Assembly: GCA_003024175.1 (NCBI GenBank)
Contig: MDYQ01000143.1
Span: 1 to 64,000 of the forward strand
Direction of reading: 5' to 3'
Length of the DNA stretch: 64,000 bases
Source: Planoprotostelium fungivorum
Taxonomy: Eukaryota > Evosea > Variosea > Cavosteliida > Cavosteliaceae
The position numbers and the translations under genes were made by a program. Position 1 is the first letter of the stretch. Each line of letters begins with the position of its first letter. The notes beneath the pieces were generated by a model. The model searched no databases, was not told the DNA's origin, and saw nothing but the letters and a program-made list of their open reading frames with translations. Shown one piece after another: positions 1-64,000 of this stretch.

Positions 1-4
1 AGAA

Positions 5-881
5 TCATTGTATTCCGTACTTTGCCTTCATATCATCTCTGGTCTTCTGGTGTCTCGCCTTTGCAGCGTCCATGGCTTGTTTGTGCTGTTCCCGGTTGAA
101 TTCGATGACAACGGGGTCATCATCTAGCTCTGTCATAATCTGACCTGCCACACTCCCCACCACTGCGGCATCACATCAGTCGTCGGTCAACGTTGAAGAT
201 GAAGATGAGAAGTGGTCACCTGAAGGACTGCCGGCTACTTTGCCTGCGAATAGGGAGGCCTTCTTCCCAAAAGCTCTCTTTCTACAGACAGCATGGGCTG
301 CGACCAAAATGAACCACACGAGGAGGATGAGTTGTGAGAAGGCGGAGAGTAGAATGACGGTGGCTTTGTCGTATCGTTAGGATGGACAGGGAGTAACGTG
401 ATGATGTTACCCATTCCGCAGGAAAATTGAAACTGTCGAGCATGAAGGCTGAGATTAATGCCAATCAGTTTGAAGTTGAGGTTCTGATCTGGGAGAACGG
501 TTAGCACTGGTGTGATAGAAGTTAAGGTAATGATAATCACCTGGATCTCGCACGAACAAAAGATAAAGCCACAAGAGGCATACGATTAACAAACATACCG
601 CAAAATAGATGTTCGTGACCCTACATGTCCCTCAGTTGTTTGGGATCGACAAAATGTGTGCCTCACAGGCAATATAGAATCAGGGCTAATCCGGTCAAGA
701 CATAGTTCGTGAGGAAATACTCGATGTTTTGCTTAGAAGTGTCAATCACTGGAGATATGAAGCTGCTCACCTCTAAGCGAAGGAGGATCTTGTCTTTCTC
801 TGGCAGAGAGAACTCCTTCGAGTCGAAGAAGAAGTTCCAAGGGCGAATCGGAAATCTCCTCACGTATCGATCCCACTGCAT
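5..881 (-). CDS. PRA1 family protein (ARL6IP5/JWA-like)
   Basis: Small multi-span membrane protein of the prenylated-Rab-acceptor family, which acts in ER/Golgi trafficking. The first exon (about 881-690) reads MQWDRYVRRFPIRPW and later TNYVLTGLALIL, matching the family's opening aromatic region and first membrane segment. After an intron, a second exon (about 616-545) codes the hydrophobic stretch VTNIYFAVCLLIVCLLWLYL. The third exon (about 490-410) and the fourth (about 362-222) give the last span, LILLVWFILVAAHAV, followed by the basic CRKRAFGKK. A terminal exon (about 133-5) is charged and ends DDMKAKYGIQ. The gene runs to the window edge, but the stop codon at 5-7 is inside the window. 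An upstream in-frame ATG at 944 is possible; I prefer 881 because family similarity begins there. Intron borders are inferred from GT-AG and frame. Confidence 0.7.
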
Positions 882-1134
882 GATGCTGATGCTGACGCTG
901 CGCTTTCGCCAGTTGTTGTTTACACCAAAATTCCTTTTGTACACAAAATCTTCACACCGTATGTGCGATCGATGTGCCAGCCTAGTGAGCAGGATGCAAC
1001 CAAGGTCACCAGGTCATTGCTGAAGAGAGTTGTACAGTTCAGAGTTGGCCTTCTCAATTTATGTTTTGGATCGCGGTTTCTATGTGTCACTCCTGCCACT
1101 CTCGTTCCCGTTTGTTGCTCATTTTCTTTGCAGC

Positions 1135-1832
1135 ATGGAGAGCCACAGCATCCGCCTGGCCACCAAAGAGGATGCACCAGCCATTCTTTCCCTGATACAA
1201 GAACTCGCTGATTTTGAGAAGGAACCACAAGAGGTACCTCCAGTGATATACCAAGATTGACAACCGATTCAGGTGACCATCACAGTAGAGACACTGATAG
1301 AGGACGGATGGACAAAGAATCGTTTCATCTGTTGGGTTGCTGAGGTGATCTTCAATTGCCTGATCAGAAATCATCGGGACTGATTGGATAGGTCGATTCG
1401 AAGGTCGTGGGCATTGCACTGTGCTACTTTTCCTACTCTACATGGAAGGGAACATGTCTGTATCTTGAAGACCTTTATGTCCAACCACAACACCGATCTA
1501 AACGTATTGGAATGTCATTAATGACCACCTGCATCAAGTATGCGAAGGAGAACAAGTGAGTATCTTTACATCGTCATCACATCGACATCACTTGGACATC
1601 ACATACACATCACACCATATGTCTCACTTGAAGACGATTACACATCATCAACATAGCAATTGCTCACCTATGTAGTTTGGCACGTGTATCGTGGCAGGCG
1701 TTGGATTGGAACAAACCGGCCATCGACTTTTATGAGAAGATTGGTGCCTCCATGTTGAACGAATGGCTCAATTTCCGTATCTTCAACGCCCAGTTTGAAA
1801 CTTATTTGGAAAAGTACGATGTGGCAAAATGA
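1135..1832 (+). CDS. SAT1: Diamine (spermidine/spermine) N-acetyltransferase, SAT1/SAT2 family
   Basis: Cytosolic GNAT enzyme that transfers acetyl from acetyl-CoA to polyamines or related amines. Four exons are read at about 1135-1233, 1273-1342, 1393-1555 and 1674-1832. The first gives MESHSIRLATKEDAPAI with LIQELADFEKEPQE, the classic family opening (human: LIKELAKYEY). The third holds the acetyl-CoA-binding core LYLEDLYVQPQHRSKRIG (consensus R/Q-x-x-G/R-x-G/A), and the last holds WNKPAIDFYEKIGA, as in SAT1. The length of about 170 residues is normal. The ATG follows a pyrimidine tract and CAG by one base, so a 5'-UTR intron or a trans-spliced leader acceptor may sit directly upstream. SAT1 and SAT2 cannot be told apart here. 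Confidence 0.88.
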
Positions 1833-1945
1833 ACATTGAGCAGTCGGACTTGGATCAGACAGACATCTGCATGTACATAAACTTGGTTCATATGTATTTA
1901 TCACATACACGGTTTACTTAAGATGGATTTCGAGGTTTCTCAGAT

Positions 1946-2018
1946 GCCGCAATAGCTCAGTTGGGAGAGCGTTAGACTGAAGATCTAAAGGTCACGTGTT
2001 CGATCCACGTTTGTGGCA
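1946..2018 (+). tRNA. tRNA-Phe: tRNA-Phe (anticodon GAA)
   Basis: A complete 73 nt cloverleaf without intron. The acceptor stem GCCGCAA pairs with TTGTGGC (one G-U), followed by discriminator A. The D arm contains GCTCAGTTGGGAGAGC, which is also the A box. The anticodon stem TTAGA/TCTAA encloses loop CTGAAGA with anticodon GAA. The T arm contains GTTCGATCC, the B box. The sequence is almost the canonical animal tRNA-Phe except in the T stem and acceptor stem, where the changes compensate each other. Confidence 0.96.
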
Positions 2019-2258
2019 TACTTTTGCCACCTCACACATCTCTTTATGAGTCTTGTCGGAGTCTGACAAAGCATCACCTACATTTCGATCATTCTCAACG
2101 TCTTTGGCCCATAGAGCTCAGACATGGTTAGAAGAGAGTCACGTCGGTCGTCTCACTTCTTAAGAAGTGAAGATGATTTTACTCCTCAGCATCTCTCAAC
2201 ACATGCAGTCGCTCTCTTCAAATCATCACACAGACACATTGTTTATCATTATTTACAT

Positions 2259-4069
2259 TCAAAAGTGAATCTGAAGGGCTTTAGACGGTGACGTCTCCGT
2301 GGGGCAGTACGGACACTTCAACCTGTTGCTCTCAGTCCTTCTCTTCTCCTCTCTCTCACCTTCCACCGCTCTTGACTAACTTTTGGAGGGACATTTTCGA
2401 TATGACGTGGCCACAGACGAGACGCATGGGTGGATTATCACTCGTCGTCTGTTCTCTCGATACGGGGCAGGCAAAGATGGAGTGAAATTGGAACGAAGGC
2501 CCTGAAGAGGGTGAGTCGTCTCATCGCCACGAGTGATGATGCAGGTGGTGATGAAGTGATGATGCAGGTGGTGATCAAGTGATGATGCAGGTGGTGATCA
2601 AGTGATGATGCAGGTGGTGATCAAGTGATGATGCAGATGGTGATGAAGTGATGATGCAGATGGTGACGATGATGATGGAGGTCACCCAGATCGAGTTCTA
2701 ATGGCTGGACTTTGAGTGATTTCAAACGAGTGAGCCCGGCGACCTTTCTTTGTTAGCATCATCATCTTCATCATCTCCATCACCTTCAATTGTTTCGGTA
2801 GAGCGATGCTGCCTGCGGCCAGACTGCTTCGATTCAGACTGAATCTCCTCCTCTCTTCTCACCTCAAAAAAAGTGGACTCTGACGAGACAGACCCATCAG
2901 GCGGCAAGATGAATCTAAAAAGTCTTCTGCAATCTCAGACCACAGAGAAGAAGAAGAATCTACAAAGTAAGAAGAGTAGGGACAATGATCCAATCGTCCC
3001 GCGAAGATGAGGCAACCCATCAACTTTTGTATCTCTAAAAGGAGTCATTCGAGACGCAGAATCGCGGTCGCACCTTTCAGATGCGTTCGAAAGAAGGCCG
3101 AGAAGTTTTCCCGCGCAAATTGTACGGCCTGCTCGGGGTTGTTCTGGACGAGTTGTACGAATTGTAGTCGAGAGATTTTGAATTCCAAATGGCTCTTGGT
3201 TTCCCTTCCGCTCGAACCTCCTTCTGGCTCGATCGTCTGCGACACCATCAGATGATGATGGATGATGACAGCTCACTTCACCGAGGGTGTCTAAAGACAA
3301 GAGCTGCGGTCTCTTTTCGATGGACCACCTGGAGAAGATGAGATGATGGAGCCGAGAAAGTGGAATGTGATCGACATCACCTGGTAATGGATGACAGATC
3401 TCTGTTCTTCTGTATGTCTCTCATGATGTCATGCACCTCTTCAAACTGTGCCATCTGATCTCGGTCCACTTCGATTCCTGATTCCTATTTTCCAAATCAG
3501 TCCAGATTCGGACTCCCTCCTCACAGTTGAGAACAGATTGGCCAGTTCAAATTTGCCCTCTCTCAAGAGATGTTCGGATAAGAGGTTGTTCAATAGATCT
3601 CTGGGGAACTTGATGTTTGGATCCATCGCTGCCGTGATATCACTTGGAAACAACTGGTGATGTTCACCACACGCGCGATGTGATGTTGGGCATAGAATCA
3701 CCTTCTCTACAGACTTGCCAAACTTTGAGATGGTGGAATAGTATTCTTTGTGTTCATTGACGACGGCTGCGGAAGGGTTCGACTTGGTGATTTGTTTGTG
3801 GAGATTTGACAACGTTTCTGAAATGAGAGAACTCTCGTCCGATCCTTCTACTTGCATGTTATCTGTTGATCATCAGTTAAATCCTCGAAACGAGATGGAT
3901 AATCTGACAGATCACCCGTGTCGAGATTCTTCTTTGCCTGTTCGATCTGTTGTAAGATGTTGTCTATAGATGAAGTATTCTTCTGATAGCAAGTCTTCTG
4001 TTTCTTAATCATCCTCTCCATGGGAGCATTCAACTCGGCCAGCTTACTGCCGAAGCCTTCTGAAGCCAT
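2259..4069 (-). CDS. RMND5A: RMND5/GID2-type E3 ubiquitin ligase subunit of the CTLH complex
   Basis: Catalytic RING-like subunit of the CTLH/GID ubiquitin ligase. Start ATG at 4069-4067 ([19 protein letters not shown]). The N-terminal coil contains [18 protein letters not shown], matching the RMND5 DHKDIHSSVSRVGKAIDK. LisH-type [19 protein letters not shown] follows, then the CTLH/CRA region [29 protein letters not shown] and [15 protein letters not shown]. The C-terminal degenerate RING reads [11 protein letters not shown] with [10 protein letters not shown] and [18 protein letters not shown], preserving the Cys/His spacing of RMND5A. About eight short introns (39-55 nt) interrupt it. One longer intron carries the 23 bp minisatellite at 2533-2670. 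I chose RMND5 over its partner MAEA from the C-terminal CPYCP signature. Confidence 0.92.
2533..2670. repeat. 23 bp minisatellite inside an RMND5 intron
   Basis: Six tandem copies of a 23 bp unit, GTGATGATGCAGGTGGTGAT plus CAA or GAA. Copies start near 2533, 2556, 2579, 2602, 2625 and 2648 and differ by single bases. The array lies in the intron just before the RING-encoding exon of the minus-strand RMND5 gene. It makes this intron several times longer than the usual 40-50 nt. Confidence 0.9.
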
Positions 4070-4180
4070 GGTGAGTGTTGCTGATGTCGTCTGAAAAATG
4101 TCATGGAATCGTTGTAGTCTCAACTTTTTATTCTCTTCTCAGCTTTTCTCACTTTTTGAGACACTGTTCAACTCGAGATC

Positions 4181-7100
4181 ATGGTGAAGAAGAAGATAGA
4201 CCAGCGTATACGAACGCTCATTGAGAATGGCAACCTCACCCGAGAGCGTTCATTCTTCTTCATCGTCGGTGATCGAGGCAAATATCAGGTAAGAGATGTG
4301 ATTCGATCACATTGTCTTCTGACATTGGGGTAGGTGGTCAATCTCTACAACATCATGGTCAGATCGACTGTCAGAGAGAAACCGAATGTTTTGTGGTGCT
4401 ACAAGAAGGAATTGGGTTTCAGCACCCACGCACAGAAGAGAATGAAGGAAGTACAGGAGAGAAACAAGAAAGGATTGGGCGATCCAGATACGGTAAGACA
4501 TCAAATCACCCGTCCATAATCCATCACACCTTCACCCTCTTTCCAAAATCTCTATCTTCATATCCCTCTCCACGATCTTGGATCACACATCGACATCATC
4601 GATCATCGACACAACCATCACGTCCTCACATTATCTCAGGAAGACCCTTTTGACTTGTTCGTCGGCACAGCCTCCATTCGTTTCGCTTACTACAAGGACT
4701 CACACAAGATTCTCGGTAACACCTTCGGTCTCCTCGTTCTTCAGGACTTTGAAGCTCTGACGCCAAACTTGCTGGCACGAACGATCGAGACGGTAGAGGG
4801 AGGAGGTATGATCGTTCTGTTGCTCAAGTCTGTTGATTCACTGAAACAATTGTACACCATGTCCATGGTGAGAACTCAATATTTCATCACGTCACGATGA
4901 TCATCATCTTCCATGACTTCTCTCATCGTAAAGCGAGATGAATTTCCATCGTATGATATCATCAATCATATTCCCATCGATCGACCGATTACAACGTTGT
5001 AGATGACATATATCTGAGACATGAATTTAAAATCCTTTTTCTCATTCTTTTAGGACGTCCACGCTCGTTTCCGAACAGAAGGTAACGGAGACGTCACCGG
5101 AAGATTCAACGAGAGATTCCTCCTCTCCCTCGCTTCTTTCAAAAACATTCTCGTCACTGATGAAGAACTCAACGTCCTCCCTCTCTCATCTCACATGATG
5201 AGCGGCATCACTCCCATCACCGACAAGGTGAGTCCATCTACAACGAGTTCATTTCATCTTCCGTGTACTCTTTAGCCTCGATCGATATCGCCGTGAGATT
5301 TCGCGAGAAACTGAAGAGGAGAACAGAAACAGAAGGAAGACAAAGAGTTGAAAGAAATCAAAGCGAGTCTGAAGGACGTAGAGCCAGCAGGAAGTATCGT
5401 CGGAACCACTCGTTCCGTGGAACAGGTCAGAATATTCTTCGAATCTTCCATCTACAACGCTCACCCCCTCCCAGGCCAAAGCCGTCATGACTTTCATCGA
5501 GGCCATCTCAGAAAAGTCGTTGAGATCTACGGTTACGCTCACGGCCGGAAGAGGAAGAGGAAAGTCTGCTGCCCTCGGTCTCGCCATCGCATCTGCCGTG
5601 ACTTTCGGTTATTCGAACATCTTTGTCACTTCACCCTCACCGGAGAACTTGAAGACTCTCTTCGAGTTTATTTTCAAGGTGAGACGATGATCTCATGTGA
5701 TGATGTCATCTCGTGACATGATCGACACGATCGCGATCAAGATCGATGATGATCGTGAGATGATGTGATGACGATCGAAGATGATCGTGATGATGCTGAC
5801 TCATCATGACAGGGATTAGAGGCTGTCGGTATGAAAGAACACACCGATTACGAGATCGTACAGAGCACCAACCCCGATTTCAACAAGGCCATCGTCCGAG
5901 TCAACTTCTTCCGCGAGCACCGTCAGACCATCCAGTACATCCAACCCCAAGACGCTCACAAATTGGGACAGGTGACCCATCCTCGCACTTTCCTCGTATT
6001 TTCCTCGGAATCTCCGAAAAATTCTGACTCGAAAAGGCCGAATTGGTCGTCATCGATGAGGCTGCAGCCATTCCTCTTCCTTTGGTGAAATCTCTATTGG
6101 GTCCATACTTGGTCTTCATGTCCTCTACCATCAACGGTTACGAAGGGACAGGAAGGTCGCTCAGCTTGAAGCTGATCAAGCAACTGAAAGAGCAGAGTGA
6201 GAAGAGCAAGACGGGAAGGATGCTGAGAGAGGTCGAGCTGACCGAACCCATCCGGTGAGTCATCCATCTACACCGTTGTAGACGGTCAAACGTCAAATTA
6301 TTATTTTAAGAATGTACCGTCTACACTATCATTGTAGATGACACGTCTCCAGTTACGCACAAGGAGATCCAATTGAAAAGTGGCTGAATGATCTCCTCTG
6401 CCTCGATGCATCTCAAGTTCAAAAGATTCCCACTGGTTTTCCACACCCCGACGAATGTGAACTCTACTACGTCAACCGTGACACCCTCTTCTCTTACCAC
6501 AAGGCCTCGGAATCTTTCTTGCAGAGATTGGTCGCCCTCTTCGTCTCTTCTCACTACAAGAACTCGCCCGATGACCTCCTTCTGATGAGTGATGCACCGG
6601 CTCATCATCTCTTCGTGTTGGTCGGACCAGTGGATCCGAAGCAGAAGGGTCTACCTGAAATCCTCTGCGCCGTACAGGTACGTCCTCGTTGTAGATCGAC
6701 GTTTCCGCGAAAATTTTCCCGTGACGTCTACAACGGCATTGTAGATGACGACGTGACAGGTGGCATTGGAGGGTAGGATATCGAAGAAACACGCCATCGA
6801 TTCGTTCAGCCGAGGAAAAGCTGCTGCGGGAGATTTGATTCCGTGGACCATCTCTCAGCAGTACCAAGATGCAGATTTTCCCACCTTGTCCGGCGCCAGA
6901 GTCGTTCGCATCGCCACGCATCCAGATTATCAGAAGATGAAATACGGCACGAGGGCTCTGAACCTCTTGCACTCGTACTACAAGGGAGAGATTGTATCTG
7001 TCGACGAGGTGAAGAATGATTTCGTCGCGATTCAATGTTGAGATGTGAAACCGTGTGAAGCGTGATGTCTATGTGGATCGTATCGATGAAGAAGTGAGAA

Positions 7101-8265
7101 ATGACAATCAACTCACGCTGGTTCAGTCAAAAGAAGAAGAAGACACACGAGAAGAGAAGAAGAAAGAGAAGACGAAAGAAGGAAATCTGCAGAGCGAGAG
7201 CATCAAACCGAGAGCCAACCTTCCTCCCCTTCTCACTGAATTGAAAGACCGAAAGGCGGAGCCTCTCAACTACGTCGGCGTGTCTTACGGTTTAACTCCC
7301 GAGCTCTACAACTTTTGGGCGCGTGGAGGTTACCTGCCTGTTTACATCCGACAGACGAAGAACGATTTGACGGGGGAGAACACGTGCATCATGATCAAGT
7401 CATTGAGATCGGATGATGATGAGATGAAGGTCGAAGGTGACTGGCTCAACAGTTTCCACGTCGATTTCAAGAGGAGGTGGGGTGATGGAATGGCGGGTTG
7501 TAGATGGATGAATTTGTCAGGTTCGTCTCCCTCAGCGCTTCAGTTTTCCGCGGATTTTCTCCGTCTACGGCCCTGTCCATTGTAGATCCCAAGGGTCCCA
7601 AATCTCAAGAACCTTTGGGACGAGAACAGCTCTCCCTCTTCTTCTCTCCTTACGATTTGAAGAGACTCGAGAGTTACGCATCGAATCTGTCCGACTACCA
7701 CGTCATCATGGACATGCTGCCTCTCATATCGAGGCTCGTGTTCCTGGGAGGTATCGCAGTGGACATGAGGTATGATATCATGATGACGTCATCGAGAAAA
7801 TTCTAAGAAATTTCAGTCCGGTACAGTCTGCCATCGTTCTTTGCATGGGATCGCAGAACAAATCGGTGGACGAAGTTGGGGTGAGGAGATCATGATGACA
7901 TCATCTGATGTCATGCAGGCCGAGCTGAACCTACCGGTGACGCAGGTGCTCGCTCTGTTCAACAAGGTCATGAGAAAGGTCTCGACCAACTTGAGGAAGA
8001 TCCAAGAGCAAGCGGTGGAGGGCAGCATGAGTGAGAAGAAGAAGAAGGCGACGGAGAAGCTACCCTCTCAACCTTTGGGTGAGTCACAGATGATGATGAT
8101 GCGACTGAGACAGATGCAGATGATGTAGAAGTCACGGAGGAAGGAAAGAAGGAGATCGAGAAGGAAGTAGAGAGATTAGTTGGAAAGGGAGACAACGGTG
8201 GAAAGAAGAGAGGAAATCAGGAGAGCAGCAAGCCCGCCAATAAGAAGCAGAAGGGAAAGAAATAG
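4181..8265 (+). CDS. NAT10: NAT10/Kre33 RNA cytidine acetyltransferase
   Basis: Nucleolar enzyme that makes N4-acetylcytidine in 18S rRNA and tRNA using acetyl-CoA and ATP. Start MVKKKIDQRIRTLIENG matches the family N terminus. In order: the TcmA/DUF1726 region with LWCYKKELGFSTHAQKRM and ALTPNLLARTIETVEGGG; the RecD-like helicase with Walker A GRGRGKSAALG, FGYSNIFVTSPSPENL and Walker B VVIDEAAAIPLPL; the GNAT domain with ARVVRIATHPDYQ; the tRNA-binding tail with YGLTPELYNFWARGGYLPVY and SPYDLKRLESYASNLSDYH; and a basic Lys-rich end. The size of about 1,000 residues is normal. It is split by more than ten short introns. Six carry the ATCTACAAC-type introner motif (4868-5053; from 5228; 5426-5474; from 6255; from 6678; about 7476-7520), some as two hairpins in one intron. 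Confidence 0.96.
6255..6351 (+). repeat. Double-hairpin introner-like intron (NAT10)
   Basis: An intron of about 97 nt with two separate motif hairpins: CCATCTACACCGTTGTAGAC near its 5' end (6264-6283) and GTCTACACTATCATTGTAGA near its 3' end (6319-6338). The neighbouring intron from 6678 shows a similar arrangement. Confidence 0.8.
7476..7520 (+). repeat. Introner-like intron, CCCGCCAC subfamily reversed (NAT10)
   Basis: An intron of about 45 nt containing GGCGGGTTGTAGATGG (7492-7507), the reverse complement of CCATCTACAACCCGCC. It shows that the sequence works as an intron in either orientation. Confidence 0.8.
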
Positions 8266-8766
8266 AATTCGAGAGAGATGAGACAAGAATGTTCTAAAGC
8301 AGCGTGTGATGGACATCACGTATTCAGTCGATGTCCACTCTCTCGCCTTCGCGACCTCATTGCGGCCGTCGCACAGTCCCGTTCTGGATCGTCCTCCTCT
8401 CGCCATTTAGAGGAGCTAACTCTGAAGACTTGCTCGACCTGGTTGCCTTGTGTGTCCCGACTCGCAGAGAAAATGAGCTCCAACGGTTGTTTCCCAGTGA
8501 ATCTACACCTCGCTGGTCCACCGTCCATGTGATTGCGGTGCCGCCTCAACATCTACGTCCTGGCGGTTGAGAATTGTATGTATGTCTTGCTGCTCGCAGC
8601 AGTATACCTGCATATTAATGACATGATATCTCACAGACAATCACAAAAGAGGTCTTCTGCAGCTGCTATAGCGAAAGGAGGGTGTGAGATTGCCTAAGAC
8701 ACTCCCAGGCACCTTGGATGACTTCTGCATTCTCTCTCGAAAACTGTATTTTTTGGCCAAAAATTT
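8266..8766. other. Intergenic stretch between NAT10 and the LINE
   Basis: No recognisable gene. An 84-codon open frame at 8278-8532 (+) shows no family similarity, no splice-consistent partner exon and unremarkable composition, so I treat it as chance. A short imperfect hairpin lies near 8676-8706, where GGAGGGTGT faces ACACTCCC. The last bases run into the LINE target-site duplication. Confidence 0.4.
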
Positions 8767-8779
8767 CCCGGCCGTAACC
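8767..8779. repeat. Target-site duplication of the LINE (3' side of the element)
   Basis: CCCGGCCGTAACC, 13 bp, identical to 15541-15553 at the other end of the element. The flanking bases differ (T/G here, C/A there), so the duplication is exactly 13 bp. Confidence 0.9.
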
Positions 8780-9126
8780 GTTTCGTTTCGTTTCGTTTCG
8801 TTTTTATTTCGATGCAAATAGCGACATCATCAAATGACGTCTGGCCCAGCGGGATGCATCTAGAATCCATTGGTGGTAGATTCTTTTGAAGGAGAAGGGG
8901 GGTGAGGGTCGTTTGGTTGTGTGATATGGATGTTTTGGTGTTTTCGGAGATGATGAGCCTCAATGGTGTGTGTTGGTGGTCTTGTAGGTTGCGAAGACGT
9001 TATTGGATTTAGTGGAGTAGAGGGTGTGGAAGTTTCGAAGGTGTGGTGAATGTGGCTCGTGTGGATGGTGTGACACGGTAGTTGTTTTGAGAGTTGGTGA
9101 GAGGTTTTTGGGAGGTTTCGATAATG

Positions 9127-12100
9127 TTATGATGTCCTTTGTCTCTTCCTTCGCCACGGGGGGTCTGGTGGGTATTGGGGATCTGGCGATCCTCCAGGGG
9201 AGATGGCCGAACCGGTAGGGGGCTCGCGCCCCGAGAGTTCTGTCGGAGACAGATAAGTTGGTGATGGAGCGTTGGGAGATGTGTGTTCTGTGTGATCAGG
9301 GTTAGGAGTTTGGGGGGTTGTGGGGGTAATATCATTACGCTTTTGATTGCTCTTGCATCGTTCAATCCATTTCTTACGGGTGTATTTTGCTATCATGTAA
9401 TAGATCGTCTGTTTGATTTCTTTCTTGTCTTTCTTCTTTTTCGTGTGTTTGTTCATGTGTTTGATGATGTATTTAGGGATGAATCCTTTGTCGTATGTCT
9501 GTAAGTTGACATCGTATTGGTGACTGTCAGTGTTGAACCACGGGGGAGGGATGGGATGGATAGATGGTTCTAATTTGGTTGTCAATTCGTTCCACATCTC
9601 TTTGTTTATTTCGATGGCGGATGGACACGAGGAGAAGATGTGATTAGAGTCTTCGAGAGTCTCTTGTCCGTTGCGGTTGCATCTCGTGCACCATGGGTTC
9701 AATTCGTTGTATGTTTCAGCCGCCTTTTGGTTTGTGTAGAGAGTATCGAGGATGATTTTGTGCGATAGGTTCGAGTGGGAGCCAAGATGAATCTTGTGGG
9801 TTCTTAGACGTGTCCAATTGTGTTGATCGATCGTGTCATCTTTGAGGATCGCAGTTCGGCGCGTGGTCTTCTTGAACCATTCATCCTTCATCTGAGTTGT
9901 TAATAGTCGAAGGATTTCTTGTCTGGTATTGCGTATCCACGGGATGTTATGGTGAGTGAGATATGTTGATGGGAGGTCTGTGGTGTGGGTGTTGGGGTCC
10001 GTGATGATGTCATCTTCGGCATGCGTTAGCTGATCAGCCGCTTGGTTTCCTTTTAGGAGGTAATCTGTGAGGTTCCCGTAGATCTGTTTCATCTGTTGGT
10101 ATCGCTTTTCGAGAAGTTCAGTCCGTTGGTTGTGGTCTAAGAGATGAGCAAAGACATGTTCGAATTTCACTTCTGTTTGTGCTTGTTTGAGATTCGTGAT
10201 ACGTTTATCTATTCTTTCAAGGACGAGGCGGTATGGAGATTTCGATATTTGTTTCTTCTTCCATGATCGATAGTTCTGGATCATCTGAATGGCTGTCTTA
10301 CTGTCTGTGAATATTCTAACGTTTTGATGTTCAGGTAGCATTTCCAAGGCTATGAGGATAGCGTAGAGCTCAGCATTTGGTACATCTTGTATACCGGGAG
10401 TGAAATTGGCAGTTGATGACTCTCTATTCTGTCCGGAGAATGTTGCGCTGATGGCGATTCCGTTCTTTCGAAGAGAGCCGTCCGTCCATATGTGTATTGT
10501 TCCATTGTGTCTTTCAAACAAATGAGTTGGTAGGGGGTGTCTTGGTGTGTATGGTGTCGGGATGATCTTCCATCTTGGTTGCGAGAGGATGGCAATGAAG
10601 CGTTTGTATTCATCGTGTAGTTTGGGGCTTCTGATGCTATTGGTTTGTACATAGAGTGGTAATGTATGTCGGATAACGTCTTCTGATGGTCTCTGTCGGG
10701 GATCGTGTGTGATGGTTTCAACGTGATTGATGTAACCCCATTCTTTTACTTTTTGGATCACATAATTGCATCGCGGGAATGTGTGTTTGTCAATCATGTG
10801 TGGAGAGGATGGATTCACAATGTTTAGATTGATGATCGACAACGAGCGGTTGAGTATTTCTGTGTGGGGTGTCATGATGTGACGCACGCCAAGTTCATCG
10901 TAGATGTTAACATTGGTGGTGGTGGCGATGGCAAGGTTCATGTGCTGTATGGATTTGAGTCCACGGTATGTCCACCACATAATTTTTCCTGAACTCTTGT
11001 GTATTCGGCTGGAGATTTGTAATTGGCTGATCGTCCATTTATCAAGTCTCTCAGTGAAAGATTTCTCCATTGGTAAAGCTGTCATTCGATATTCGATCAG
11101 GGGATGGCTACGGTATTGATCAGTTTGATGTGTAGGTTTGTACCGAAGTATTTCTTCCTTAGGATCATTCCAACAATTCTTTTATATGATGTTTCTATTT
11201 GTTTGTACATTGGCGTCCAATCCAGAGAGAGTGTGATTAGCCAACCAAGGTATCGATATGGTGTACAGTTTCCAATGGTGGTGATGGGTTTGTTTTGTGG
11301 TTGTATCATGATGGGTTCTTCTTTTTTATCATGGTTCCAGGCGTACGCTGATTTCTCTTCGTTGATCATCAGGTGGTTCTCTCTGCAGAATTCTATCACG
11401 ATGTTGATCATCCTTTCAAGGTCTTCTCTTGTATGTGCAAGGAGTACACCATCATCAGCTAGCCATGTTGAGTTGATTGTTCGTCCATCTGATCGTGTGT
11501 AGCCAAGTCCCGATTCTTCTAATCGCTCAATTAGCGGGTTGATGTAGAGAAGGAAGAGGATGGGGGAGATGATATCGCCTTGTCTTACTCCTCTGGTGAT
11601 TTCAATGGGGTTGGTGTTTCCATGCGCCGTTTTGATCTCTATCGTGTTGCCGTTCAACAGTGTTCTGATGATGTCGATGACATCGGAGTGGAAGTTGTAT
11701 TGTCGGAGACTGTTGAAGATGGCTTCGTATTCTACGGAATCAAATGCTTTCATGGCATCTAGATAGGCAACATGTAGAGATTTGTTTCGTTGATGACTGT
11801 CTGTGATGCAAGAGATCAGGTCCGTGATGCAGTGGGTTGTAGAGCGGTTTGCTCGGAATCCAAATTGGCGGTGAGATAATATCTTATTTTCTTCTACAAC
11901 TTTGGTTAATCGGGAGGTGATGATGTGAGAGAGAGTTTTATATACAGTGTCTAAGAGTGAGATTGGTCGATAGTTAAGAGGATTTGCTTTGTCTTTATCC
12001 TTGTATATCATCGAGACTGATGCTGTTCTCCAGGTGTCTGGTAATTGGTGTCGTTGGATCACATCATTCATGAGTTCGAGCATCTTCTCTTTCAACTCTG

Positions 12101-13754
12101 GTGGTGAGTTATTTAATGCTTCATTCGGTATCTCTGTCATTCCCGGACTCTTGTTTTGTTTTAACGATCTCAGGGTATCGTTAAGTTCTTGCATGGTGAT
12201 CTCTGCAAGGATCTCTTTTTTTCCAATGGGGTCAGTGTTCTCGAAGAAATGTTTGGGTTCAATTCTTCCTTTTGATTGGAATATGGGCGTCCAGGCGTCT
12301 CTCACGGCCGCTTTTACTTCGGTGGGTTCGACATGTACTTTTCCTTCATCATCTCTCGCTGCACAGATGTCGATGAATTCAGCTCTTGTTTTTATGATTT
12401 TATAGGCCAAGTTTGGTTGTTCTTCTATCTCATTCACAATATCTTCGACTCTTTCTTTGATCTCTTCATTTGTCCGTTTCTTGACGATCGCATTCAGCCT
12501 CTTACTTATTTTAGATCTGCATTTGTTGATCCTTCGGTGGAATGTGGAGACGCAATCGGTGTCTTCCCATGTGGTGAGGTATTTTTCGTAGAGCTGTTTG
12601 GTGTCGTCGATTGATATATTATCTAGGGAGTCGGACTGACGAGTCATTTGGAAGATACGATTCAATTGTTTGAAGTCGTGGTGGAGGAGTCTCTCCTTTT
12701 CGGTCAGAATATATCCTCTTCTTGGCGGTGGGGGTTTGGTCTTGGGGCAGGTTTCTTCCATGGATGATAGGATTGTCCTACGTATAAATTCTTCTTTCTC
12801 GTTTATGTTCATCGACGAGTCCCATTGGGATAGATCAGCTTTCTTTATGTTCTCTTTGTATTGATCCCAGATCTCTTGTTTGAGATTTCTGAATCGTGTA
12901 CGGGGGATGAATTCTTTTGTACGTATCGATCTGGGTCCCATTGTGTGTTCGATCGTGAGCGTGACCATTCTGTGGTCAGAGTGGAAGGTGTCTTCTTCAT
13001 CTATGTGGTGGTCGATTCCAGTGTGGGTGTGCTTAGTGTATATGTGGTCTATTCTCGATCGAGTTTCCAGTGTCCTTTGGTCTTTTTGTGTGTATTTGAA
13101 GAAGGTGTATTCTCTTCGAAGGGGGTGGTGGTGTCGAAAGGAGTCTGTGTATTGAAGTGAAGTAAGGAGATCGATAAAGATGTGTTGTCCTTCTGATGGG
13201 TGACGGTGTGTGCTATGTTTATCAAGATTAACGTTTTCGTATTCGTTGAAGTCGCCGAGGATGATGTGAGGTGTTTGTTGGGTGATGATCGGTTGGATTT
13301 CTTTTATCCATTCTGTTCGAGACTTTTGTTCTGGAGGAGCGTAAATGCTCATGATCTTGAGGGTGCTGTGTGTGCCCGTGATGGAGATCATGATGTGGCG
13401 TAGTTTTCCGCTCCTGTCTGTGATATGAATGTAACTGTCAAGATCTTTTTTATAGAGGATTCCCATTGCGCTGTGTCTTTTGTCTTCGCTAAAGAGGATC
13501 AATTTGTAATTGTTCGTTGGCTGATGGTATTTGTTAGCCGATGTGGTGTTGATAAGATTGAGGCCAGTGTGACTCATGAATAGGAGATCGATGTCCTTCT
13601 CTTCTGTCTCCCTGTAGATCATGTTGTGTTTTGTGTTCCATCCTCCATTGAGGTTGATTGACGATACTTTGAGAGGAGTTACAAAGGAGTTATGAGAGGG
13701 TGATTTATTGTCGAGGACATTTGCGAGGATGTCTGGTAGGGTATTGTCGTTCAT
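9127..13754 (-). CDS. LINE ORF2: AP endonuclease, reverse transcriptase, RNase H (one frameshift)
   Basis: Starts MNDNTLPDILANVL one base after the ORF1 stop. The endonuclease part shows IILGDFNEYENVNL, RSRIDHIYTKH and HSDHRMVTLT. The reverse transcriptase shows NYRPISLLDTVYKTLSHI, HRQFGFRANRSTTHCI, YLDAMKAFDSVEYEAI, GVRQGDIISPILFLLYI and the catalytic box WLADDGVLL (LADD in place of the usual YADD). A one-base frame change near 11085-11097 follows KLINTVAIP. The other frame continues with MTALPMEKSFTERLDKW and the RNase H domain, with catalytic acids in HIWTDGSLRKNG, NAELYAILIALEML and VRIFTDSKTAI. After it comes a Cys/His knuckle, CTRCNRNGQETLEDSNHIF followed by SSC. The whole product would be about 1,540 residues. 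Confidence 0.9.
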
Positions 13755-13755
13755 T

Positions 13756-15447
13756 TTAGTTATTATAGAATGATGCAATTCTCTGTGATTCCTCGTCGGC
13801 GGTCTCGATCTTGAGGGCAATGGGAAGGCAGCCGTGTCTAATTCCGGTGATGTAGAATCCTCCAGGTCTCTCTTCTACGATGATGTCCTTTCTGTTGAAG
13901 AGGAAGACGTAGGCGGAGGTGACTTTTCCTCTCTGGTTGGTGGTTATGGCAACTTTGATGATCCTTTGTCTGGGGTTGAAGCTGTTCGCCCAGTCGGAGA
14001 TCATTCTGTGGATCTTTCTGACTTCAGGGAGGTTGCGACCAGAGAGCACCTTATGTGGTAAGAGAGAGATGGGGTGATTGTAACGTACCCCTTTGATGAT
14101 TTGTTCATCGTCGGTGCGACATAAGGCATGGATCACGTGGATCTTGTGTGGTGGGCTATCGATGTGGTCCTTCTTCAATAGGGTGATAAAGGTCTTGCGA
14201 CTGATGCACTTGATGGTAGCAATTTGTTGGTTGTTGGTGGCAGGTTGGATAAGAAAGTGTTGGTCCCCGTCGTTGTCTAAGAGTCTCGAGAGGGAGCCGT
14301 TGGTGATAAGAGAGCGAAGGTGCTCGTGTTTGATGATGATGTTGTAGGTGCGGAGGGCTTCATCAAAAGATCTGCTGATGCATCTTTTGGTGTACGTCAG
14401 GTGAGCGCTGGGGAGGTTGATGGCGGCCATGTGGGTAGAGGTTTGTATAATGATGGCGTGGTGGCCGTTGCCTACATCTCTGGTAGCAAGGTTGATGATG
14501 TTGGCAGGGAGGATCGGCTGGAAGGTGGTCTCTGCATCTGTTCGTGAGGGAGTTGTTTCTCCTGCGGGAGTTCTTCCAATGTAGGTGGTGATCTTGTTGA
14601 TGTTATCGACATTGAAGTGGTTGTGTGGAGCTGCTGGTATACCAGGGGGATCGTTGGGTGCAGCAGCAGCTTGTTCAGCTTGTTCGGCTGGAGGAGCAAG
14701 TACTTCTTCTTCTTGGACTTGATGGGCGACAGGTTCTTGGTGTCTGTGGAGCATTTCGATGTCTTCCATCATGTCTGGCATGTTGAGGTAGTCTTCGGTG
14801 TCGGAGGTGTCAGGGACGGCAGGAGCGGTGTTGCTGTGGTCGACAGAGGAGTTTTTGGATCGGTTACGCTTGGACATCTTCTTTGTTGGTTCTGATAGAG
14901 AATGACTGGGTTGTACTGTAACGTCTGTCGTCATTTTGGATGTCGATGTTGTTGCATCATGTATAGGCTGAGTGCATTGGTAGGGTTTGTGTTGTTGTGT
15001 TTTTGGGCCTATGAATAAAGGCGAAGGGATGTCTCTCCTTTGGGGAGCACGATGGGCTACTTGTGGAGGAGGAGCTCTTTTTTGGGGATCATGATCATTG
15101 TGAGGAAGATTGTGAGACGTTAGCTCTGCGTGTTGTTTGTGAATGGGTAGGGGAATCATTAGATCGAGTCTTCTTTTATGTAGAGCATTTTCGTGGGTAT
15201 CAGGAGGATCGATCAACGGTGGGTCATGTGAGTGTGTGGACTGCGTTTTCTTGTGAGAGGGTTTGATATGGATGGGATATGTATGGTTATGTGGGGTGTG
15301 TGGGTTTAAGAGGTTTGTTCGTTTAAAGAGTGTAGGACGTAGGTGGGTATGGAACCCGTTAGGAGAATTAGCAGAGCAGCGAGAGCAATACTCAAAGATG
15401 GGTAAGAGTTGATGAGGGCAAAGCCGTCGTTTTATACTCTTAGGCAT
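13756..15447 (-). CDS. LINE ORF1 protein
   Basis: About 560 residues from the first ATG inside the element (15447). The open frame extends a further 36 codons upstream to an ATG that lies in flanking host DNA next to the target-site duplication, so that longer start is not the element's own. Near the N terminus, YCSRCSANSPNGFHTH fits a small C2H2-type zinc finger. The middle is acidic and Ala/Glu/Pro rich, and the C-terminal 250 residues look globular. ORF1 of this LINE group binds RNA and helps assemble the retrotransposition particle. The stop TAA is followed by one base and then the ORF2 ATG (TAAAATG), an arrangement suited to termination-reinitiation. Confidence 0.8.
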   Translation of the reverse strand: MPKSIKRRLCPHQLLPIFEYCSRCSANSPNGFHTHLRPTLFKRTNLLNPHTPHNHTYPIHIKPSHKKTQSTHSHDPPLIDPPDTHENALHKRRLDLMIPLPIHKQHAELTSHNLPHNDHDPQKRAPPPQVAHRAPQRRDIPSPLFIGPKTQQHKPYQCTQPIHDATTSTSKMTTDVTVQPSHSLSEPTKKMSKRNRSKNSSVDHSNTAPAVPDTSDTEDYLNMPDMMEDIEMLHRHQEPVAHQVQEEEVLAPPAEQAEQAAAAPNDPPGIPAAPHNHFNVDNINKITTYIGRTPAGETTPSRTDAETTFQPILPANIINLATRDVGNGHHAIIIQTSTHMAAINLPSAHLTYTKRCISRSFDEALRTYNIIIKHEHLRSLITNGSLSRLLDNDGDQHFLIQPATNNQQIATIKCISRKTFITLLKKDHIDSPPHKIHVIHALCRTDDEQIIKGVRYNHPISLLPHKVLSGRNLPEVRKIHRMISDWANSFNPRQRIIKVAITTNQRGKVTSAYVFLFNRKDIIVEERPGGFYITGIRHGCLPIALKIETADEESQRIASFYNN

Positions 15448-15540
15448 ACTTTGAAGCTCTCGCTTAAGACTCTTACATAATTCTAACGAATATTCACCAT
15501 GGCCTTGCGTGTTGATCGGATGATCGTTCCGGAAAAAGTC

Positions 15541-15553
15541 CCCGGCCGTAACC
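15541..15553. repeat. Target-site duplication of the LINE (5' side of the element)
   Basis: CCCGGCCGTAACC, the exact partner of 8767-8779. It marks the 5' end of the minus-strand element. Confidence 0.9.
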
Positions 15554-15902
15554 ATGAAGACTTCAATTATGACTCCATCTACAACGAAAACAATAATATA
15601 TTGAATTCAGCTCTGAACCTTTTACCCTGATTTGCATCCGCTGACAGTGGACAATAACAGAGAAAAGTGCCAATGTACGCTATCTTTTTAGCGTACGTGA
15701 CAGTAATCCACACTTTGCTCATCTCGGACAACGTTTTTGTGACCTGTGTGACATACCATTGGAATCAGCGCATTTTGCTGAACAAGGTGGACTATCTTTT
15801 GGTTCCACGGTTTTAAAAAAATAGCGTATCTTGCATTAACATTTGCGGCCCATGCGAATATTTTCCTTTCTTTTTCACTCGCTACGATAACGCAAAATCA
15901 CC
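15554..15902. other. Intergenic stretch downstream of the LINE
   Basis: No gene seen. It holds one introner-like motif copy at 15575-15587 (CCATCTACAACGA) outside any recognised intron. A perfect 8 bp stem with 6-base loop (GTACGCTA / TAGCGTAC) lies at 15675-15696. The part near 15830-15900 probably serves as promoter for the small gene that follows. Confidence 0.5.
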
Positions 15903-16176
15903 ATGGATACTCGTCTTCCTAACGCCAAAAAGGTAAATCATCGCTTGGGCCGCACAATATCAGATGGTCAATGTGAAGTCTCATCTGTGCGACCGATTCA
16001 AATGTCTCCCCAGCGGGATTTGGAACGGGTTGCGGGCTCTCCGAAAAGGATGGGTGGAAGCACACGCTTTAGTCGGGAGACACACATTGAGCCACGGGGA
16101 AAGCGCTGACGCGCCGGGTGCAGAAAGCAGGAGAGCAGGGCGATTAGACAATGCGGATGAGATTTATTTGAATTGA
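15903..16176 (+). CDS. Possible small two-exon gene, unrecognised
   Basis: The ATG at 15903 has a strong animal-type context (CACCATGG). Exon 1 codes MDTRLPNAKK. A 31 nt GT-AG intron (15933-15963) would join it in frame to MVNVKSHLCDRFKCLPSGIW and on to a stop at 16176, giving about 80 residues. The product is basic with two Cys in its first half and no signal peptide. Both alternative unspliced frames are also open, so the exon structure is uncertain. I recognise no family. A 31 nt intron would be the shortest in the window, which weakens the case. Confidence 0.35.
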
Positions 16177-16357
16177 TAGAGATTTACTGCTTAATCATGG
16201 GGCAAAGGGATTGGCTTGGGGTGGAGACTCGGGACGAGGCTGGACATGTATGGGCATAGGGATGGCGTTCTCAGGCACGAAATCAACGGGAAAACTATTT
16301 ATTTTTCGACTGTCTACATTCGAATTTCGTGTTTATCATTGAAAAAGACATCAGATC

Positions 16358-17524
16358 ATGTATCAAGAAGGTGCTGGTTACAATCCCAACGGTGCGCCTT
16401 ATGGAGGTAATTCATTCACAACGTTTACACCGAACAATAATGGAGGAAATGCTTATACTCCAGTCGATTTCAGCGGTTTAGTCGATACACCGATGGGACA
16501 AGTTGCCTCCAAAATCGGTCTCGACCTATTCAAGGGAGGCTCTCAGAATGCAGCTTTCCAGGTTCGATTAGCAATCATCGTTCTCTCTAATGATCGCCAC
16601 AGTATCAAAAGAACATGTCCATGCTCAAATACTACTTCAACGTCAACAATTCGTACGTCATCAACAAGATCAAACTCTTACTCTTCCCAATTGCACACAA
16701 GGTAATCGAACCAACTCTCCTCCAACGAAGCTCACAATTTCTTACAGCAATGGGCTCGTAGAATTCACAGACAGAACGACAGCGAAGTCTTCCTCCCCGC
16801 ACGAGACGATATCAATGCACCCGATCTCTACATTCCACTGATGGCATTCGTCACTTACATCCTCATCTTCGGATACATCATGGGTGCCTCCAAACAGTGG
16901 GCTCTCCATCATCTCATCTTCGATTCACACGTATCACAGGTTCACCCCCGAAGTGCTGGGAAAGATGGCTTCCGCTGGACTCTTTGTTCTCATCAGTGAA
17001 TTCTCGTTCATCAAGTTGTCTCTCTACCTACTCAACGCTTACACTGTTCCCTTCCTGGATATCGTCTCGTTCTGTTCATACAAATACGTCGGGTGAGATC
17101 ACACTCTGATGCTATGATGGTGATCATGTCGGTAATGATGTGGATCTGTCTACATCATCTCAACGACATCATCTCATCATCATATTGTCTGCATCTCACC
17201 TGTCTCATCAGTGTCGTCCTCACCATGTTGGTCGGTCTCATCTTTGGACAATATCCCTTCTATGCCGTCTTGATCTTCACCAGCATCTGTGGTGCCATCT
17301 TCATGGTGATCACTCCTCCATCTCTTCACGACATGAGCTGACGATCATCGTCGCAGGTTAAGACACTGAAACTCGTCTTCCCTGACATGTCCATGGGCGG
17401 TCCCAAACACAAGAGAAATTATTTCTTAATGGGAGTTGCTGTGAACCAACTCATCCTGTGTTACTATCTCTCTTACGGTGCTTGGTCTGCATCCTCTCTG
17501 TCCCTCCCCGCTCCTTCTCAATAA
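16358..17524 (+). CDS. YIF1B: YIF1 family Golgi/ER membrane protein
   Basis: Multi-span protein that partners YIP1 in ER-to-Golgi transport. Start MYQEGAGYNPNGAPYGG in a Gly/Asn-rich cytosolic head, then VASKIGLDLFKGGSQ. Later exons give INAPDLYIPLMAFVTYILI, RFTPEVLGKMASAGLFV, FCSYKYVG, LTMLVGLIFGQYPFYAV and VFPDMSMGGPKHKRNYF, matching YIF1A/B in order (human: DLNAPDLYIPTMAFITYVL and RFSPEVLGL). Introns are 40-90 nt and none carries the introner motif. The stop TAA lies inside an AATAAA signal at 17520-17525. YIF1A and YIF1B cannot be separated here. Confidence 0.9.
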
Positions 17525-17708
17525 ATCTTTGGTTGATGTCATGATCGTGTTCCGTGTTGCTGTAGAGGAGGTGTAGGTGTGATCCAATATGTCTCGACAC
17601 GAAACAGGAACGTGTCTGTCTTGTCGTGTGAGAAAACCCGATGCTCTGTAAGGTATTTTTCACAGCCATCTCGTCCCGCAGCGAACTCATTTTATAGATC
17701 TCAACAAC

Positions 17709-18401
17709 ATGAGGTCAGCTATCCTCTTATTCTGTCTCATCCTACCTATCTATGCCGACTACTATGCCATAGCCAAGTGGTTACAGACTGCACGAAGATG
17801 TGGTCCCTCCCCTGCACCTGAGACTGTCAACATATTCCCCGTAGAACTGATCGCAAGCTGTTCTCCTGAGAGTTCGAATTACGTCAAGCACACCCTCTCG
17901 GGAAGTCTATTCACCTATGAAACATTCAGCGATGCTCAGTGCCAGTCATCCACCCGCGGCGGCAATGATCCACTGGGTGCCTGTGGATCCAACGACAGAA
18001 CAAAAGTCGATCTTGTCACTGGTACTGTCTGGCCAACCGAGTATCCTGCTCTCAAGGACACCGATGAGGTGCGTCCATACTCTCCTCTCTTTCGCTGACA
18101 CGAGTAGGTCTACCTCAACTACTTTGACAGTTCGTGCAGCTCTTTGCAGACGGCTGACATCACTATCTACACTCCGGGCGAACCCAGTCAACCTTGCAGC
18201 TCCGGCGACGTTGCACCTCCCTGCGAGAAGAATGGAAACATCTACAGACAGCGTATCTGTGGTGACAAGTTCTCTGGCTTCGTCTACGGCGCTGGTGCAG
18301 TCGGTGCCACTGATATCAACAAGCATACGACCACCAGATCTGGTGCAGAGAATCTGGGTGTCAGTATCCTGCTTGCAGCTTTCGTCGTCGCTTTCATTTG
18401 A
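17709..18401 (+). CDS. Secreted, cysteine-rich, probably GPI-anchored protein of unknown family
   Basis: Two exons (17709 to about 18068, and about 18109-18401) joined through a GT-AG intron. The first residues, MRSAILLFCLILPIYA, are a clear signal peptide. The mature chain of about 190 residues contains eight Cys, consistent with four disulphides. It ends in TTTRSGAENLG followed by the hydrophobic tail VSILLAAFVVAFI and then the stop, the usual layout of a GPI-attachment signal. I see no enzyme motif. An AATAAA lies at 18442, and the convergent GTF2H4 stop follows 27 bases later. Confidence 0.75.
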
Positions 18402-18441
18402 TTCATTGTTAACGTTTCGATTCGAATCCCATGAAGAGAGA

Positions 18442-18469
18442 AATAAATAGACATTTCACAAAATTTATT
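18442..18469. terminator. Paired poly(A) signals between convergent genes
   Basis: AATAAA on the plus strand at 18442-18447 serves the secreted-protein gene. AATAAA on the minus strand (plus-strand TTTATT at 18464-18469) lies directly after the GTF2H4 stop codon. The two genes' 3' ends therefore share about 70 bases. Confidence 0.7.
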
Positions 18470-18470
18470 T

Positions 18471-20379
18471 TCAAGCCTTGGAGACCTTCTTGATGTACTC
18501 CTTCAACAGATCTGACTCCTTTGCAAAGAATCCAGCGTCACTCGACCACAAGAGAACTCCCAACTGTTTGGCATACTCCACCATCTGTTCCAGTCAATCT
18601 ACATCGTTGTAGACGATCGATTCGAAATGTAACGTTCGAACTCACGTTGGCCTGAGCTGCGGGAGAGGGAAATTTCTCGTAATAGATGCCCTTCTCGTAT
18701 TTGATGCGAGATCTTTCTGTTTCCCACAGTCGAATCTGATCTGCAACTGTTTCCGGAACGACTGGGAAGTTTTTCAACATCTCTGGATGAGCGTGCTGTC
18801 TCATGTAACCTGATGGATGATGAGATGGTGATCGTGATCATCGTGACGGTGGTGGTGATGGTGGGTGATGATGTCGATGTGATGCGTACCGATCATCTGA
18901 TTGGCGGTGATGCCGTGACGAAGTGCATCTCTGACAGATTCTCTCGATATCATTCCCATGACCATATTCGGTAACTTGTATCTGTCCTCTTCCATCAGCG
19001 TCCATCATCATCATCATCGTCTTCTCACGTGATCTTTACGAATTGTTTCAGCACGGCGATCTGCAGAGGCGAGTTGGTGTAGGCATACATTCTGTAATTC
19101 TGCTCGATCATGATGTAGCCCTCCGATGATGAAGTGTGTGTGTGCGTGTTACCGTTGTGAGCTGCACTCTGTGTGGAAGACAGAGCGATGGCCAATCGTG
19201 TTGGATAGAAGCTCTTTTCCGTTCGATTGTTCTCTCTTCTCTGGTAGATGAGACCAAAGAGAGATAGATCTTGGATGATACGGAGATGTGATGGAGAGAG
19301 ATGATTCGTGGAGTAGTGTTGGCCCATCTTGAGGAAAGACAGTTGGAAGATGAGAGATAGTGCATCTCTTTGGTTCTGTCGTCATCAGACATCATGGATT
19401 CCATGTGATGATCGGATGATGATGTGATGGAATACCTCGGTGGTAGATAGGTAAGCTAAGAGTAGAGTCCAGATCTGTGTGTACGTGTCCCACAATAGAA
19501 ATTGGAATCCTTTGCTCGTGATGTGCAGAGAATTCTTCGCTTCCTCCCTGGAAAGACAGAGTCATTTCCCGCCATCTTCCACCGTTCGAATTTCAAATGC
19601 TCACATGAGACCGGTCTGAAGCACTAGCCGTTGAATCGAAGGGTGGAGGCTCTTCGTTTCTTTTGGATTGAGCATGGAGTTCAATATGGCATCGAAACAT
19701 CTCTGTGAGTATTCTTGTAACTCTTTCTCAATCTTCTTCTGGTCGACTGTTGGCTCCAGAGGCTTCAACCACGATTCCTGACTGTGATGGGTGAGAGGGA
19801 TGACAAGGCAGACACGAGAGGGATGAGAAGGATGATAAGAGCAGACACGAGAGGGATGAGAGGATGGGTATGAGAGGATGGGTGTGAAAGAGGGAAGACG
19901 TACTTGGCGGAGGCGATTGTATCATTGAACTTCATCTGAAATGTTTTGTTTAAGAGGATGAAACGATTTCCGTCAGGATTTTTTGATGGAATATGGCCTT
20001 GAGGTTCTATCTCGATCAGTTTGAACAAAGCATCTTCTAAAATAAACGATCCGTGCGTAATGGTAACTCACGTGATACCTCTTCACAGACGTGTAATGCG
20101 ATTAACTTCTCTAGACAATCTTTGTGTTGAGAGATTTCATCAGGCTTTACCCAGTTAAGAAGACTGCTGAGACTCATTGGAGTAGACACGAACATGAGAC
20201 GAACGACATACTGTTTAGCCAATCCGTGGAGGTCACTGTGAGAGTGTAAATGCGTGTGATGATTGGACGGAACATCACCGGAAGATGGCTTGACAAGTCC
20301 ATGGGTCTGCATAGAGGGCATGTAAGGTACCTCTAGGGAGAGAGATGAGATAATCAAAGACAGTTGTAGCTGTCGCCAT
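18471..20379 (-). CDS. GTF2H4: TFIIH subunit p52 (GTF2H4/Tfb2)
   Basis: Core TFIIH subunit that regulates the XPB ATPase in transcription and nucleotide excision repair. The start at 20379 gives MATATTVFDYLISLPRGTLH and DPWTCQAIFR, then DLHGLAKQYVVRLMFVSTP, as in human p52. Later exons give IQDLSLFGLIYQRRENN, SFYPTRLAIALSST, YIMIEQNYRMYAYTNSPLQI, KLPNMVMGMISRESVRDAL, HPEMLKNFPVVPETVADQIR and WETERSRIKYEKG, all in family order. The last exon ends EYIKKVSKA. One intron near 18600 holds the hairpin TCTACATCGTTGTAGA. Another near 19780-19890 is lengthened by degenerate GAGAGGGATGAGA repeats. A further motif copy lies at 20407-20416, just upstream of the start. Confidence 0.93.
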
Positions 20380-20489
20380 CTTCTGATCTGATCGGCCCAA
20401 TTTCTTCGTTGTAGATAGATCACTTCCAAATTTCGAAATTCGACGTCATCGACACGAACACATGAGAAGATGAAGAGAGTTTAAGTTGT

Positions 20490-23400
20490 TTATTTGCGAG
20501 AGACAGTGACGATGAAGGTACGGATCTCCATAGGTCTGAGGAGGAGGCGAGTACCCTTGAGAGGAACATACTGATACTTTGGATCGGTCTTGTCACTCTT
20601 CCACTGCATCCTCTTTACGGAAGCCGTCTCATCGGTGGCCGTCAGGATGACCTCAGTGATCTACAACGAGTCAATCTTCCATTTCAACCGATTTTCTCAC
20701 CGAATTCAATTTGATGTCAGCAAAGACAGTGGACAAGTCTAAAGCGACTGGCTTCGAGTAATCTGGGTGCTCGTCGAACGAGAAGATGTGATGGAAGCTG
20801 ATTTCAGCTTCAGCTCCTCTCTCTATTTTTATCTCACCGTAATATGACGCGCCCATCAGATAAAGTCTTCAAGTTGGTCAGTTGAATGTTCTGCGGCAGA
20901 TCCTTCAATAGTCCACTCTTGCTCAATATCTTTCCCTTACTCCAAGTCTATCTCACGTCACCCTCCATCTACAACCTGCCACCCACCTCGACGGAACCGT
21001 CTACGCTCTGGTAAGCCAACACGAGTCGATTGCTCTGCGTGGCTCCAATGACTCTCTGATTCAGCGATCCGATGTCGTTCGACTGGTAAGAGATCAAGTG
21101 TTGGGTACGGAGGGTGATGGTCTCGTTGAGAGGCTCTCCCACTCCTCTGCCGTCGTCGTTGAGAATGCGTCTCTGCAGCATCATCTCGAATTGGCCGTCT
21201 GATTGGGAGGCACAGCCGCGACTGCGATCGGTGATGAAACTGAGAGGGTTAGGTTGGTGGGGATGATGTGATGATGTAATGTGATGATGATGTGATGATC
21301 TTCTGTGATGATGATGTGATGTGTGATGACGCAATGTGATGATCTCATGTGATGACTGACCTGAGACGGTTGTTACCGTCACGGAGGTAAGCAGCTTCGT
21401 TCATGGGAACATAATTGAACGCCTCGGGCTCGGTGATGTTGAACGGAAACGAGGGCCAGAAGGGCCTCTGGTTGATCGTCCTCGGAATGAACTCTAAACC
21501 CTGAGAATCACTGTACCACATGGCTGATTCCACGTCAGAGACATCACACGTGTCGATACTCCTCACAATCTGTCTTCATTCCTGTGGTATATCTGACGAT
21601 GACTTCTTTACCAAGGTTGTCCGTGATGTTGATGGGCGTGACGGTCGTTTCGATTTGAATGTTGCTGTCTCCATCGAAGATTCGGATGACCTGGAGGTGG
21701 ATGAGGATCTATTTATAGCTTCGATAGGTCACCTGAGATAGCCAGGGGTTCCACACTTGTCTAGCCTCACTCCTCAGCTTGCCCTTCGTGATGCTCGTGT
21801 CGATCTTACCTGTGGAATTTCATGAATGGAGCGTTGTAGATGGAGCTCACCGTCGTTGACGGAGTAGAGACCGTCGGGTCTGAAGATGTAAGCTCCGGAT
21901 GCCTGTCCGTCTTGTTTGTCTCCCTTGCTGCTGTTGTACCACATGTACTCTTGGGCGATGTCCAATTGAAGGTTCTCCTGTCAATCTGTCATTCTTCTGA
22001 CGTGACACGTCATGTAGTGATGAAGTGATAAAATAAAGTGATCAGTGATGAGATCGTGAAGTCGAGTCATGATGTCTAAAGATGTTCACCTTCTTGTTCA
22101 AGATGCTTACGAGCTTTCCAGTAGAGGAAGAGAAAGTGAGACGGTAGTAATCGGTCTCCATGGTATCATCTCGCGAATCACCTGGCGTCCCTCTGACACC
22201 TCCCTTGGATAAGAAGTAAGTCGTGTGACCCAGAGCAGGTACAGTGACCAAGAAGGTTAAGTCATACTTGTTGCTGTCGTCTTGGTTCCTCTGTATCTCC
22301 GATTCAACCTTCTTACCACTGGCGTCGGTGACTGTAATCCATCGGCCTCGTTGTAGATGGATGTCTCCTCACCGGCGACGTTCGTAGAAGTGACGGGGAG
22401 GGTGACGTAAGAAGAGGAGCGGTAGGTGAGGGAGTTGTAGATGACAACAGCGAGAGGTGAGTTGAATTGTTCGGTGTGAGTGCAGGTGGACTCGTTCAGG
22501 AGACGACAGAAGCCAAACTTGTTCTCTCCTACGTTCCCATCAATTCTCCATCGTTCCGTGGAGGAACTCACCGCTGACATCCAAATCCGTTCGGTTGTTC
22601 AGAACGGCGTCGAGGATCTACAACGAGTCAGTTCGGAAGAATTGATCTTCCGGTCCATCACCTGGGAGATGATCATTTCTCCGGCAGTTTCTCCGACAGC
22701 AAGACGTTTGGCGTAATCGAATGCGACGTGTTGCTTCTCTGTACCCGCTACAGCGTCGTGGTGCTGGGCGATACCGTAACCATCGTCAAGGGGCCTGTAT
22801 ATATGAGCCCATCTACAACGGTCACGTGATCTCACTCTAAGGTATCGAGGGTGGTGGTGAGATCATTTCCCGATAGAACGAAGGTAGAAGTGAGTTTGTC
22901 TACGGCGTGGGAGAGAGAATTGACTGACTTTTCGTAACCCTTCAGATTGGCCCTGGATGTGAAATATCCTGAAAAAGTCAGACCGTTCGTCTACAACGAG
23001 ACAATCACCGGTCCAGAAGGCGTGAGGTCCGTCGGCGTAAGGGAAGAAATCCGAGGTCTGTTGTAGATCGTCAATAAGATGAGATAGTTCCACCCTCCAC
23101 CTTGACATTCCACGTGATATCGTTCGAGTTGATGTACTTGATGTAGACACTGGGTGTGCTGTAGATCATGTTCAACTTGTACTCAGGGTGTCCGTTGATG
23201 TAATTCATCAACTTGTCCATGTTCTACCCCCTTCAGCTCCTCCATCTCTCCATTCAATTCACCTTGAAGTTGATGGGTGCCTTCTCGAATTGAAAGTCAC
23301 AACCGAATGGAACCAACACGTTGTTGTGCTTGTTGGATGCGGCTCTCTGTCTGACCATGGAGGCGAACTGGTTGGCTCTGTCCTTCACGTTGACGTCGTA

Positions 23401-24467
23401 CAGTCTGTCATCATCTTGAATGGGTTCGTCTCCGTTCTCCCAATTAAATCCGTGGAAGTAACAATAATCGGCTGTATGCGTGTGAGACGTGGCTCGTTGT
23501 AGATGGATGAGCGTTGTAGATGAAGTAGCGTTGTAGATGGATGTCCTCACTGTAGAGAACGTGAGTCCAGATCTCAGTCTCGGAGCCAAAGTTCTCGGAT
23601 CCCCTCCAAACGAATTCGAGTTCGCTGGTGCGGTTGCGGAAGTCATGCTCTTGGAAGTCGATTCTACCAAAGAAGAAGGCATCGAATCCCATCTGTGCGA
23701 AGAGAGAAGCTTGAGAGGCAGAGTGTCCGAAGGGGTCTGTACGATGGATGAGTCATAGGAGATGATGGGATGATGGATGTGGATGGAAGAGGGCTCACCG
23801 ACATGCCAACCGACGGTGGGGCGGACTCCGAATTCTTCGAATAAGAATTGGTGGCCCAAAGTCATCTGATCGATGACGGCCGAATAGTGAGTCGTGGCTT
23901 CATCTGCAATGATATGAGAAGGGTATGAGGGGTTTCAAAAGTCACCGTTCATGCACCAACCACCGTTGATGAACTCGAGACGTCCTTCGGCGACAAGCTG
24001 CTTGACATTGTTCTGTGTCTGTTGAGACTGCTCTCTGTACCAGCGAGTGAAGAAGGCAATCTCGACGTAAACGAAACGTTTGGCGGGGTCCTGCATCAGA
24101 GCCTCGACAACTCCATCGATAATGTATTGAACTCCTGCATCTTGGATGTTCTGTCTGGATCCCATGTAGTATTGATCGACGGTCTTCAACCATCCCACAT
24201 CCTGAAAGAATGAGTTGGATAAGAGACAGACATCTTACATCGTGAGTGTGGGCAACGACGTGAACGTTAATAGCGGGGAGTTCTTCGTTGAGAATCGTAT
24301 TCATGTCCAAATTTTCAATAGAGGGGGCAAACTGCTTGGGCTGCCCCACATGTTTGGCTGCACATCGAATAAGATTGAAGACACCAATCACCAGGAGAGA
24401 TACACCCACCTGACTTGTGGGCACCAGTTAGGGCAAGGAGACCCAATAGTAGTAATTGGACCTTCAT
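20490..24467 (-). CDS. MAN2B1: Lysosomal alpha-mannosidase A (GH38)
   Basis: Glycoside hydrolase that removes alpha-mannose from N-glycans in lysosomes. The start [17 protein letters not shown] is a signal peptide. The zinc site [16 protein letters not shown] is completed across an intron. [18 protein letters not shown] carries the catalytic Asp, also split by an intron. Other family blocks are [58 protein letters not shown] and [15 protein letters not shown]. About 20 short introns occur. At least nine carry the introner motif (near 20658, 20965, 21830, 22346, 22615, 22809, 22988, 23058 and 23491), the densest cluster in the window. One long intron near 21250-21360 is a GATGAT-rich low-complexity run. 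The stop TAA overlaps AATAAA. A paralogue in the opposite orientation lies at 39542-43208. Confidence 0.95.
23491..23540 (-). repeat. Triple introner half-site array in one MAN-A intron
   Basis: In gene sense, three copies of CATCTACAACG in the same orientation occur in one intron, about 18-19 bases apart. The first two are followed by CT and the last by AGCC. No other intron here has more than two. Confidence 0.85.
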
Positions 24468-24619
24468 GCTGCGTGGCTCTTGGGGTTTGTGATTTTGTGA
24501 CAAAGTGACAGGGCAAACAACCAAGTAAATGTAGACATTTCGCATCTGAATGAATCACACGACAACGTTTCTATAAAGGATGTCTAAAGCTTATGAACTG
24601 CATTAAATGGATTGTATTA

Positions 24620-27600
24620 TTATATCCTCTGATTTTTCTTGATGATCAAGATGTCGATGAGATGTCTGGCTGCCTCCTTCAGGGCAGCTGCCTTCTTCGC
24701 CGCGTGAGCGTGAGCCTTGACATCCAGGAACTCCACATCTGCTCTCCATTCATCACGACCACCGGAATATTGGTCGATGAATCTATGGAGAGTCAACACC
24801 GCCGTGATGATGCATCTCCCTCACTGTGGACATTTAAACTTGTCAACCGTCTCTTTCAAGAGAGAGATTGGGTCTTTTCCCTTCTCCTTCTCTTCGCTCA
24901 AGAATTGTGCGATGCCATCGAGATTGAGTAGTGCCGATCCTTCGGTCCTCTCCATCGGATTGGGTGGTGTTGATCCTTCGCACCTCTCCATCTGATTGTA
25001 GTCCTCGGGGAGTCTGCCATCGTTTCCATTCTCGTACAATTGATTAAGAACCTGTTCCGTGTTAACGTTCCGCAGTCACGGTGGATCTCACCCTTCTCAT
25101 GCTCTCCTCCTGTATCTGTGATCTCTCGAAGAATGCGTGACCTTTCCATATTATCAGATCTGGCTCGTTGTAGATGTCCTACCTGGGGTACCTTTGACGT
25201 AGATAACATAGAACTTTGATCCCTTCTTTCTCGCACGACCTCTTGCCTGGATGAAAGAGCGATGACTGGTCAGATCACCGCAGTAGAAGACGACGTTGCA
25301 CTGTGGCACGTCTAATCCTTCTTCGATCACATTCGTTGCCACTAGCCTGCGCTCACTGTCAATGATGCAGTATGACATCATAGAGATGTGAGGTGACTCA
25401 CACGTTCAGGGCGCCGTTTTTGAACTTGTCCAGATTTTCCTTCTGTTGCCTTCTAGTCATTCCTACACCCTCAAGACCGGTAGTGCTACCGGAAGTGTTC
25501 TGTCCCATGACGTGCTGATGCTCCATTTAGTCGTGGAGAATCACGTCGTCACTCACTCCATAGTTGAAGTGGATTTTTGAGTCCCGCAACATGTTGTACC
25601 ATTTTGTGACGGATCTCTTCGTGGTCACAAACACAACCGCTCGATAGGAATCCGTATCCTGAAGAGTCATGTCATCACAATGCATCGATCCATAGGAAGA
25701 TATCACCTCAGTTTCAAAGTCCCTCTCTAGTAGCGATTTCAATATCTCAAACTTACGATTCCAGCCATCTTGTGCGGGATCTCCTTCCCTCACTCCGTTT
25801 TCAGATAGATCACCCGTGTCGAGTAAGATGGCCAGATTTTCCGCTATCTCTCTCAACTCTTTCAACGATGGATCACCCTGTCCTCTCGTTCATCGATATT
25901 CGCATTCAACGCATCACCTCTTTCTGAATCTGCCAAAGGTCAGGTGTTGAAATGAAATTCGTTTGACAATCGTCCCACCTTATCTAATACCTCCATATAC
26001 GACTCTGACCCTCGTTCTAATCCATTCAGACGATCCGGTTTCTCTAGTCTCGACTCCAATGTTTTCATCTCTTCAATCATCTGGACAGCCATTGGAAGAG
26101 GATAATGATGTGTCACTCACTCGATGATAGATTTCTTTCTGTTCATCGGTCATTTCGATGGAGACTTCGAGGATCTCTGGTTCGTTCACTCTCTCTCCTG
26201 CCCACGAATCAGCAGATGATGATGTGTATGTGACGATGGAGCGTGATGTTCTATGCATCGTTAGAATATCAACCAACTCACTCTGTAGCTGTTCCATCTC
26301 CCCAGTTGCCTTGACGATTTTCGCTCCTCCTAAACTCCACTGCAGTAGATGAATGATCTATTATCTCAGTCAAAGATGTTTCGAACCGGATACACTTCAC
26401 CCTGAGAGTGCTGCTGTTACTGATGGCACCACCGGGTGAAGCAGTCATTCCCAGAACTACAGGCCTCTTTCCATCAGCAGGTACACTTCTGTACGACTGT
26501 ACATATTTCAAATCGCGTCCATTAGAGTGAGTGCGTCCTTACACTCATGATCTTCTCATATGGATGGTTCCCCGTCGTATGATGACACTCATCGATGATC
26601 TGTCCTCGTCATCATCGAGTCCATTGACATCATTTTCATCTCACCAGTAGTGATATGTCTGACCATATGGCTGGCTGCTGTACCATGTCCATGAATTTGT
26701 CTGCGATGATGACTATCACATCAGAAGACAGACAACCATCCCATGTCTCGTTATGACTGTCCTCTGCAGTAATGGTGATGATCTTCAGATCCGAGTAAAC
26801 GGAGAACAGCTTCGCCTGCTGTGTGGCCAGATGCACTTTGTCTACTACAAACACCGCTGTATCTCTGTCATCTTCCTTTCATCGATGTCTCTCACCTTTG
26901 AAGCCCTGAGGTTGTCTCTTGTGTGCCTCAATGCAGCGAGCTAAGGCGATGACAGTCTTACCACTGCCAGTGGGTGAGACGATGATCGAATTTATGTCTG
27001 TGCTTCTCTCGATCATGTCTATCTGATCTGGATAAAGTTTCAATTCCTCCCTACTGCGCGTCATTCAAATGATGACAGACGCTACATGAATGTTCACCTG
27101 CAATGAAAGCTGATGATAAGTTTGTTGTCAGACTTGGCAAGAACTCGGCTGATTTTTGTTTGTTCAGTGACTGGATTCTCTTTATCCTTCCACATAACCT
27201 ATTACATTATCTGATTCGCACTATATACCATAGGTCTTTCTATTCTCACCTGTATGAATTCATGATCCTCTTGAGGGAAGCAATCTATCGCGGCCTGCTT
27301 CAATTGTCCAAAAGACAGAGAAGGATCCTTGAGGTATACTTTGTGTTCAACGAATCTTTTTCTACTGAAAAGACGGATGAGGAAGGCGAGGGTTTTGTCG
27401 CGATTGATTGCAGTGTCCTTCACGTCCAAATCTCTCTCCTCTGTTAAACATAAGAGGATAAAGTAACGAATCTCTTCACCCAAGAAGAGAAAGGATTTCT
27501 TTGAAGAATCGGCGTCCCAATGGACGACCTCCTTCGTTTCATCATTTGCGAATGAAAATTTCTCTGTAATTTCGTACATCAATTCTCCTGTGAGAATGAA

Positions 27601-29045
27601 TCAGTCAAAATAACGATTCAGATGGACACGTACCGCATCTCCTCTTCACACCGATATTTGTATTACATTGTGAACAGTTGATCTTCTCGTCTTCTTTGAT
27701 CATTCCAGCCATGTTCCCACTCTTGAGCATTAGAGTTGGTGCACTCTTACTGACGTAGATGATGCACACTTCATCGGCTCCACATATCTTGGCGTGGCAA
27801 AGGTTCTCTGATCCTGACTTTTCTCCTTCACAACGCAGATACCATCTGTCCGGCTCCACTGGCTTTCTCCTGACGCTGTATTGTGAGAAGGTGTGATCAC
27901 CTGCAGACATGTCTTTGACTTTCTGTGTGAGTTGTTCCACCTGTGAGAGTCAGACCACGGTTGATTGTGATCACGACGAGTTGATGATCTGGATGAGTTG
28001 GTGATCATGACAAATTGATCATGATGAGACGGTCAACATTCTGACCTCTTCTTTCATTTCCATCAGAATGGTAGTATTTTCATCGATAAGAGATACTAAT
28101 GCAAGATCAAAATCTCTCTTTGCATCGTCATACTCACACAAGAAGGGCTCCTCGCTCCCAAAGTGCGTTGTTCCATCGAACATTTCCTGCCATACTCAAC
28201 CCTTCATCAGACCTTCAGTTTTAAGCTCACTCCTCTAGGTCTCTTATTGGGGTTTGTCGGTATCTCGCTTTGGTCAAGAAGTGTACCGAAGTAGGTAACT
28301 GTGTCCATCGGATCATCTTCCTCTGCGCGATCATCGTCGAACGTCTCTAAATCTGGACCAGAATGGACTCCACTCTGATCAACGCTGATTGTCTCAGTGC
28401 TCGCTTCCCCTGAGGGATTGTTTGCCTTTTGTGATTTGTTCATCTTGCGAGGTTTTTTGTCTTTATCCTGATCGTGTTAAATTGTGAAAGGTCTGAACGT
28501 ACCCAAAAATGCTTCAAACCAAATGAATCTTTGATGTCAGGGGACGTTTTGGAGATGCGATCTATTTTGGGCCCTGTTAGTAAGAAGAACCAATCATATA
28601 AGGCTGAGTAAGTCAGAAGTGATGGAACTGACGACGCACCTTTCTTCCCTGTCTCTCCGTACAACCGATACAGTGTGTAAACACCATTTGAGAATACCAC
28701 GTGTGGACTGCTACTGACAGATTCCGTCGATACTTGATCAAACATCTGAATTTGCTGCAATTCAGATCAGATCTTGGCTGACATTATACATCTGATCACC
28801 CCGACGCGTTTCAACTCCACTAGAACCGATTGCAACTGTTTCTCTTTCACATCAACAAAGAAGTTGAATAGTCTCTTGGTGAATTCGTATTTCGGCCCTG
28901 GTTGTTCGTCATCATTCTTCCAGACATAAAGAACCTCACGATTTTCTTCATTGGATTCTTCCATTTTCGTCTGTAGCCCCTTCTCCTTTACGAAGGACAA
29001 AGAGATTTCACGAAAACGGTCTTGTATCTCTGACGGATCCTCCAT
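24620..29045 (-). CDS. Dicer/RIG-I-type DECH helicase with C-terminal dsRBD, copy 1
   Basis: Probable antiviral or small-RNA dsRNA helicase. The start MEDPSEIQDRFREISLSF leads a long N-terminal half without recognised domains. This half includes WYLRCEGEKSGSENLCHAK and INCSQCNTNIGVKRRCG, a possible zinc-binding segment. The superfamily-2 core follows: motif I IIVSPTGSGKT, Ia VFVVDKVHLATQQA, II IIDECHHTTGNHPY, III LGMTASPGG, IV VVFVTTKRS, V ATNVIEEGLDVPQCN, VI FIQARGRARKKGS. After it, KDPISLLKETVDKFK and AKKAAALKEAARHLIDIL form a dsRNA-binding domain. Motifs II, III, V and VI place the core with Dicer, RIG-I, MDA5 and worm DRH. No CARD, PAZ or RNase III is visible. A tandem paralogue lies upstream at 29491-34264. 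One intron (near 25162) carries an introner shared with that copy. Confidence 0.85.
25140..25182 (-). repeat. Introner-like intron shared by the helicase paralogues (copy 1)
   Basis: In gene sense the intron runs GTAGGA then CATCTACAACGAGCC then AGATCTGATAATATGGAAAG. The same intron with the same motif is present in copy 2 (near 29997-30033). Confidence 0.8.
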
Positions 29046-29160
29046 TGATGCAAGATGATCGTGTGTCTTACGAAAGTTCTGTTATATTCTGTCTTCTCTT
29101 TCGTCACCGGCCCAAATGTGGCTCAACCTCTTGAGCCCTCTACAACCAAACTTGCGGCTT
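29046..29160 (-). promoter_or_regulatory. Upstream region of helicase copy 1, conserved with copy 2
   Basis: The 115 bases before the start share long identical blocks with the region before helicase copy 2 (34265-34385): GCAAGATGATCGTGT, GCCCAAAT, GGCTCAACCTCTTG and TTCTACAA/CTCTACAA. In copy 1 the core is a perfect interrupted palindrome, GGCTCAA-CCTC-TTGAGCC, at 29120-29137. Copy 2 keeps it with one change (34352-34369). This is either a retained promoter element or simply young duplicated DNA. Confidence 0.5.
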
Positions 29161-29213
29161 TCACCTTTTTGGGCTCAATTTGCAAATTGCGACTACAACA
29201 GCTGCGTGCATTA

Positions 29214-29351
29214 ATGCACGATCATGAGGTGACAATATCATCTGAATCCATTATATCATACTACGTACTTTATATTGCATCCATTCCAGCTCTCTATCTC
29301 ATCGTCAGTTGCGCCATGCAACGACTGTTGTTCTTTCAAGAGAAGATGTAG
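29214..29351 (+). CDS. Possible 45-residue single-span membrane protein
   Basis: A short open frame starting MHDHEVTISSESIISYYV, with a strongly hydrophobic stretch SYYVLYIASIPALYLIVSC followed by MQRLLFFQEKM and a stop. It occupies the gap between the two helicase genes on the opposite strand, in the same relative position that ALKBH1 holds beside copy 2. I recognise no family, and a random hydrophobic frame is quite possible. Confidence 0.25.
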   Translation: MHDHEVTISSESIISYYVLYIASIPALYLIVSCAMQRLLFFQEKM

Positions 29352-29490
29352 TTTCACTTCAGAGCACCACTTCAAATAAGGCCGTAGATTTTATCCGCTC
29401 ATCAGACAGTTGTCATCCCTTCGTGGCTGGAGTTTCCACGGTGCTCCGGTCTTGAAAGGTGATGAGAGGTTCGTGATACACGTTATGTCT

Positions 29491-32400
29491 TCATCCCATC
29501 TCCATCTGATCGTCCCCTCCGATGACAATGTCGATGAGACGTCTGGCTGCCTCCTTCACAGCATCCGACTTCTTTGCCGATTCTCCCTCCGCTTTCTCTC
29601 CCATGAACTCTGCCACCACCCTCCATCCAACATCACATTTCGAATCCTTAAAGGTGAACCTACAGAAGATGAGCCACACATCGTCATCACGGTGCGTCTC
29701 ACTTCTTGATGTCTTTGTTTTTGTCACACACTTCTTTGAGAAGGGAGACGGGGTCCTTCTTATCTTTCTCTTGTCTCAAGAGTTGAACGATGTCTCCTCT
29801 TTCTCCCTTTCCGTTGGGTGATGCTGTTCCTTCGTTCCTCTCCATCGGGTTGTAGTCCTCGGGCAGTTTTCCATCGTTATCATTTTCATACATTTGTTTT
29901 AACACCTTCTCACTTTAGCAGAGATGACTTCTCGATCTCACTCTTCTCATGCTCTTCTCTTGTACCTGTGATCTCGAGAAGAACCTGTGACCTTACCACA
30001 TTGTTAGATCTGGCTCGTTGTAGATGACTCACCCGGGGTATCTTTGACGTAGATGACGTAGAACTTGGATCCCTCTTTTCTCGCACGACCTCTCGCCTGA
30101 ATGAAAGAGCGATGACTGGTCAGATCACCGCAGTAGAAGACAACGTTGCACTGTGGCACGTCTAGTCCTTCTTCGATCACATTCGTTGCCACTAGCCTGC
30201 GTGCAATCAATAGTGATATCACGAGCAGATGTACGACTCACACGTGAAAATCACCCTTTCTGAACTTGTCCAGATTCTCCTTTTGTATTTTTCGGGTCAT
30301 TCCGTTGTCGAGGCCGGCGTTTCCACCAGAAGTGTTCTGTCCCATGACATACTGATGCTCCATTCAGTCGTGGAGAATCACATCATCACTCACTCCGTAG
30401 TTGAAATACATGTCAGTACAACCGGTCAGCATGGAGTGCCACTTCCTAACGGATCTCTTCATGGTTACAAACACCACCGCACGATAGGAATCCATGTCCT
30501 GATCAACGTCATCATCTTACGTCGAGAAAAATTGATAGAGGTGAATGCATGACGTTTGCATCTCACCTCATTCTCAAAATCCTTTTCGAGGAGAGATTTC
30601 AGCTCTTCGAATTTGAGATTCATTCCGTCTAGTTGAACGTTTCCGTCTGGTTGAACGTTTCCGTCTGGTTGAACGTTTCCGTCTAGTTGAACGTTTCCGT
30701 CTGGTTGAACGTTTTCGTCTTCCACATCGTTCTTCGTGCCGCTGATCTCTCCTGTCTCGAGTAGAACCTGAACCTCTTCTGCCTTCTTTCTCAATTCTTC
30801 TAATCTGACGTCCTATCGTCATCAATAAAGAGATTCGTTTCTCTTTTGTGTGTCACCTTATTCTGGATCTGCATGACGTCAGATATCAACAACGTTCTAC
30901 CGTCTTACCTTATCTAGCACCTCCATGTATAATTCCGAGCCCTTTTCAAACTCCTTCAGAGGGCCAGATAGGTTCATCTGCTTCTCCAATGTATCGATCT
31001 CCTGTACAAGCTGGATGATGTCACGGATATGATTCAGGGTGATTCATTCACTCTTCGATAACATTGCTTTTGGGTCTCAGTCATCTCCACTGGTATTTCT
31101 AGAATTTCGGGTTCTTTCACTCGCTCTCCTGCTCACAAATGAGATGACTAGGACGATAATGACCTTCGATGAGGATGACGATGACATGATGAGGATGACG
31201 ATGACATGATGAGGATGAATCAGACAAATTGAATCTTGGGCTCACTCTGATACTTCTCCATTTCTCCGATTGATTTGACAATCTTTGCCTTTCCTAAATT
31301 CCACTGCAGATCCTGGATGATCTGGCGTTCGGTCAGGAACGAATCAAATGAAGCAGAACTTACAATCCAAGTGTCACTGTCGCTGATGGCACCACCAGGA
31401 GATGCAGTCATTCCCAAAATAACAGGCCTCTTCGCATGATCTGGTACAATTCTGTACGACTGATCGCAGTTAAGTTCACGCGATCAGAGTACACTCTCAC
31501 CCTCATGATGATGTTGTATGGATGGTTCTTCTTCGTGTGATGACACTCATCGATGATCTGTCCTCGTCATCAAAGTCATCAATGTCTTCATTATCTTACC
31601 AGCAGTGATATCTCTGACCATATGGCTGGCTGCTGTACCATCTCCTTGAACTTGTCGGCGATGATGACTATCACATCAAATTGTGCGCAGTTCTCCCATC
31701 GCATGGTGCTGTTGTCTTCTGCAGTGATGTTGATAACCTTCAGCTCCGAGTAGAGAGAGAACAGCTTTGCCTGCTGTGTGGCCAGATGCACTTTGTCTAC
31801 CACAAACACCGCTGTATCTTCTTAGATTCATCGCAAGAGATATAAAAACACTTACCCTTGAATTCAGACTCCTTCTTGTATGCCTCGATACATCGAGCTA
31901 AGGCGATGACAGTCTTACCACTGCCAGTAGGAGAGACGATGATGGAGTTGACATCTGTGCTTCTCTCAATCATGTCTACCTGATCATCATAAAGCTTGAT
32001 TTCTCGTCTGTTCGATGTTAAGAGACATAGCAAGGAGATGATCACCTGCTATGAAAGATGATGGTGAGCTTGTTGTCAGATTTGGCGAGAACTTTACTGA
32101 TGTTCGTTTGTTCAGTGACCAGATTCTCTTCATCAGTCCACATGACCTACATTGAATTCACATCGATTCACGAACGGTGAAGACACATCGAATGCTTAGA
32201 TTAATAAACCTCATCACACTCACGTCTTTGAATTCTATGCCATCGGGGAACATCTCTCTCACGGCTTCCTTCAGATGACTGAAGGTCAGAGTGGAATCTT
32301 TGAAGAACACTTTGTGTTGGTGAACCTCCATTCCGCTCAACAGACGGATGACGAAGGAGAGTGTCTTGTCTCGATTGATCGATGTCTTCTTTACATTCCA

Positions 32401-34264
32401 TTCTCTACCCTCTGATTCACGTGAGAGATGAACGAGAGGGAAGACATTCTCTCACCCAAGAAAGGAAGTGGACACAAGGTGGGATTCGTATCCCAGTGAA
32501 CCTCTCTTCCAATCTTGCAAAATAAGAAATTCTTCGTGATCATCCACTTAAGATTTCCTGAATCCAATTAGAATCGAGACGTCTCGATTGATCATAGAAG
32601 ACGTACCGTACTGTTCCTCTACACCGATGTTCGTGTTGCATTTCGTGCAATAAACCTTGCCTTCCTTCATGCTCATTCCAGCCACGTTCTCTTTCTTGAC
32701 CATCAATTTCTGTGACTTCTTGCTGACTTGGATGGTGCAGAGATCGTTTGCCTCGCAGAGTTTGACTTGGCAAGGTGAACCCGATCCTGACTGCTTTCCA
32801 CTGCACCGGAGATACCATTCGTCTCCTCCCACCGCCGGCTTCTTCGAATCAAATTGTGATAATGCGCCGGCTGATAGATCGGACATCTTCTGGGTGAGTT
32901 CGTCCACCTAAAATAAAATGAGATCGCTTGATTCGTACGATGTGCATCTCATCGGGATCGTCATCAGACATCGCATGGATGAGGCGATTGTGATCAAAAG
33001 CTTTTACCTCCTCGTTCAATAGCTCTAGGTGGCCGTGGTTATCATGGGAAGACACTGAACGTAAATTTAACAACACTCTCCGTGCATCGTCTAAACTCAC
33101 GCAATAGGGCAACTTTTCTGACGTATTCGTTTCCACACATATCCTGTGCTGTTTCAGCTACACCGAGAAGCACATCTCACCGGCACCTCCACTCTCCGCC
33201 TCTTCTTGCTGTGATCCTCTAGATCTTGAGTCTCTGGACACGTGGAAGACTGTGATTCGATGTTTGCCTCCTCTTCATCTCTCGGGTAGACCATATCTGA
33301 GCTGATGCTGCTGTTTGGATCCCCTCCTCCCTCTGAATTCTCCACAAATTCGTTCCTATCTCCATTTGGCTGGGTGTCATCACAACCTTCCTCAGTGAGA
33401 TAACCATCCTCCCGAGCTTGTTGCACATCCTCCATGATCTCCTGTGAAAACTGCTCTGGATCTGGAGACTGTAGCGGCTCGGATGTATCACCGTGGTTAC
33501 ATTCGACATCCTCGGCATGTGACGAGGGTGCGACCACATCGATCACTTCTGAGTGGCCATCCGACACCTTGGGCTTGTTCGCTTTGCGAGGTTTCTTATC
33601 CTGGACGTGATCAGCGATCGCTGAATCACACGATCGAGGTACCCAAGTGTGCTTCAAACCGAAGTATTCGATTTTCTCCTTCTTGAGGGCGGATTTGGTG
33701 ACGATTTCTTTCCCGCCTGCTTTGATGCATCTGTCGATCGTGGCCGCATCGAGCACGAAGAACCAATCGCATTTGGCTGGAAGATCAATCAGAGGCGATG
33801 GAGTTGATGACATACATTCTGATTCTCCGTAGTACTTGTACAGTGTGTATTCGGACATTGGATCAGACATGACAAACTGCAGGAATCGGTCATCTTTCAA
33901 AGGTTGGACATTACCTTCGGTTCACCACTGATGGATTTCCTCGGTATGCTCTCAAATATTTGGACTTGCTGATTCATAAGTCATTATGAGGTTATGGGCG
34001 ATCATCATACCCCAACTGAATTCCACGACGCTAGGTAGGATTGCATGTTTTCCTGTTTAACTTGAACGAGGAAGTCTAATAGATTCTTGGTGTTTGTATA
34101 TTTCGGCTCTTGTTGTACATTAGTCTGGGTTTATAGTGTCACATCAAATCGTGGAGGCACTCACGATCCTTGATGCTGGACATCTTGGACGTTGTCTCGA
34201 ATTTTTTCTCCTTCTTGAAGAGGGTCGAGAGATTACAGAACTTCTGTCTGAATGATTCCTCCAT
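29491..34264 (-). CDS. Dicer/RIG-I-type DECH helicase with C-terminal dsRBD, copy 2
   Basis: Tandem paralogue of the helicase at 24620-29045 with the same exon order. It starts MEESFRQKFCNLSTLFKKE. The N-terminal half contains DWFFVLDAATIDRCIKAGG, an acidic Ser/Glu-rich linker ending in KKRRRVEV (a possible nuclear signal), and the Cys segment WYLRCSGKQSGSGSPCQVK with VYCTKCNTNIGV. The helicase core has IIVSPTGSGKT, VDKVHLATQQA, a DECHH box, MTASPGG, ATNVIEEGLDVPQCN and SFIQARGRARKEGS. The C-terminal dsRBD reads KDPVSLLKEVCDKNK ... AKKSDAVKEAARRLIDIVI. It differs from copy 1 by an in-frame 6-residue repeat expansion in the helicase insert (30625-30714) and a longer acidic linker. The intron near 30012 holds the same introner as copy 1. 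Confidence 0.85.
29997..30033 (-). repeat. Introner-like intron shared by the helicase paralogues (copy 2)
   Basis: In gene sense: GTGAGT then CATCTACAACGAGCC then AGATCTAACAATGTGGTAAG. Position, phase and sequence correspond to the copy 1 intron, so the insertion predates the gene duplication. Confidence 0.8.
30625..30714 (-). repeat. 18 bp coding minisatellite in helicase copy 2
   Basis: Five tandem 18 bp units (plus strand CCGTCTGGTTGAACGTTT and close variants). In the minus-strand gene they encode (NVQPDG/NVQLDG)n just before LKFEELKSLLEKDF. Helicase copy 1 has only a short, unrepeated GDPAQDG-type segment at the same site, so the array expanded after the duplication. The unit length keeps the reading frame. 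Confidence 0.9.
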
Positions 34265-34423
34265 GTCGGTGCAAGATGATCGTGTCTGTCCTATCGAAGT
34301 TGTTCTATTGTCTGTTCTTCTGTCATCCTCGTGCGTCACCAGCCCAAATACGGCTCAACCTCTTGTGCCTTCTACAATAAAATCGGTTTTTCATCTTTCT
34401 TGATTTTATCTGCGAATACCAGC
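34265..34423. promoter_or_regulatory. Divergent promoter between helicase copy 2 (-) and ALKBH1 (+)
   Basis: Only 159 bases separate the two starts. The left part repeats the helicase copy 1 upstream blocks, including GGCTCAACCTCTTGTGCC at 34352-34369. No TATA box is evident. Confidence 0.45.
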
Positions 34424-35866
34424 ATGACTCGCGATGAAGAGTCCATATCAGAGGTAATAGAGGAGAATCGATATGGTACAGAAACACTTCCCACGGGTGC
34501 AGTGGATCGATACAAAGAAGTGGAGAAAATGTATCGCCTTCCACCGGTGGTGAAGAGAGGTCCTAAACCGAAGAAGACAGACTTTTCTAATGTAATCGAT
34601 TTCCAAGATCTCGATGTCAATACACCCGAAAACAGAGCTCTCATCCGAGAGATATCGCCAGATCAGGTGCATTTATGTTCTATATTCATTCCGATGGATA
34701 ACACCTGTGTAAACGCGACTCAGATTGATGCATCTCAATTCACATCTGGACTCGTGCCAAAGATCGAGAAAGTGTACGAGGTCGATGGAGTACCCGGTAG
34801 ATGATTTCAAACCATTCCTTATTTGCATCCTCTTCGATCCACATCCGCTCTCGTCTCATCTGATCAGGATTCTACGTCATGCCGGGTCTTCTCTCGATCG
34901 AGCAGCAGAAATACTGGGTAGATCGTTGTGCGAAAGACTACATCATCAGTGAGTTACATCTGGCTGATGTCTGTGTTGATCACGCTCGACAGATAATCCA
35001 ACGAATGTCTCCAACTTGAAGAAGACTCCCGTGTGGAGTGAATGGTCACCAGAGTGTCTCAGCCCCGCTCTGCGATGGGTGAGAAACAATCATCTACAAC
35101 GATGTAGATGAACTAGAATAGGCCACGCTGGGATATCACTTCCAATGGACACCGAGGAAGTATTTTGAAGAGGTTCGTGTTGAACGAGTTATGATACACG
35201 ATCGACATTCGAATGAAATTTCCACAGTTCAAGGGCCCTTTTCCTGAAGACCTCGCCGAATCATTCTCAGGCATCGCTCTACAACTGGGATATCCCATGG
35301 AACCACAAGCGGGGACAATCAATTACTACCCCGTACCCAGACAGATGATGGGTGGTCATTTGGGTGAGATATAACGATGCATCATACCCGATCAATATAA
35401 TGAATGATAAAGAAGAGTATCACGTGTTGAAAAACAATTTCATCATCACCAGCGTCATCATGATCTGACTCGATCAGATGATGCAGAAGATGATCTGACG
35501 AAACCGATCGTCTCTGCCAGTTTCGGTAACACAGTCGTATTCCTCATCGGAGGTCGAACGAGAGAGAAGGTGTCCGTCATCACCCCTTCACCTCTAATCC
35601 ATGTCAGGCCCCCGTTGCCGTTTGGCTCAGATCAGGAGACGTCGTTCTGATGGGTGGAGAGTCTAGATATTGTTATCACGGTGTACCCAGGTAATTTGAA
35701 CTTGGAAATATCTTTCACGATGATGAACCTCATTAGGATGATGGAGAACAGCTGTCCACCACAGTTGGTGAGTGACGATGCGGTTGGAAAGTATATCTCG
35801 AATGCGAGGATCAATTTGAACGTGAGGCAAGTGAGGGTGGAGGGAAGAGAGACGATAAAGAGTTGA
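34424..35866 (+). CDS. ALKBH1: ALKBH1-type Fe(II)/2-oxoglutarate dioxygenase
   Basis: AlkB-family enzyme acting on tRNA, DNA or histone methyl marks. The start [18 protein letters not shown] leads to [16 protein letters not shown], as in ALKBH1 (EGVIDFS). Later exons give [48 protein letters not shown], then [18 protein letters not shown] and [27 protein letters not shown] with YCYHGVPR, and [11 protein letters not shown]. The iron-binding HxD is restored as H-L-D when the acceptor at about 35478 is used, which aligns residue for residue with human HVDRSELDHSKP. The second His is in CYHGVPR. One intron contains the palindrome CATCTACAACGATGTAGATG at 35091-35110. Confidence 0.92.
35091..35110 (+). 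repeat. Introner-like palindrome in an ALKBH1 intron
   Basis: CATCTACAACGATGTAGATG: two 9-10 bp arms joined without spacer, inside the intron just before ATLGYHFQW. Confidence 0.8.
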
Positions 35867-36381
35867 ATGTGGTGACTTGTGGACGAATGGATGATGCTTG
35901 TGGACGAATGGATGATGCTTGTGGACGAATGGATGATGCTTGTGGACTTGTGGATGATGCTTGTGGACAGATGAGAAGCACAAGACGATGAGAACGGAGA
36001 TGGGGGTTACGTACAACTTCTACTATATCTTCCTCTATCAGATCACACTCCCGCATATCTCTTTCGGTCTGAAGCTCGACATCACTGACCGCATCACATT
36101 GTCCGATCTCTTGCACAACTCCATCAGCTCATGAGGCTCTCTCAGCTATCGAACCATGATACAGAAGCTAGAAGGAGAGTTAGATGTGGACGTAAGGAAG
36201 AGATAGGCTGAGATAGAACATGTGACAATATCCCTAGGATTTATTCATTCCGGCACTTGGCAGAAATTTCCGTTTCGGTTTCAAAGCGAATTTCATTGCC
36301 ATCTCATCTTACGTACACGACTGTGACGAGACATGCAATACAAAAACACGCACGTCTAACAGCAACAAACTAACACTCACA
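35867..36381. other. Intergenic stretch between ALKBH1 and the C2 gene
   Basis: No convincing gene. It starts with the 21 bp tandem repeat at 35876-35979. A short hydrophobic open frame near 35985-36140 (+, containing TYNFYYIFLYQITLPHISFG) has no family match and no supporting exon. The last 100 bases presumably include the C2 gene promoter. Confidence 0.4.
35876..35979. repeat. 21 bp tandem repeat
   Basis: Three identical units of CTTGTGGACGAATGGATGAT plus G at 35876, 35897 and 35918, a diverged unit at 35939 and a partial one at 35960. The array begins nine bases after the ALKBH1 stop, so it is probably transcribed in the 3' UTR or just beyond it. Confidence 0.9.
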
Positions 36382-37024
36382 ATGGCCGATAAACTCCCCA
36401 TGCACGTTCGCATCGTCGAGGCAAGAGACCTCCACCCAATTGAAACAGGTGTCCTCACTGATCCCTTCGTTGTCCTCTCTCTCAAGGGTGTCTTCAAGAA
36501 GAAGTTCCAAACTGCCAGACTGAGCGTGAGCTTTCGAACACTGTCTTCCATTTGACTCATATCCACCATAGAGAACCATCGCTCCCATCTGGAACGAGGA
36601 ATTCGTCTTGAACCCACACCACCCTGAGAAAGACAACCTTGTCATCAAGCTCTACGATGGTGTGAAGTCAAAGAGCGGACTGTTGGGCCAGACCACCCTG
36701 CCCATCTTCTCCTACTTCAACCGTGGCGTCATCGACGAGTGGCGTCCTCTTTTAACCCGCACTGGCCACCCTGCCAGAGGAGACATCCACATCCAAGTCA
36801 ACTGGGGAACAGCTCCCATCTCTGGAGCTCTCAATGACTCTGCCTCTCTCGCCTCCAACGCCGGAGCTTACGGACACCAGCCCATGCAGACGACCATCAC
36901 CCACACTGCCCCTGCTGTCGTCGGAGCTACGACTTTGGCACCTACCTATGCTGTGCCCGCCACTTCCACATTCACCACGGTGCCCACCACAACTGTCCCT
37001 GTGACATCCACCATTCATTATTAA
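36382..37024 (+). CDS. Small C2-domain protein with Thr/Pro/Ala-rich tail
   Basis: Two exons (36382 to about 36525, and about 36573-37024). The N-terminal 125 residues form one C2 domain: MADKLPMHVRIVEARDLHP, GVLTDPFVVLSLKG, APIWNEEFVL, NLVIKLYDGVKSKSGLLGQT and DEWRPLL. Asp in TDPF and LYDG could bind calcium, but not all canonical Asp positions are present. The remaining 75 residues are rich in Thr, Pro, Ala and Val (VPATSTFTTVPTTTVPVTST) and look disordered. It may be a membrane-targeted or lipid-binding adaptor. I cannot name an orthologue. Confidence 0.8.
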
Positions 37025-37234
37025 ATCGTAGAGTCTATCGATCAACTTCATCTTTTGTGTCTTTAACGGCCTCATCGTTCAATCCTGAACGCCGTAATAT
37101 GGAAATTACCTGTGAAAATCATTTATTATATTTTAAAATAGTTCTCGGTTGGGCGAGAGGATGATTTTACCAACTATGCGGTCACAAAATAGATTCGCAG
37201 AGCAAGGACAACAAGGTTACAAATAGTACTGTCC

Positions 37235-38586
37235 ATGGAAGAGGTCCCAGTCATTAAAGACTGGGATTACCTTTGCGAGGGAGACCCCACCTTATCCAGC
37301 AGTAGCGAACAAGACGTCTATAACAGCACATCGGAAGATGATGGATCCTATGATGGCGCATCCTCTTTCGAAAGCACAGAATCATCTGAAGGTGTGGGAT
37401 CATCTAAGAGTGCAGGTGCGTATCCATCTGCATCCTGAATATGACCGTTCGATAGAAGCTTCGCCCTTTTCGAATGACCAAGAGACTTCGACCACGTCAT
37501 ACGATGAACTGAAGGTAATGTCCTTCATCGAGAATGGAGCTATTTTCTGAAGAGACAATAGTTTCAGACACCTTCACCCTTGGAGTTCGATGACAATCTC
37601 GTCCTTCCTCCAGTGGAGGTGCTCCATCTCTCTCCTGATGTGATGAAACCCGAATCCTTTTCGAACCAGATTGCATCCTTTGAAGAACTCAAGGTGAGAT
37701 GTGACGTCCCATCCTCTTCTGAGGTATGATCAGCTCGAGACAGCAATGACAACCTCGTCCTCCGATCCCTATGACCGCTTCACACTTCTCTCTACCAGTG
37801 AAATGAAGCAGCCGATTGGAGTGGACGCCGAACTGGTCAAGATCATCCAATCACAAGCCAAAGATAAAGTCAAAATCTTCACAAAAGGCATCATGAAGCC
37901 ACTGGTGGACAAGTACAAGAGAACAGATCCAAAAGAGATCGTTCCCAAACCAGAATTCACCGAACAACTCAAGATCTTTGTCAGCAAGTCGATGAGTGAG
38001 ACATCATCACCATGATGTGACGCTTATGGACGATCAGATGAGAAGGACCGTGTGGGGTTTGCCACGGTCAAGGGCAAGAGAGACATCAAACTGACCGGCA
38101 TGGAAGAAGGAGGCTGGGAACATGGCAACTCCAACAAAGACAAGACTGTCATCTACTACAAACAAAAAGAGGCCATCGACGGCGTGAGCTCATTGCACCA
38201 TTCATTCGTCACCTGACGCGACGTAGAGATGCCTCTGCATGAGATTCCAATCCATTCCAGAATCAGAGGATCTCAGTCTGGTGATGCTATTCTGGGGCCA
38301 ACCCAAGAAGAAATGCTCACCCAAGAAGAAACGAACGAGACCCGCTGACAGTGGCGGGGCCTCTCAAGAGACTTTAAAAGTCAGAGACTTGCATAGTGCG
38401 CTGAGGAGACTGCTCCAATTGATCTGAGGAGCGGTCGCCCGGCCGGTTACCAATTCACCAAAGCCGCAGACCGATGTGGAGGTGACGTCGTCGATCTACA
38501 ACCAGTCATTTGACTCGAAGACAGGCTATGAAATCGAAGCGTCTCTCGTGGAGACTCTTCTCACGAACGATCACTACTTTGTGTAA
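37235..38586 (+). CDS. Unrecognised multi-exon protein, acidic head and basic tail
   Basis: Exons joined by in-frame GT-AG introns begin MEEVPVIKDWDYLCEGDP and continue through a Ser/Glu/Asp-rich region. They then code VDAELVKIIQSQAKDKVKIF, KPLVDKYKRTDPKEIVPKPE, DRVGFATVKGKRDIKLTGME and DKTVIYYKQKEAIDG. A Lys/Arg-rich stretch follows (QPKKKCSPKKKRTRP in one frame). A final exon after an introner-bearing intron (motif 38493-38507) ends YEIEASLVETLLTNDHYFV. Exon joins around 38190-38450 are uncertain, with two competing frames. I recognise no domain. The composition suggests a regulatory or nuclear protein. Confidence 0.5.
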
Positions 38587-38598
38587 CAAGGATGATAT

Positions 38599-38677
38599 CT
38601 CTCCCCTTTTGCCCTCTTCTGAGGGAAAACAAAATTCAACTTTTTGTCTCCCCTCAGAAGGGGGCAAAAGGGGAGAG
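38599..38677. repeat. Hairpin with 26-27 bp arms
   Basis: The left arm 38599-38624 (CTCTCCCCTTTTGCCC then TCTTCTGAGGG) is the near-perfect reverse complement of the right arm 38651-38677 (CCCTCAGAAGG then GGGCAAAAGGGGAGAG). The loop is about 26 bases. It begins 12 bases after the stop of the preceding gene. It could be a miniature foldback element or a transcribed hairpin. Confidence 0.8.
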
Positions 38678-38956
38678 CTACCAGAGGAGAAACAGAAATG
38701 GAGTGAATGAATCGTCCAGGTGTGTATTCATCTGAATGGATGTTGCAGAATGGATACTGATGAGATGCAGAGGAGGGGAAGCGAGAGAGTGGAAGACGGA
38801 TCAGTTGAAACGCGGACGGGCGGAGGTGCAAGAGGATAACTGTCGATGCAAGTCAGGGGTGAAAACCCCCTACAAAAAATGATCATACAATGTTGCCATG
38901 GTGAGTCTCGATGGAAGACGGTGGACTCATTCGAGGCAGTTATGGTTGTCACCACA

Positions 38957-39262
38957 AGTCACAACACTGTGAAAAGTGTTCTGTGATTTCCATGGCTATT
39001 GAATACCAAGGCAGCTCTCCTTGGAAAAACTTCCAAGCCAGCTTGTGCAAGCTCATGCGCAAGGTGAGCGAGTCATCGTGAACACAACTGACTCCATATA
39101 CTTAGAGTTTGCACAAGCTGCTTTGGAACTTTTTCCAAGGGGGCCTGCCTTGCAGCATAACGCTGGACATGAGGTGAGATTCATCGGGAGTGAAGTGGGT
39201 CTGAATTGCAAGAGATTCAATGGAGATGGAAATCACAGAACACTTATCACAGTGTCGTGATC
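38957..39262. repeat. Large imperfect inverted repeat (foldback element)
   Basis: Left-arm blocks ACACTGTGAAAAGTGTTCTG, GTGATTTCCAT, TCCTTGGAAAAACTTCCAA and GCTTGTGCAAGCTC recur in reverse-complement order on the right as GTTTGCACAAGCTG, TTGGAACTTTTTCCAAGG, ATGGAAATCACAGAACACTT and ATCACAGTGTC. The arms are roughly 95 bp. The right arm is interrupted by about 70 unmatched bases. This fits a foldback-type MITE or a long hairpin RNA precursor. Confidence 0.7.
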
Positions 39263-39541
39263 TGTGTGAAATTCTACAGATATGGCTGTCGTATGTCCTG
39301 CATTGACAGCCCTCTGGAAAGGCCCCAATTGGAAGAGAACTCTGTATGGAGCGATCACGATACGATTGGAGGCTGAAGAGACGCGATATAAAGCATGTTG
39401 TGTGATGAGATGATCCTCTCTTCTGTCGTTGATTGTTCATCATGAAGGCTGAGCGATAACATGTGAAGGGACAAATGTTTAATGATTTTGTCCGTCTACA
39501 ACGTTGAATTCATCCCACAAACGCCAAACGTCTGCCCAGAC

Positions 39542-42500
39542 ATGGCAACCATGAGGTTCTTTGTCCTCTTAGCTCTATTGATTCCTCTATATGCTATCTC
39601 AGTTCACCTACGACCTCCATCGGCTGAGGACGTATTAGATGTTCACATCATTGCCCATTCACACGACGTGAGAGGATCTATCTCATACTTATCACTTACA
39701 CCAAATAGGACGTAGGATGGTTGAAGACAGGTAATATGCCACGACGGGCGATATGATCTGACGTTACAAACAGTGGACGAATATTACACGGGCTTCAATC
39801 AGAGTATCCAAGATGCAGGAGTTCAATACATCTTGGACGCAGTCACCTCCGCTTTAGAGGATGACCCTGACAGAAGATTCATCTACGTCGAGATTGCTTT
39901 CTTTGAGAGGTGCCATCCTCTTCCTCCCAAGGACTGAATAGCTTGACAGATGGTGGAGAGACCAAAGCGAGAAGAAGAAGGCATCAGTCAGACGACTCGT
40001 CAAAGAAGGTCGTTTCGAATTCATCAACGGTGGTTGGTGTATGAATGGTGATAGGAACATATCCCAATCTCATCTCACCGTCATCCAGATGAAGCGACGA
40101 CTCACTACAGTGGCGTCATCGATCAGATGACATTAGGACATCAGTTCTTGATGAAGGAGTTTGGAGTTCGTCCCAAGATCGGCTGGCACGTGGGTATGTG
40201 ACAACATCATCACAAACGTGAACACGATGATGGACTCACCTCTCAAGATCCTTTCGGTCATGCCGCCACACAAGCCACACTCTTCTCAGACATGGGCTTC
40301 GATGCTTTCTTCTTCGGTCGAATCGACTACCAAGAACAAAAGTGAATCTACAACGTTATAAACACGTGAAACTGACTCGTTGTAGATGGAGAAATGACAC
40401 GAGAGAGATGGAATTCATCTGGCGTAACTCGAAGAGTAGAGGAGAGAAGACGGACATGTGGAGTCACGTCCTCTACGGTGAGTTTTGGCGTGAAGATGAA
40501 TTGGGACTCCAGTCTCAATCTCACAGCGAGTTACTCTTACTTACCCGGTTTCGCCTGGGAGTACGGAGACGAGCCCATTCAAGATGATCCGAGATTATTC
40601 CGGTACAACGTCAGGGCCAGGTGACCCTCTACAACGAGACATCCGAATGTAACTCCGATAGAGCTGATGTTTTCGCGGAATTAGTCAGGGAGAGAGCAGC
40701 GACTGTGAAGCACAATCGTGTTCTCATTCCATTCGGTGAAGACTTTCAATTCGAAAAAGCTCTCCTCAATTTCAGGGTGATCATCCATCTACAACCCGCC
40801 ACTCACACTTTTCAGAACATGGAAAAGTTGATGAAATTCATCAATGGACACCCAGAGTACAAGATGAAATTGAGATACAGCACGCCTTCCATCTATCTAC
40901 AATCAGTCAAAGAGTCCAATCCTCCGTTCAACATCAGAGAGGGAGATTTCTTTCCTTACGCCGATCGCGATCACGCCTATTGGACTGGATTCTATTCTTC
41001 TCGTCCCACCTTGAAGGTGAGGAGGAAGATAGAGAGAAGAGATTCTGATACAGTGAAGCTGTACGCCAGACAGATGAACGGATTAGCTCACGCTTCGGAT
41101 AAATTATTCGCCGCGGCCAACTTCAAGCCCTCTACCGCGTGAGCCCCTCGAGATTTCCTCGAAATTTCCCCTGATCTCCTTACACTGTACAGTGAGTACA
41201 GAGCTGCGAGGGAGAAGACATCCGTCATGGATGATGCCTACGGTATCGTTCAACACCACGACGCCCTGGCTGGTACGGAGAAATTACACGTGGCGGAAGA
41301 TTACATTTTAAGATTATCCATGGGACAACACAAGGTAGAGGAGGTGGTAGGACAGGTACGTACGGTCTCATTTGAATGAGACTGACTCGTTATAGTCCCT
41401 CGGAAAGTTGATGGGTGCTGGGGGCGATTTCGGCTTCTGTCATTCATTGAACGAATCGATCTGTGAGCACACGGAAGATCTGAACGGTACCGTCGCCGTC
41501 ACCTTCTACAATCCGGTTGCCTGGCAACGCTCTCATTTCCCGCGCTTTCCCGTTACCTCCACGGACGTCGAAGGTGAAAGAAAGAATGTGAAAGAGAGTT
41601 GATCGATATCATAGTCATGGACTCCGACGGGCAAGTACAAAAGGCAGAATTATTTCCAAACGCAGATGACGAAAACAAATACGATCTCGTATTCGTTGCC
41701 GATATACCTCCCATGGGTTACGCCACGTACTTCATCTCTTCTCAGAAGACAGACTACACCAGGTACTTCATCGTCTCATCCATCACCATCTCTTACATCT
41801 TCTGAAACTCGTCAGCCTCGTCACTGGCGTAGATATCGAAGGAGGACTCAAACTGGATAACTCTGAAATCTCGTTGACTTTCTCCGATACGACCGGTCGC
41901 CTCGATTCTGCAACCAATCTGCGAGAGGGCATCGAATTGGACGTCACTTTGGATTATCTGTGGTACAACAGCTCCACCGGTACTTCTGACAACAGACAAG
42001 CTTCCGGGGCTTACATCTTCAGGTGAAGAGATTCAAGTGAAAATCGAATGAAATCTCACACTCGCACAGGCCCAACGGTACGTACCCCATCAGCGACGTA
42101 CGTCCATCCATCACCCTCTACAACGGAACTCTACTCAAAGAGGTACGTGCGTCTACATCGTTGTAGTCTGACGTGGATAGGTCCGACAGAAATTGGGCCC
42201 GTGGCTGAGCCATTCGATTCGACTTTGGCAAGGTACAAGCGTCTTTGAAGTAGAGAACACGGTGGACACCATAGACATCTCAGACGGCCTCGGAAAGGAA
42301 ATCTCCATGAAATTCTCCTCATCTCTGCAGACCGACGGTGAGTCCCAAATTTTTTAGACGTAGAAATTGATCACGTGACCAGGAAAGTGGTCCACGGACT
42401 CTATGGGAGTCGAAATGATCGAGAGGAGGAGAAACGTGAGAGAATGGCCGTTCAATATCACGGAGCCGATTTCCTGGAATTACGTTCCCGTCAACGAGGC

Positions 42501-43208
42501 CGCTTACCTGTCCGACTCATCCACCCGCCTCACGTAAAGTCCCAAAATATTTCATCGAACTTTATTTCTCATCCCTTCCAGGCTCGTTGTAGATCGAAGC
42601 CGAGGCTGCAGCAGTTTAGAGGATGGATCGATCGAGACCATGCTGCAGAGGAGAACTCTCATGGACGACAGGAGAGGTGTCGGAGAGCCTCTCAACGGCA
42701 CCGAGAGGGTCAGATCCTCCACTTACGTCCACGTGTCTTCTGAATCGACGGCCGCACCCACACAGAGATCCGTGTCCCTTCTCATCAACAATCCGGCTGT
42801 AGTGGCTTTCCGCACAGTCGACTCGACTTCGATCCCCAACGGTGGCATCCCTTTTTTCTCTCGCACGAAGAGGTTGGTGTGGTCGGGTATCAGAGCTCTA
42901 CCGCAGAACCTTCACGTGCTGAACGTGAGGCCGTTAGACGATGGAACGCTGCTCGTCAGGTTGCATCATCTGTACGAGAAAGATGAGCACTCCGTTCTAT
43001 CTCAGCCTATAAGCGTCAATCTGACCGAGGTGGGGTGTAGATAGTATGAAGAGTTTGAGTTGAGAGGATGTAGGTGTTCAGCTCTCTCAAGATCGCGTCA
43101 GCCCAGGAGGTTTCTCTGACGGCGAATGCGAAGGTGGAGGGCAGCGTGACGAACGTTGAGATCGGGCCCACAGAGACGAAGACCTTCTTGATCCGACTCA
43201 AGGAATGA
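39542..43208 (+). CDS. MAN2B1: Lysosomal alpha-mannosidase B (GH38)
   Basis: Second GH38 lysosomal-type mannosidase, paralogue of 20490-24467 but on the other strand. The signal peptide lies in [18 protein letters not shown] (a second possible ATG is at 39551). Zinc and catalytic blocks are [89 protein letters not shown] and [16 protein letters not shown]. The last exon ends [15 protein letters not shown]. Introns are about 38-50 nt. Five carry the introner motif (40342-40385, 40777-40815, 41356-41395, 42143-42180, near 42581). Several introns sit at the same codons as in copy A but differ in sequence. Confidence 0.94.
40342..40385 (+). repeat. Introner-like intron with both terminal inverted repeats (MAN-B)
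   Basis: A 44 nt intron in alpha-mannosidase B. It starts GTGA followed by ATCTACAACG and ends CTGACTCGTTGTAG, the reverse complement of the left end. The AG of the repeat is the 3' splice site, and the next exon continues with the last bases of the motif (ATGG). Confidence 0.85.
40777..40815 (+). repeat. Introner-like intron, CCCGCCAC subfamily (MAN-B)
   Basis: A 39 nt intron, GTGATCAT then CCATCTACAACCCGCCACTC, acceptor TTTTCAG. The same CCATCTACAACCCGCCACTC occurs in SMC6 at 52394-52413. Confidence 0.85.
41356..41395 (+). repeat. Introner-like intron, right-end type (MAN-B)
   Basis: A 40 nt intron with CTCATTTGAATGAG then ACTGACTCGTTATAG. It is nearly the same sequence as the SMC6 intron at 50258-50295, although the host genes are unrelated. 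Confidence 0.85.
42143..42180 (+). repeat. Introner-like intron, TCTGACG subfamily (MAN-B)
   Basis: A 38 nt intron containing GTCTACATCGTTGTAGTCTG then ACGTGGATAG. It closely matches the EXO84 intron at 46880-46916. Confidence 0.85.
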
Positions 43209-43832
43209 AAGGAGTGATAAAGATAACCCGTGCACGTCTTTGACTCATGATAATGTAACATGAGAGGGAGGAGTTGAGACTTCTCTTCTTTGGGACACAG
43301 ATTGTGGACACTCCTCCTCATACCTCCCCACACCGGACAAATATCTAACGTCTTCAGTTCTATGGCCGTCCATCATCACAGGACATCGTCACCACGTTGA
43401 TACCGAAAGGAGAAAAGGAGTAGTGGGGAGTACATTGTGGAAACTGTATAGTGTATGCTCTATAACCCGTTGAGATGAACACGGAAGAGAAGATTCACCA
43501 GACACCTGAGTCATAGGCGGTTTCAGAATGGAACTTCTTCTATTCTTGGAGTATCGCACTCTGTTCCAGTTCTACTCTATCAGTTTCTACCGAAGTAAAT
43601 ACTCTTCCGTACCTCCACCGCGGCCGCCGGAATCACATCACACGTGAGACCACCGCTTTAGAGAGCCCTGTCTTGATGGATGATCATCTGTGCCATCCAC
43701 CTTTGATTGGTTTGATAACTCAATAACCTCCACGCGAAAAATCACTTTGATTCACCCCATGGCAGCGCAATCTGACGTAACAGAAGATTTGGCCTATACG
43801 TTCACCACGCGTTGCACGTGTTGAGAGGACGA
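43209..43832. other. Intergenic stretch downstream of alpha-mannosidase B
   Basis: No gene or repeat recognised. Apparent open frames on the minus strand here overlap the mannosidase 3' end and lack similarity. The region ends at the TATA-like sequence near 43837. Confidence 0.4.
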
Positions 43833-43845
43833 TAAATATATATAG
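43833..43845 (+). promoter_or_regulatory. TATA box candidate
   Basis: TAAATATATATAG, followed at about 80-90 bases by an ATG in good context (ACCATGG at 43924). This is the clearest core promoter in the window and supports transcription of something from this strand, although the coding frame downstream is unclear. Confidence 0.45.
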
Positions 43846-43925
43846 AGGGCGAAGAAATGAACACCTGAGAGAACTCTAAAGCGTTCCTTCCAATTTCTGG
43901 TTGGAGTACCGAAGAGAAAATAACC

Positions 43926-44366
43926 ATGGATCGGAGAATTTTGGCTGTAATCAGGCAATTCTACACCTTGCGAAATTTCGATCTAACTGCAAAGAGGGCC
44001 ACAGGGGGCCAGTGTATTTGCGAGAGAGAGGCAAGAGGACAACACGAGAGAGGAGGAAGACACAGAAGAACCTACTATGTTGGCCATACAGGGGGACTAC
44101 ACGACGACACAAGCATTCGAGACACAATGGACGACGGGCTACAGAGGCGAAGAGCCAGATCTGTGTCAAGGGGAGGAATGGGAGATGATGAGGGGGCTGG
44201 TGCAGACATCAAAGAAGGACGTTTTGGACAGCTTCTTAAAGGTCGATTTTTTCGAGGGACAAGTATATATGAGCTGGGAGAAGGAAAGAATGGGAGGGAA
44301 AGAACCTCTACGGCCGAAGTAAAACACGGTCTACTCTGTATTATGTCTTCTTTACCTCCACCGTGA
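43926..44366 (+). CDS. Doubtful open frame, 146 codons
   Basis: The ATG in context ACCATGG opens MDRRILAVIRQFYTLRNFDL and runs to a stop at 44366. A second overlapping frame (44077-44322, MLAIQGDYTTTQAFETQW) is acidic and equally protein-like, and a third frame is also open for 95 codons. The three-frame openness reflects GA-rich composition, and I recognise no family. The TATA-like box upstream is the only support. Confidence 0.25.
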   Translation: MDRRILAVIRQFYTLRNFDLTAKRATGGQCICEREARGQHERGGRHRRTYYVGHTGGLHDDTSIRDTMDDGLQRRRARSVSRGGMGDDEGAGADIKEGRFGQLLKGRFFRGTSIYELGEGKNGRERTSTAEVKHGLLCIMSSLPPP

Positions 44367-44412
44367 TTGCATTTTCAACTTGTCGAGAGAGTCGAGCGTG
44401 CCATTGATCGAT

Positions 44413-44571
44413 TCATTTTTCTTGCTCTTGTCTCTTCAGAGCTTCGACTCTGGCTTGAGTGTCCTTCTGCAGAATCGCATTCCGTCGCTGACTCTCGGCA
44501 TAGTGATTATAGAAGACAAAACCCATGGTGACCACTGTCCATGAGGTGAGGAGAGTGAATTTCGATACCAT
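44413..44571 (-). CDS. PET117: PET117-like cytochrome c oxidase assembly factor
   Basis: A 52-residue single-exon gene on the minus strand. It starts MVSKFTLLTSWTVVTMGFVF, a short membrane-anchor segment. It continues YNHYAESQRRNAILQKDTQ and ends RVEALKRQEQEK, a charged helix. The pattern (short N-terminal span, Tyr/His turn, then L-x-x-D/G-x-x-R-x-E helix) matches the small mitochondrial protein PET117, which helps heme A synthase function in complex IV assembly. It is shorter than human PET117 (81 residues). It lies head-to-head with EXO84, 93 bases apart. Confidence 0.6.
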   Translation of the reverse strand: MVSKFTLLTSWTVVTMGFVFYNHYAESQRRNAILQKDTQARVEALKRQEQEK

Positions 44572-44664
44572 TGGACCTGCTCTCCTCGTTGGTGATGATC
44601 AGATGAACATCACAGGTTCGCGACTACAACGTGCACCATCGCCTGCCGATGTCCTTCTTCATGC

Positions 44665-47600
44665 ATGAGCGGACACAAGAGGAGCGGAAGCACGACTAGT
44701 CACCGGAGGACGCTCAGCAATGCGAGCTCGAAATCAGGCGCGTCCGGCAGAGAGACATTGCAGTCATCTGCATCTTCCACGAACTCGGCGACGGTGTATA
44801 TGAAGGAGGACTTTTCGTCTACGTCATTTGATGCCAACAAATGTGAGTGGCATGTTAGTGTCTATAGGATGCAAAATCATGTCGCCTGAATGGAACTCTC
44901 ATCTCGATCTCGCTGTGTGATATTTCGATAATACGCATGGATATGATGCCTTACAAGTTTGTCACCTTCCTCACATATCGCTTTAGACATTACCGAGGGA
45001 TTCGTCGGTCAGACTGTCGAGAGGATGAAAGACGTCAACAAAGTCCTCATCCAACGAAGAGATGAAGCAGCCAATGAACTCAAGACCAATGTGTATCAGA
45101 ACTACCCAAAGTTCATCAATGCCTCCAAAGAGATTTCGAGTGAACAAACTCTCTTCATCTCCTTCTCATCCATCATCAGATCTTGAGATCGAGATGTTGG
45201 AGTTGAGGAACATGCTGACACAGAACAACTCGACCATGAAGGGACTGTCTCAGTATTCAGTCAACATCACAGAAGCTGGTGCAGTTCCGGGTAGAAGAAG
45301 GAAGATGTCCGACGTGTCGATGCATGTGAAGAATGATGTCATCTGGTTGCTGCAGCTTCCAGAGAAGTTAGACGTCGCCATCGCTCTGCGACAGTTTGAA
45401 CATGCGGTATCACTCATCGGACAGGTGTGCTTACCTTAGAGATGTGTGAGTCACGTTCGACAGGTGGCTCCTCTGATGGAGAGAAACGTGGCACTCGAGG
45501 TGATGATCCATCTCATCCCGATCGTGATCGCATCCGTCATCACCATCATCCATCATCTCATCGATTCCATCTGCGATCACTCTCCCATTTCATCTTCCAC
45601 ATCAATCATTCTCCACCATCATCTTCCCTGCACATTCCAACGAACATCATCAGGTGCTGGCGGCGACCACGCTCAACCTGAAGAACGACGTCCAGCAGCG
45701 CATCGCCCGATTGATCGAGATCTTACTGCAAGATCTCTCCAATGGTCACATCCGATCGTCTGAATCTAGAAACATCATAGGACTCCTCTTACGCCTCGGT
45801 ATGTCAGACAAGGCCAGGGAAGTGTACTTGGAAACAAGATCGAGACAGATCGAGAAGGAGATCAAGTGAGAAGAAGAAGTAGAAGAGACGTGACAGAGAC
45901 AGGAAGATGCAGCTGGAGGGAGATTTGACCTTGTACGTAAGTGAACTGGCCAGATTGGTTTTCTCTTATCTCAATACGACCTGCGATGACTTTCGGAGTT
46001 CTTTCACTGAGCCAGAGATGTCGTCGGGTGAGACTTTTATTTCGATTTTATTCTTCTTTCGGCTGAACGAATTTTGAGGCTTCATGGTGTGGGCCATCGT
46101 TGAATTGGAGAAATTCGGAACCATCTTCAGGAATCAAGTTTTGAACCACTCGGATGATTATGCCACCATGGGAAAATGTCTCGAAATCGCCATCATGCAC
46201 TGCTCTCTGGTGAGATCGTCGATCTACAACCTGCCGACTCACGTACTATAGCTGGAGAGTAAGGGTATCTCCCTCTCTTTTGTACTGAGGCAGATGTTTT
46301 ATCCTGATCTGATCGATACGATGAGGAGTTATCACGAGAGTGTACAGAACAATCTGCAGAACCAGATTGCCAGTGAGAAATGGGTTTCTACTAAATTGGC
46401 TGAGCCAACGAAATCGCAGCAGGTGAGAGGAGATGTTTATTGCACATTCTATCACATACTGTAAGACGAATGCTCATGGTGTGAGTAGAAGGCGAGGTTC
46501 GTTATGTATCGTCCCGGGTCAAGAGAGGCCTTAGATCTTATTTCACCAAAGCAGACATCCCCTCCGGCCAATCGACCTGTGAAGGTGGCGAAGGATCATC
46601 ACATCACACCGTCGCATCACCATCACCATCGATCGACATCACGATCATGATGTCATCACCATACATCACATCGAGTTCTATCATCGTATCCTACGCGTGA
46701 TGTTGACAATCGAACAGGATAGAAAGAATGTAATCCATGGGAACAAGAACGCAGCGAATGGAAAGAAAGAAGAGGCGACACCAGCTCCCACACCCATTCA
46801 CCTGACAGAGAGCTGCAAGTACCTCTACAACGCATCACAAGCCTTCGTGGAAGGAATATTACACATCGTTACGCTGGAGGTGACCGTCTACATCGATGTA
46901 GTCTGACGTAACACAGCTGATGGACAGCCTGACACCTCTATTCACTTCCCTCTTTGAGAAATACATGCAGCAGTTACAGTCTGTCTTTTCGAAGAAGAGT
47001 GAGAGAAAGATATTGAAACCGTTTTGAACCATTTACAGATGTAAATCTGACGGACAATCAAAGTATAGCCATATTAGCCAACAATTACAACGTGGCTCAC
47101 GAGCTGGTGCCCAGACTGACCGCCAACGTGGAGGTATGATCACGTGACCAACCCCACCTAACGAATGTACAGGAGAAATTGGGGAGAAATCTGGGAGAAT
47201 TCGAAAAGTTGACACAGAATCTGACAAAGATGGAAAACAACATGCAGAGAACGTTCACCGCGAGGAAAGCAGAAGGAATTGTTCGTGTACAGATGGACTG
47301 GTATTCGAAGAACAAGTGAGTCCATCTACACAGTTGTAGATGGAAGTTGATGGACATCAGATATTCTTCAGATAAAATCGAGACGAGCGCCCTGCCCTCG
47401 GCAAAATTCATCGGGGTGAGTTGGGCTCGTTGTAGATGGATAATGATATCAGGTCTTTTCTTCTCTTTCTGTCATCGCTGCGACGATTCGGAACACGATT
47501 GGTGTGAAGACGAACGTGATCATCCTGAAGATGATATTTGATGATGTGGCCGAGAGGATGAATTCAGGTCGGTCTACACGTGAATACCATTACAATCATC

Positions 47601-48066
47601 CTCATCATCCATCACATCTCATCTAGATGAGATGTCATTAATGACATCTCATCACGCACGGACACATGATGATGTGATGGAGGTCTGATGATGAGACAGC
47701 TGATTTCTGGGAGTTGGTCGAATTGAGAGAGGGAGGACTGCAACAATTAGTCTTAGACGTTCGATTTTTCATCGAAGCTGCAGGAGAATTCTTATCTTCC
47801 TCCTCGAAGAAGGTGAGAACATGCCGAACGTAAAGATTGAAACGACACAGACGATGAATGACATCGTGGACACAGCTGTTTTACAGTATTGTAAGAAGGC
47901 AGACATCGAGTTAGACCAAATGGAAGATGCCATCAAGGTGGACGAGATATTCTTTCATCGAAGAAGGAGGAAAGGATGAACTGATGAGATACAGCCTGAC
48001 GAGTGGTTCGCCTCGAGAGTGAGATCGGCCATGGTCAAGAATGGAAAGGATATAAAACTGAGCTGA
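44665..48066 (+). CDS. EXOC8: Exocyst subunit EXO84 (EXOC8), lacking the PH domain
   Basis: Subunit of the exocyst vesicle-tethering complex at the plasma membrane. The Ser-rich start MSGHKRSGSTTSHRRTL is followed by the family coiled coil LKTNVYQNYPKFINASKEIS and DLEIEMLELRNMLTQNNS (human: LKRNVYQNYRQFIETAREIS). The cullin-repeat part begins WLLQLPEKLDVAIALRQFEH (human: WIQELPEDLDVCIAQRDFEG). It continues with RLGMSDKAREVYLETRS, SAFMVWAIVELEKFG and SLSFVLRQMFYPDLIDTM. In vertebrates a PH domain lies between the coil and LPEDLDV. Here only about 30 residues separate them, so it is absent. Four introns carry the introner motif (46210-46251, 46880-46916, near 47322, near 47424). Confidence 0.9.
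46210..46251 (+). repeat. Introner-like intron, CTGCC subfamily (EXO84)
   Basis: A 42 nt intron with GATCTACAACCTGCC at 46221-46235 and acceptor TATAG. The CTGCC variant also occurs in MAN-A (20965-20982) and DMC1 (56109-56124). Confidence 0.8.
46880..46916 (+). repeat. Introner-like intron, TCTGACG subfamily (EXO84)
   Basis: A 37 nt intron containing GTCTACATCGATGTAGTCTG then ACGTAACACAG. It shares a 26-base block (one or two differences) with the alpha-mannosidase B intron at 42143-42180. Confidence 0.85.
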
Positions 48067-48293
48067 CAGTTTGTGCATTTATAGTTGTCGGCCATGACAT
48101 CGCATTTTGAGCCTCCTTCGTATTCCATTCTCTCTCTTCCCCTTATTACAAACACAGTTGAAATCATCTTCTGCTTGCGATTAGAGATGCCCAAAACACG
48201 TCTTTTAAATGTACCAAATTCCAGGAAAAAATAATCTACAACGGTTCTCAACGGATCGCCAGACCAAAAAAGAATCGAGATCGATTGGGTATC

Positions 48294-51200
48294 ATGGTGG
48301 GAAGAAAGAGGAAGGGAGAAGAGGACAACACCTCCAGGAAAGTATCTCGTCGTTCCAATGATGATCCCGATGATGAACAAGATTCACCTTTAATGAACGG
48401 CGCCATCAACAAGAAGAGCGACAAGCAAGAAGCCCTCATGGGTATCTTGGAGGAAATCGTTCTGATCAATTTCATGTGTCACAAGAATCTCTCCCTCACC
48501 TTCGGACCCTGTGCTAACTTTGTTGTCGGTCAGAACGGAAGTGGGTCTTTTCATTCAACAGAGTCTCTCTCCATCATGTTCCCCATAGACATTCCACATC
48601 TGACACCTTTTAGGTGGAAAGAGTGCGGTCTTGGTCGGTTTGACGGTTGGACTCGGTGCAAAAGCTGGTGTGACGAACAGAGGAAGTAAGATCACAGATC
48701 TCATCCGTTCCGGCTGTAATGCAGCGACCGTCAGTATACGTCTGCGCAACAGAGGAACAGAAGCGTATCGACACGATGCCTATGGAGATTCCATCACGAT
48801 CGAGAGTGAGACGTCGCATCACTTACTCCACATCCATCTGATGAGACATCGATAGGAAAGATCAAAAAGGAAGGATCGTCAACGTACGCACTCAAGAGTG
48901 CCTCTTCGAAAACTGTCTCGAAGGCGAGCACTGAATTACACAACATCTTGGACCACTTCAACATCCAAGTGAGAAATCAAAATCATTTCTTCCTCCACAA
49001 GAAAGAGAAGAAGAGACTCATCCCTGTAGGTGTCTAATCCTTGTTCCATTCTCATGCAAGACACTTCGCGTGAATTCCTCAACAACGCCACGTCAAAGGA
49101 CAAGTACAAGGTGAATCTCTTCCTTCCTTCTCGATCTCAACTTGTGTCAGTTTTTTCTCATGGCCACACAATTGGATGCCATGGAGAAGGATTTCGAGAT
49201 CGTCGGCTCCAATCTCTCTTCGATGAAGTGAGGACATCTTCTCTTATTCCATTCGACGTGTTGACATCACGCGATCTGAATGCAACAGGGACTCTCTGAA
49301 GAGGAAGAGAGGCATATTGGGGGACATGAACGCAAAGGTGGAAGAATTGAGAGAAGAGATGGAACAGCTCAATCAATTGACGAAGAAGGAAGATCACTTG
49401 CAGAACCTCAAGGACATGATGGCATGGGCTCACGTACAAGAACAGAGACAGGTCTGTCTGATTTTCAGTCTCCATCCGTTACCTGGTGACAAATATACAG
49501 TTGGTGGATACGTTAGAAACGCAAGTTCAGAACATTCAGAGCAATCGTGAGAAACTCGCCAGCGTTCTAGCCAAAATGGATGTGAGGTTTTATTCATTAC
49601 AAATGACTCAATCGTCAAGACTTTTTCTATCGAAATGTATCTTTCGAAACGAAAGGAATCAGAAGTGAATTGTTCATAGGAGCAAGAGAGTCAAGTGAAT
49701 CAAGAGATGACAGAAAGGAGCGGACAGCAGAAGACACTGAACGAGAGACTGAAAGCCTTGAAGGCAGAGCTGATGACACTTCAAGGCAGCAACTCCGAGG
49801 CCAAGAGAGAATACGATCGAGCTCGTGCAGAAGTGTCGCAGTGTGAGAAGGATATCGAAATGAAAGTCAGCCGAGTCAAGAGAATGGAGAAGCATCTTCA
49901 GAGTGCACAGGAGATAGCCAGCAGAGACAAGAGGTGAACGTCACTCTCTTCTTACGACTCTCTACATGTCTTCATATGACAATGAAATGGTCTCGTATTG
50001 AATGAGAGAACAGAGAAGAGAGACAGAAGAGAGAAGCAGCCATCGCCGAGAAGGAAGAGAAGATGGAGAACATCAAGAGAGAGATGGAGCAAGTGAAAGA
50101 GCAGATCTCCACCTTGGAACAAGAACAATCGAAATTCGACGAAGAATCGGATAACTTCAAGAGTGAGTCATCACCGTCTGGAGATTCCACGGAAAACTCA
50201 CGATTCCCAGGAAGAGAGAACGAGGTTCTAAAGACGAAGAGCCGAGTCGACTCCGAGGTGAAGGGTTTCATTCGAATGAAACTGACTCGTTGTAGATCAC
50301 TTCCCTCCGCCAGCAGAAGGAGAAGGGTAACAATTTGAACGCTTACGGTCCTGGTATACCCGAGTTGGTCAAATTACTGAGAGATAACCGCCACAAATTC
50401 AAGAAGCCCGTCATTGGACCCATTGGATCAGAATTACACTTGCTCAATGAACAATGGGGTGTCGTTGTAGAGGAGGTAAGGACGATCTATTTCACATCGT
50501 TTATTTCACATCTCATCCGATCGCGATGTGAACGTGATGCACTCGAACTTGACATCACGATGAACGATAGATGTGATGTACTGATGAGATCAGGTGTTGA
50601 AATCGATCATCGGTAGTTTCATCGTGGACAACGAAGTCCACGACGGCAAACTCTTCAAAGAATTTTGCAATCGATGCCGAGTGTGAGCCCCATCGACGAT
50701 GTCAAACTCATCACTCACCGATGTAGACAACCTCGTTACATCGTCTCCACCATCGAAGACAGACAATACGATTTACGTGCCTCTGAATTGCCCGATCCGC
50801 GTTACACGACTGTCCTCAGTGTCTTGAAGGCAAATCATCCTGCAGTCATCAACACGTGTATCGATCAGGCCAACGTGAGATTTCACGTGGAAATCGGAGA
50901 GTGACGCGTTGTAGATCGAGAGGAACATCATGATGAAAGAACGAAAAGATGCATCGAGAGTCATGTTTGACAACGGTCCCGTTCCACATCACGTCAAGTC
51001 TTGCTTCACACTCGATTTCAAGCAGCTCTACGTCAGGTGTCATACATCTACATCGTTGTAGATTGACATTTCTAGGAACGGCACGCAGGTGACGGTACCC
51101 TGGAAGGGCGAGCGAAGGTTCTTGGGTGTCAACGTGGATTCTCGCCTAGCGTAAGTCGAAATTTCAGACAATTTTCACCGTCCGTTCACTGAACGAACGC

Positions 51201-52773
51201 AGAGAGTGTGAAGCAGCAAGAGATCGAATCAGTCACGAAGTGAGGGGCATGTCCGGGGAGAAGAAGAAAGTGGAAGAGAACGTCAACGGTACGAGAGGTC
51301 AACTACAACGAGCCAGACGACAATTGCAAGCACAACAGCAGGCGGTCAACCCTCTTCAACGAGAGATCGATGAATTGAAGAATTACAAAGAACCTGCATC
51401 TGAAGAACAGACGTCAGTGGAAGACCTCAAACAAACTCTCGAGGTGGATATAACTCGTACGTAAATCGAAATATCGACAACTTTTAGTCATTGTACAAGT
51501 CCCTGGAGGAAGCGAAAGAGAGCAAAGAGAAGGCACAAGAGAATGCAAAAGAAGTGAAGCAGAAGCAAGCACCCTTCCATAGGCAGTTGCAAGAGAAGCA
51601 GCAGGAGATCGATAACATTGCAACGGATATCTCTTCTACTCAAGACAATGTGAATGACGTCAGCGCTCGTCTACAACAGCTCGTTCTAAAAAAAGCGAAA
51701 TCGAGCCGTGCAGCCTTGGAGATCGAGAGGGTGAGGCTATTTTTAGTACATGGGGCTGAAGAGAGTAGAACAGAGAACAAGTGGAGGAGAGCTTAGGAGA
51801 AGCTAGGCGGGAAGTCGAAAATCGCGTCGCGATCGCATCGCAGATCTGCCCCGAGGTGACATTTTCCCGCCAATCTTTGTCATTTACATTTCGACGAGGT
51901 ACCCGTCACACAATCATTGCAGGCCATCGAGAGAGAAATCCGACACGTTCAAGACGAGATCAACCGAGAGAAGAGAGGGAAGAGACAGCCTGAAGTCATC
52001 CGAAAACGATACAAAGAAGCAAATTTCAACTACCAGACCATCGTGAATCAAGTGAGTCTGACTGCTTCTACAACGTTGTAGATGGAAGAATGACTGGGGT
52101 AGGTGCAAAGTTTAGAAGGGCAGCAGAAAGACATGGAGAAGTGTCTGCAAGGAAGATTGGCCAAGTGGCAGAGCTTCAGAAAATCGTTGGCCATGCGAAC
52201 GGGAATGTTATTCAATTATTACCTCACTCAGAAGGGTTACTCAGGTGATTCATCCATCTACAACGTTGTAGATTGACGTGACCACAGGCTCTCTCAAGTG
52301 GGACCACGAGGGTAAGAAATTAGACATCCGTGTCGAATTGGACAAGGACAGACCACGACAGCAGCAGGCCACTCAAGACACCAGGTGACGACCCCATCTA
52401 CAACCCGCCACTCCCCCCTCACCCCCACACAGGGCTTTATCCGGTGGTGAGCGCAGTTACTCCACCGTGTCCCTCCTCTTAGCTCTCTGGGAGGCCATGG
52501 AGTGCCCGTTTCGAGCGATGGACGAGTTCGATGTCTTTATGGATGCGATGAATCGTGATCTGTCCATCAAGTTGTTGATTGATGCCTCGAAGGAGCAGCT
52601 GGACAGACAGTTCATCTTCATCACCCCCCATGACTTCAGGTGAGAAGAAGAGAGGATTGGAAGTGACGTTCGGCAGTACGGTGACGGGCAGCCACGTTCG
52701 GATACATCGCATGATACCGCCTGAGAGGGGGCAGACGACACTCAACTTCTCGCAGTCGCAGTCGCAGGCTTAG
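48294..52773 (+). CDS. SMC6: SMC6, structural maintenance of chromosomes protein 6
   Basis: ATPase of the SMC5/6 DNA-repair complex. A basic head, MVGRKRKGEEDNTSRK, leads to IVLINFMCHKNLSLTFGP (NFMCH is diagnostic of SMC6). Walker A VVGQNGSG/GKSAV is split by an intron, followed by GAKAGVTNRGSKITDLI and SIRLRNRGTEAYRHDAYGDS. Long coiled coils (49300-50300 and 51200-52150) flank the hinge/head joint containing GVNVDSRLA. The C-terminal signature is RALSGGERSYSTVSLLLALW and CPFRAMDEFDVFMDAMNRDL. It ends RGQTTLNFSQSQSQA, with TLNF like a PIP-type end. Six introns carry the introner motif, three of them bare palindromes (51037-51075, 52052-52102, 52245-52287). Confidence 0.95.
50258..50295 (+). 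repeat. Introner-like intron, right-end type (SMC6)
   Basis: A 38 nt intron containing the palindrome TTCATTCGAATGAA followed by ACTGACTCGTTGTAG. The splice falls after TGTAG, and the exon begins ATC, so the motif crosses the junction. Confidence 0.85.
50875..50914 (+). repeat. Introner-like intron, right-end type (SMC6)
   Basis: A 40 nt intron ending GACGCGTTGTAG, with exon resuming ATCGAG. Again the repeat supplies the acceptor. Confidence 0.8.
51037..51075 (+). repeat. Introner-like intron, collapsed palindrome (SMC6)
   Basis: A 39 nt intron with CATCTACATCGTTGTAGATT as its core. Arms are 10 bp with one mismatch. Confidence 0.8.
52052..52102 (+). repeat. Introner-like intron, collapsed palindrome (SMC6)
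   Basis: A 51 nt intron with TTCTACAACGTTGTAGATGG as its core, and acceptor GGGGTAG downstream. Confidence 0.85.
52245..52287 (+). repeat. Introner-like intron, collapsed palindrome (SMC6)
   Basis: A 43 nt intron whose centre is CCATCTACAACGTTGTAGAT, a 10+10 bp perfect palindrome with no spacer, followed by TGACGTGACCACAG. Confidence 0.85.
52385..52432 (+). repeat. Introner-like intron, CCCGCCAC subfamily (SMC6)
   Basis: A 48 nt intron, GTGACGAC then CCATCTACAACCCGCCACTC, then a C-rich run and CACAG. Confidence 0.85.
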
Positions 52774-52968
52774 AGGAGGATAGATTTTTGTAATGTTTTG
52801 TTCGTCTTCTCTGTCGTGAACATCATTGGGAGAGTGCGGTCGATCAGCTAGAACGGTGATGCGCTAAAGACCAAAAATATATATCGTTTGTAGATTCAGA
52901 ACGATATACTACAGAGGAGGTGTAAAGTTCGTGATCATCAGCAAGCAAGAAAGATACAACGGTCGTCA

Positions 52969-53931
52969 ATGTTTGGATGCATTGTTGCTGGCAGAATAGT
53001 TCAAACAGCTCCACAACAGGTGTGACGTCATCATCATCGTGATCTGTCTGAGAAGAAATCATCCATCCACCTCTAACTTCTTCAATGCAATCCGTGACAG
53101 CTGAATCATCCACAGGTATCAGATTCTAAATACCTTTTCCTCTTAGAAAATGGAAATACCATCAATCATCTGGTGGTCTTCTTAACTGGCACCACACCTC
53201 TTCCGGCTGGCTTTGGCGCCGGTATTTATTTCGGTTGGCCACCGTACACGGATTGGAGGTTTTTGGGCTACATGTCCAACGAGAAGCCCAGCATCGTCTT
53301 CAAGGTTCGTCCAGTGTAGCGATCCATTTCATCACATATAACGAACACCATCTGACTCAAATCAGGTCGGAGGAAATTCTTCAGGTCCACAGACAACAGT
53401 TGTCGCTGGAGGTGTCGTCGAAGTGAGTCCTCTCTCCATCCTTTCATCTCATCACATCTCATATCTAATGTGTACATTAGGTAGACATGGGAACAGCAGA
53501 ACCCAACGTCGTCGTTCAATTGGGCATCTCCATCGAGCCACTCGCCCAACTCGAGATGCAAGATCAACAGAAGAAGGCATCGAGTCGTCCAGCCCCAGCA
53601 CCCACCGATGCACTGGTGGCCGGGGGCTCTTTAGTCCTCACACCACAAGAAGTCGTTAAATTCGTGCAGAGGACTCTTAAGCACATGCAGGAGTATGTCA
53701 TGTCTTTCTCGGTCAGACCTGCCGGAGGTGAAAGATGATCGCGATGGAGGTGATGCTGAAGAGGTGCAGCGATCGTAGAGAGCATCCCAACGGAAGTCTT
53801 TGTCAAGTGGTTCCAAAATTATTCTGCAAAGGTGAAGAACCATCCATCGTGTCGTTGTGAACGGGACATCTCGTGTTGATGATGAACAGTTACAAAAGGA
53901 TCCAACGTTTTGGAAGAACGAGCCTGAATAA
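52969..53931 (+). CDS. HIKESHI: Hikeshi (OPI10 family) HSP70 nuclear import carrier
   Basis: Carrier that imports HSP70 into the nucleus under heat stress. Exon 1 codes MFGCIVAGRIVQTAPQQ, almost the invariant Hikeshi start. It is followed by SDSKYLFLLENGNTINHL and VVFLTGTTPLPAGFGAGIYF, WRFLGYMSNEKPSIVFK, VVVQLGISIEPLAQ, VKFVQRTLKHMQEYVMSFSV, IPTEVFVKWFQNYSAKL and LQKDPTFWKNEPE. Six exons total about 200 residues, normal for the family. Introns are about 50-110 nt and carry no introner motif. The stop TAA lies inside AATAAA at 53927-53932. Confidence 0.95.
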
Positions 53932-54166
53932 AGTGTAGAAATGTGATGGCCTCTCTACTCATGATCGCACATCCAATTTATTTCAACGGCATCGTAGTGC
54001 GAAACCAATCATCGCCAAGAGCAATCACAATTCGAATACGAAGGAGGCTTGAATAGAGCCATTGTCAGTGGGATGCACGATGTAAGACGTGCTGAAGAGA
54101 CTATCGTGCAGTGTAATCCTGTTGTAGTTCCATTTGTTTGACATCACACCGCACACACATCGCACG

Positions 54167-55463
54167 ATGGTCCTCGCAGCTGTTGGTCAGTTTCGTGCGA
54201 CGATTCAAGTGTTAGCCAATGCAGAGTCTTGTCTCAATATTATCCATAGAGCGTCCAAGTGAGGTCGCATCACCATCCCTTCTCACATGTGATCACAGGG
54301 CAGGTGCGAAAGTGGGCCATCATCAATTTTGAAACGACTGATCGTGTTATAGACTGTATTTCTTCCAGAGGCCAGCGACTTCATCGGCTTGAACGTCAGT
54401 GAGAGCGATTCAGCCGTGATTGACGTCATTTCAGGCTGAAGAAGGTCTTAAGACGGCTCGCAATGAGACACCCCAGTTCGTCAAGATGATTCGAGATGCA
54501 GCGGCCCTCTCCAAGATCGAGGTGGGAGAGCTTCTCGCTGGAAGAGATTGATGTAAGGTAGGTCAGTGTTGGAATCCACTCACCTTTCCATCTAAATAAT
54601 GATGCAACCGTTACACCGACAAAGACGACCAACACTTGTCTCTTCATTTCCTCCGATGGAGAGGTGAATCGATGACATCATCAGCCGCGATACCGATCAT
54701 TGCAGATCGTACAACAGTATCACAAATTGCATCTCTTCGATGTTTTCGTAGAGGGCAGTCCAATCTATCACGAGAGCAAGGGAGTCCAAAAGGGCTCCAG
54801 CTTCTTGAAACCATTCGACACATCCATCGGTCGCCTGGGCATGAACATCTGTTACGATGTGATCCATCTCCATCGTCTCCCTCTCATCTCTACATCAGGT
54901 GCGATTTCCCGAGATGGCCTTGAAGTTGAGAAGAGAAGGAGCCGAGATACTGCAATATCCATCCGCCTTCACGCTCAGAACGGGGGCAGCCCACTGGTGA
55001 AGAATCGACTATCTACAATGCCACGTGTTGAATCAAGCAGGGAATTATTGTTGAGAGCGAGGGCAGTCGATACACAGTGCTATGTCATGGCGGCAGCTCA
55101 AGGTGGGAAGAACATGAGACGAAATGAGATGACGGATCAACAAGTTGGAAAACACGACGAAGAGGGAAGGAGAGCTTCGTATGGACACGCCATGATCGTA
55201 GATCCTTGGGGTGATCTCTTCTATGAAGAAACGATTCCACATCGAGACGATGATGATGCATCTTCCATCGTGTCACACGAAGCACATCGAATTTGAATTC
55301 TTCCACAAAATTGAAGAGAGCAGGATCAATCGTGGCACAGTGTTCCGATATGTCAACGGAGCCGAGTTTCTGCCTGGCCGACGTCGATCTACAATCATTA
55401 CGTCAAGTGAGACAGTCCATGCCCCTGTGGGATCAGAGGAGAGAAGACGTCTTTCCCTCGTAG
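54167..55463 (+). CDS. NIT1: NIT1 nitrilase-family deaminated glutathione amidase
   Basis: Repair amidase hydrolysing deaminated glutathione. The start MVLAAVGQFRATIQVLANAE leads to VFLPEASDFIGL, containing the catalytic Glu. Next come TVTPTKTTNTCLFISSDGE, QYHKLHLFDVFVEG (catalytic Lys) and RLGMNICYDV with RFPEMALKLRREGAEIL (catalytic Cys). Then follow YPSAFTLRTGAAHWE, LLRARAVDTQCYVMAAAQGG and RRASYGHAMIVDPWG. The final exon reads SFCLADVDLQSLRQVRQSMP and WDQRREDVFPS, matching the human LCLARIDLNYLRQLR end. There are about nine exons. An intron near 55010 carries a weak motif variant (TATCTACAATGCCAC). The gene is convergent with DMC1, 47 bases apart. Confidence 0.92.
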
Positions 55464-55475
55464 AAGGTCGATCGA

Positions 55476-55491
55476 AATAAAATGATTTATT
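55476..55491. terminator. Overlapping bidirectional poly(A) signals, NIT1/DMC1
   Basis: AATAAA on the plus strand at 55476-55481 and AATAAA on the minus strand (TTTATT at 55486-55491) lie within 16 bases between the two convergent stop codons (55463 and 55511). Confidence 0.7.
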
Positions 55492-55510
55492 CTATTTTAC
55501 GGAATATCGA

Positions 55511-57091
55511 TCAATCCTTGCAGTCGATGATACCTTCGTTGGCGATCTGATACTGTGCCTGAGAAGAATAAATCCATATTCATTTCAATTTAATCTTTCT
55601 ACTTCACCTCGGACTCGGGAAGGCAAGGACTGTCGTAGATCTTACAGATCCTCGCTTCTCCTCTTCCTGAGAGAAATAAATGAAGAATAAAATCATTTAA
55701 ATCACCTTTCCTGAGGTAGAGGCGAGTTGTAGACGCGTGGGCCATGATGTGACCACCGATGGGTTTCTTCGCATCGGCAACGAACATGGCCGCAGCTCCT
55801 GGATCAGAGACCACTGGAGACCAATTCAGCCGAGGAGAAAAGAGGCTCGTTGTAGATGACCGTTCACCTTGGTTGGTCACGACGACGGCGACGTTGAATT
55901 CTTCTGCGATCTTGATGAGACGGCTGAGCATGTGGCCCAGCTTCTGCTGGCGGTCGGCCAGCTCTCCTCTGCCCGAGAAATCGACGCTAAGAGGATCAGG
56001 ATCGATCTACAACGAGTCGGAGGTACCGAAAGAGGGCGGTGATGGAATCGACGATGAGTAACTTGTAATGTTCTTCCACCATCTTCGCGGCGATCTCTGG
56101 GGGGGTGTCAATCTACAACCTGCCAGAGTAGTCACCCGTGATGAGCTGGAGCTGGTGTTCGTGGGTGTAGGCACGTGCGTAAGCGATGTTGTCCAAGGCG
56201 GCGTCGGGGTCTAAACCGTAACGTATGGCGATGGGGTTGATACGCTCTGGACGGAACGTACCCTCCGTGTCGATGTATGCCACCTGTTGTACGTTTAAGA
56301 GGAGAAATTCGAAAGAGGAGAGAAGGAGGAGAGGAGTACCTTTCCGTTGCCTCCACCGAGAGAGCCGGGAAGTTGAGTGGTGATGCAGAGGGTGTGGCAG
56401 ATCTGAGTCTTTCCGGTACGAAATTCACCGAAGAGCTCCGTGATGGACATGGTCTCGATGCCGCCTCCTGTTCGGGTGAGGTGAGTTTGGCTCGTTGTAG
56501 ATGAATAGATACCCAGTAGTTCGTCCAGCTGCTTGGCACCGGTCGTTACCTTGGTGACGTCCCTTCTCTTCAACAGGGCATCCGAGCCAGACATGAAGCT
56601 GGAGAACTACAACCAGTCTAAGTTTCTCTGTCACGTGACCGAGACGACTGACCTTGAGTTTACCGGCGGCTTCGATGATCTTGTCGACCTTGGCCTCCGT
56701 GATACCCTTGATGGCACACAGCTCCTTCTTCGTTCTGTGACAAGTTGAATTTTCAACTTGAAATATTCGGCTCTGACCTCATGATGACCGCTCCGACCGT
56801 ATGGCAGCCACCAGACTTGAGCTTGTTGATATCTACGTGCAGATATATTAGTAGAAATATTCGAGAAGAGAAGACAAGTTACCTCCTGCGTTGATACCGA
56901 GCTCCTGCAATTTGTCGATTTCTGCGAAGGCTGGACCGGACTCCTCTTCTTCCACATTGGTTTCGCCAACGGTCGTGGCCGCTCCTTCCTTCTCTACGGC
57001 CGTCTCGGCTTCTTTCCTAACGTTCGAGATGAGATGTAGATGAGAAGTCTGCGGCATTGGCTCACTGCTTTCTGACTGATCGGGATGCCAT
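55511..57091 (-). CDS. DMC1: DMC1/RAD51-family recombinase, closer to DMC1
   Basis: Meiotic strand-exchange ATPase. The start at 57091 gives MASRSVRK, an intron, then an acidic head. The helix-hairpin-helix part reads [19 protein letters not shown] and [20 protein letters not shown]. The core has [20 protein letters not shown], Walker [31 protein letters not shown] and Walker [14 protein letters not shown]. After it come [48 protein letters not shown] and [18 protein letters not shown]. The pieces [21 protein letters not shown] and KVDKI favour DMC1; YDSPCLPE is more RAD51-like. Five introns carry introner motifs (near 55844, 56004, 56109, 56489, 56605). Confidence 0.85.
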
Positions 57092-57363
57092 GTTTACGTT
57101 CTGTGAGTTTGTGTGAGAACATGAAGACATGTGTGTCTAATCATGGAATTCATCGTGTCCGCCCGACACTGATTACCGATGATTAGACGATGAGAGTGCA
57201 CTCACGATAGATGTTTCGTGTGTGCGTCTGTTGTGTGGGTGGTGTAAAAGTGATTTTCTGTCAACGGTTTCAAAAGATCGAGACGCCAAACCTGCTAACG
57301 TGACTTTCACAGTAACAACCGTGCTCTACGTGAAACAATAAAATAAAATAAATTCCAAGGGAT

Positions 57364-58943
57364 TTACTGCTTCTTCCATCGATAAGCCAGGTAAGACACA
57401 AGGAGGGCTGTAGAAAATCCCACACCAAAAGTAAAACCGAACCCAAATCCACGTCTAAAGAAGGCATTGTTTCGTTTCTTCAACTCAGAATTCGTACCTT
57501 GTAAGAAAGCAACCTAGATGGATGAGCATCGCACGCGATGAAGAGACGTCACCTTCTGATTTGCCTTTTTGAGCGACTGCTCGATCTCGAGTTTGACGTT
57601 TTCGAGGTTGATGAGTTCAACCTCTAACGATTTGTATGCATTTGTCGTGGATGATTCCTGCTTTGGTTCTATGGCTGTTCATCTTGAGCTCTCATCTTCC
57701 CATCGGCCTCATCTCACTTTTGTTGGCGAAGGCTTCCGTCATCCTCTTGACAACAAGGTCTCGAATAATATTATTATCTTCTATCTCGTGATTCTTTCCC
57801 AAACCTTGATGCATGCATCAGACAATCATCCAATCATCTCACATCACCTATCGAACACTCGTTCAATTCTATTATGTAATCCTTATTCGTCTCCGAGCAG
57901 TGAACCACGTCGATGGCTGCCCTCATTAGTCCATCTTCCGATGTCTCCTCTCACCCAGTATGTCCATTCCCCCAAAGAGTTTAGAACACTCATCTGCCCA
58001 CATCTTATACGTCTCTGTCACAGGTGTATCTTCTAATGCATTGACTCCCCCCTTCCAACCACTCCCGGTGCGTCGGTAGGCTCTGTAGTGATCACCTGCG
58101 AAGATGCATCGACATCAACTCCAGAGTGAATATGAAGAACTCACCAATCTTTTGGATTCGTACATCGTAAGCAGAATTGATGAATGGTTCGGTCGTGCAG
58201 TAATCGGGATGGAGGGCGATGATGGAGGCCAGATCGATAAACTCTTGGTGCGACCTCAACAATGTCTTCCCATAGCCAGAATGGACGTGCCCCACCTGTT
58301 CATCGTCAACCAAGAGGGAGATGAGACGTCTAACCTTGACCACGATGGGGTATTTTGGGGTCATAGCCATCTGCTGAAATCCAGAATAATAATACTGTTC
58401 GATGAGTGGAAATGTCTCCTTTCCCAGTCTCTGTTGAATCGATCGTAGAGCTCCGTACATGTTGGGTCTCTCTATACATGTGTCGGTGGCGGATGAGATG
58501 GATGGCAATACCGAAATTGGAGATGACGGATTGAAGGCTGTTGATGCAGGGTACATTGTAATGTTGGAGGCCATAGACGAGGTTTCTGTGGTCTTGTGTC
58601 GGGAGACCGTGTGAGATCATTCGAATCAGAACGAAGTCTGGTCGGAAGATTCTGTGATGTTATCAATTGCAGGATCTTCTATCAGTGACAGACGAGACAG
58701 GATGTAGCATCTTGATGATCGATTCGTCTCACACCTGGACTGATTTCTCTTGTAACTTCCCACCGGAGTGGAAGCCGCCAATGACAACACAACTCCCGCG
58801 TGCGGATAAGAGGATAGCTGTATGTGTGTCCATTCCGCCTGTTCGACCTCGATCTTCTGACCATCGATCGTCACATCGCGAAATAAACTGATGTAATCGT
58901 CCTGATCGCTGGCGATGACCAACAATCGACGTCCTCCCGACAT
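57364..58943 (-). CDS. Synapsin-like ATP-grasp protein with C-terminal coiled coil and membrane anchor
   Basis: Starts MSGGRRLLVIASDQDDYISL. Synapsin C-domain blocks follow in order: KIEVEQAEWTHIQL, FRPDFVLIRMISHGLPT, NLVYGLQHYNVPCINSLQSV, GKETFPLIEQYYYS, KYPIVVKVGHVHSGYGK, LASIIALHPDYCTTEPFI, YDVRIQKIG, YRAYRRTGSGWKGG, ECSKLFGGMDILAIDVVHC and DYIIELNECSIG. These match human synapsin (VEQAEF, PDFVLIRQ, YPVVVKMGHAHSGMGK). Instead of ending, further in-frame exons add a coiled coil (SLEVELINLENVKLEIEQSL). A basic-flanked hydrophobic segment, FGFGFTFGVGFSTALLVSYL, with AYRWKKQ before the stop, then looks like a tail anchor. Vertebrate synapsins are peripheral vesicle proteins. The gene is divergent from UNC45, 173 bases apart. 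Confidence 0.88.
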
Positions 58944-59116
58944 GATGTTGTGAAATGGTCCAAAAATCGATAGACCTTCTACAACCCGAAAGCACATTTT
59001 GTGACGCCCAACTGTGGGAGGTGATCAACCGCGAGACGCAGGGAGTTTCATTGATACAACCGACACAACAGATCCAATCTCTTCCGCCCACCAATCATCT
59101 CATTCGATTACAAGAG

Positions 59117-62100
59117 ATGAGATTCGATCGTACCGCCATCGACCACCTCAAAGAGGTCATCTCATCTGACCAACTTATCATGTCTGATCTTTTCCTCAGG
59201 AAGGCAATCAGAGATTCAAAGAGGGTGATTACACTGCAGCCGCTGCCAGCTATTCGTCCGCCCTCGCTCACACAGAATGGCCACAGGATTCAGCCGAGCT
59301 GAGAGCCATCCTCTTAACCAATCGTGCCGCATGCGGTTTGCAGACGACCCCCCTCGAATCGAAATCGATCGAAGAGGACCTCAAGACCGCACAGGTGAGA
59401 TAGCTCATGTCGAATTGAATAGATCTTTGACATCTACAAGATGTTGGCACCTCAATACGGCAAAGCATTCTTCAGGAGCGCACAGTTACACGAAAAGTTG
59501 GGCAACGTTGAGAAAGCTTTCAGCGGTGAGTCACAGATGATCATCATCATCATCTCACATGTCTCATCTTCGCAGAATACAAAGAATTATTGAGATTAGA
59601 ACCGAACAACAAGGTGAGACGTCTCACCTCATCTGATCCATCTCACACGTGTCAACAGGTGGCAGCGAAGGAAGCCCAGAGACTGATCGAGATCGTGAGA
59701 AAGAACCAGAAAGATGCATTATCCATCCAAGTGAGTCATCATCACCTCGTTCAGCTGCATCATGCATGACGGACGGAAATTCATCTTCTTTCAGGATGCG
59801 AGAGGATTGCTCGACGCCCTCTCTAACTCAGCCTCTGATGATGCAAAGAAAGAAGAAGCCATGATCAAACTGTTTCTATCCACGAAAGAGGTACGTCTAC
59901 AACGCACCACGAACGTTGGACGATTATGTATTGACTCGTTGTAGACGCCGGATCAGACGACATCTGTCGTTCTAGCGGATGGAATCGAATTATTGTATCA
60001 ATTTGCTGTATCTACAACGACGGGCGATGGAGATGCAAAGAAGAAGAAGATCAGAATCGGTGCCATCAAGGTGAACCATCTCCACCTCGTATACATCTAC
60101 AACGAGCCTCTCAGGTCTTACGCTTTGTGAGCCAGACGCAGGGCGCGAGATTCAGAGAGAAATTCTCAAAGGAGAAATTAGAGGTGACTGAAATCTCCGA
60201 CATTTGAAAGAAAAAATAAAGCGTGTACTGAACAAAGACAGGGCATGATGAAGATGTTGAGTGTGAACCCAGACGAAGACGTAGACAAACCAACGATCAA
60301 CCTCCTGACGGACTATGTCGTGGCGGGAACACCCTCGGACCCACTCAAATCCCAGGTGAAACAACGTCGACAACCCAAATCCATCACCCTCGGTGGTCGA
60401 CGTTTGTGACGCCGGCAGGTCGTATTGAAACTCTTCGAACTCGTGAACGGAATGAAAGAGAATCACTCGATGATCACTTTCATCATCAACGACATCATCA
60501 AGTTTCCATGGTCTAGACAAGACGTAGAACAAGTCATCAACAAATACCTCGGTGGGTGTCGACGTAAACGAGTCGATGTCGACTGACGTGTGCATAGGGA
60601 TACTCATCGATAAGACAGACGATAGAGAATGTCGACAGATGATATCTGTTCTACTCTCTCGCATGATGGGTGTCATCAACGAAGACGTGAGATAATCGAA
60701 AATAATAATTCGAAATTCATGTCGTTGTAGATCGGCACGAGATTGAAGATATCGTACGGAGACATCGTCGCGAACCTCCTCAGAGACAGACAGGACGTGA
60801 AGAAGAACGTGAAGGGTGAATTCATCTACAACGAGCTAGACCAACTGATCCTCTACAGGTCTCGCCGCCCTCACTTCCATCATGTTGGCTGATGCCGACG
60901 TCGGTACCGAAATATTGTTGAAGGTTTGTCCATCTACAATGCCTCTGTAGATTGAACGTTCCAGGAAATCCAACACGTCGTAGAGTGCATCGACCACTTG
61001 GCACAGAGAGCAGACGTCAGCAGCGACACAGAGAAGGAGACACAAGTAGAGGAGGCACGTTCTTTAGCTTCTGAAGTTCTGGCCCACGCTTCAGGAAACA
61101 AAAAGTTTCAGAAGGTGAAGAAGAGACGAAACTGCATGATGGACGATGGATGATGACACATCTTGCAGGTGTGTGAACCGAGAGTCATGGAAGAGCTCTT
61201 GTCCTTCTTATTATCGGAGAAGTTAGAGACAAGGTGAAGATGATGATGCACATGTGACGATGCTGACGAGAGACAGAGCGAAAGTAGTTGCCATCACCTC
61301 TCGTCTTGCTTCGGGCAATTCAAAGATGTATGACGTGAGCGATCCATCACCATCCATCTCATCATCTGACACGAGCAGGTCATCGTGGCCAAAGACAAAG
61401 GTCTAAAGTCTCTCAACGAGATCCTCAGACTCCTCCGGACCGTCTCTCCCCTATCCTCTGATGACCCCACACGTCTCATCGTCGAGCAGTGGACCATCGA
61501 GGCGCTGTCCTTCTTGTCTCTGCACGGGCTCGTGAAAGAACAATTGGTCAGCAGCTCAGAGCTGTTAGACAAAGTCATCGACCTGGGAAAGAAGGGAGAC
61601 AAGAGCCTGTGGTATGGCATCTTATCCATCATCACCAATGTGACGAGGTGAAGACGATTAGAGGTCAAGATGACTCTAGAGATTGATTCTGGAAGGTTCT
61701 TGGCGAAAGATGATGAAGTGGCACAGTTAACCGACCAACTGAGACAAATGGCGGACGGAAATCGAGAGTTGAAGCAGTTGCAAACGGATCCTTTAGACAA
61801 GGATGAATTCGTCCTCGCTCGATGCAAGAAACTGGCCGAGAAAGGTAATGGACCTCTATAGACGATATGATATCGTGCTGACGTAAATTGAAGGAACCGT
61901 GGCTCTTCTCGTACAGATGGTGAAAGAAGATGTTGCACAGAGTCAGAAGGCGGTTGGCTCTAGAACATTCAGTATGACTGAGAACACAAAAGAGGCCGTC
62001 GCCACTGCCTTCTGTGCCTTTGCAACGGACCAGAAGGCAAGAGGAAAGATGGTGGCCGATGGTGCCGTGAAGGCATTACTCACATTAATCGAACACACAA

Positions 62101-63296
62101 AGACAGAGAAGGTGATGCATCTTCAACGCGAACCCATCTCTTCCATCGTGTGGAGTCGATATCATCTCGAATCTTTCTGATTTGAAAATCAGGTTGTCTA
62201 CATCTCGGCTCACGCCCTCGCTAAACTCGCCATCTCCATCGATCCCAAGATCGGCTTCACCGAAGGCATCGCCTCACGCATGATCTCCCCTCTCATGCTT
62301 CTCCTCAAGAAACGAGAAGAAGAAGGTGAAGTTGGTCTATACTTCCATTACCCATAATTTTATCGATGTCTTTAAGCTTGCACTTGTCAATTGTGATTGC
62401 GGTGTCATCATACTTACCTGGAAGGGTCTTTCGGTGATCAACAAGGCCGGAGGCTATCTGTGGTCGTTGCCCCATTGCACTGTTTGGGGGACGGCTATGG
62501 ATATGAGATGTCCTCGTGGCATCATCATCTTCATAATTTTTGTTAGTGGTGGATGCGCTAGCTCGCAATCCACCTACATAAGAAGAAAAGAATAACAAAG
62601 AGTGTTAAGGGATGGCCGCTGATAAAGAGGACAGGATTAGAACAGTTCGAGGCCCTCATGGGACTGACCAACTTGGCACTGTTTGGAGAAGAGACGAGCC
62701 AGTTGATTCTGAAGGACCATGGATACTCCACCATCGAGATGTATCAGTTCAGCTCTAATATTCCCATACAGAGAGCTGCATCTGAGCTCCTCTGCAATCT
62801 GACCATGTATGACGAGGTGATTACTCGTGAGGAGTGTATGGAGGATGATGATGAAAAGGTGGCCCATGCCTATCGAGTGGATGAGAAGGAAGAGGTGCCA
62901 GCTCATGTCGAAAGACGTCTGAAGATCTGGGCGGGTCTGTCTCTCGGAGATGACCATGCCACACGATTAGCCGCAGCGGGAGCTCTGGCCATCCTCTCTG
63001 CAGATCATCTCAGCTGTTCTTCCATCCTGCGAGTCATCAAACACCCCGATCTGGTCGAGGTGAGATCTCCGTCACATCACACAATGTCTAATCTCATCCA
63101 GATCGCAAATGACAAAGATCCCAACATGCAACACAGAGGAGCCGAGTTACTTAAGAACCTCATCGCCTCCGATCCAGAGAAGGTGTCACCTCTTCTGAAG
63201 AAGGAAGGTGTGGACATTGTCCTGAAGAAGCTCGTCAAAGAGAAGAACCCTGCGGTGCAAGAGGCAGCTCAGACCGCTCTATCCTTGTTGAAATAA
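59117..63296 (+). CDS. UNC45B: UNC45 myosin co-chaperone (TPR, central and UCS domains)
   Basis: HSP90 co-chaperone for myosin folding. The start MRFDRTAIDHLKE joins exon 2, EGNQRFKEGDYTAAASYSSA, the first TPR. Two more TPRs include RAILLTNRAACGL and GKAFFRSAQLHEKLGNVEKA. The armadillo-like central and UCS parts include DALSNSASDDAKKEEAMIKL, IIKFPWSRQDVEQVINKYLG, LTSIMLADADVGTEILL, TENTKEAVATAFCAF, AHALAKLAISIDPKIGF, FEALMGLTNLALFGEET and IPIQRAASELLCNLTMYDEV. It ends KNPAVQEAAQTALSLLK. The length is about 900 residues. Five introns carry the introner motif (59891-59944, 60071-60114, 60687-60730, 60816-60858, 60924-60964). The first donor, GTCATC, is unusual. A longer intron near 62324-62637 also occurs. 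The stop TAA lies inside AATAAA. Confidence 0.93.
59891..59944 (+). repeat. Introner-like intron with both terminal inverted repeats (UNC45)
   Basis: A 54 nt intron, GTACGTCTACAACGC ... TTGACTCGTTGTAG, followed by exon bases ACGCC. The outer arms CGTCTACAACG and CGTTGTAGACG are exact inverted repeats, with the right arm straddling the splice junction. Confidence 0.85.
60071..60114 (+). repeat. Introner-like intron, ACGAGCC subfamily (UNC45)
   Basis: A 44 nt intron with CATCTACAACGAGCC (60094-60108) followed by TCTCAG. Confidence 0.8.
60687..60730 (+). repeat. Introner-like intron, right-end type (UNC45)
   Basis: A 44 nt intron ending CATGTCGTTGTAG, with exon resuming ATCGGC. Confidence 0.8.
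60816..60858 (+). repeat. Introner-like intron, ACGAG type (UNC45)
   Basis: A 43 nt intron: GTGAATT then CATCTACAACGAGC, acceptor CTACAG. Confidence 0.8.
60924..60964 (+). repeat. Introner-like intron, near-palindromic (UNC45)
   Basis: A 41 nt intron: GTTTGT then CATCTACAATGCCTCTGTAG with ATTGAACG. The two arms are separated by five bases. Confidence 0.8.
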
Positions 63297-63320
63297 AAAC
63301 AAGCCAATTGGCGGTTTATT
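63292..63320. terminator. Paired poly(A) signals, UNC45/GLOD4
   Basis: Plus-strand AATAAA at 63292-63297 contains the UNC45 stop codon (63294-63296). Minus-strand AATAAA (TTTATT, 63315-63320) abuts the GLOD4 stop codon (63321-63323). Only 24 bases separate the two coding regions. Confidence 0.75.
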
Positions 63321-64000
63321 CTAATTCTGAGCTCTCTCGGCCCACTTCTTCACGGCAGCTTCCTTCTTATCTCTAAACTCCCAATCGATCACATCCGCAC
63401 CATCGACCAGTTTGCACAGCTCATCAAATCCTTGCACCTGTCTCACGATCAGAACTCCTTTCCATCATCATCATATCGCACCTGGCAGATCTCGATGTCA
63501 TCTCGATCCTTCAAGATGGTGACAACAACGTCCGCCTTTCCAGGCGTGGGCAAGGTTGTTGGGTGGTTCTGAATCGTCGTGTTGTGTCGAAGAGCTCTTG
63601 CGTAGGTGATGGGAACCGATGATGTTGCGAATGCAATTCGGCCCTTTCCCGTATCATGTGTGACTTCAGGTGTCTGCACCAGTTCAACCTTCGTCTGACC
63701 TGCGGCGTAGCCAAAGACTTTATTTCCGTTGTGATCGAACTCGCTGAGGCCCAAAGCCTTTAGAGGATGAGAAGATGAAGGGAATGAGGGAGTTCACCTC
63801 AGTGTAAAATTGAGTGCCGGCCTCGATGTTGCTGCTGGAGAAGACAACAGAGTAGAATGGCTCATCCTTTCCATTCTCTGATTCACCACTGATGAAGAGC
63901 CACTTGGAAGCATCGGGGCCTGTGACGAGGACAGATCCGTCTTGTCTCTCCTCTTTGGGGTATTTGCTCTTTCTGGCCTCTTCGGCTGCATTGGGATACT
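63321..64000 (-). CDS. GLOD4: GLOD4-type glyoxalase-domain protein (C-terminal part)
   Basis: Partial gene running off the right edge. Visible exons, in minus-strand order, give YPNAAEEARKSKYPKEERQD, DASKWLFISGESENGKDEPF, SVVFSSSNIEAGTQFYTE, then LGLSEFDHNGNKVFGYAAGQ, KVELVQTPEVTHDTGKGRI, TLPTPGKADVVVTILKD and DIEICQ. The last exon codes VQGFDELCKLVDGADVIDWE and KKWAERAQN. Human GLOD4 has the same order ([40 protein letters not shown]). It is a vicinal-oxygen-chelate fold protein, probably mitochondrial; its reaction is not settled. Confidence 0.88.

Follow-up and report, generated by a model that had tools for sequence, protein, structure and literature searches.

The 64-kb window (the whole stretch of DNA that was analysed) contains gene models for NAT10, GTF2H4, two mannosidases (A and B), two RIG-I/MDA5-like helicases, an ALKBH1-like protein, EXOC8, SMC6, a nitrilase-like protein, RAD51, UNC45 and synapsin, as well as 6.0 kb of LINE sequence. 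Predicted GT-AG introns have a median length of 46 nt; only GT-AG introns and the rare GC form were modelled. The introns are model predictions, with a protein homology check for three genes, NAT10, RAD51 and mannosidase, whose models (parts of 888, 366 and 921 aa, respectively) align to solved homologues, in the case of NAT10 to RNA cytidine acetyltransferase 9j3c. Homology supports the splicing of these genes. The first RAD51 model had an insertion and a gap relative to solved RAD51, at the places where introns 56468-56512 and 55814-55867 were then set. In all, five intron boundaries were placed or altered by hand with guidance from proteins or repeats (40777-40815, 50258-50295, 55814-55867, 56468-56512 and 29992-30032). 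A short motif recurs in introns of unrelated genes throughout the window (Table 1).

Table 1. Introns carrying the motif, and motif copies between genes, in the 64-kb window.
Feature	Positions	Strand	Basis or remark
NAT10 introns	4071-4177, 4951-5078, 5228-5326, 5426-5474, 6255-6352 (two hairpins), 6678-6759, 7477-7520	+	gene models
GTF2H4 intron, palindrome TCTACAACGATGTAGA	18585-18645	-	Tfb2 domain (Pfam)
Mannosidase A introns	20661-20700, 20948-20986, 21810-21850, 22332-22372, 22618-22661, 22795-22835, 22969-23008, 23058-23100, 23472-23550	-	homology, models
First RIG-I/MDA5-like helicase gene, intron	25142-25182	-	model, Pfam
Second RIG-I/MDA5-like helicase gene, intron	29992-30032	-	3' boundary hand-set
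ALKBH1-like gene, intron with palindrome	35079-35121	+	model, Pfam
Mannosidase B introns	40342-40385, 40621-40661, 40777-40815, 41356-41395, 42143-42189	+	models, paralogue comparison
EXOC8 introns	46210-46251, 46880-46916, 47316-47360, 47416-47452	+	Exo84 domains (Pfam)
Copy between EXOC8 and SMC6	48234-48243	+	refined models
Other intergenic copies	15577 and 20407		refined models
SMC6 introns	50258-50295, 50875-50914, 51037-51075, 52052-52102, 52245-52287, 52385-52432	+	50258-50295: 3' boundary hand-set
Nitrilase-like gene, intron with degenerate copy TCTACAATG	54997-55040	+	gene model
RAD51 introns	55814-55867, 55987-56026, 56097-56135, 56468-56512, 56607-56652	-	alignment to solved RAD51
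UNC45 introns	59891-59944, 60071-60114, 60687-60730, 60816-60858, 60924-60964	+	gene models

On both strands of the window, the 9-mer ATCTACAAC/GTTGTAGAT is present in 45 exact copies and the 10-mer ATCTACAACG in 35. Thirty dinucleotide shuffles contained, on average, 0.47 nine-mers (maximum of 2) and 0.07 ten-mers, and a chance origin was therefore rejected, in agreement with a preliminary description of this DNA, which had argued that a chance 11-mer would not cluster in introns in this way. The 11-mer quoted there, CATCTACAACG, occurs in 21 exact copies only, so that many of the sites listed are variants, including CTACATCG, TCTACACCG and GTCTACAAC; the motif or a near variant was found by eye within ca. 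15 nt of each of the 48 coordinates. These sites are mostly intronic, as claimed, except that 42581 lies in coding sequence of the second mannosidase and the intron status of 38493 is ambiguous. The list lacked two copies in predicted exons (22434 and 60010), the three intergenic copies of Table 1, and a degenerate copy in mannosidase B intron 41356-41395, where it forms the acceptor TGACTCGTTATAG.

An information profile, built from those 54 of the 66 eight-mer hits whose core follows an A or CG, revealed a conserved block of ca. 17 nt, TCCATCTACAACGAGYCA, outside of which conservation falls to background; this selection biases the two columns immediately ahead of the core. Predicted introns contain the shared block ATCCATCTACAACGAGYCA in either orientation, and the motif occurs in palindromic, tandem and solo forms. 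In the list of top k-mers, CATC/GATG repeats were the only other intron family of similar strength, and low-complexity CATC repeats were rejected as the whole explanation. A search of viral_contigs with the exact 20-nt palindrome gave no match, and no relatives of NAT10 were found there; six contigs matched a spaced palindrome, each only through the nine-mer pair, which was read as chance.

In the refined models, 38 of the 45 nine-mers lie in introns (14.0 kb), three between genes (7.5 kb), four in model exons (36.5 kb) and none in the LINE (6.0 kb). The mannosidase/GTF2H4 spacer, 20383-20510, was taken out of the intron set before this analysis and before the placement and end-to-end tests described below. 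Within the window, comparison of introns, exons and intergenic DNA thus upholds the earlier claim that the motif clusters in introns of unrelated genes. A strict 8-mer is present in 41 of the 257 predicted introns and a looser variant in 53; the motif is carried by seven out of 16 introns in NAT10, nine out of 20 in mannosidase A and, in a loose form, five out of 10 in RAD51. The two helicase paralogues have a motif intron at an equal position, with an identical 21-nt block.

Such a pattern might be produced if a DNA-binding protein specifically recognised a dyad made up of ATCTACAACG half-sites, with this dyad arising by substitution and being maintained by selection within genes. The core is indeed much more conserved than its flanks, the palindromic, tandem and solo forms in both orientations fit a site of this kind, and so does the identity of the block in diverged helicase paralogues. 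However, the low number of intergenic copies compared to intronic ones (three versus 38), the likeness of unrelated genes beyond the site, and splice-linked placement of the copies, considered next, make this explanation improbable.

Forward copies tend to start close to the 5' splice site: 23 out of 29 start no more than 15 nt from it, compared to 11.2 expected under uniform placement (16 out of 20 versus 7.6 for strict forward copies). The 3' splice site coincides with the end of 10 of the 26 reverse copies; none lies 1-13 nt from it and 15 lie at 14-23 nt, though two of the 10 (43030 and 50683) have ATGTAG ends and may be outside the family. Reverse copies with TTGTAG alone (n = 20) gave 8, 0 and 12, respectively. 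Acceptor 50295 was hand-set, and acceptor use partly mirrors the predictor, as both splice sites and branch points are themselves predictions. The reverse reading, CTGACTCGTTGTAG, contains what is probably the branch-point consensus, plus AG. Introns lacking the motif show an excess of CTGA and TGAC close to their 3' end (49 and 45 out of 166, respectively, versus ca. nine each in shuffles). Two introns, 40342-40385 of mannosidase B and 59891-59944 of UNC45, have two inverted termini, with the 3' terminus serving as the acceptor.

Ultrashort introns might have been selected for an RNA-level splicing device, whether a hairpin or a module of branch point and 3' splice site. This could explain the GTTGTAG or GTTATAG endings of nine introns, seven of which have TGAC just upstream. 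Those palindromic copies that were folded give short stems. Outside the family, too, introns show an excess of inverted repeats with arms of at least 7 nt: these occur in 13 out of 136 introns (9.6%), against 3.2% of shuffles and 2.0% of exon pieces. The folding energy of non-family introns is slightly low (mean z of -0.32, n = 150). Yet the orientation of roughly half of the copies provides neither signal, the partner arm is absent in most copies, and an RNA signal is not expected to be orientation-free. We therefore consider this explanation very improbable.

Similarity between introns was next compared with that remaining after flank shuffling, using pairs in different genes and introns of up to 100 nt (the ambiguous 38483-38525 was entered in this test only). 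At a Smith-Waterman (SW) score of at least 20, 13 pairs were observed versus 4.2 after shuffling (maximum of 7 in 25 shuffles), and at a score of at least 22, six versus 0.64 (maximum of 2); at a score of at least 14, 151 of 887 pairs were observed versus a mean of 124, shuffled flanks alone yielding many moderate pairs. Introns of up to 70 nt were also searched for pairs whose alignment stops no more than 10 nt short of either splice site, with within-gene and helicase-helicase pairs left out. There were seven at SW of at least 18, all in the family, versus none in five shuffles; the largest linked group was three, and most family pairs share the internal block only. At SW of at least 16 there were 16 such pairs, 10 in the family and six outside. 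The SMC6 intron at 50258 and the mannosidase B intron at 41356 have 28 of 32 nt in common, with paired changes in a hairpin. The same-position counterpart of the latter in mannosidase A aligns with it over 15 nt only (14 identical). Opposite-orientation matches were found between EXOC8 47416 and RAD51 56512 (27 nt, 92.6%) and between mannosidase A 20986 and mannosidase B 40777 (30 nt).

A permutation test for target-site duplications (TSDs) at 19 offsets, conducted with introns of up to 100 nt, revealed no convincing match between 5' and 3' boundaries. Offset +9 was 2.3 SD above the permutation mean, while the other offsets either did not exceed chance or stayed inside 2 SD of it, and one intron matched at seven of eight positions at offset +7. 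In a first-pass set of 41 motif introns, 32 contained the motif in one orientation only and nine in both. Solo copies, in sets that included three palindromic copies, showed no consistent trace of a second inverted terminus; one class, which still held one of the palindromic copies, was mildly positive (mean z of 0.68, 3 out of 14 above 2). Helitrons end in the pattern CTRR; no such ends were noticed by eye, and Helitron ends were rejected. A Pfam search among 16 window proteins found no transposase.

Motif introns are mostly 37-61 nt long, with six modelled at 79-128 nt, a somewhat wider range than the 37-55 nt stated previously. Among introns of up to 70 nt, motif carriers show no greater length than the remainder (45.2 versus 46.4 nt, p = 0.35). 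This speaks against a simple insertion into introns that were already there, and lengthening by secondary insertion was rejected on these grounds. A related scenario is that the copies are fossils of small inverted-repeat transposons in pre-existing introns, which made no introns and were trimmed to ca. 40 nt by genome compaction deletions. The mannosidase paralogues provide evidence on both sides. The motif is present in five of 16 introns at shared positions and nine of 22 paralogue-specific ones (p = 0.74; the tally of eight shared and 22 unique positions was made by hand, one shared position being judged by eye), so that paralogue-specific introns are not preferred, as expected of fossils. 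At three shared positions (241, 311 and 524) the motif is present in one paralogue only, and in one case the intron, which holds three tandem copies, is longer (79 versus 49 nt); mannosidase A intron 23472-23550 has three copies with a 17-nt period. In contrast, two same-position pairs are of equal length with and without the motif (39/39 and 41/41 nt). Considering also that motif introns in general are no longer than others, that placement is splice-linked and that the match between some copies stops no more than 10 nt short of either end, we find the fossil scenario unlikely.

On balance, the sequence evidence makes it somewhat more probable than not, in our judgement, that the motif marks an introner-like family of non-autonomous, sometimes palindromic DNA elements of ca. 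30-45 bp, removed as very short GT-AG introns. The motif occurs in about one sixth of the very short introns, a pattern resembling the trace that tiny mobile elements would leave on becoming introns. The introner model advanced in the preliminary description agrees with dispersed, mostly intron-confined, orientation-free copies, with their splice-linked placement and with some near end-to-end pairs; it is not supported by the TSD result, the predominance of single-orientation introns, the search for a second terminus in solo copies, conservation limited to ca. 17 nt or the paralogue comparison. The three intergenic copies, the six end-to-end pairs outside the family at SW of at least 16 and the lack of a transposase among the 16 proteins searched also count against it.

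If elements of this family create introns, an element inserted in one orientation would lie just behind the 5' splice site, the acceptor being supplied from elsewhere. In the other orientation, the complement CTGACTCGTTGTAG would supply the branch point (CTGAC) and the 3' splice site (TAG); this TAG would be used as the acceptor if it lies beyond the branch point and would otherwise be kept upstream of it. More tentatively, the introner may be orientation-proof, an element of ca. 30-40 bp with both strands readable as intron parts, which would become an intron whichever way it is inserted. Such an element would carry a GTGAG 5' splice site on one strand, a CTCAC or CTGAC branch point on the other and a built-in TAG acceptor and, if real, would be the source of between one sixth and one fifth of all introns in the window.

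The origin of new introns is an old open question. A family that creates introns would be a case with extremely small elements, would offer a possible reason why insertion orientation need not matter, and would provide dozens of copies in 64 kb for timing of intron gains, splicing-cassette tests and a search for the mobilising enzyme. If no introns are created, a dyad motif so bound to intron architecture needs another explanation.

MITEs are short inverted-repeat DNA found in both orientations, with terminal inverted repeats (TIRs) plus TSDs and sequence shared along the element. The family described here is likewise short inverted-repeat DNA in both orientations, but differs from MITEs in that no TSD was found, two-terminus copies are a minority, conservation spans ca. 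17 nt and no autonomous partner was seen. For the animal Fritillaria borealis, a lineage-specific intron change with a conserved U1 5' end is described (PMC13326754), 95% of introns escaping GT-AG; in contrast, motif introns here fit GT-AG, in models restricted to GT-AG and rare GC forms. Introner elements of Amoebophrya (PMC7789003) are mostly non-canonical introns, in which repeats of 8-20 nt pair the 5' and 3' ends and direct repeats of 3-5 nt overlap the boundaries. Our introns are GT-AG, with a mostly solo motif and no end-pairing repeats or boundary direct repeats found, but share with them hairpin-capable inverted repeats within short repeated introns. According to the introner survey by Gozashti et al. 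2022 (PMC9860276), introners were reported from two animal groups only, family median lengths start from 30 nt, and TSDs and TIRs, seen in some families, are not required and are lacking in many. Gene bias, used there as a criterion, is evident here from the nine-mer distribution. While likeness in our case usually covers an internal block of 17 nt and not the whole intron, and no TSD was found, the family resembles these introners in having sequence-similar introns in unrelated genes, gene bias, free orientation and shortness.

An exact count on both strands of the 64 kb yielded 45 copies of the nine-mer ATCTACAAC or its complement, 35 of the ten-mer ATCTACAACG, and 21 of the eleven-mer quoted in the preliminary description, while 30 dinucleotide shuffles gave means of 0.47 nine-mers and 0.07 ten-mers. 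The 48 coordinates listed in that description were compared by eye, and the motif or a near variant was found within about 15 nt of each. The repeated motif is borne out, but many of the sites carry only variants of the core, and 42581 is coding sequence.

Gene models came from a custom-built predictor of GT-AG introns and were later refined; the refined models contain 256 introns with a median length of 46 nt. Modelled proteins could be aligned to an RNA cytidine acetyltransferase of solved structure (NAT10; 888 aa), RAD51 (366 aa), and jack bean alpha-mannosidase (921 aa; lysosomal alpha-mannosidase also matched). Pfam analysis of 16 proteins identified synapsin, carbon-nitrogen hydrolase, Tfb2, Exo84, AlkB-type oxygenase, helicase, and LINE domains, with the UNC45 central domain scoring slightly below the cut-off. 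Among these, synapsin and UNC45 suggest that the host is an animal. Rfam matches were a U1 snRNA, whose 5' end, ATACTTACCTGG, is canonical, and one tRNA. By eye, a cysteine-bearing RWYLRC segment preceding the helicase in the RIG-I/MDA5-like genes resembles the RIG-I C-terminal domain; Pfam had no hit there. The spacer between mannosidase A and GTF2H4 could belong to an operon with a trans-splice acceptor. Coordinates are collected in the table.

Features of the window
Feature	Position	Strand	Details
U1 snRNA gene	62410-62575	+	Rfam 90 bits; within predicted UNC45 gene
LINE	9127-15606	-	Long open frames encode endonuclease, reverse transcriptase, and RNase H domains
Two tandem RIG-I/MDA5-like helicase genes	24620-34264	-	Models agree in 537 of 1055 aligned columns
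Spacer, mannosidase A/GTF2H4 (same orientation)	20383-20510	-	About 130 nt; motif copy; AG immediately before ATG
Tandem motif triplet, 17-nt period	23472-23550	-	One intron; paralogue intron at same position has none
Second repeated palindromic string, GATCACGTGACC	22795-22835, 42338-42382, 47134-47172		Three introns, different genes
Strong palindromes unrelated to motif	4289-4333, 32558-32606, 56735-56777, 61845-61893, others		Non-family introns; 13 of 136 have arms of at least 7, roughly threefold over shuffles

In the final models, 38 of the 45 nine-mers lie in introns (14.0 kb), three between genes (7.5 kb), and four in modelled exons (36.5 kb; 22434, 42586, and 60010 are coding according to the models, 38494 is ambiguous), while the LINE (6.0 kb) has none. 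No copy is present in 9127-15159, and one, at 15577, is near the LINE 5' side. The strict 8-mer form occurs in 41 of 257 introns and a looser variant in 53. Motif introns make up 9/20 in mannosidase A, 7/16 in NAT10, and, counted in the loose form, 5/10 in RAD51, against just 2 of the 47 introns of the two helicase genes (strict form, Fisher p=0.014 against the rest). Motif orientation is free: among 252 first-pass introns, 17 carry forward copies only, 15 reverse only, and nine both.

Placement depends on orientation. Of 29 forward copies, 23 begin no more than 15 nt from the 5' splice site (11.2 under uniform placement; 16 of 20 versus 7.6 for strict copies). Of 26 reverse copies, ten finish right at the 3' splice site (two are ATGTAG ends, possibly outside the family), 15 end 14-23 nt from it, and none 1-13 nt from it (11 under uniform placement); the acceptors are model predictions, one placed by hand. 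Near the 3' ends of introns without the motif, CTGA (49/166) and TGAC (45/166) are the top 4-mers by ratio (ca. nine each in shuffles), followed by GATG, TGAT, and CATC. We read the CTGA/TGAC signal as the branch point, and the reverse motif, CTGACTCGTTGTAG, therefore likely includes one, with an AG ten bases downstream. GTTGTAG or GTTATAG forms the end of nine introns, and in seven of these TGAC lies directly upstream. The first AG downstream of a branch point is used in splicing, and the absence of non-acceptor reverse copies from the last 13 nt fits this rule.

When 54 of 66 eight-mer hits were aligned, conservation was restricted to about TCCATCTACAACGAGYCA, information being at background beyond it (hit selection biases the two columns ahead of the core). 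GAGCCA, GAGTCA, CCGCCA, and CTGCCA recur 3' of the core. Nine copies are palindromic with a 4-nt centre (CTACA-NNNN-TGTAG); in a further two the centre is 7 nt. Hairpins are also found outside the family: inverted repeats are present in 13 of 136 non-family introns (9.6%, versus 3.2% in shuffles and 2.0% in exon pieces). Among the intron k-mers listed, CATC/GATG repeats were the sole other prominent family.

All-against-all comparison revealed extended matches between introns of unrelated genes. SMC6 50258-50295 and mannosidase B 41356-41395 have 28 of 32 nt in common, reaching the 3' splice site, with a paired T-A to C-G change in a hairpin; the intron at the latter's position in the paralogue, mannosidase A, aligns over the last 15 nt only. 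This suggests a transfer of sequence from gene to gene later than the duplication of the mannosidase. Two matches are in opposite orientations: EXOC8 47416 with RAD51 56512 (27 nt, from the EXOC8 5' splice site on) and mannosidase A 20986 with B 40777 (30 nt, beginning at both 5' splice sites). One stretch of DNA could so supply the 5' splice site of one gene and, in another, be located close to a predicted branch point. Of 887 pairs, 13 had a match score (SW) of at least 20 and six of at least 22; 25 shuffles of the flanks, with motif and splice ends preserved, lowered these to 4.2 and 0.64. Among 216 introns (45 of the family), seven pairs with SW of at least 18, all in the family, showed similarity extending to 10 nt or less from each splice site, versus none in five shuffles; at SW of at least 16 there were 16, ten in the family, versus 0-1.

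Several results depart from a classical introner. Comparison of 19 offsets at intron boundaries revealed no convincing target-site duplication (offset +9 is 2.3 SD over permutation, and one intron matches 7/8 at +7), and a second terminus is not consistently traceable in solo copies. The mannosidase pair has eight shared intron positions and 22 unique ones; the motif occurs in 5 of 16 shared-position introns versus 9 of 22 unique (p=0.74). Three of the shared positions have it in one paralogue alone. Among introns of up to 70 nt, those of the family (32) are as long as the others (160), which argues against 20-40 bp having been inserted later; equal lengths would also be expected of a motif made by substitution.

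Within the titles and abstract openings of the introner literature searched, which covered no bioRxiv preprints and only a minority of subscription journals, an introner with a bifunctional end is not reported. The preliminary description's introner proposal is partly supported. With slightly better than even confidence, the best single account is a family of very short, introner-like elements.
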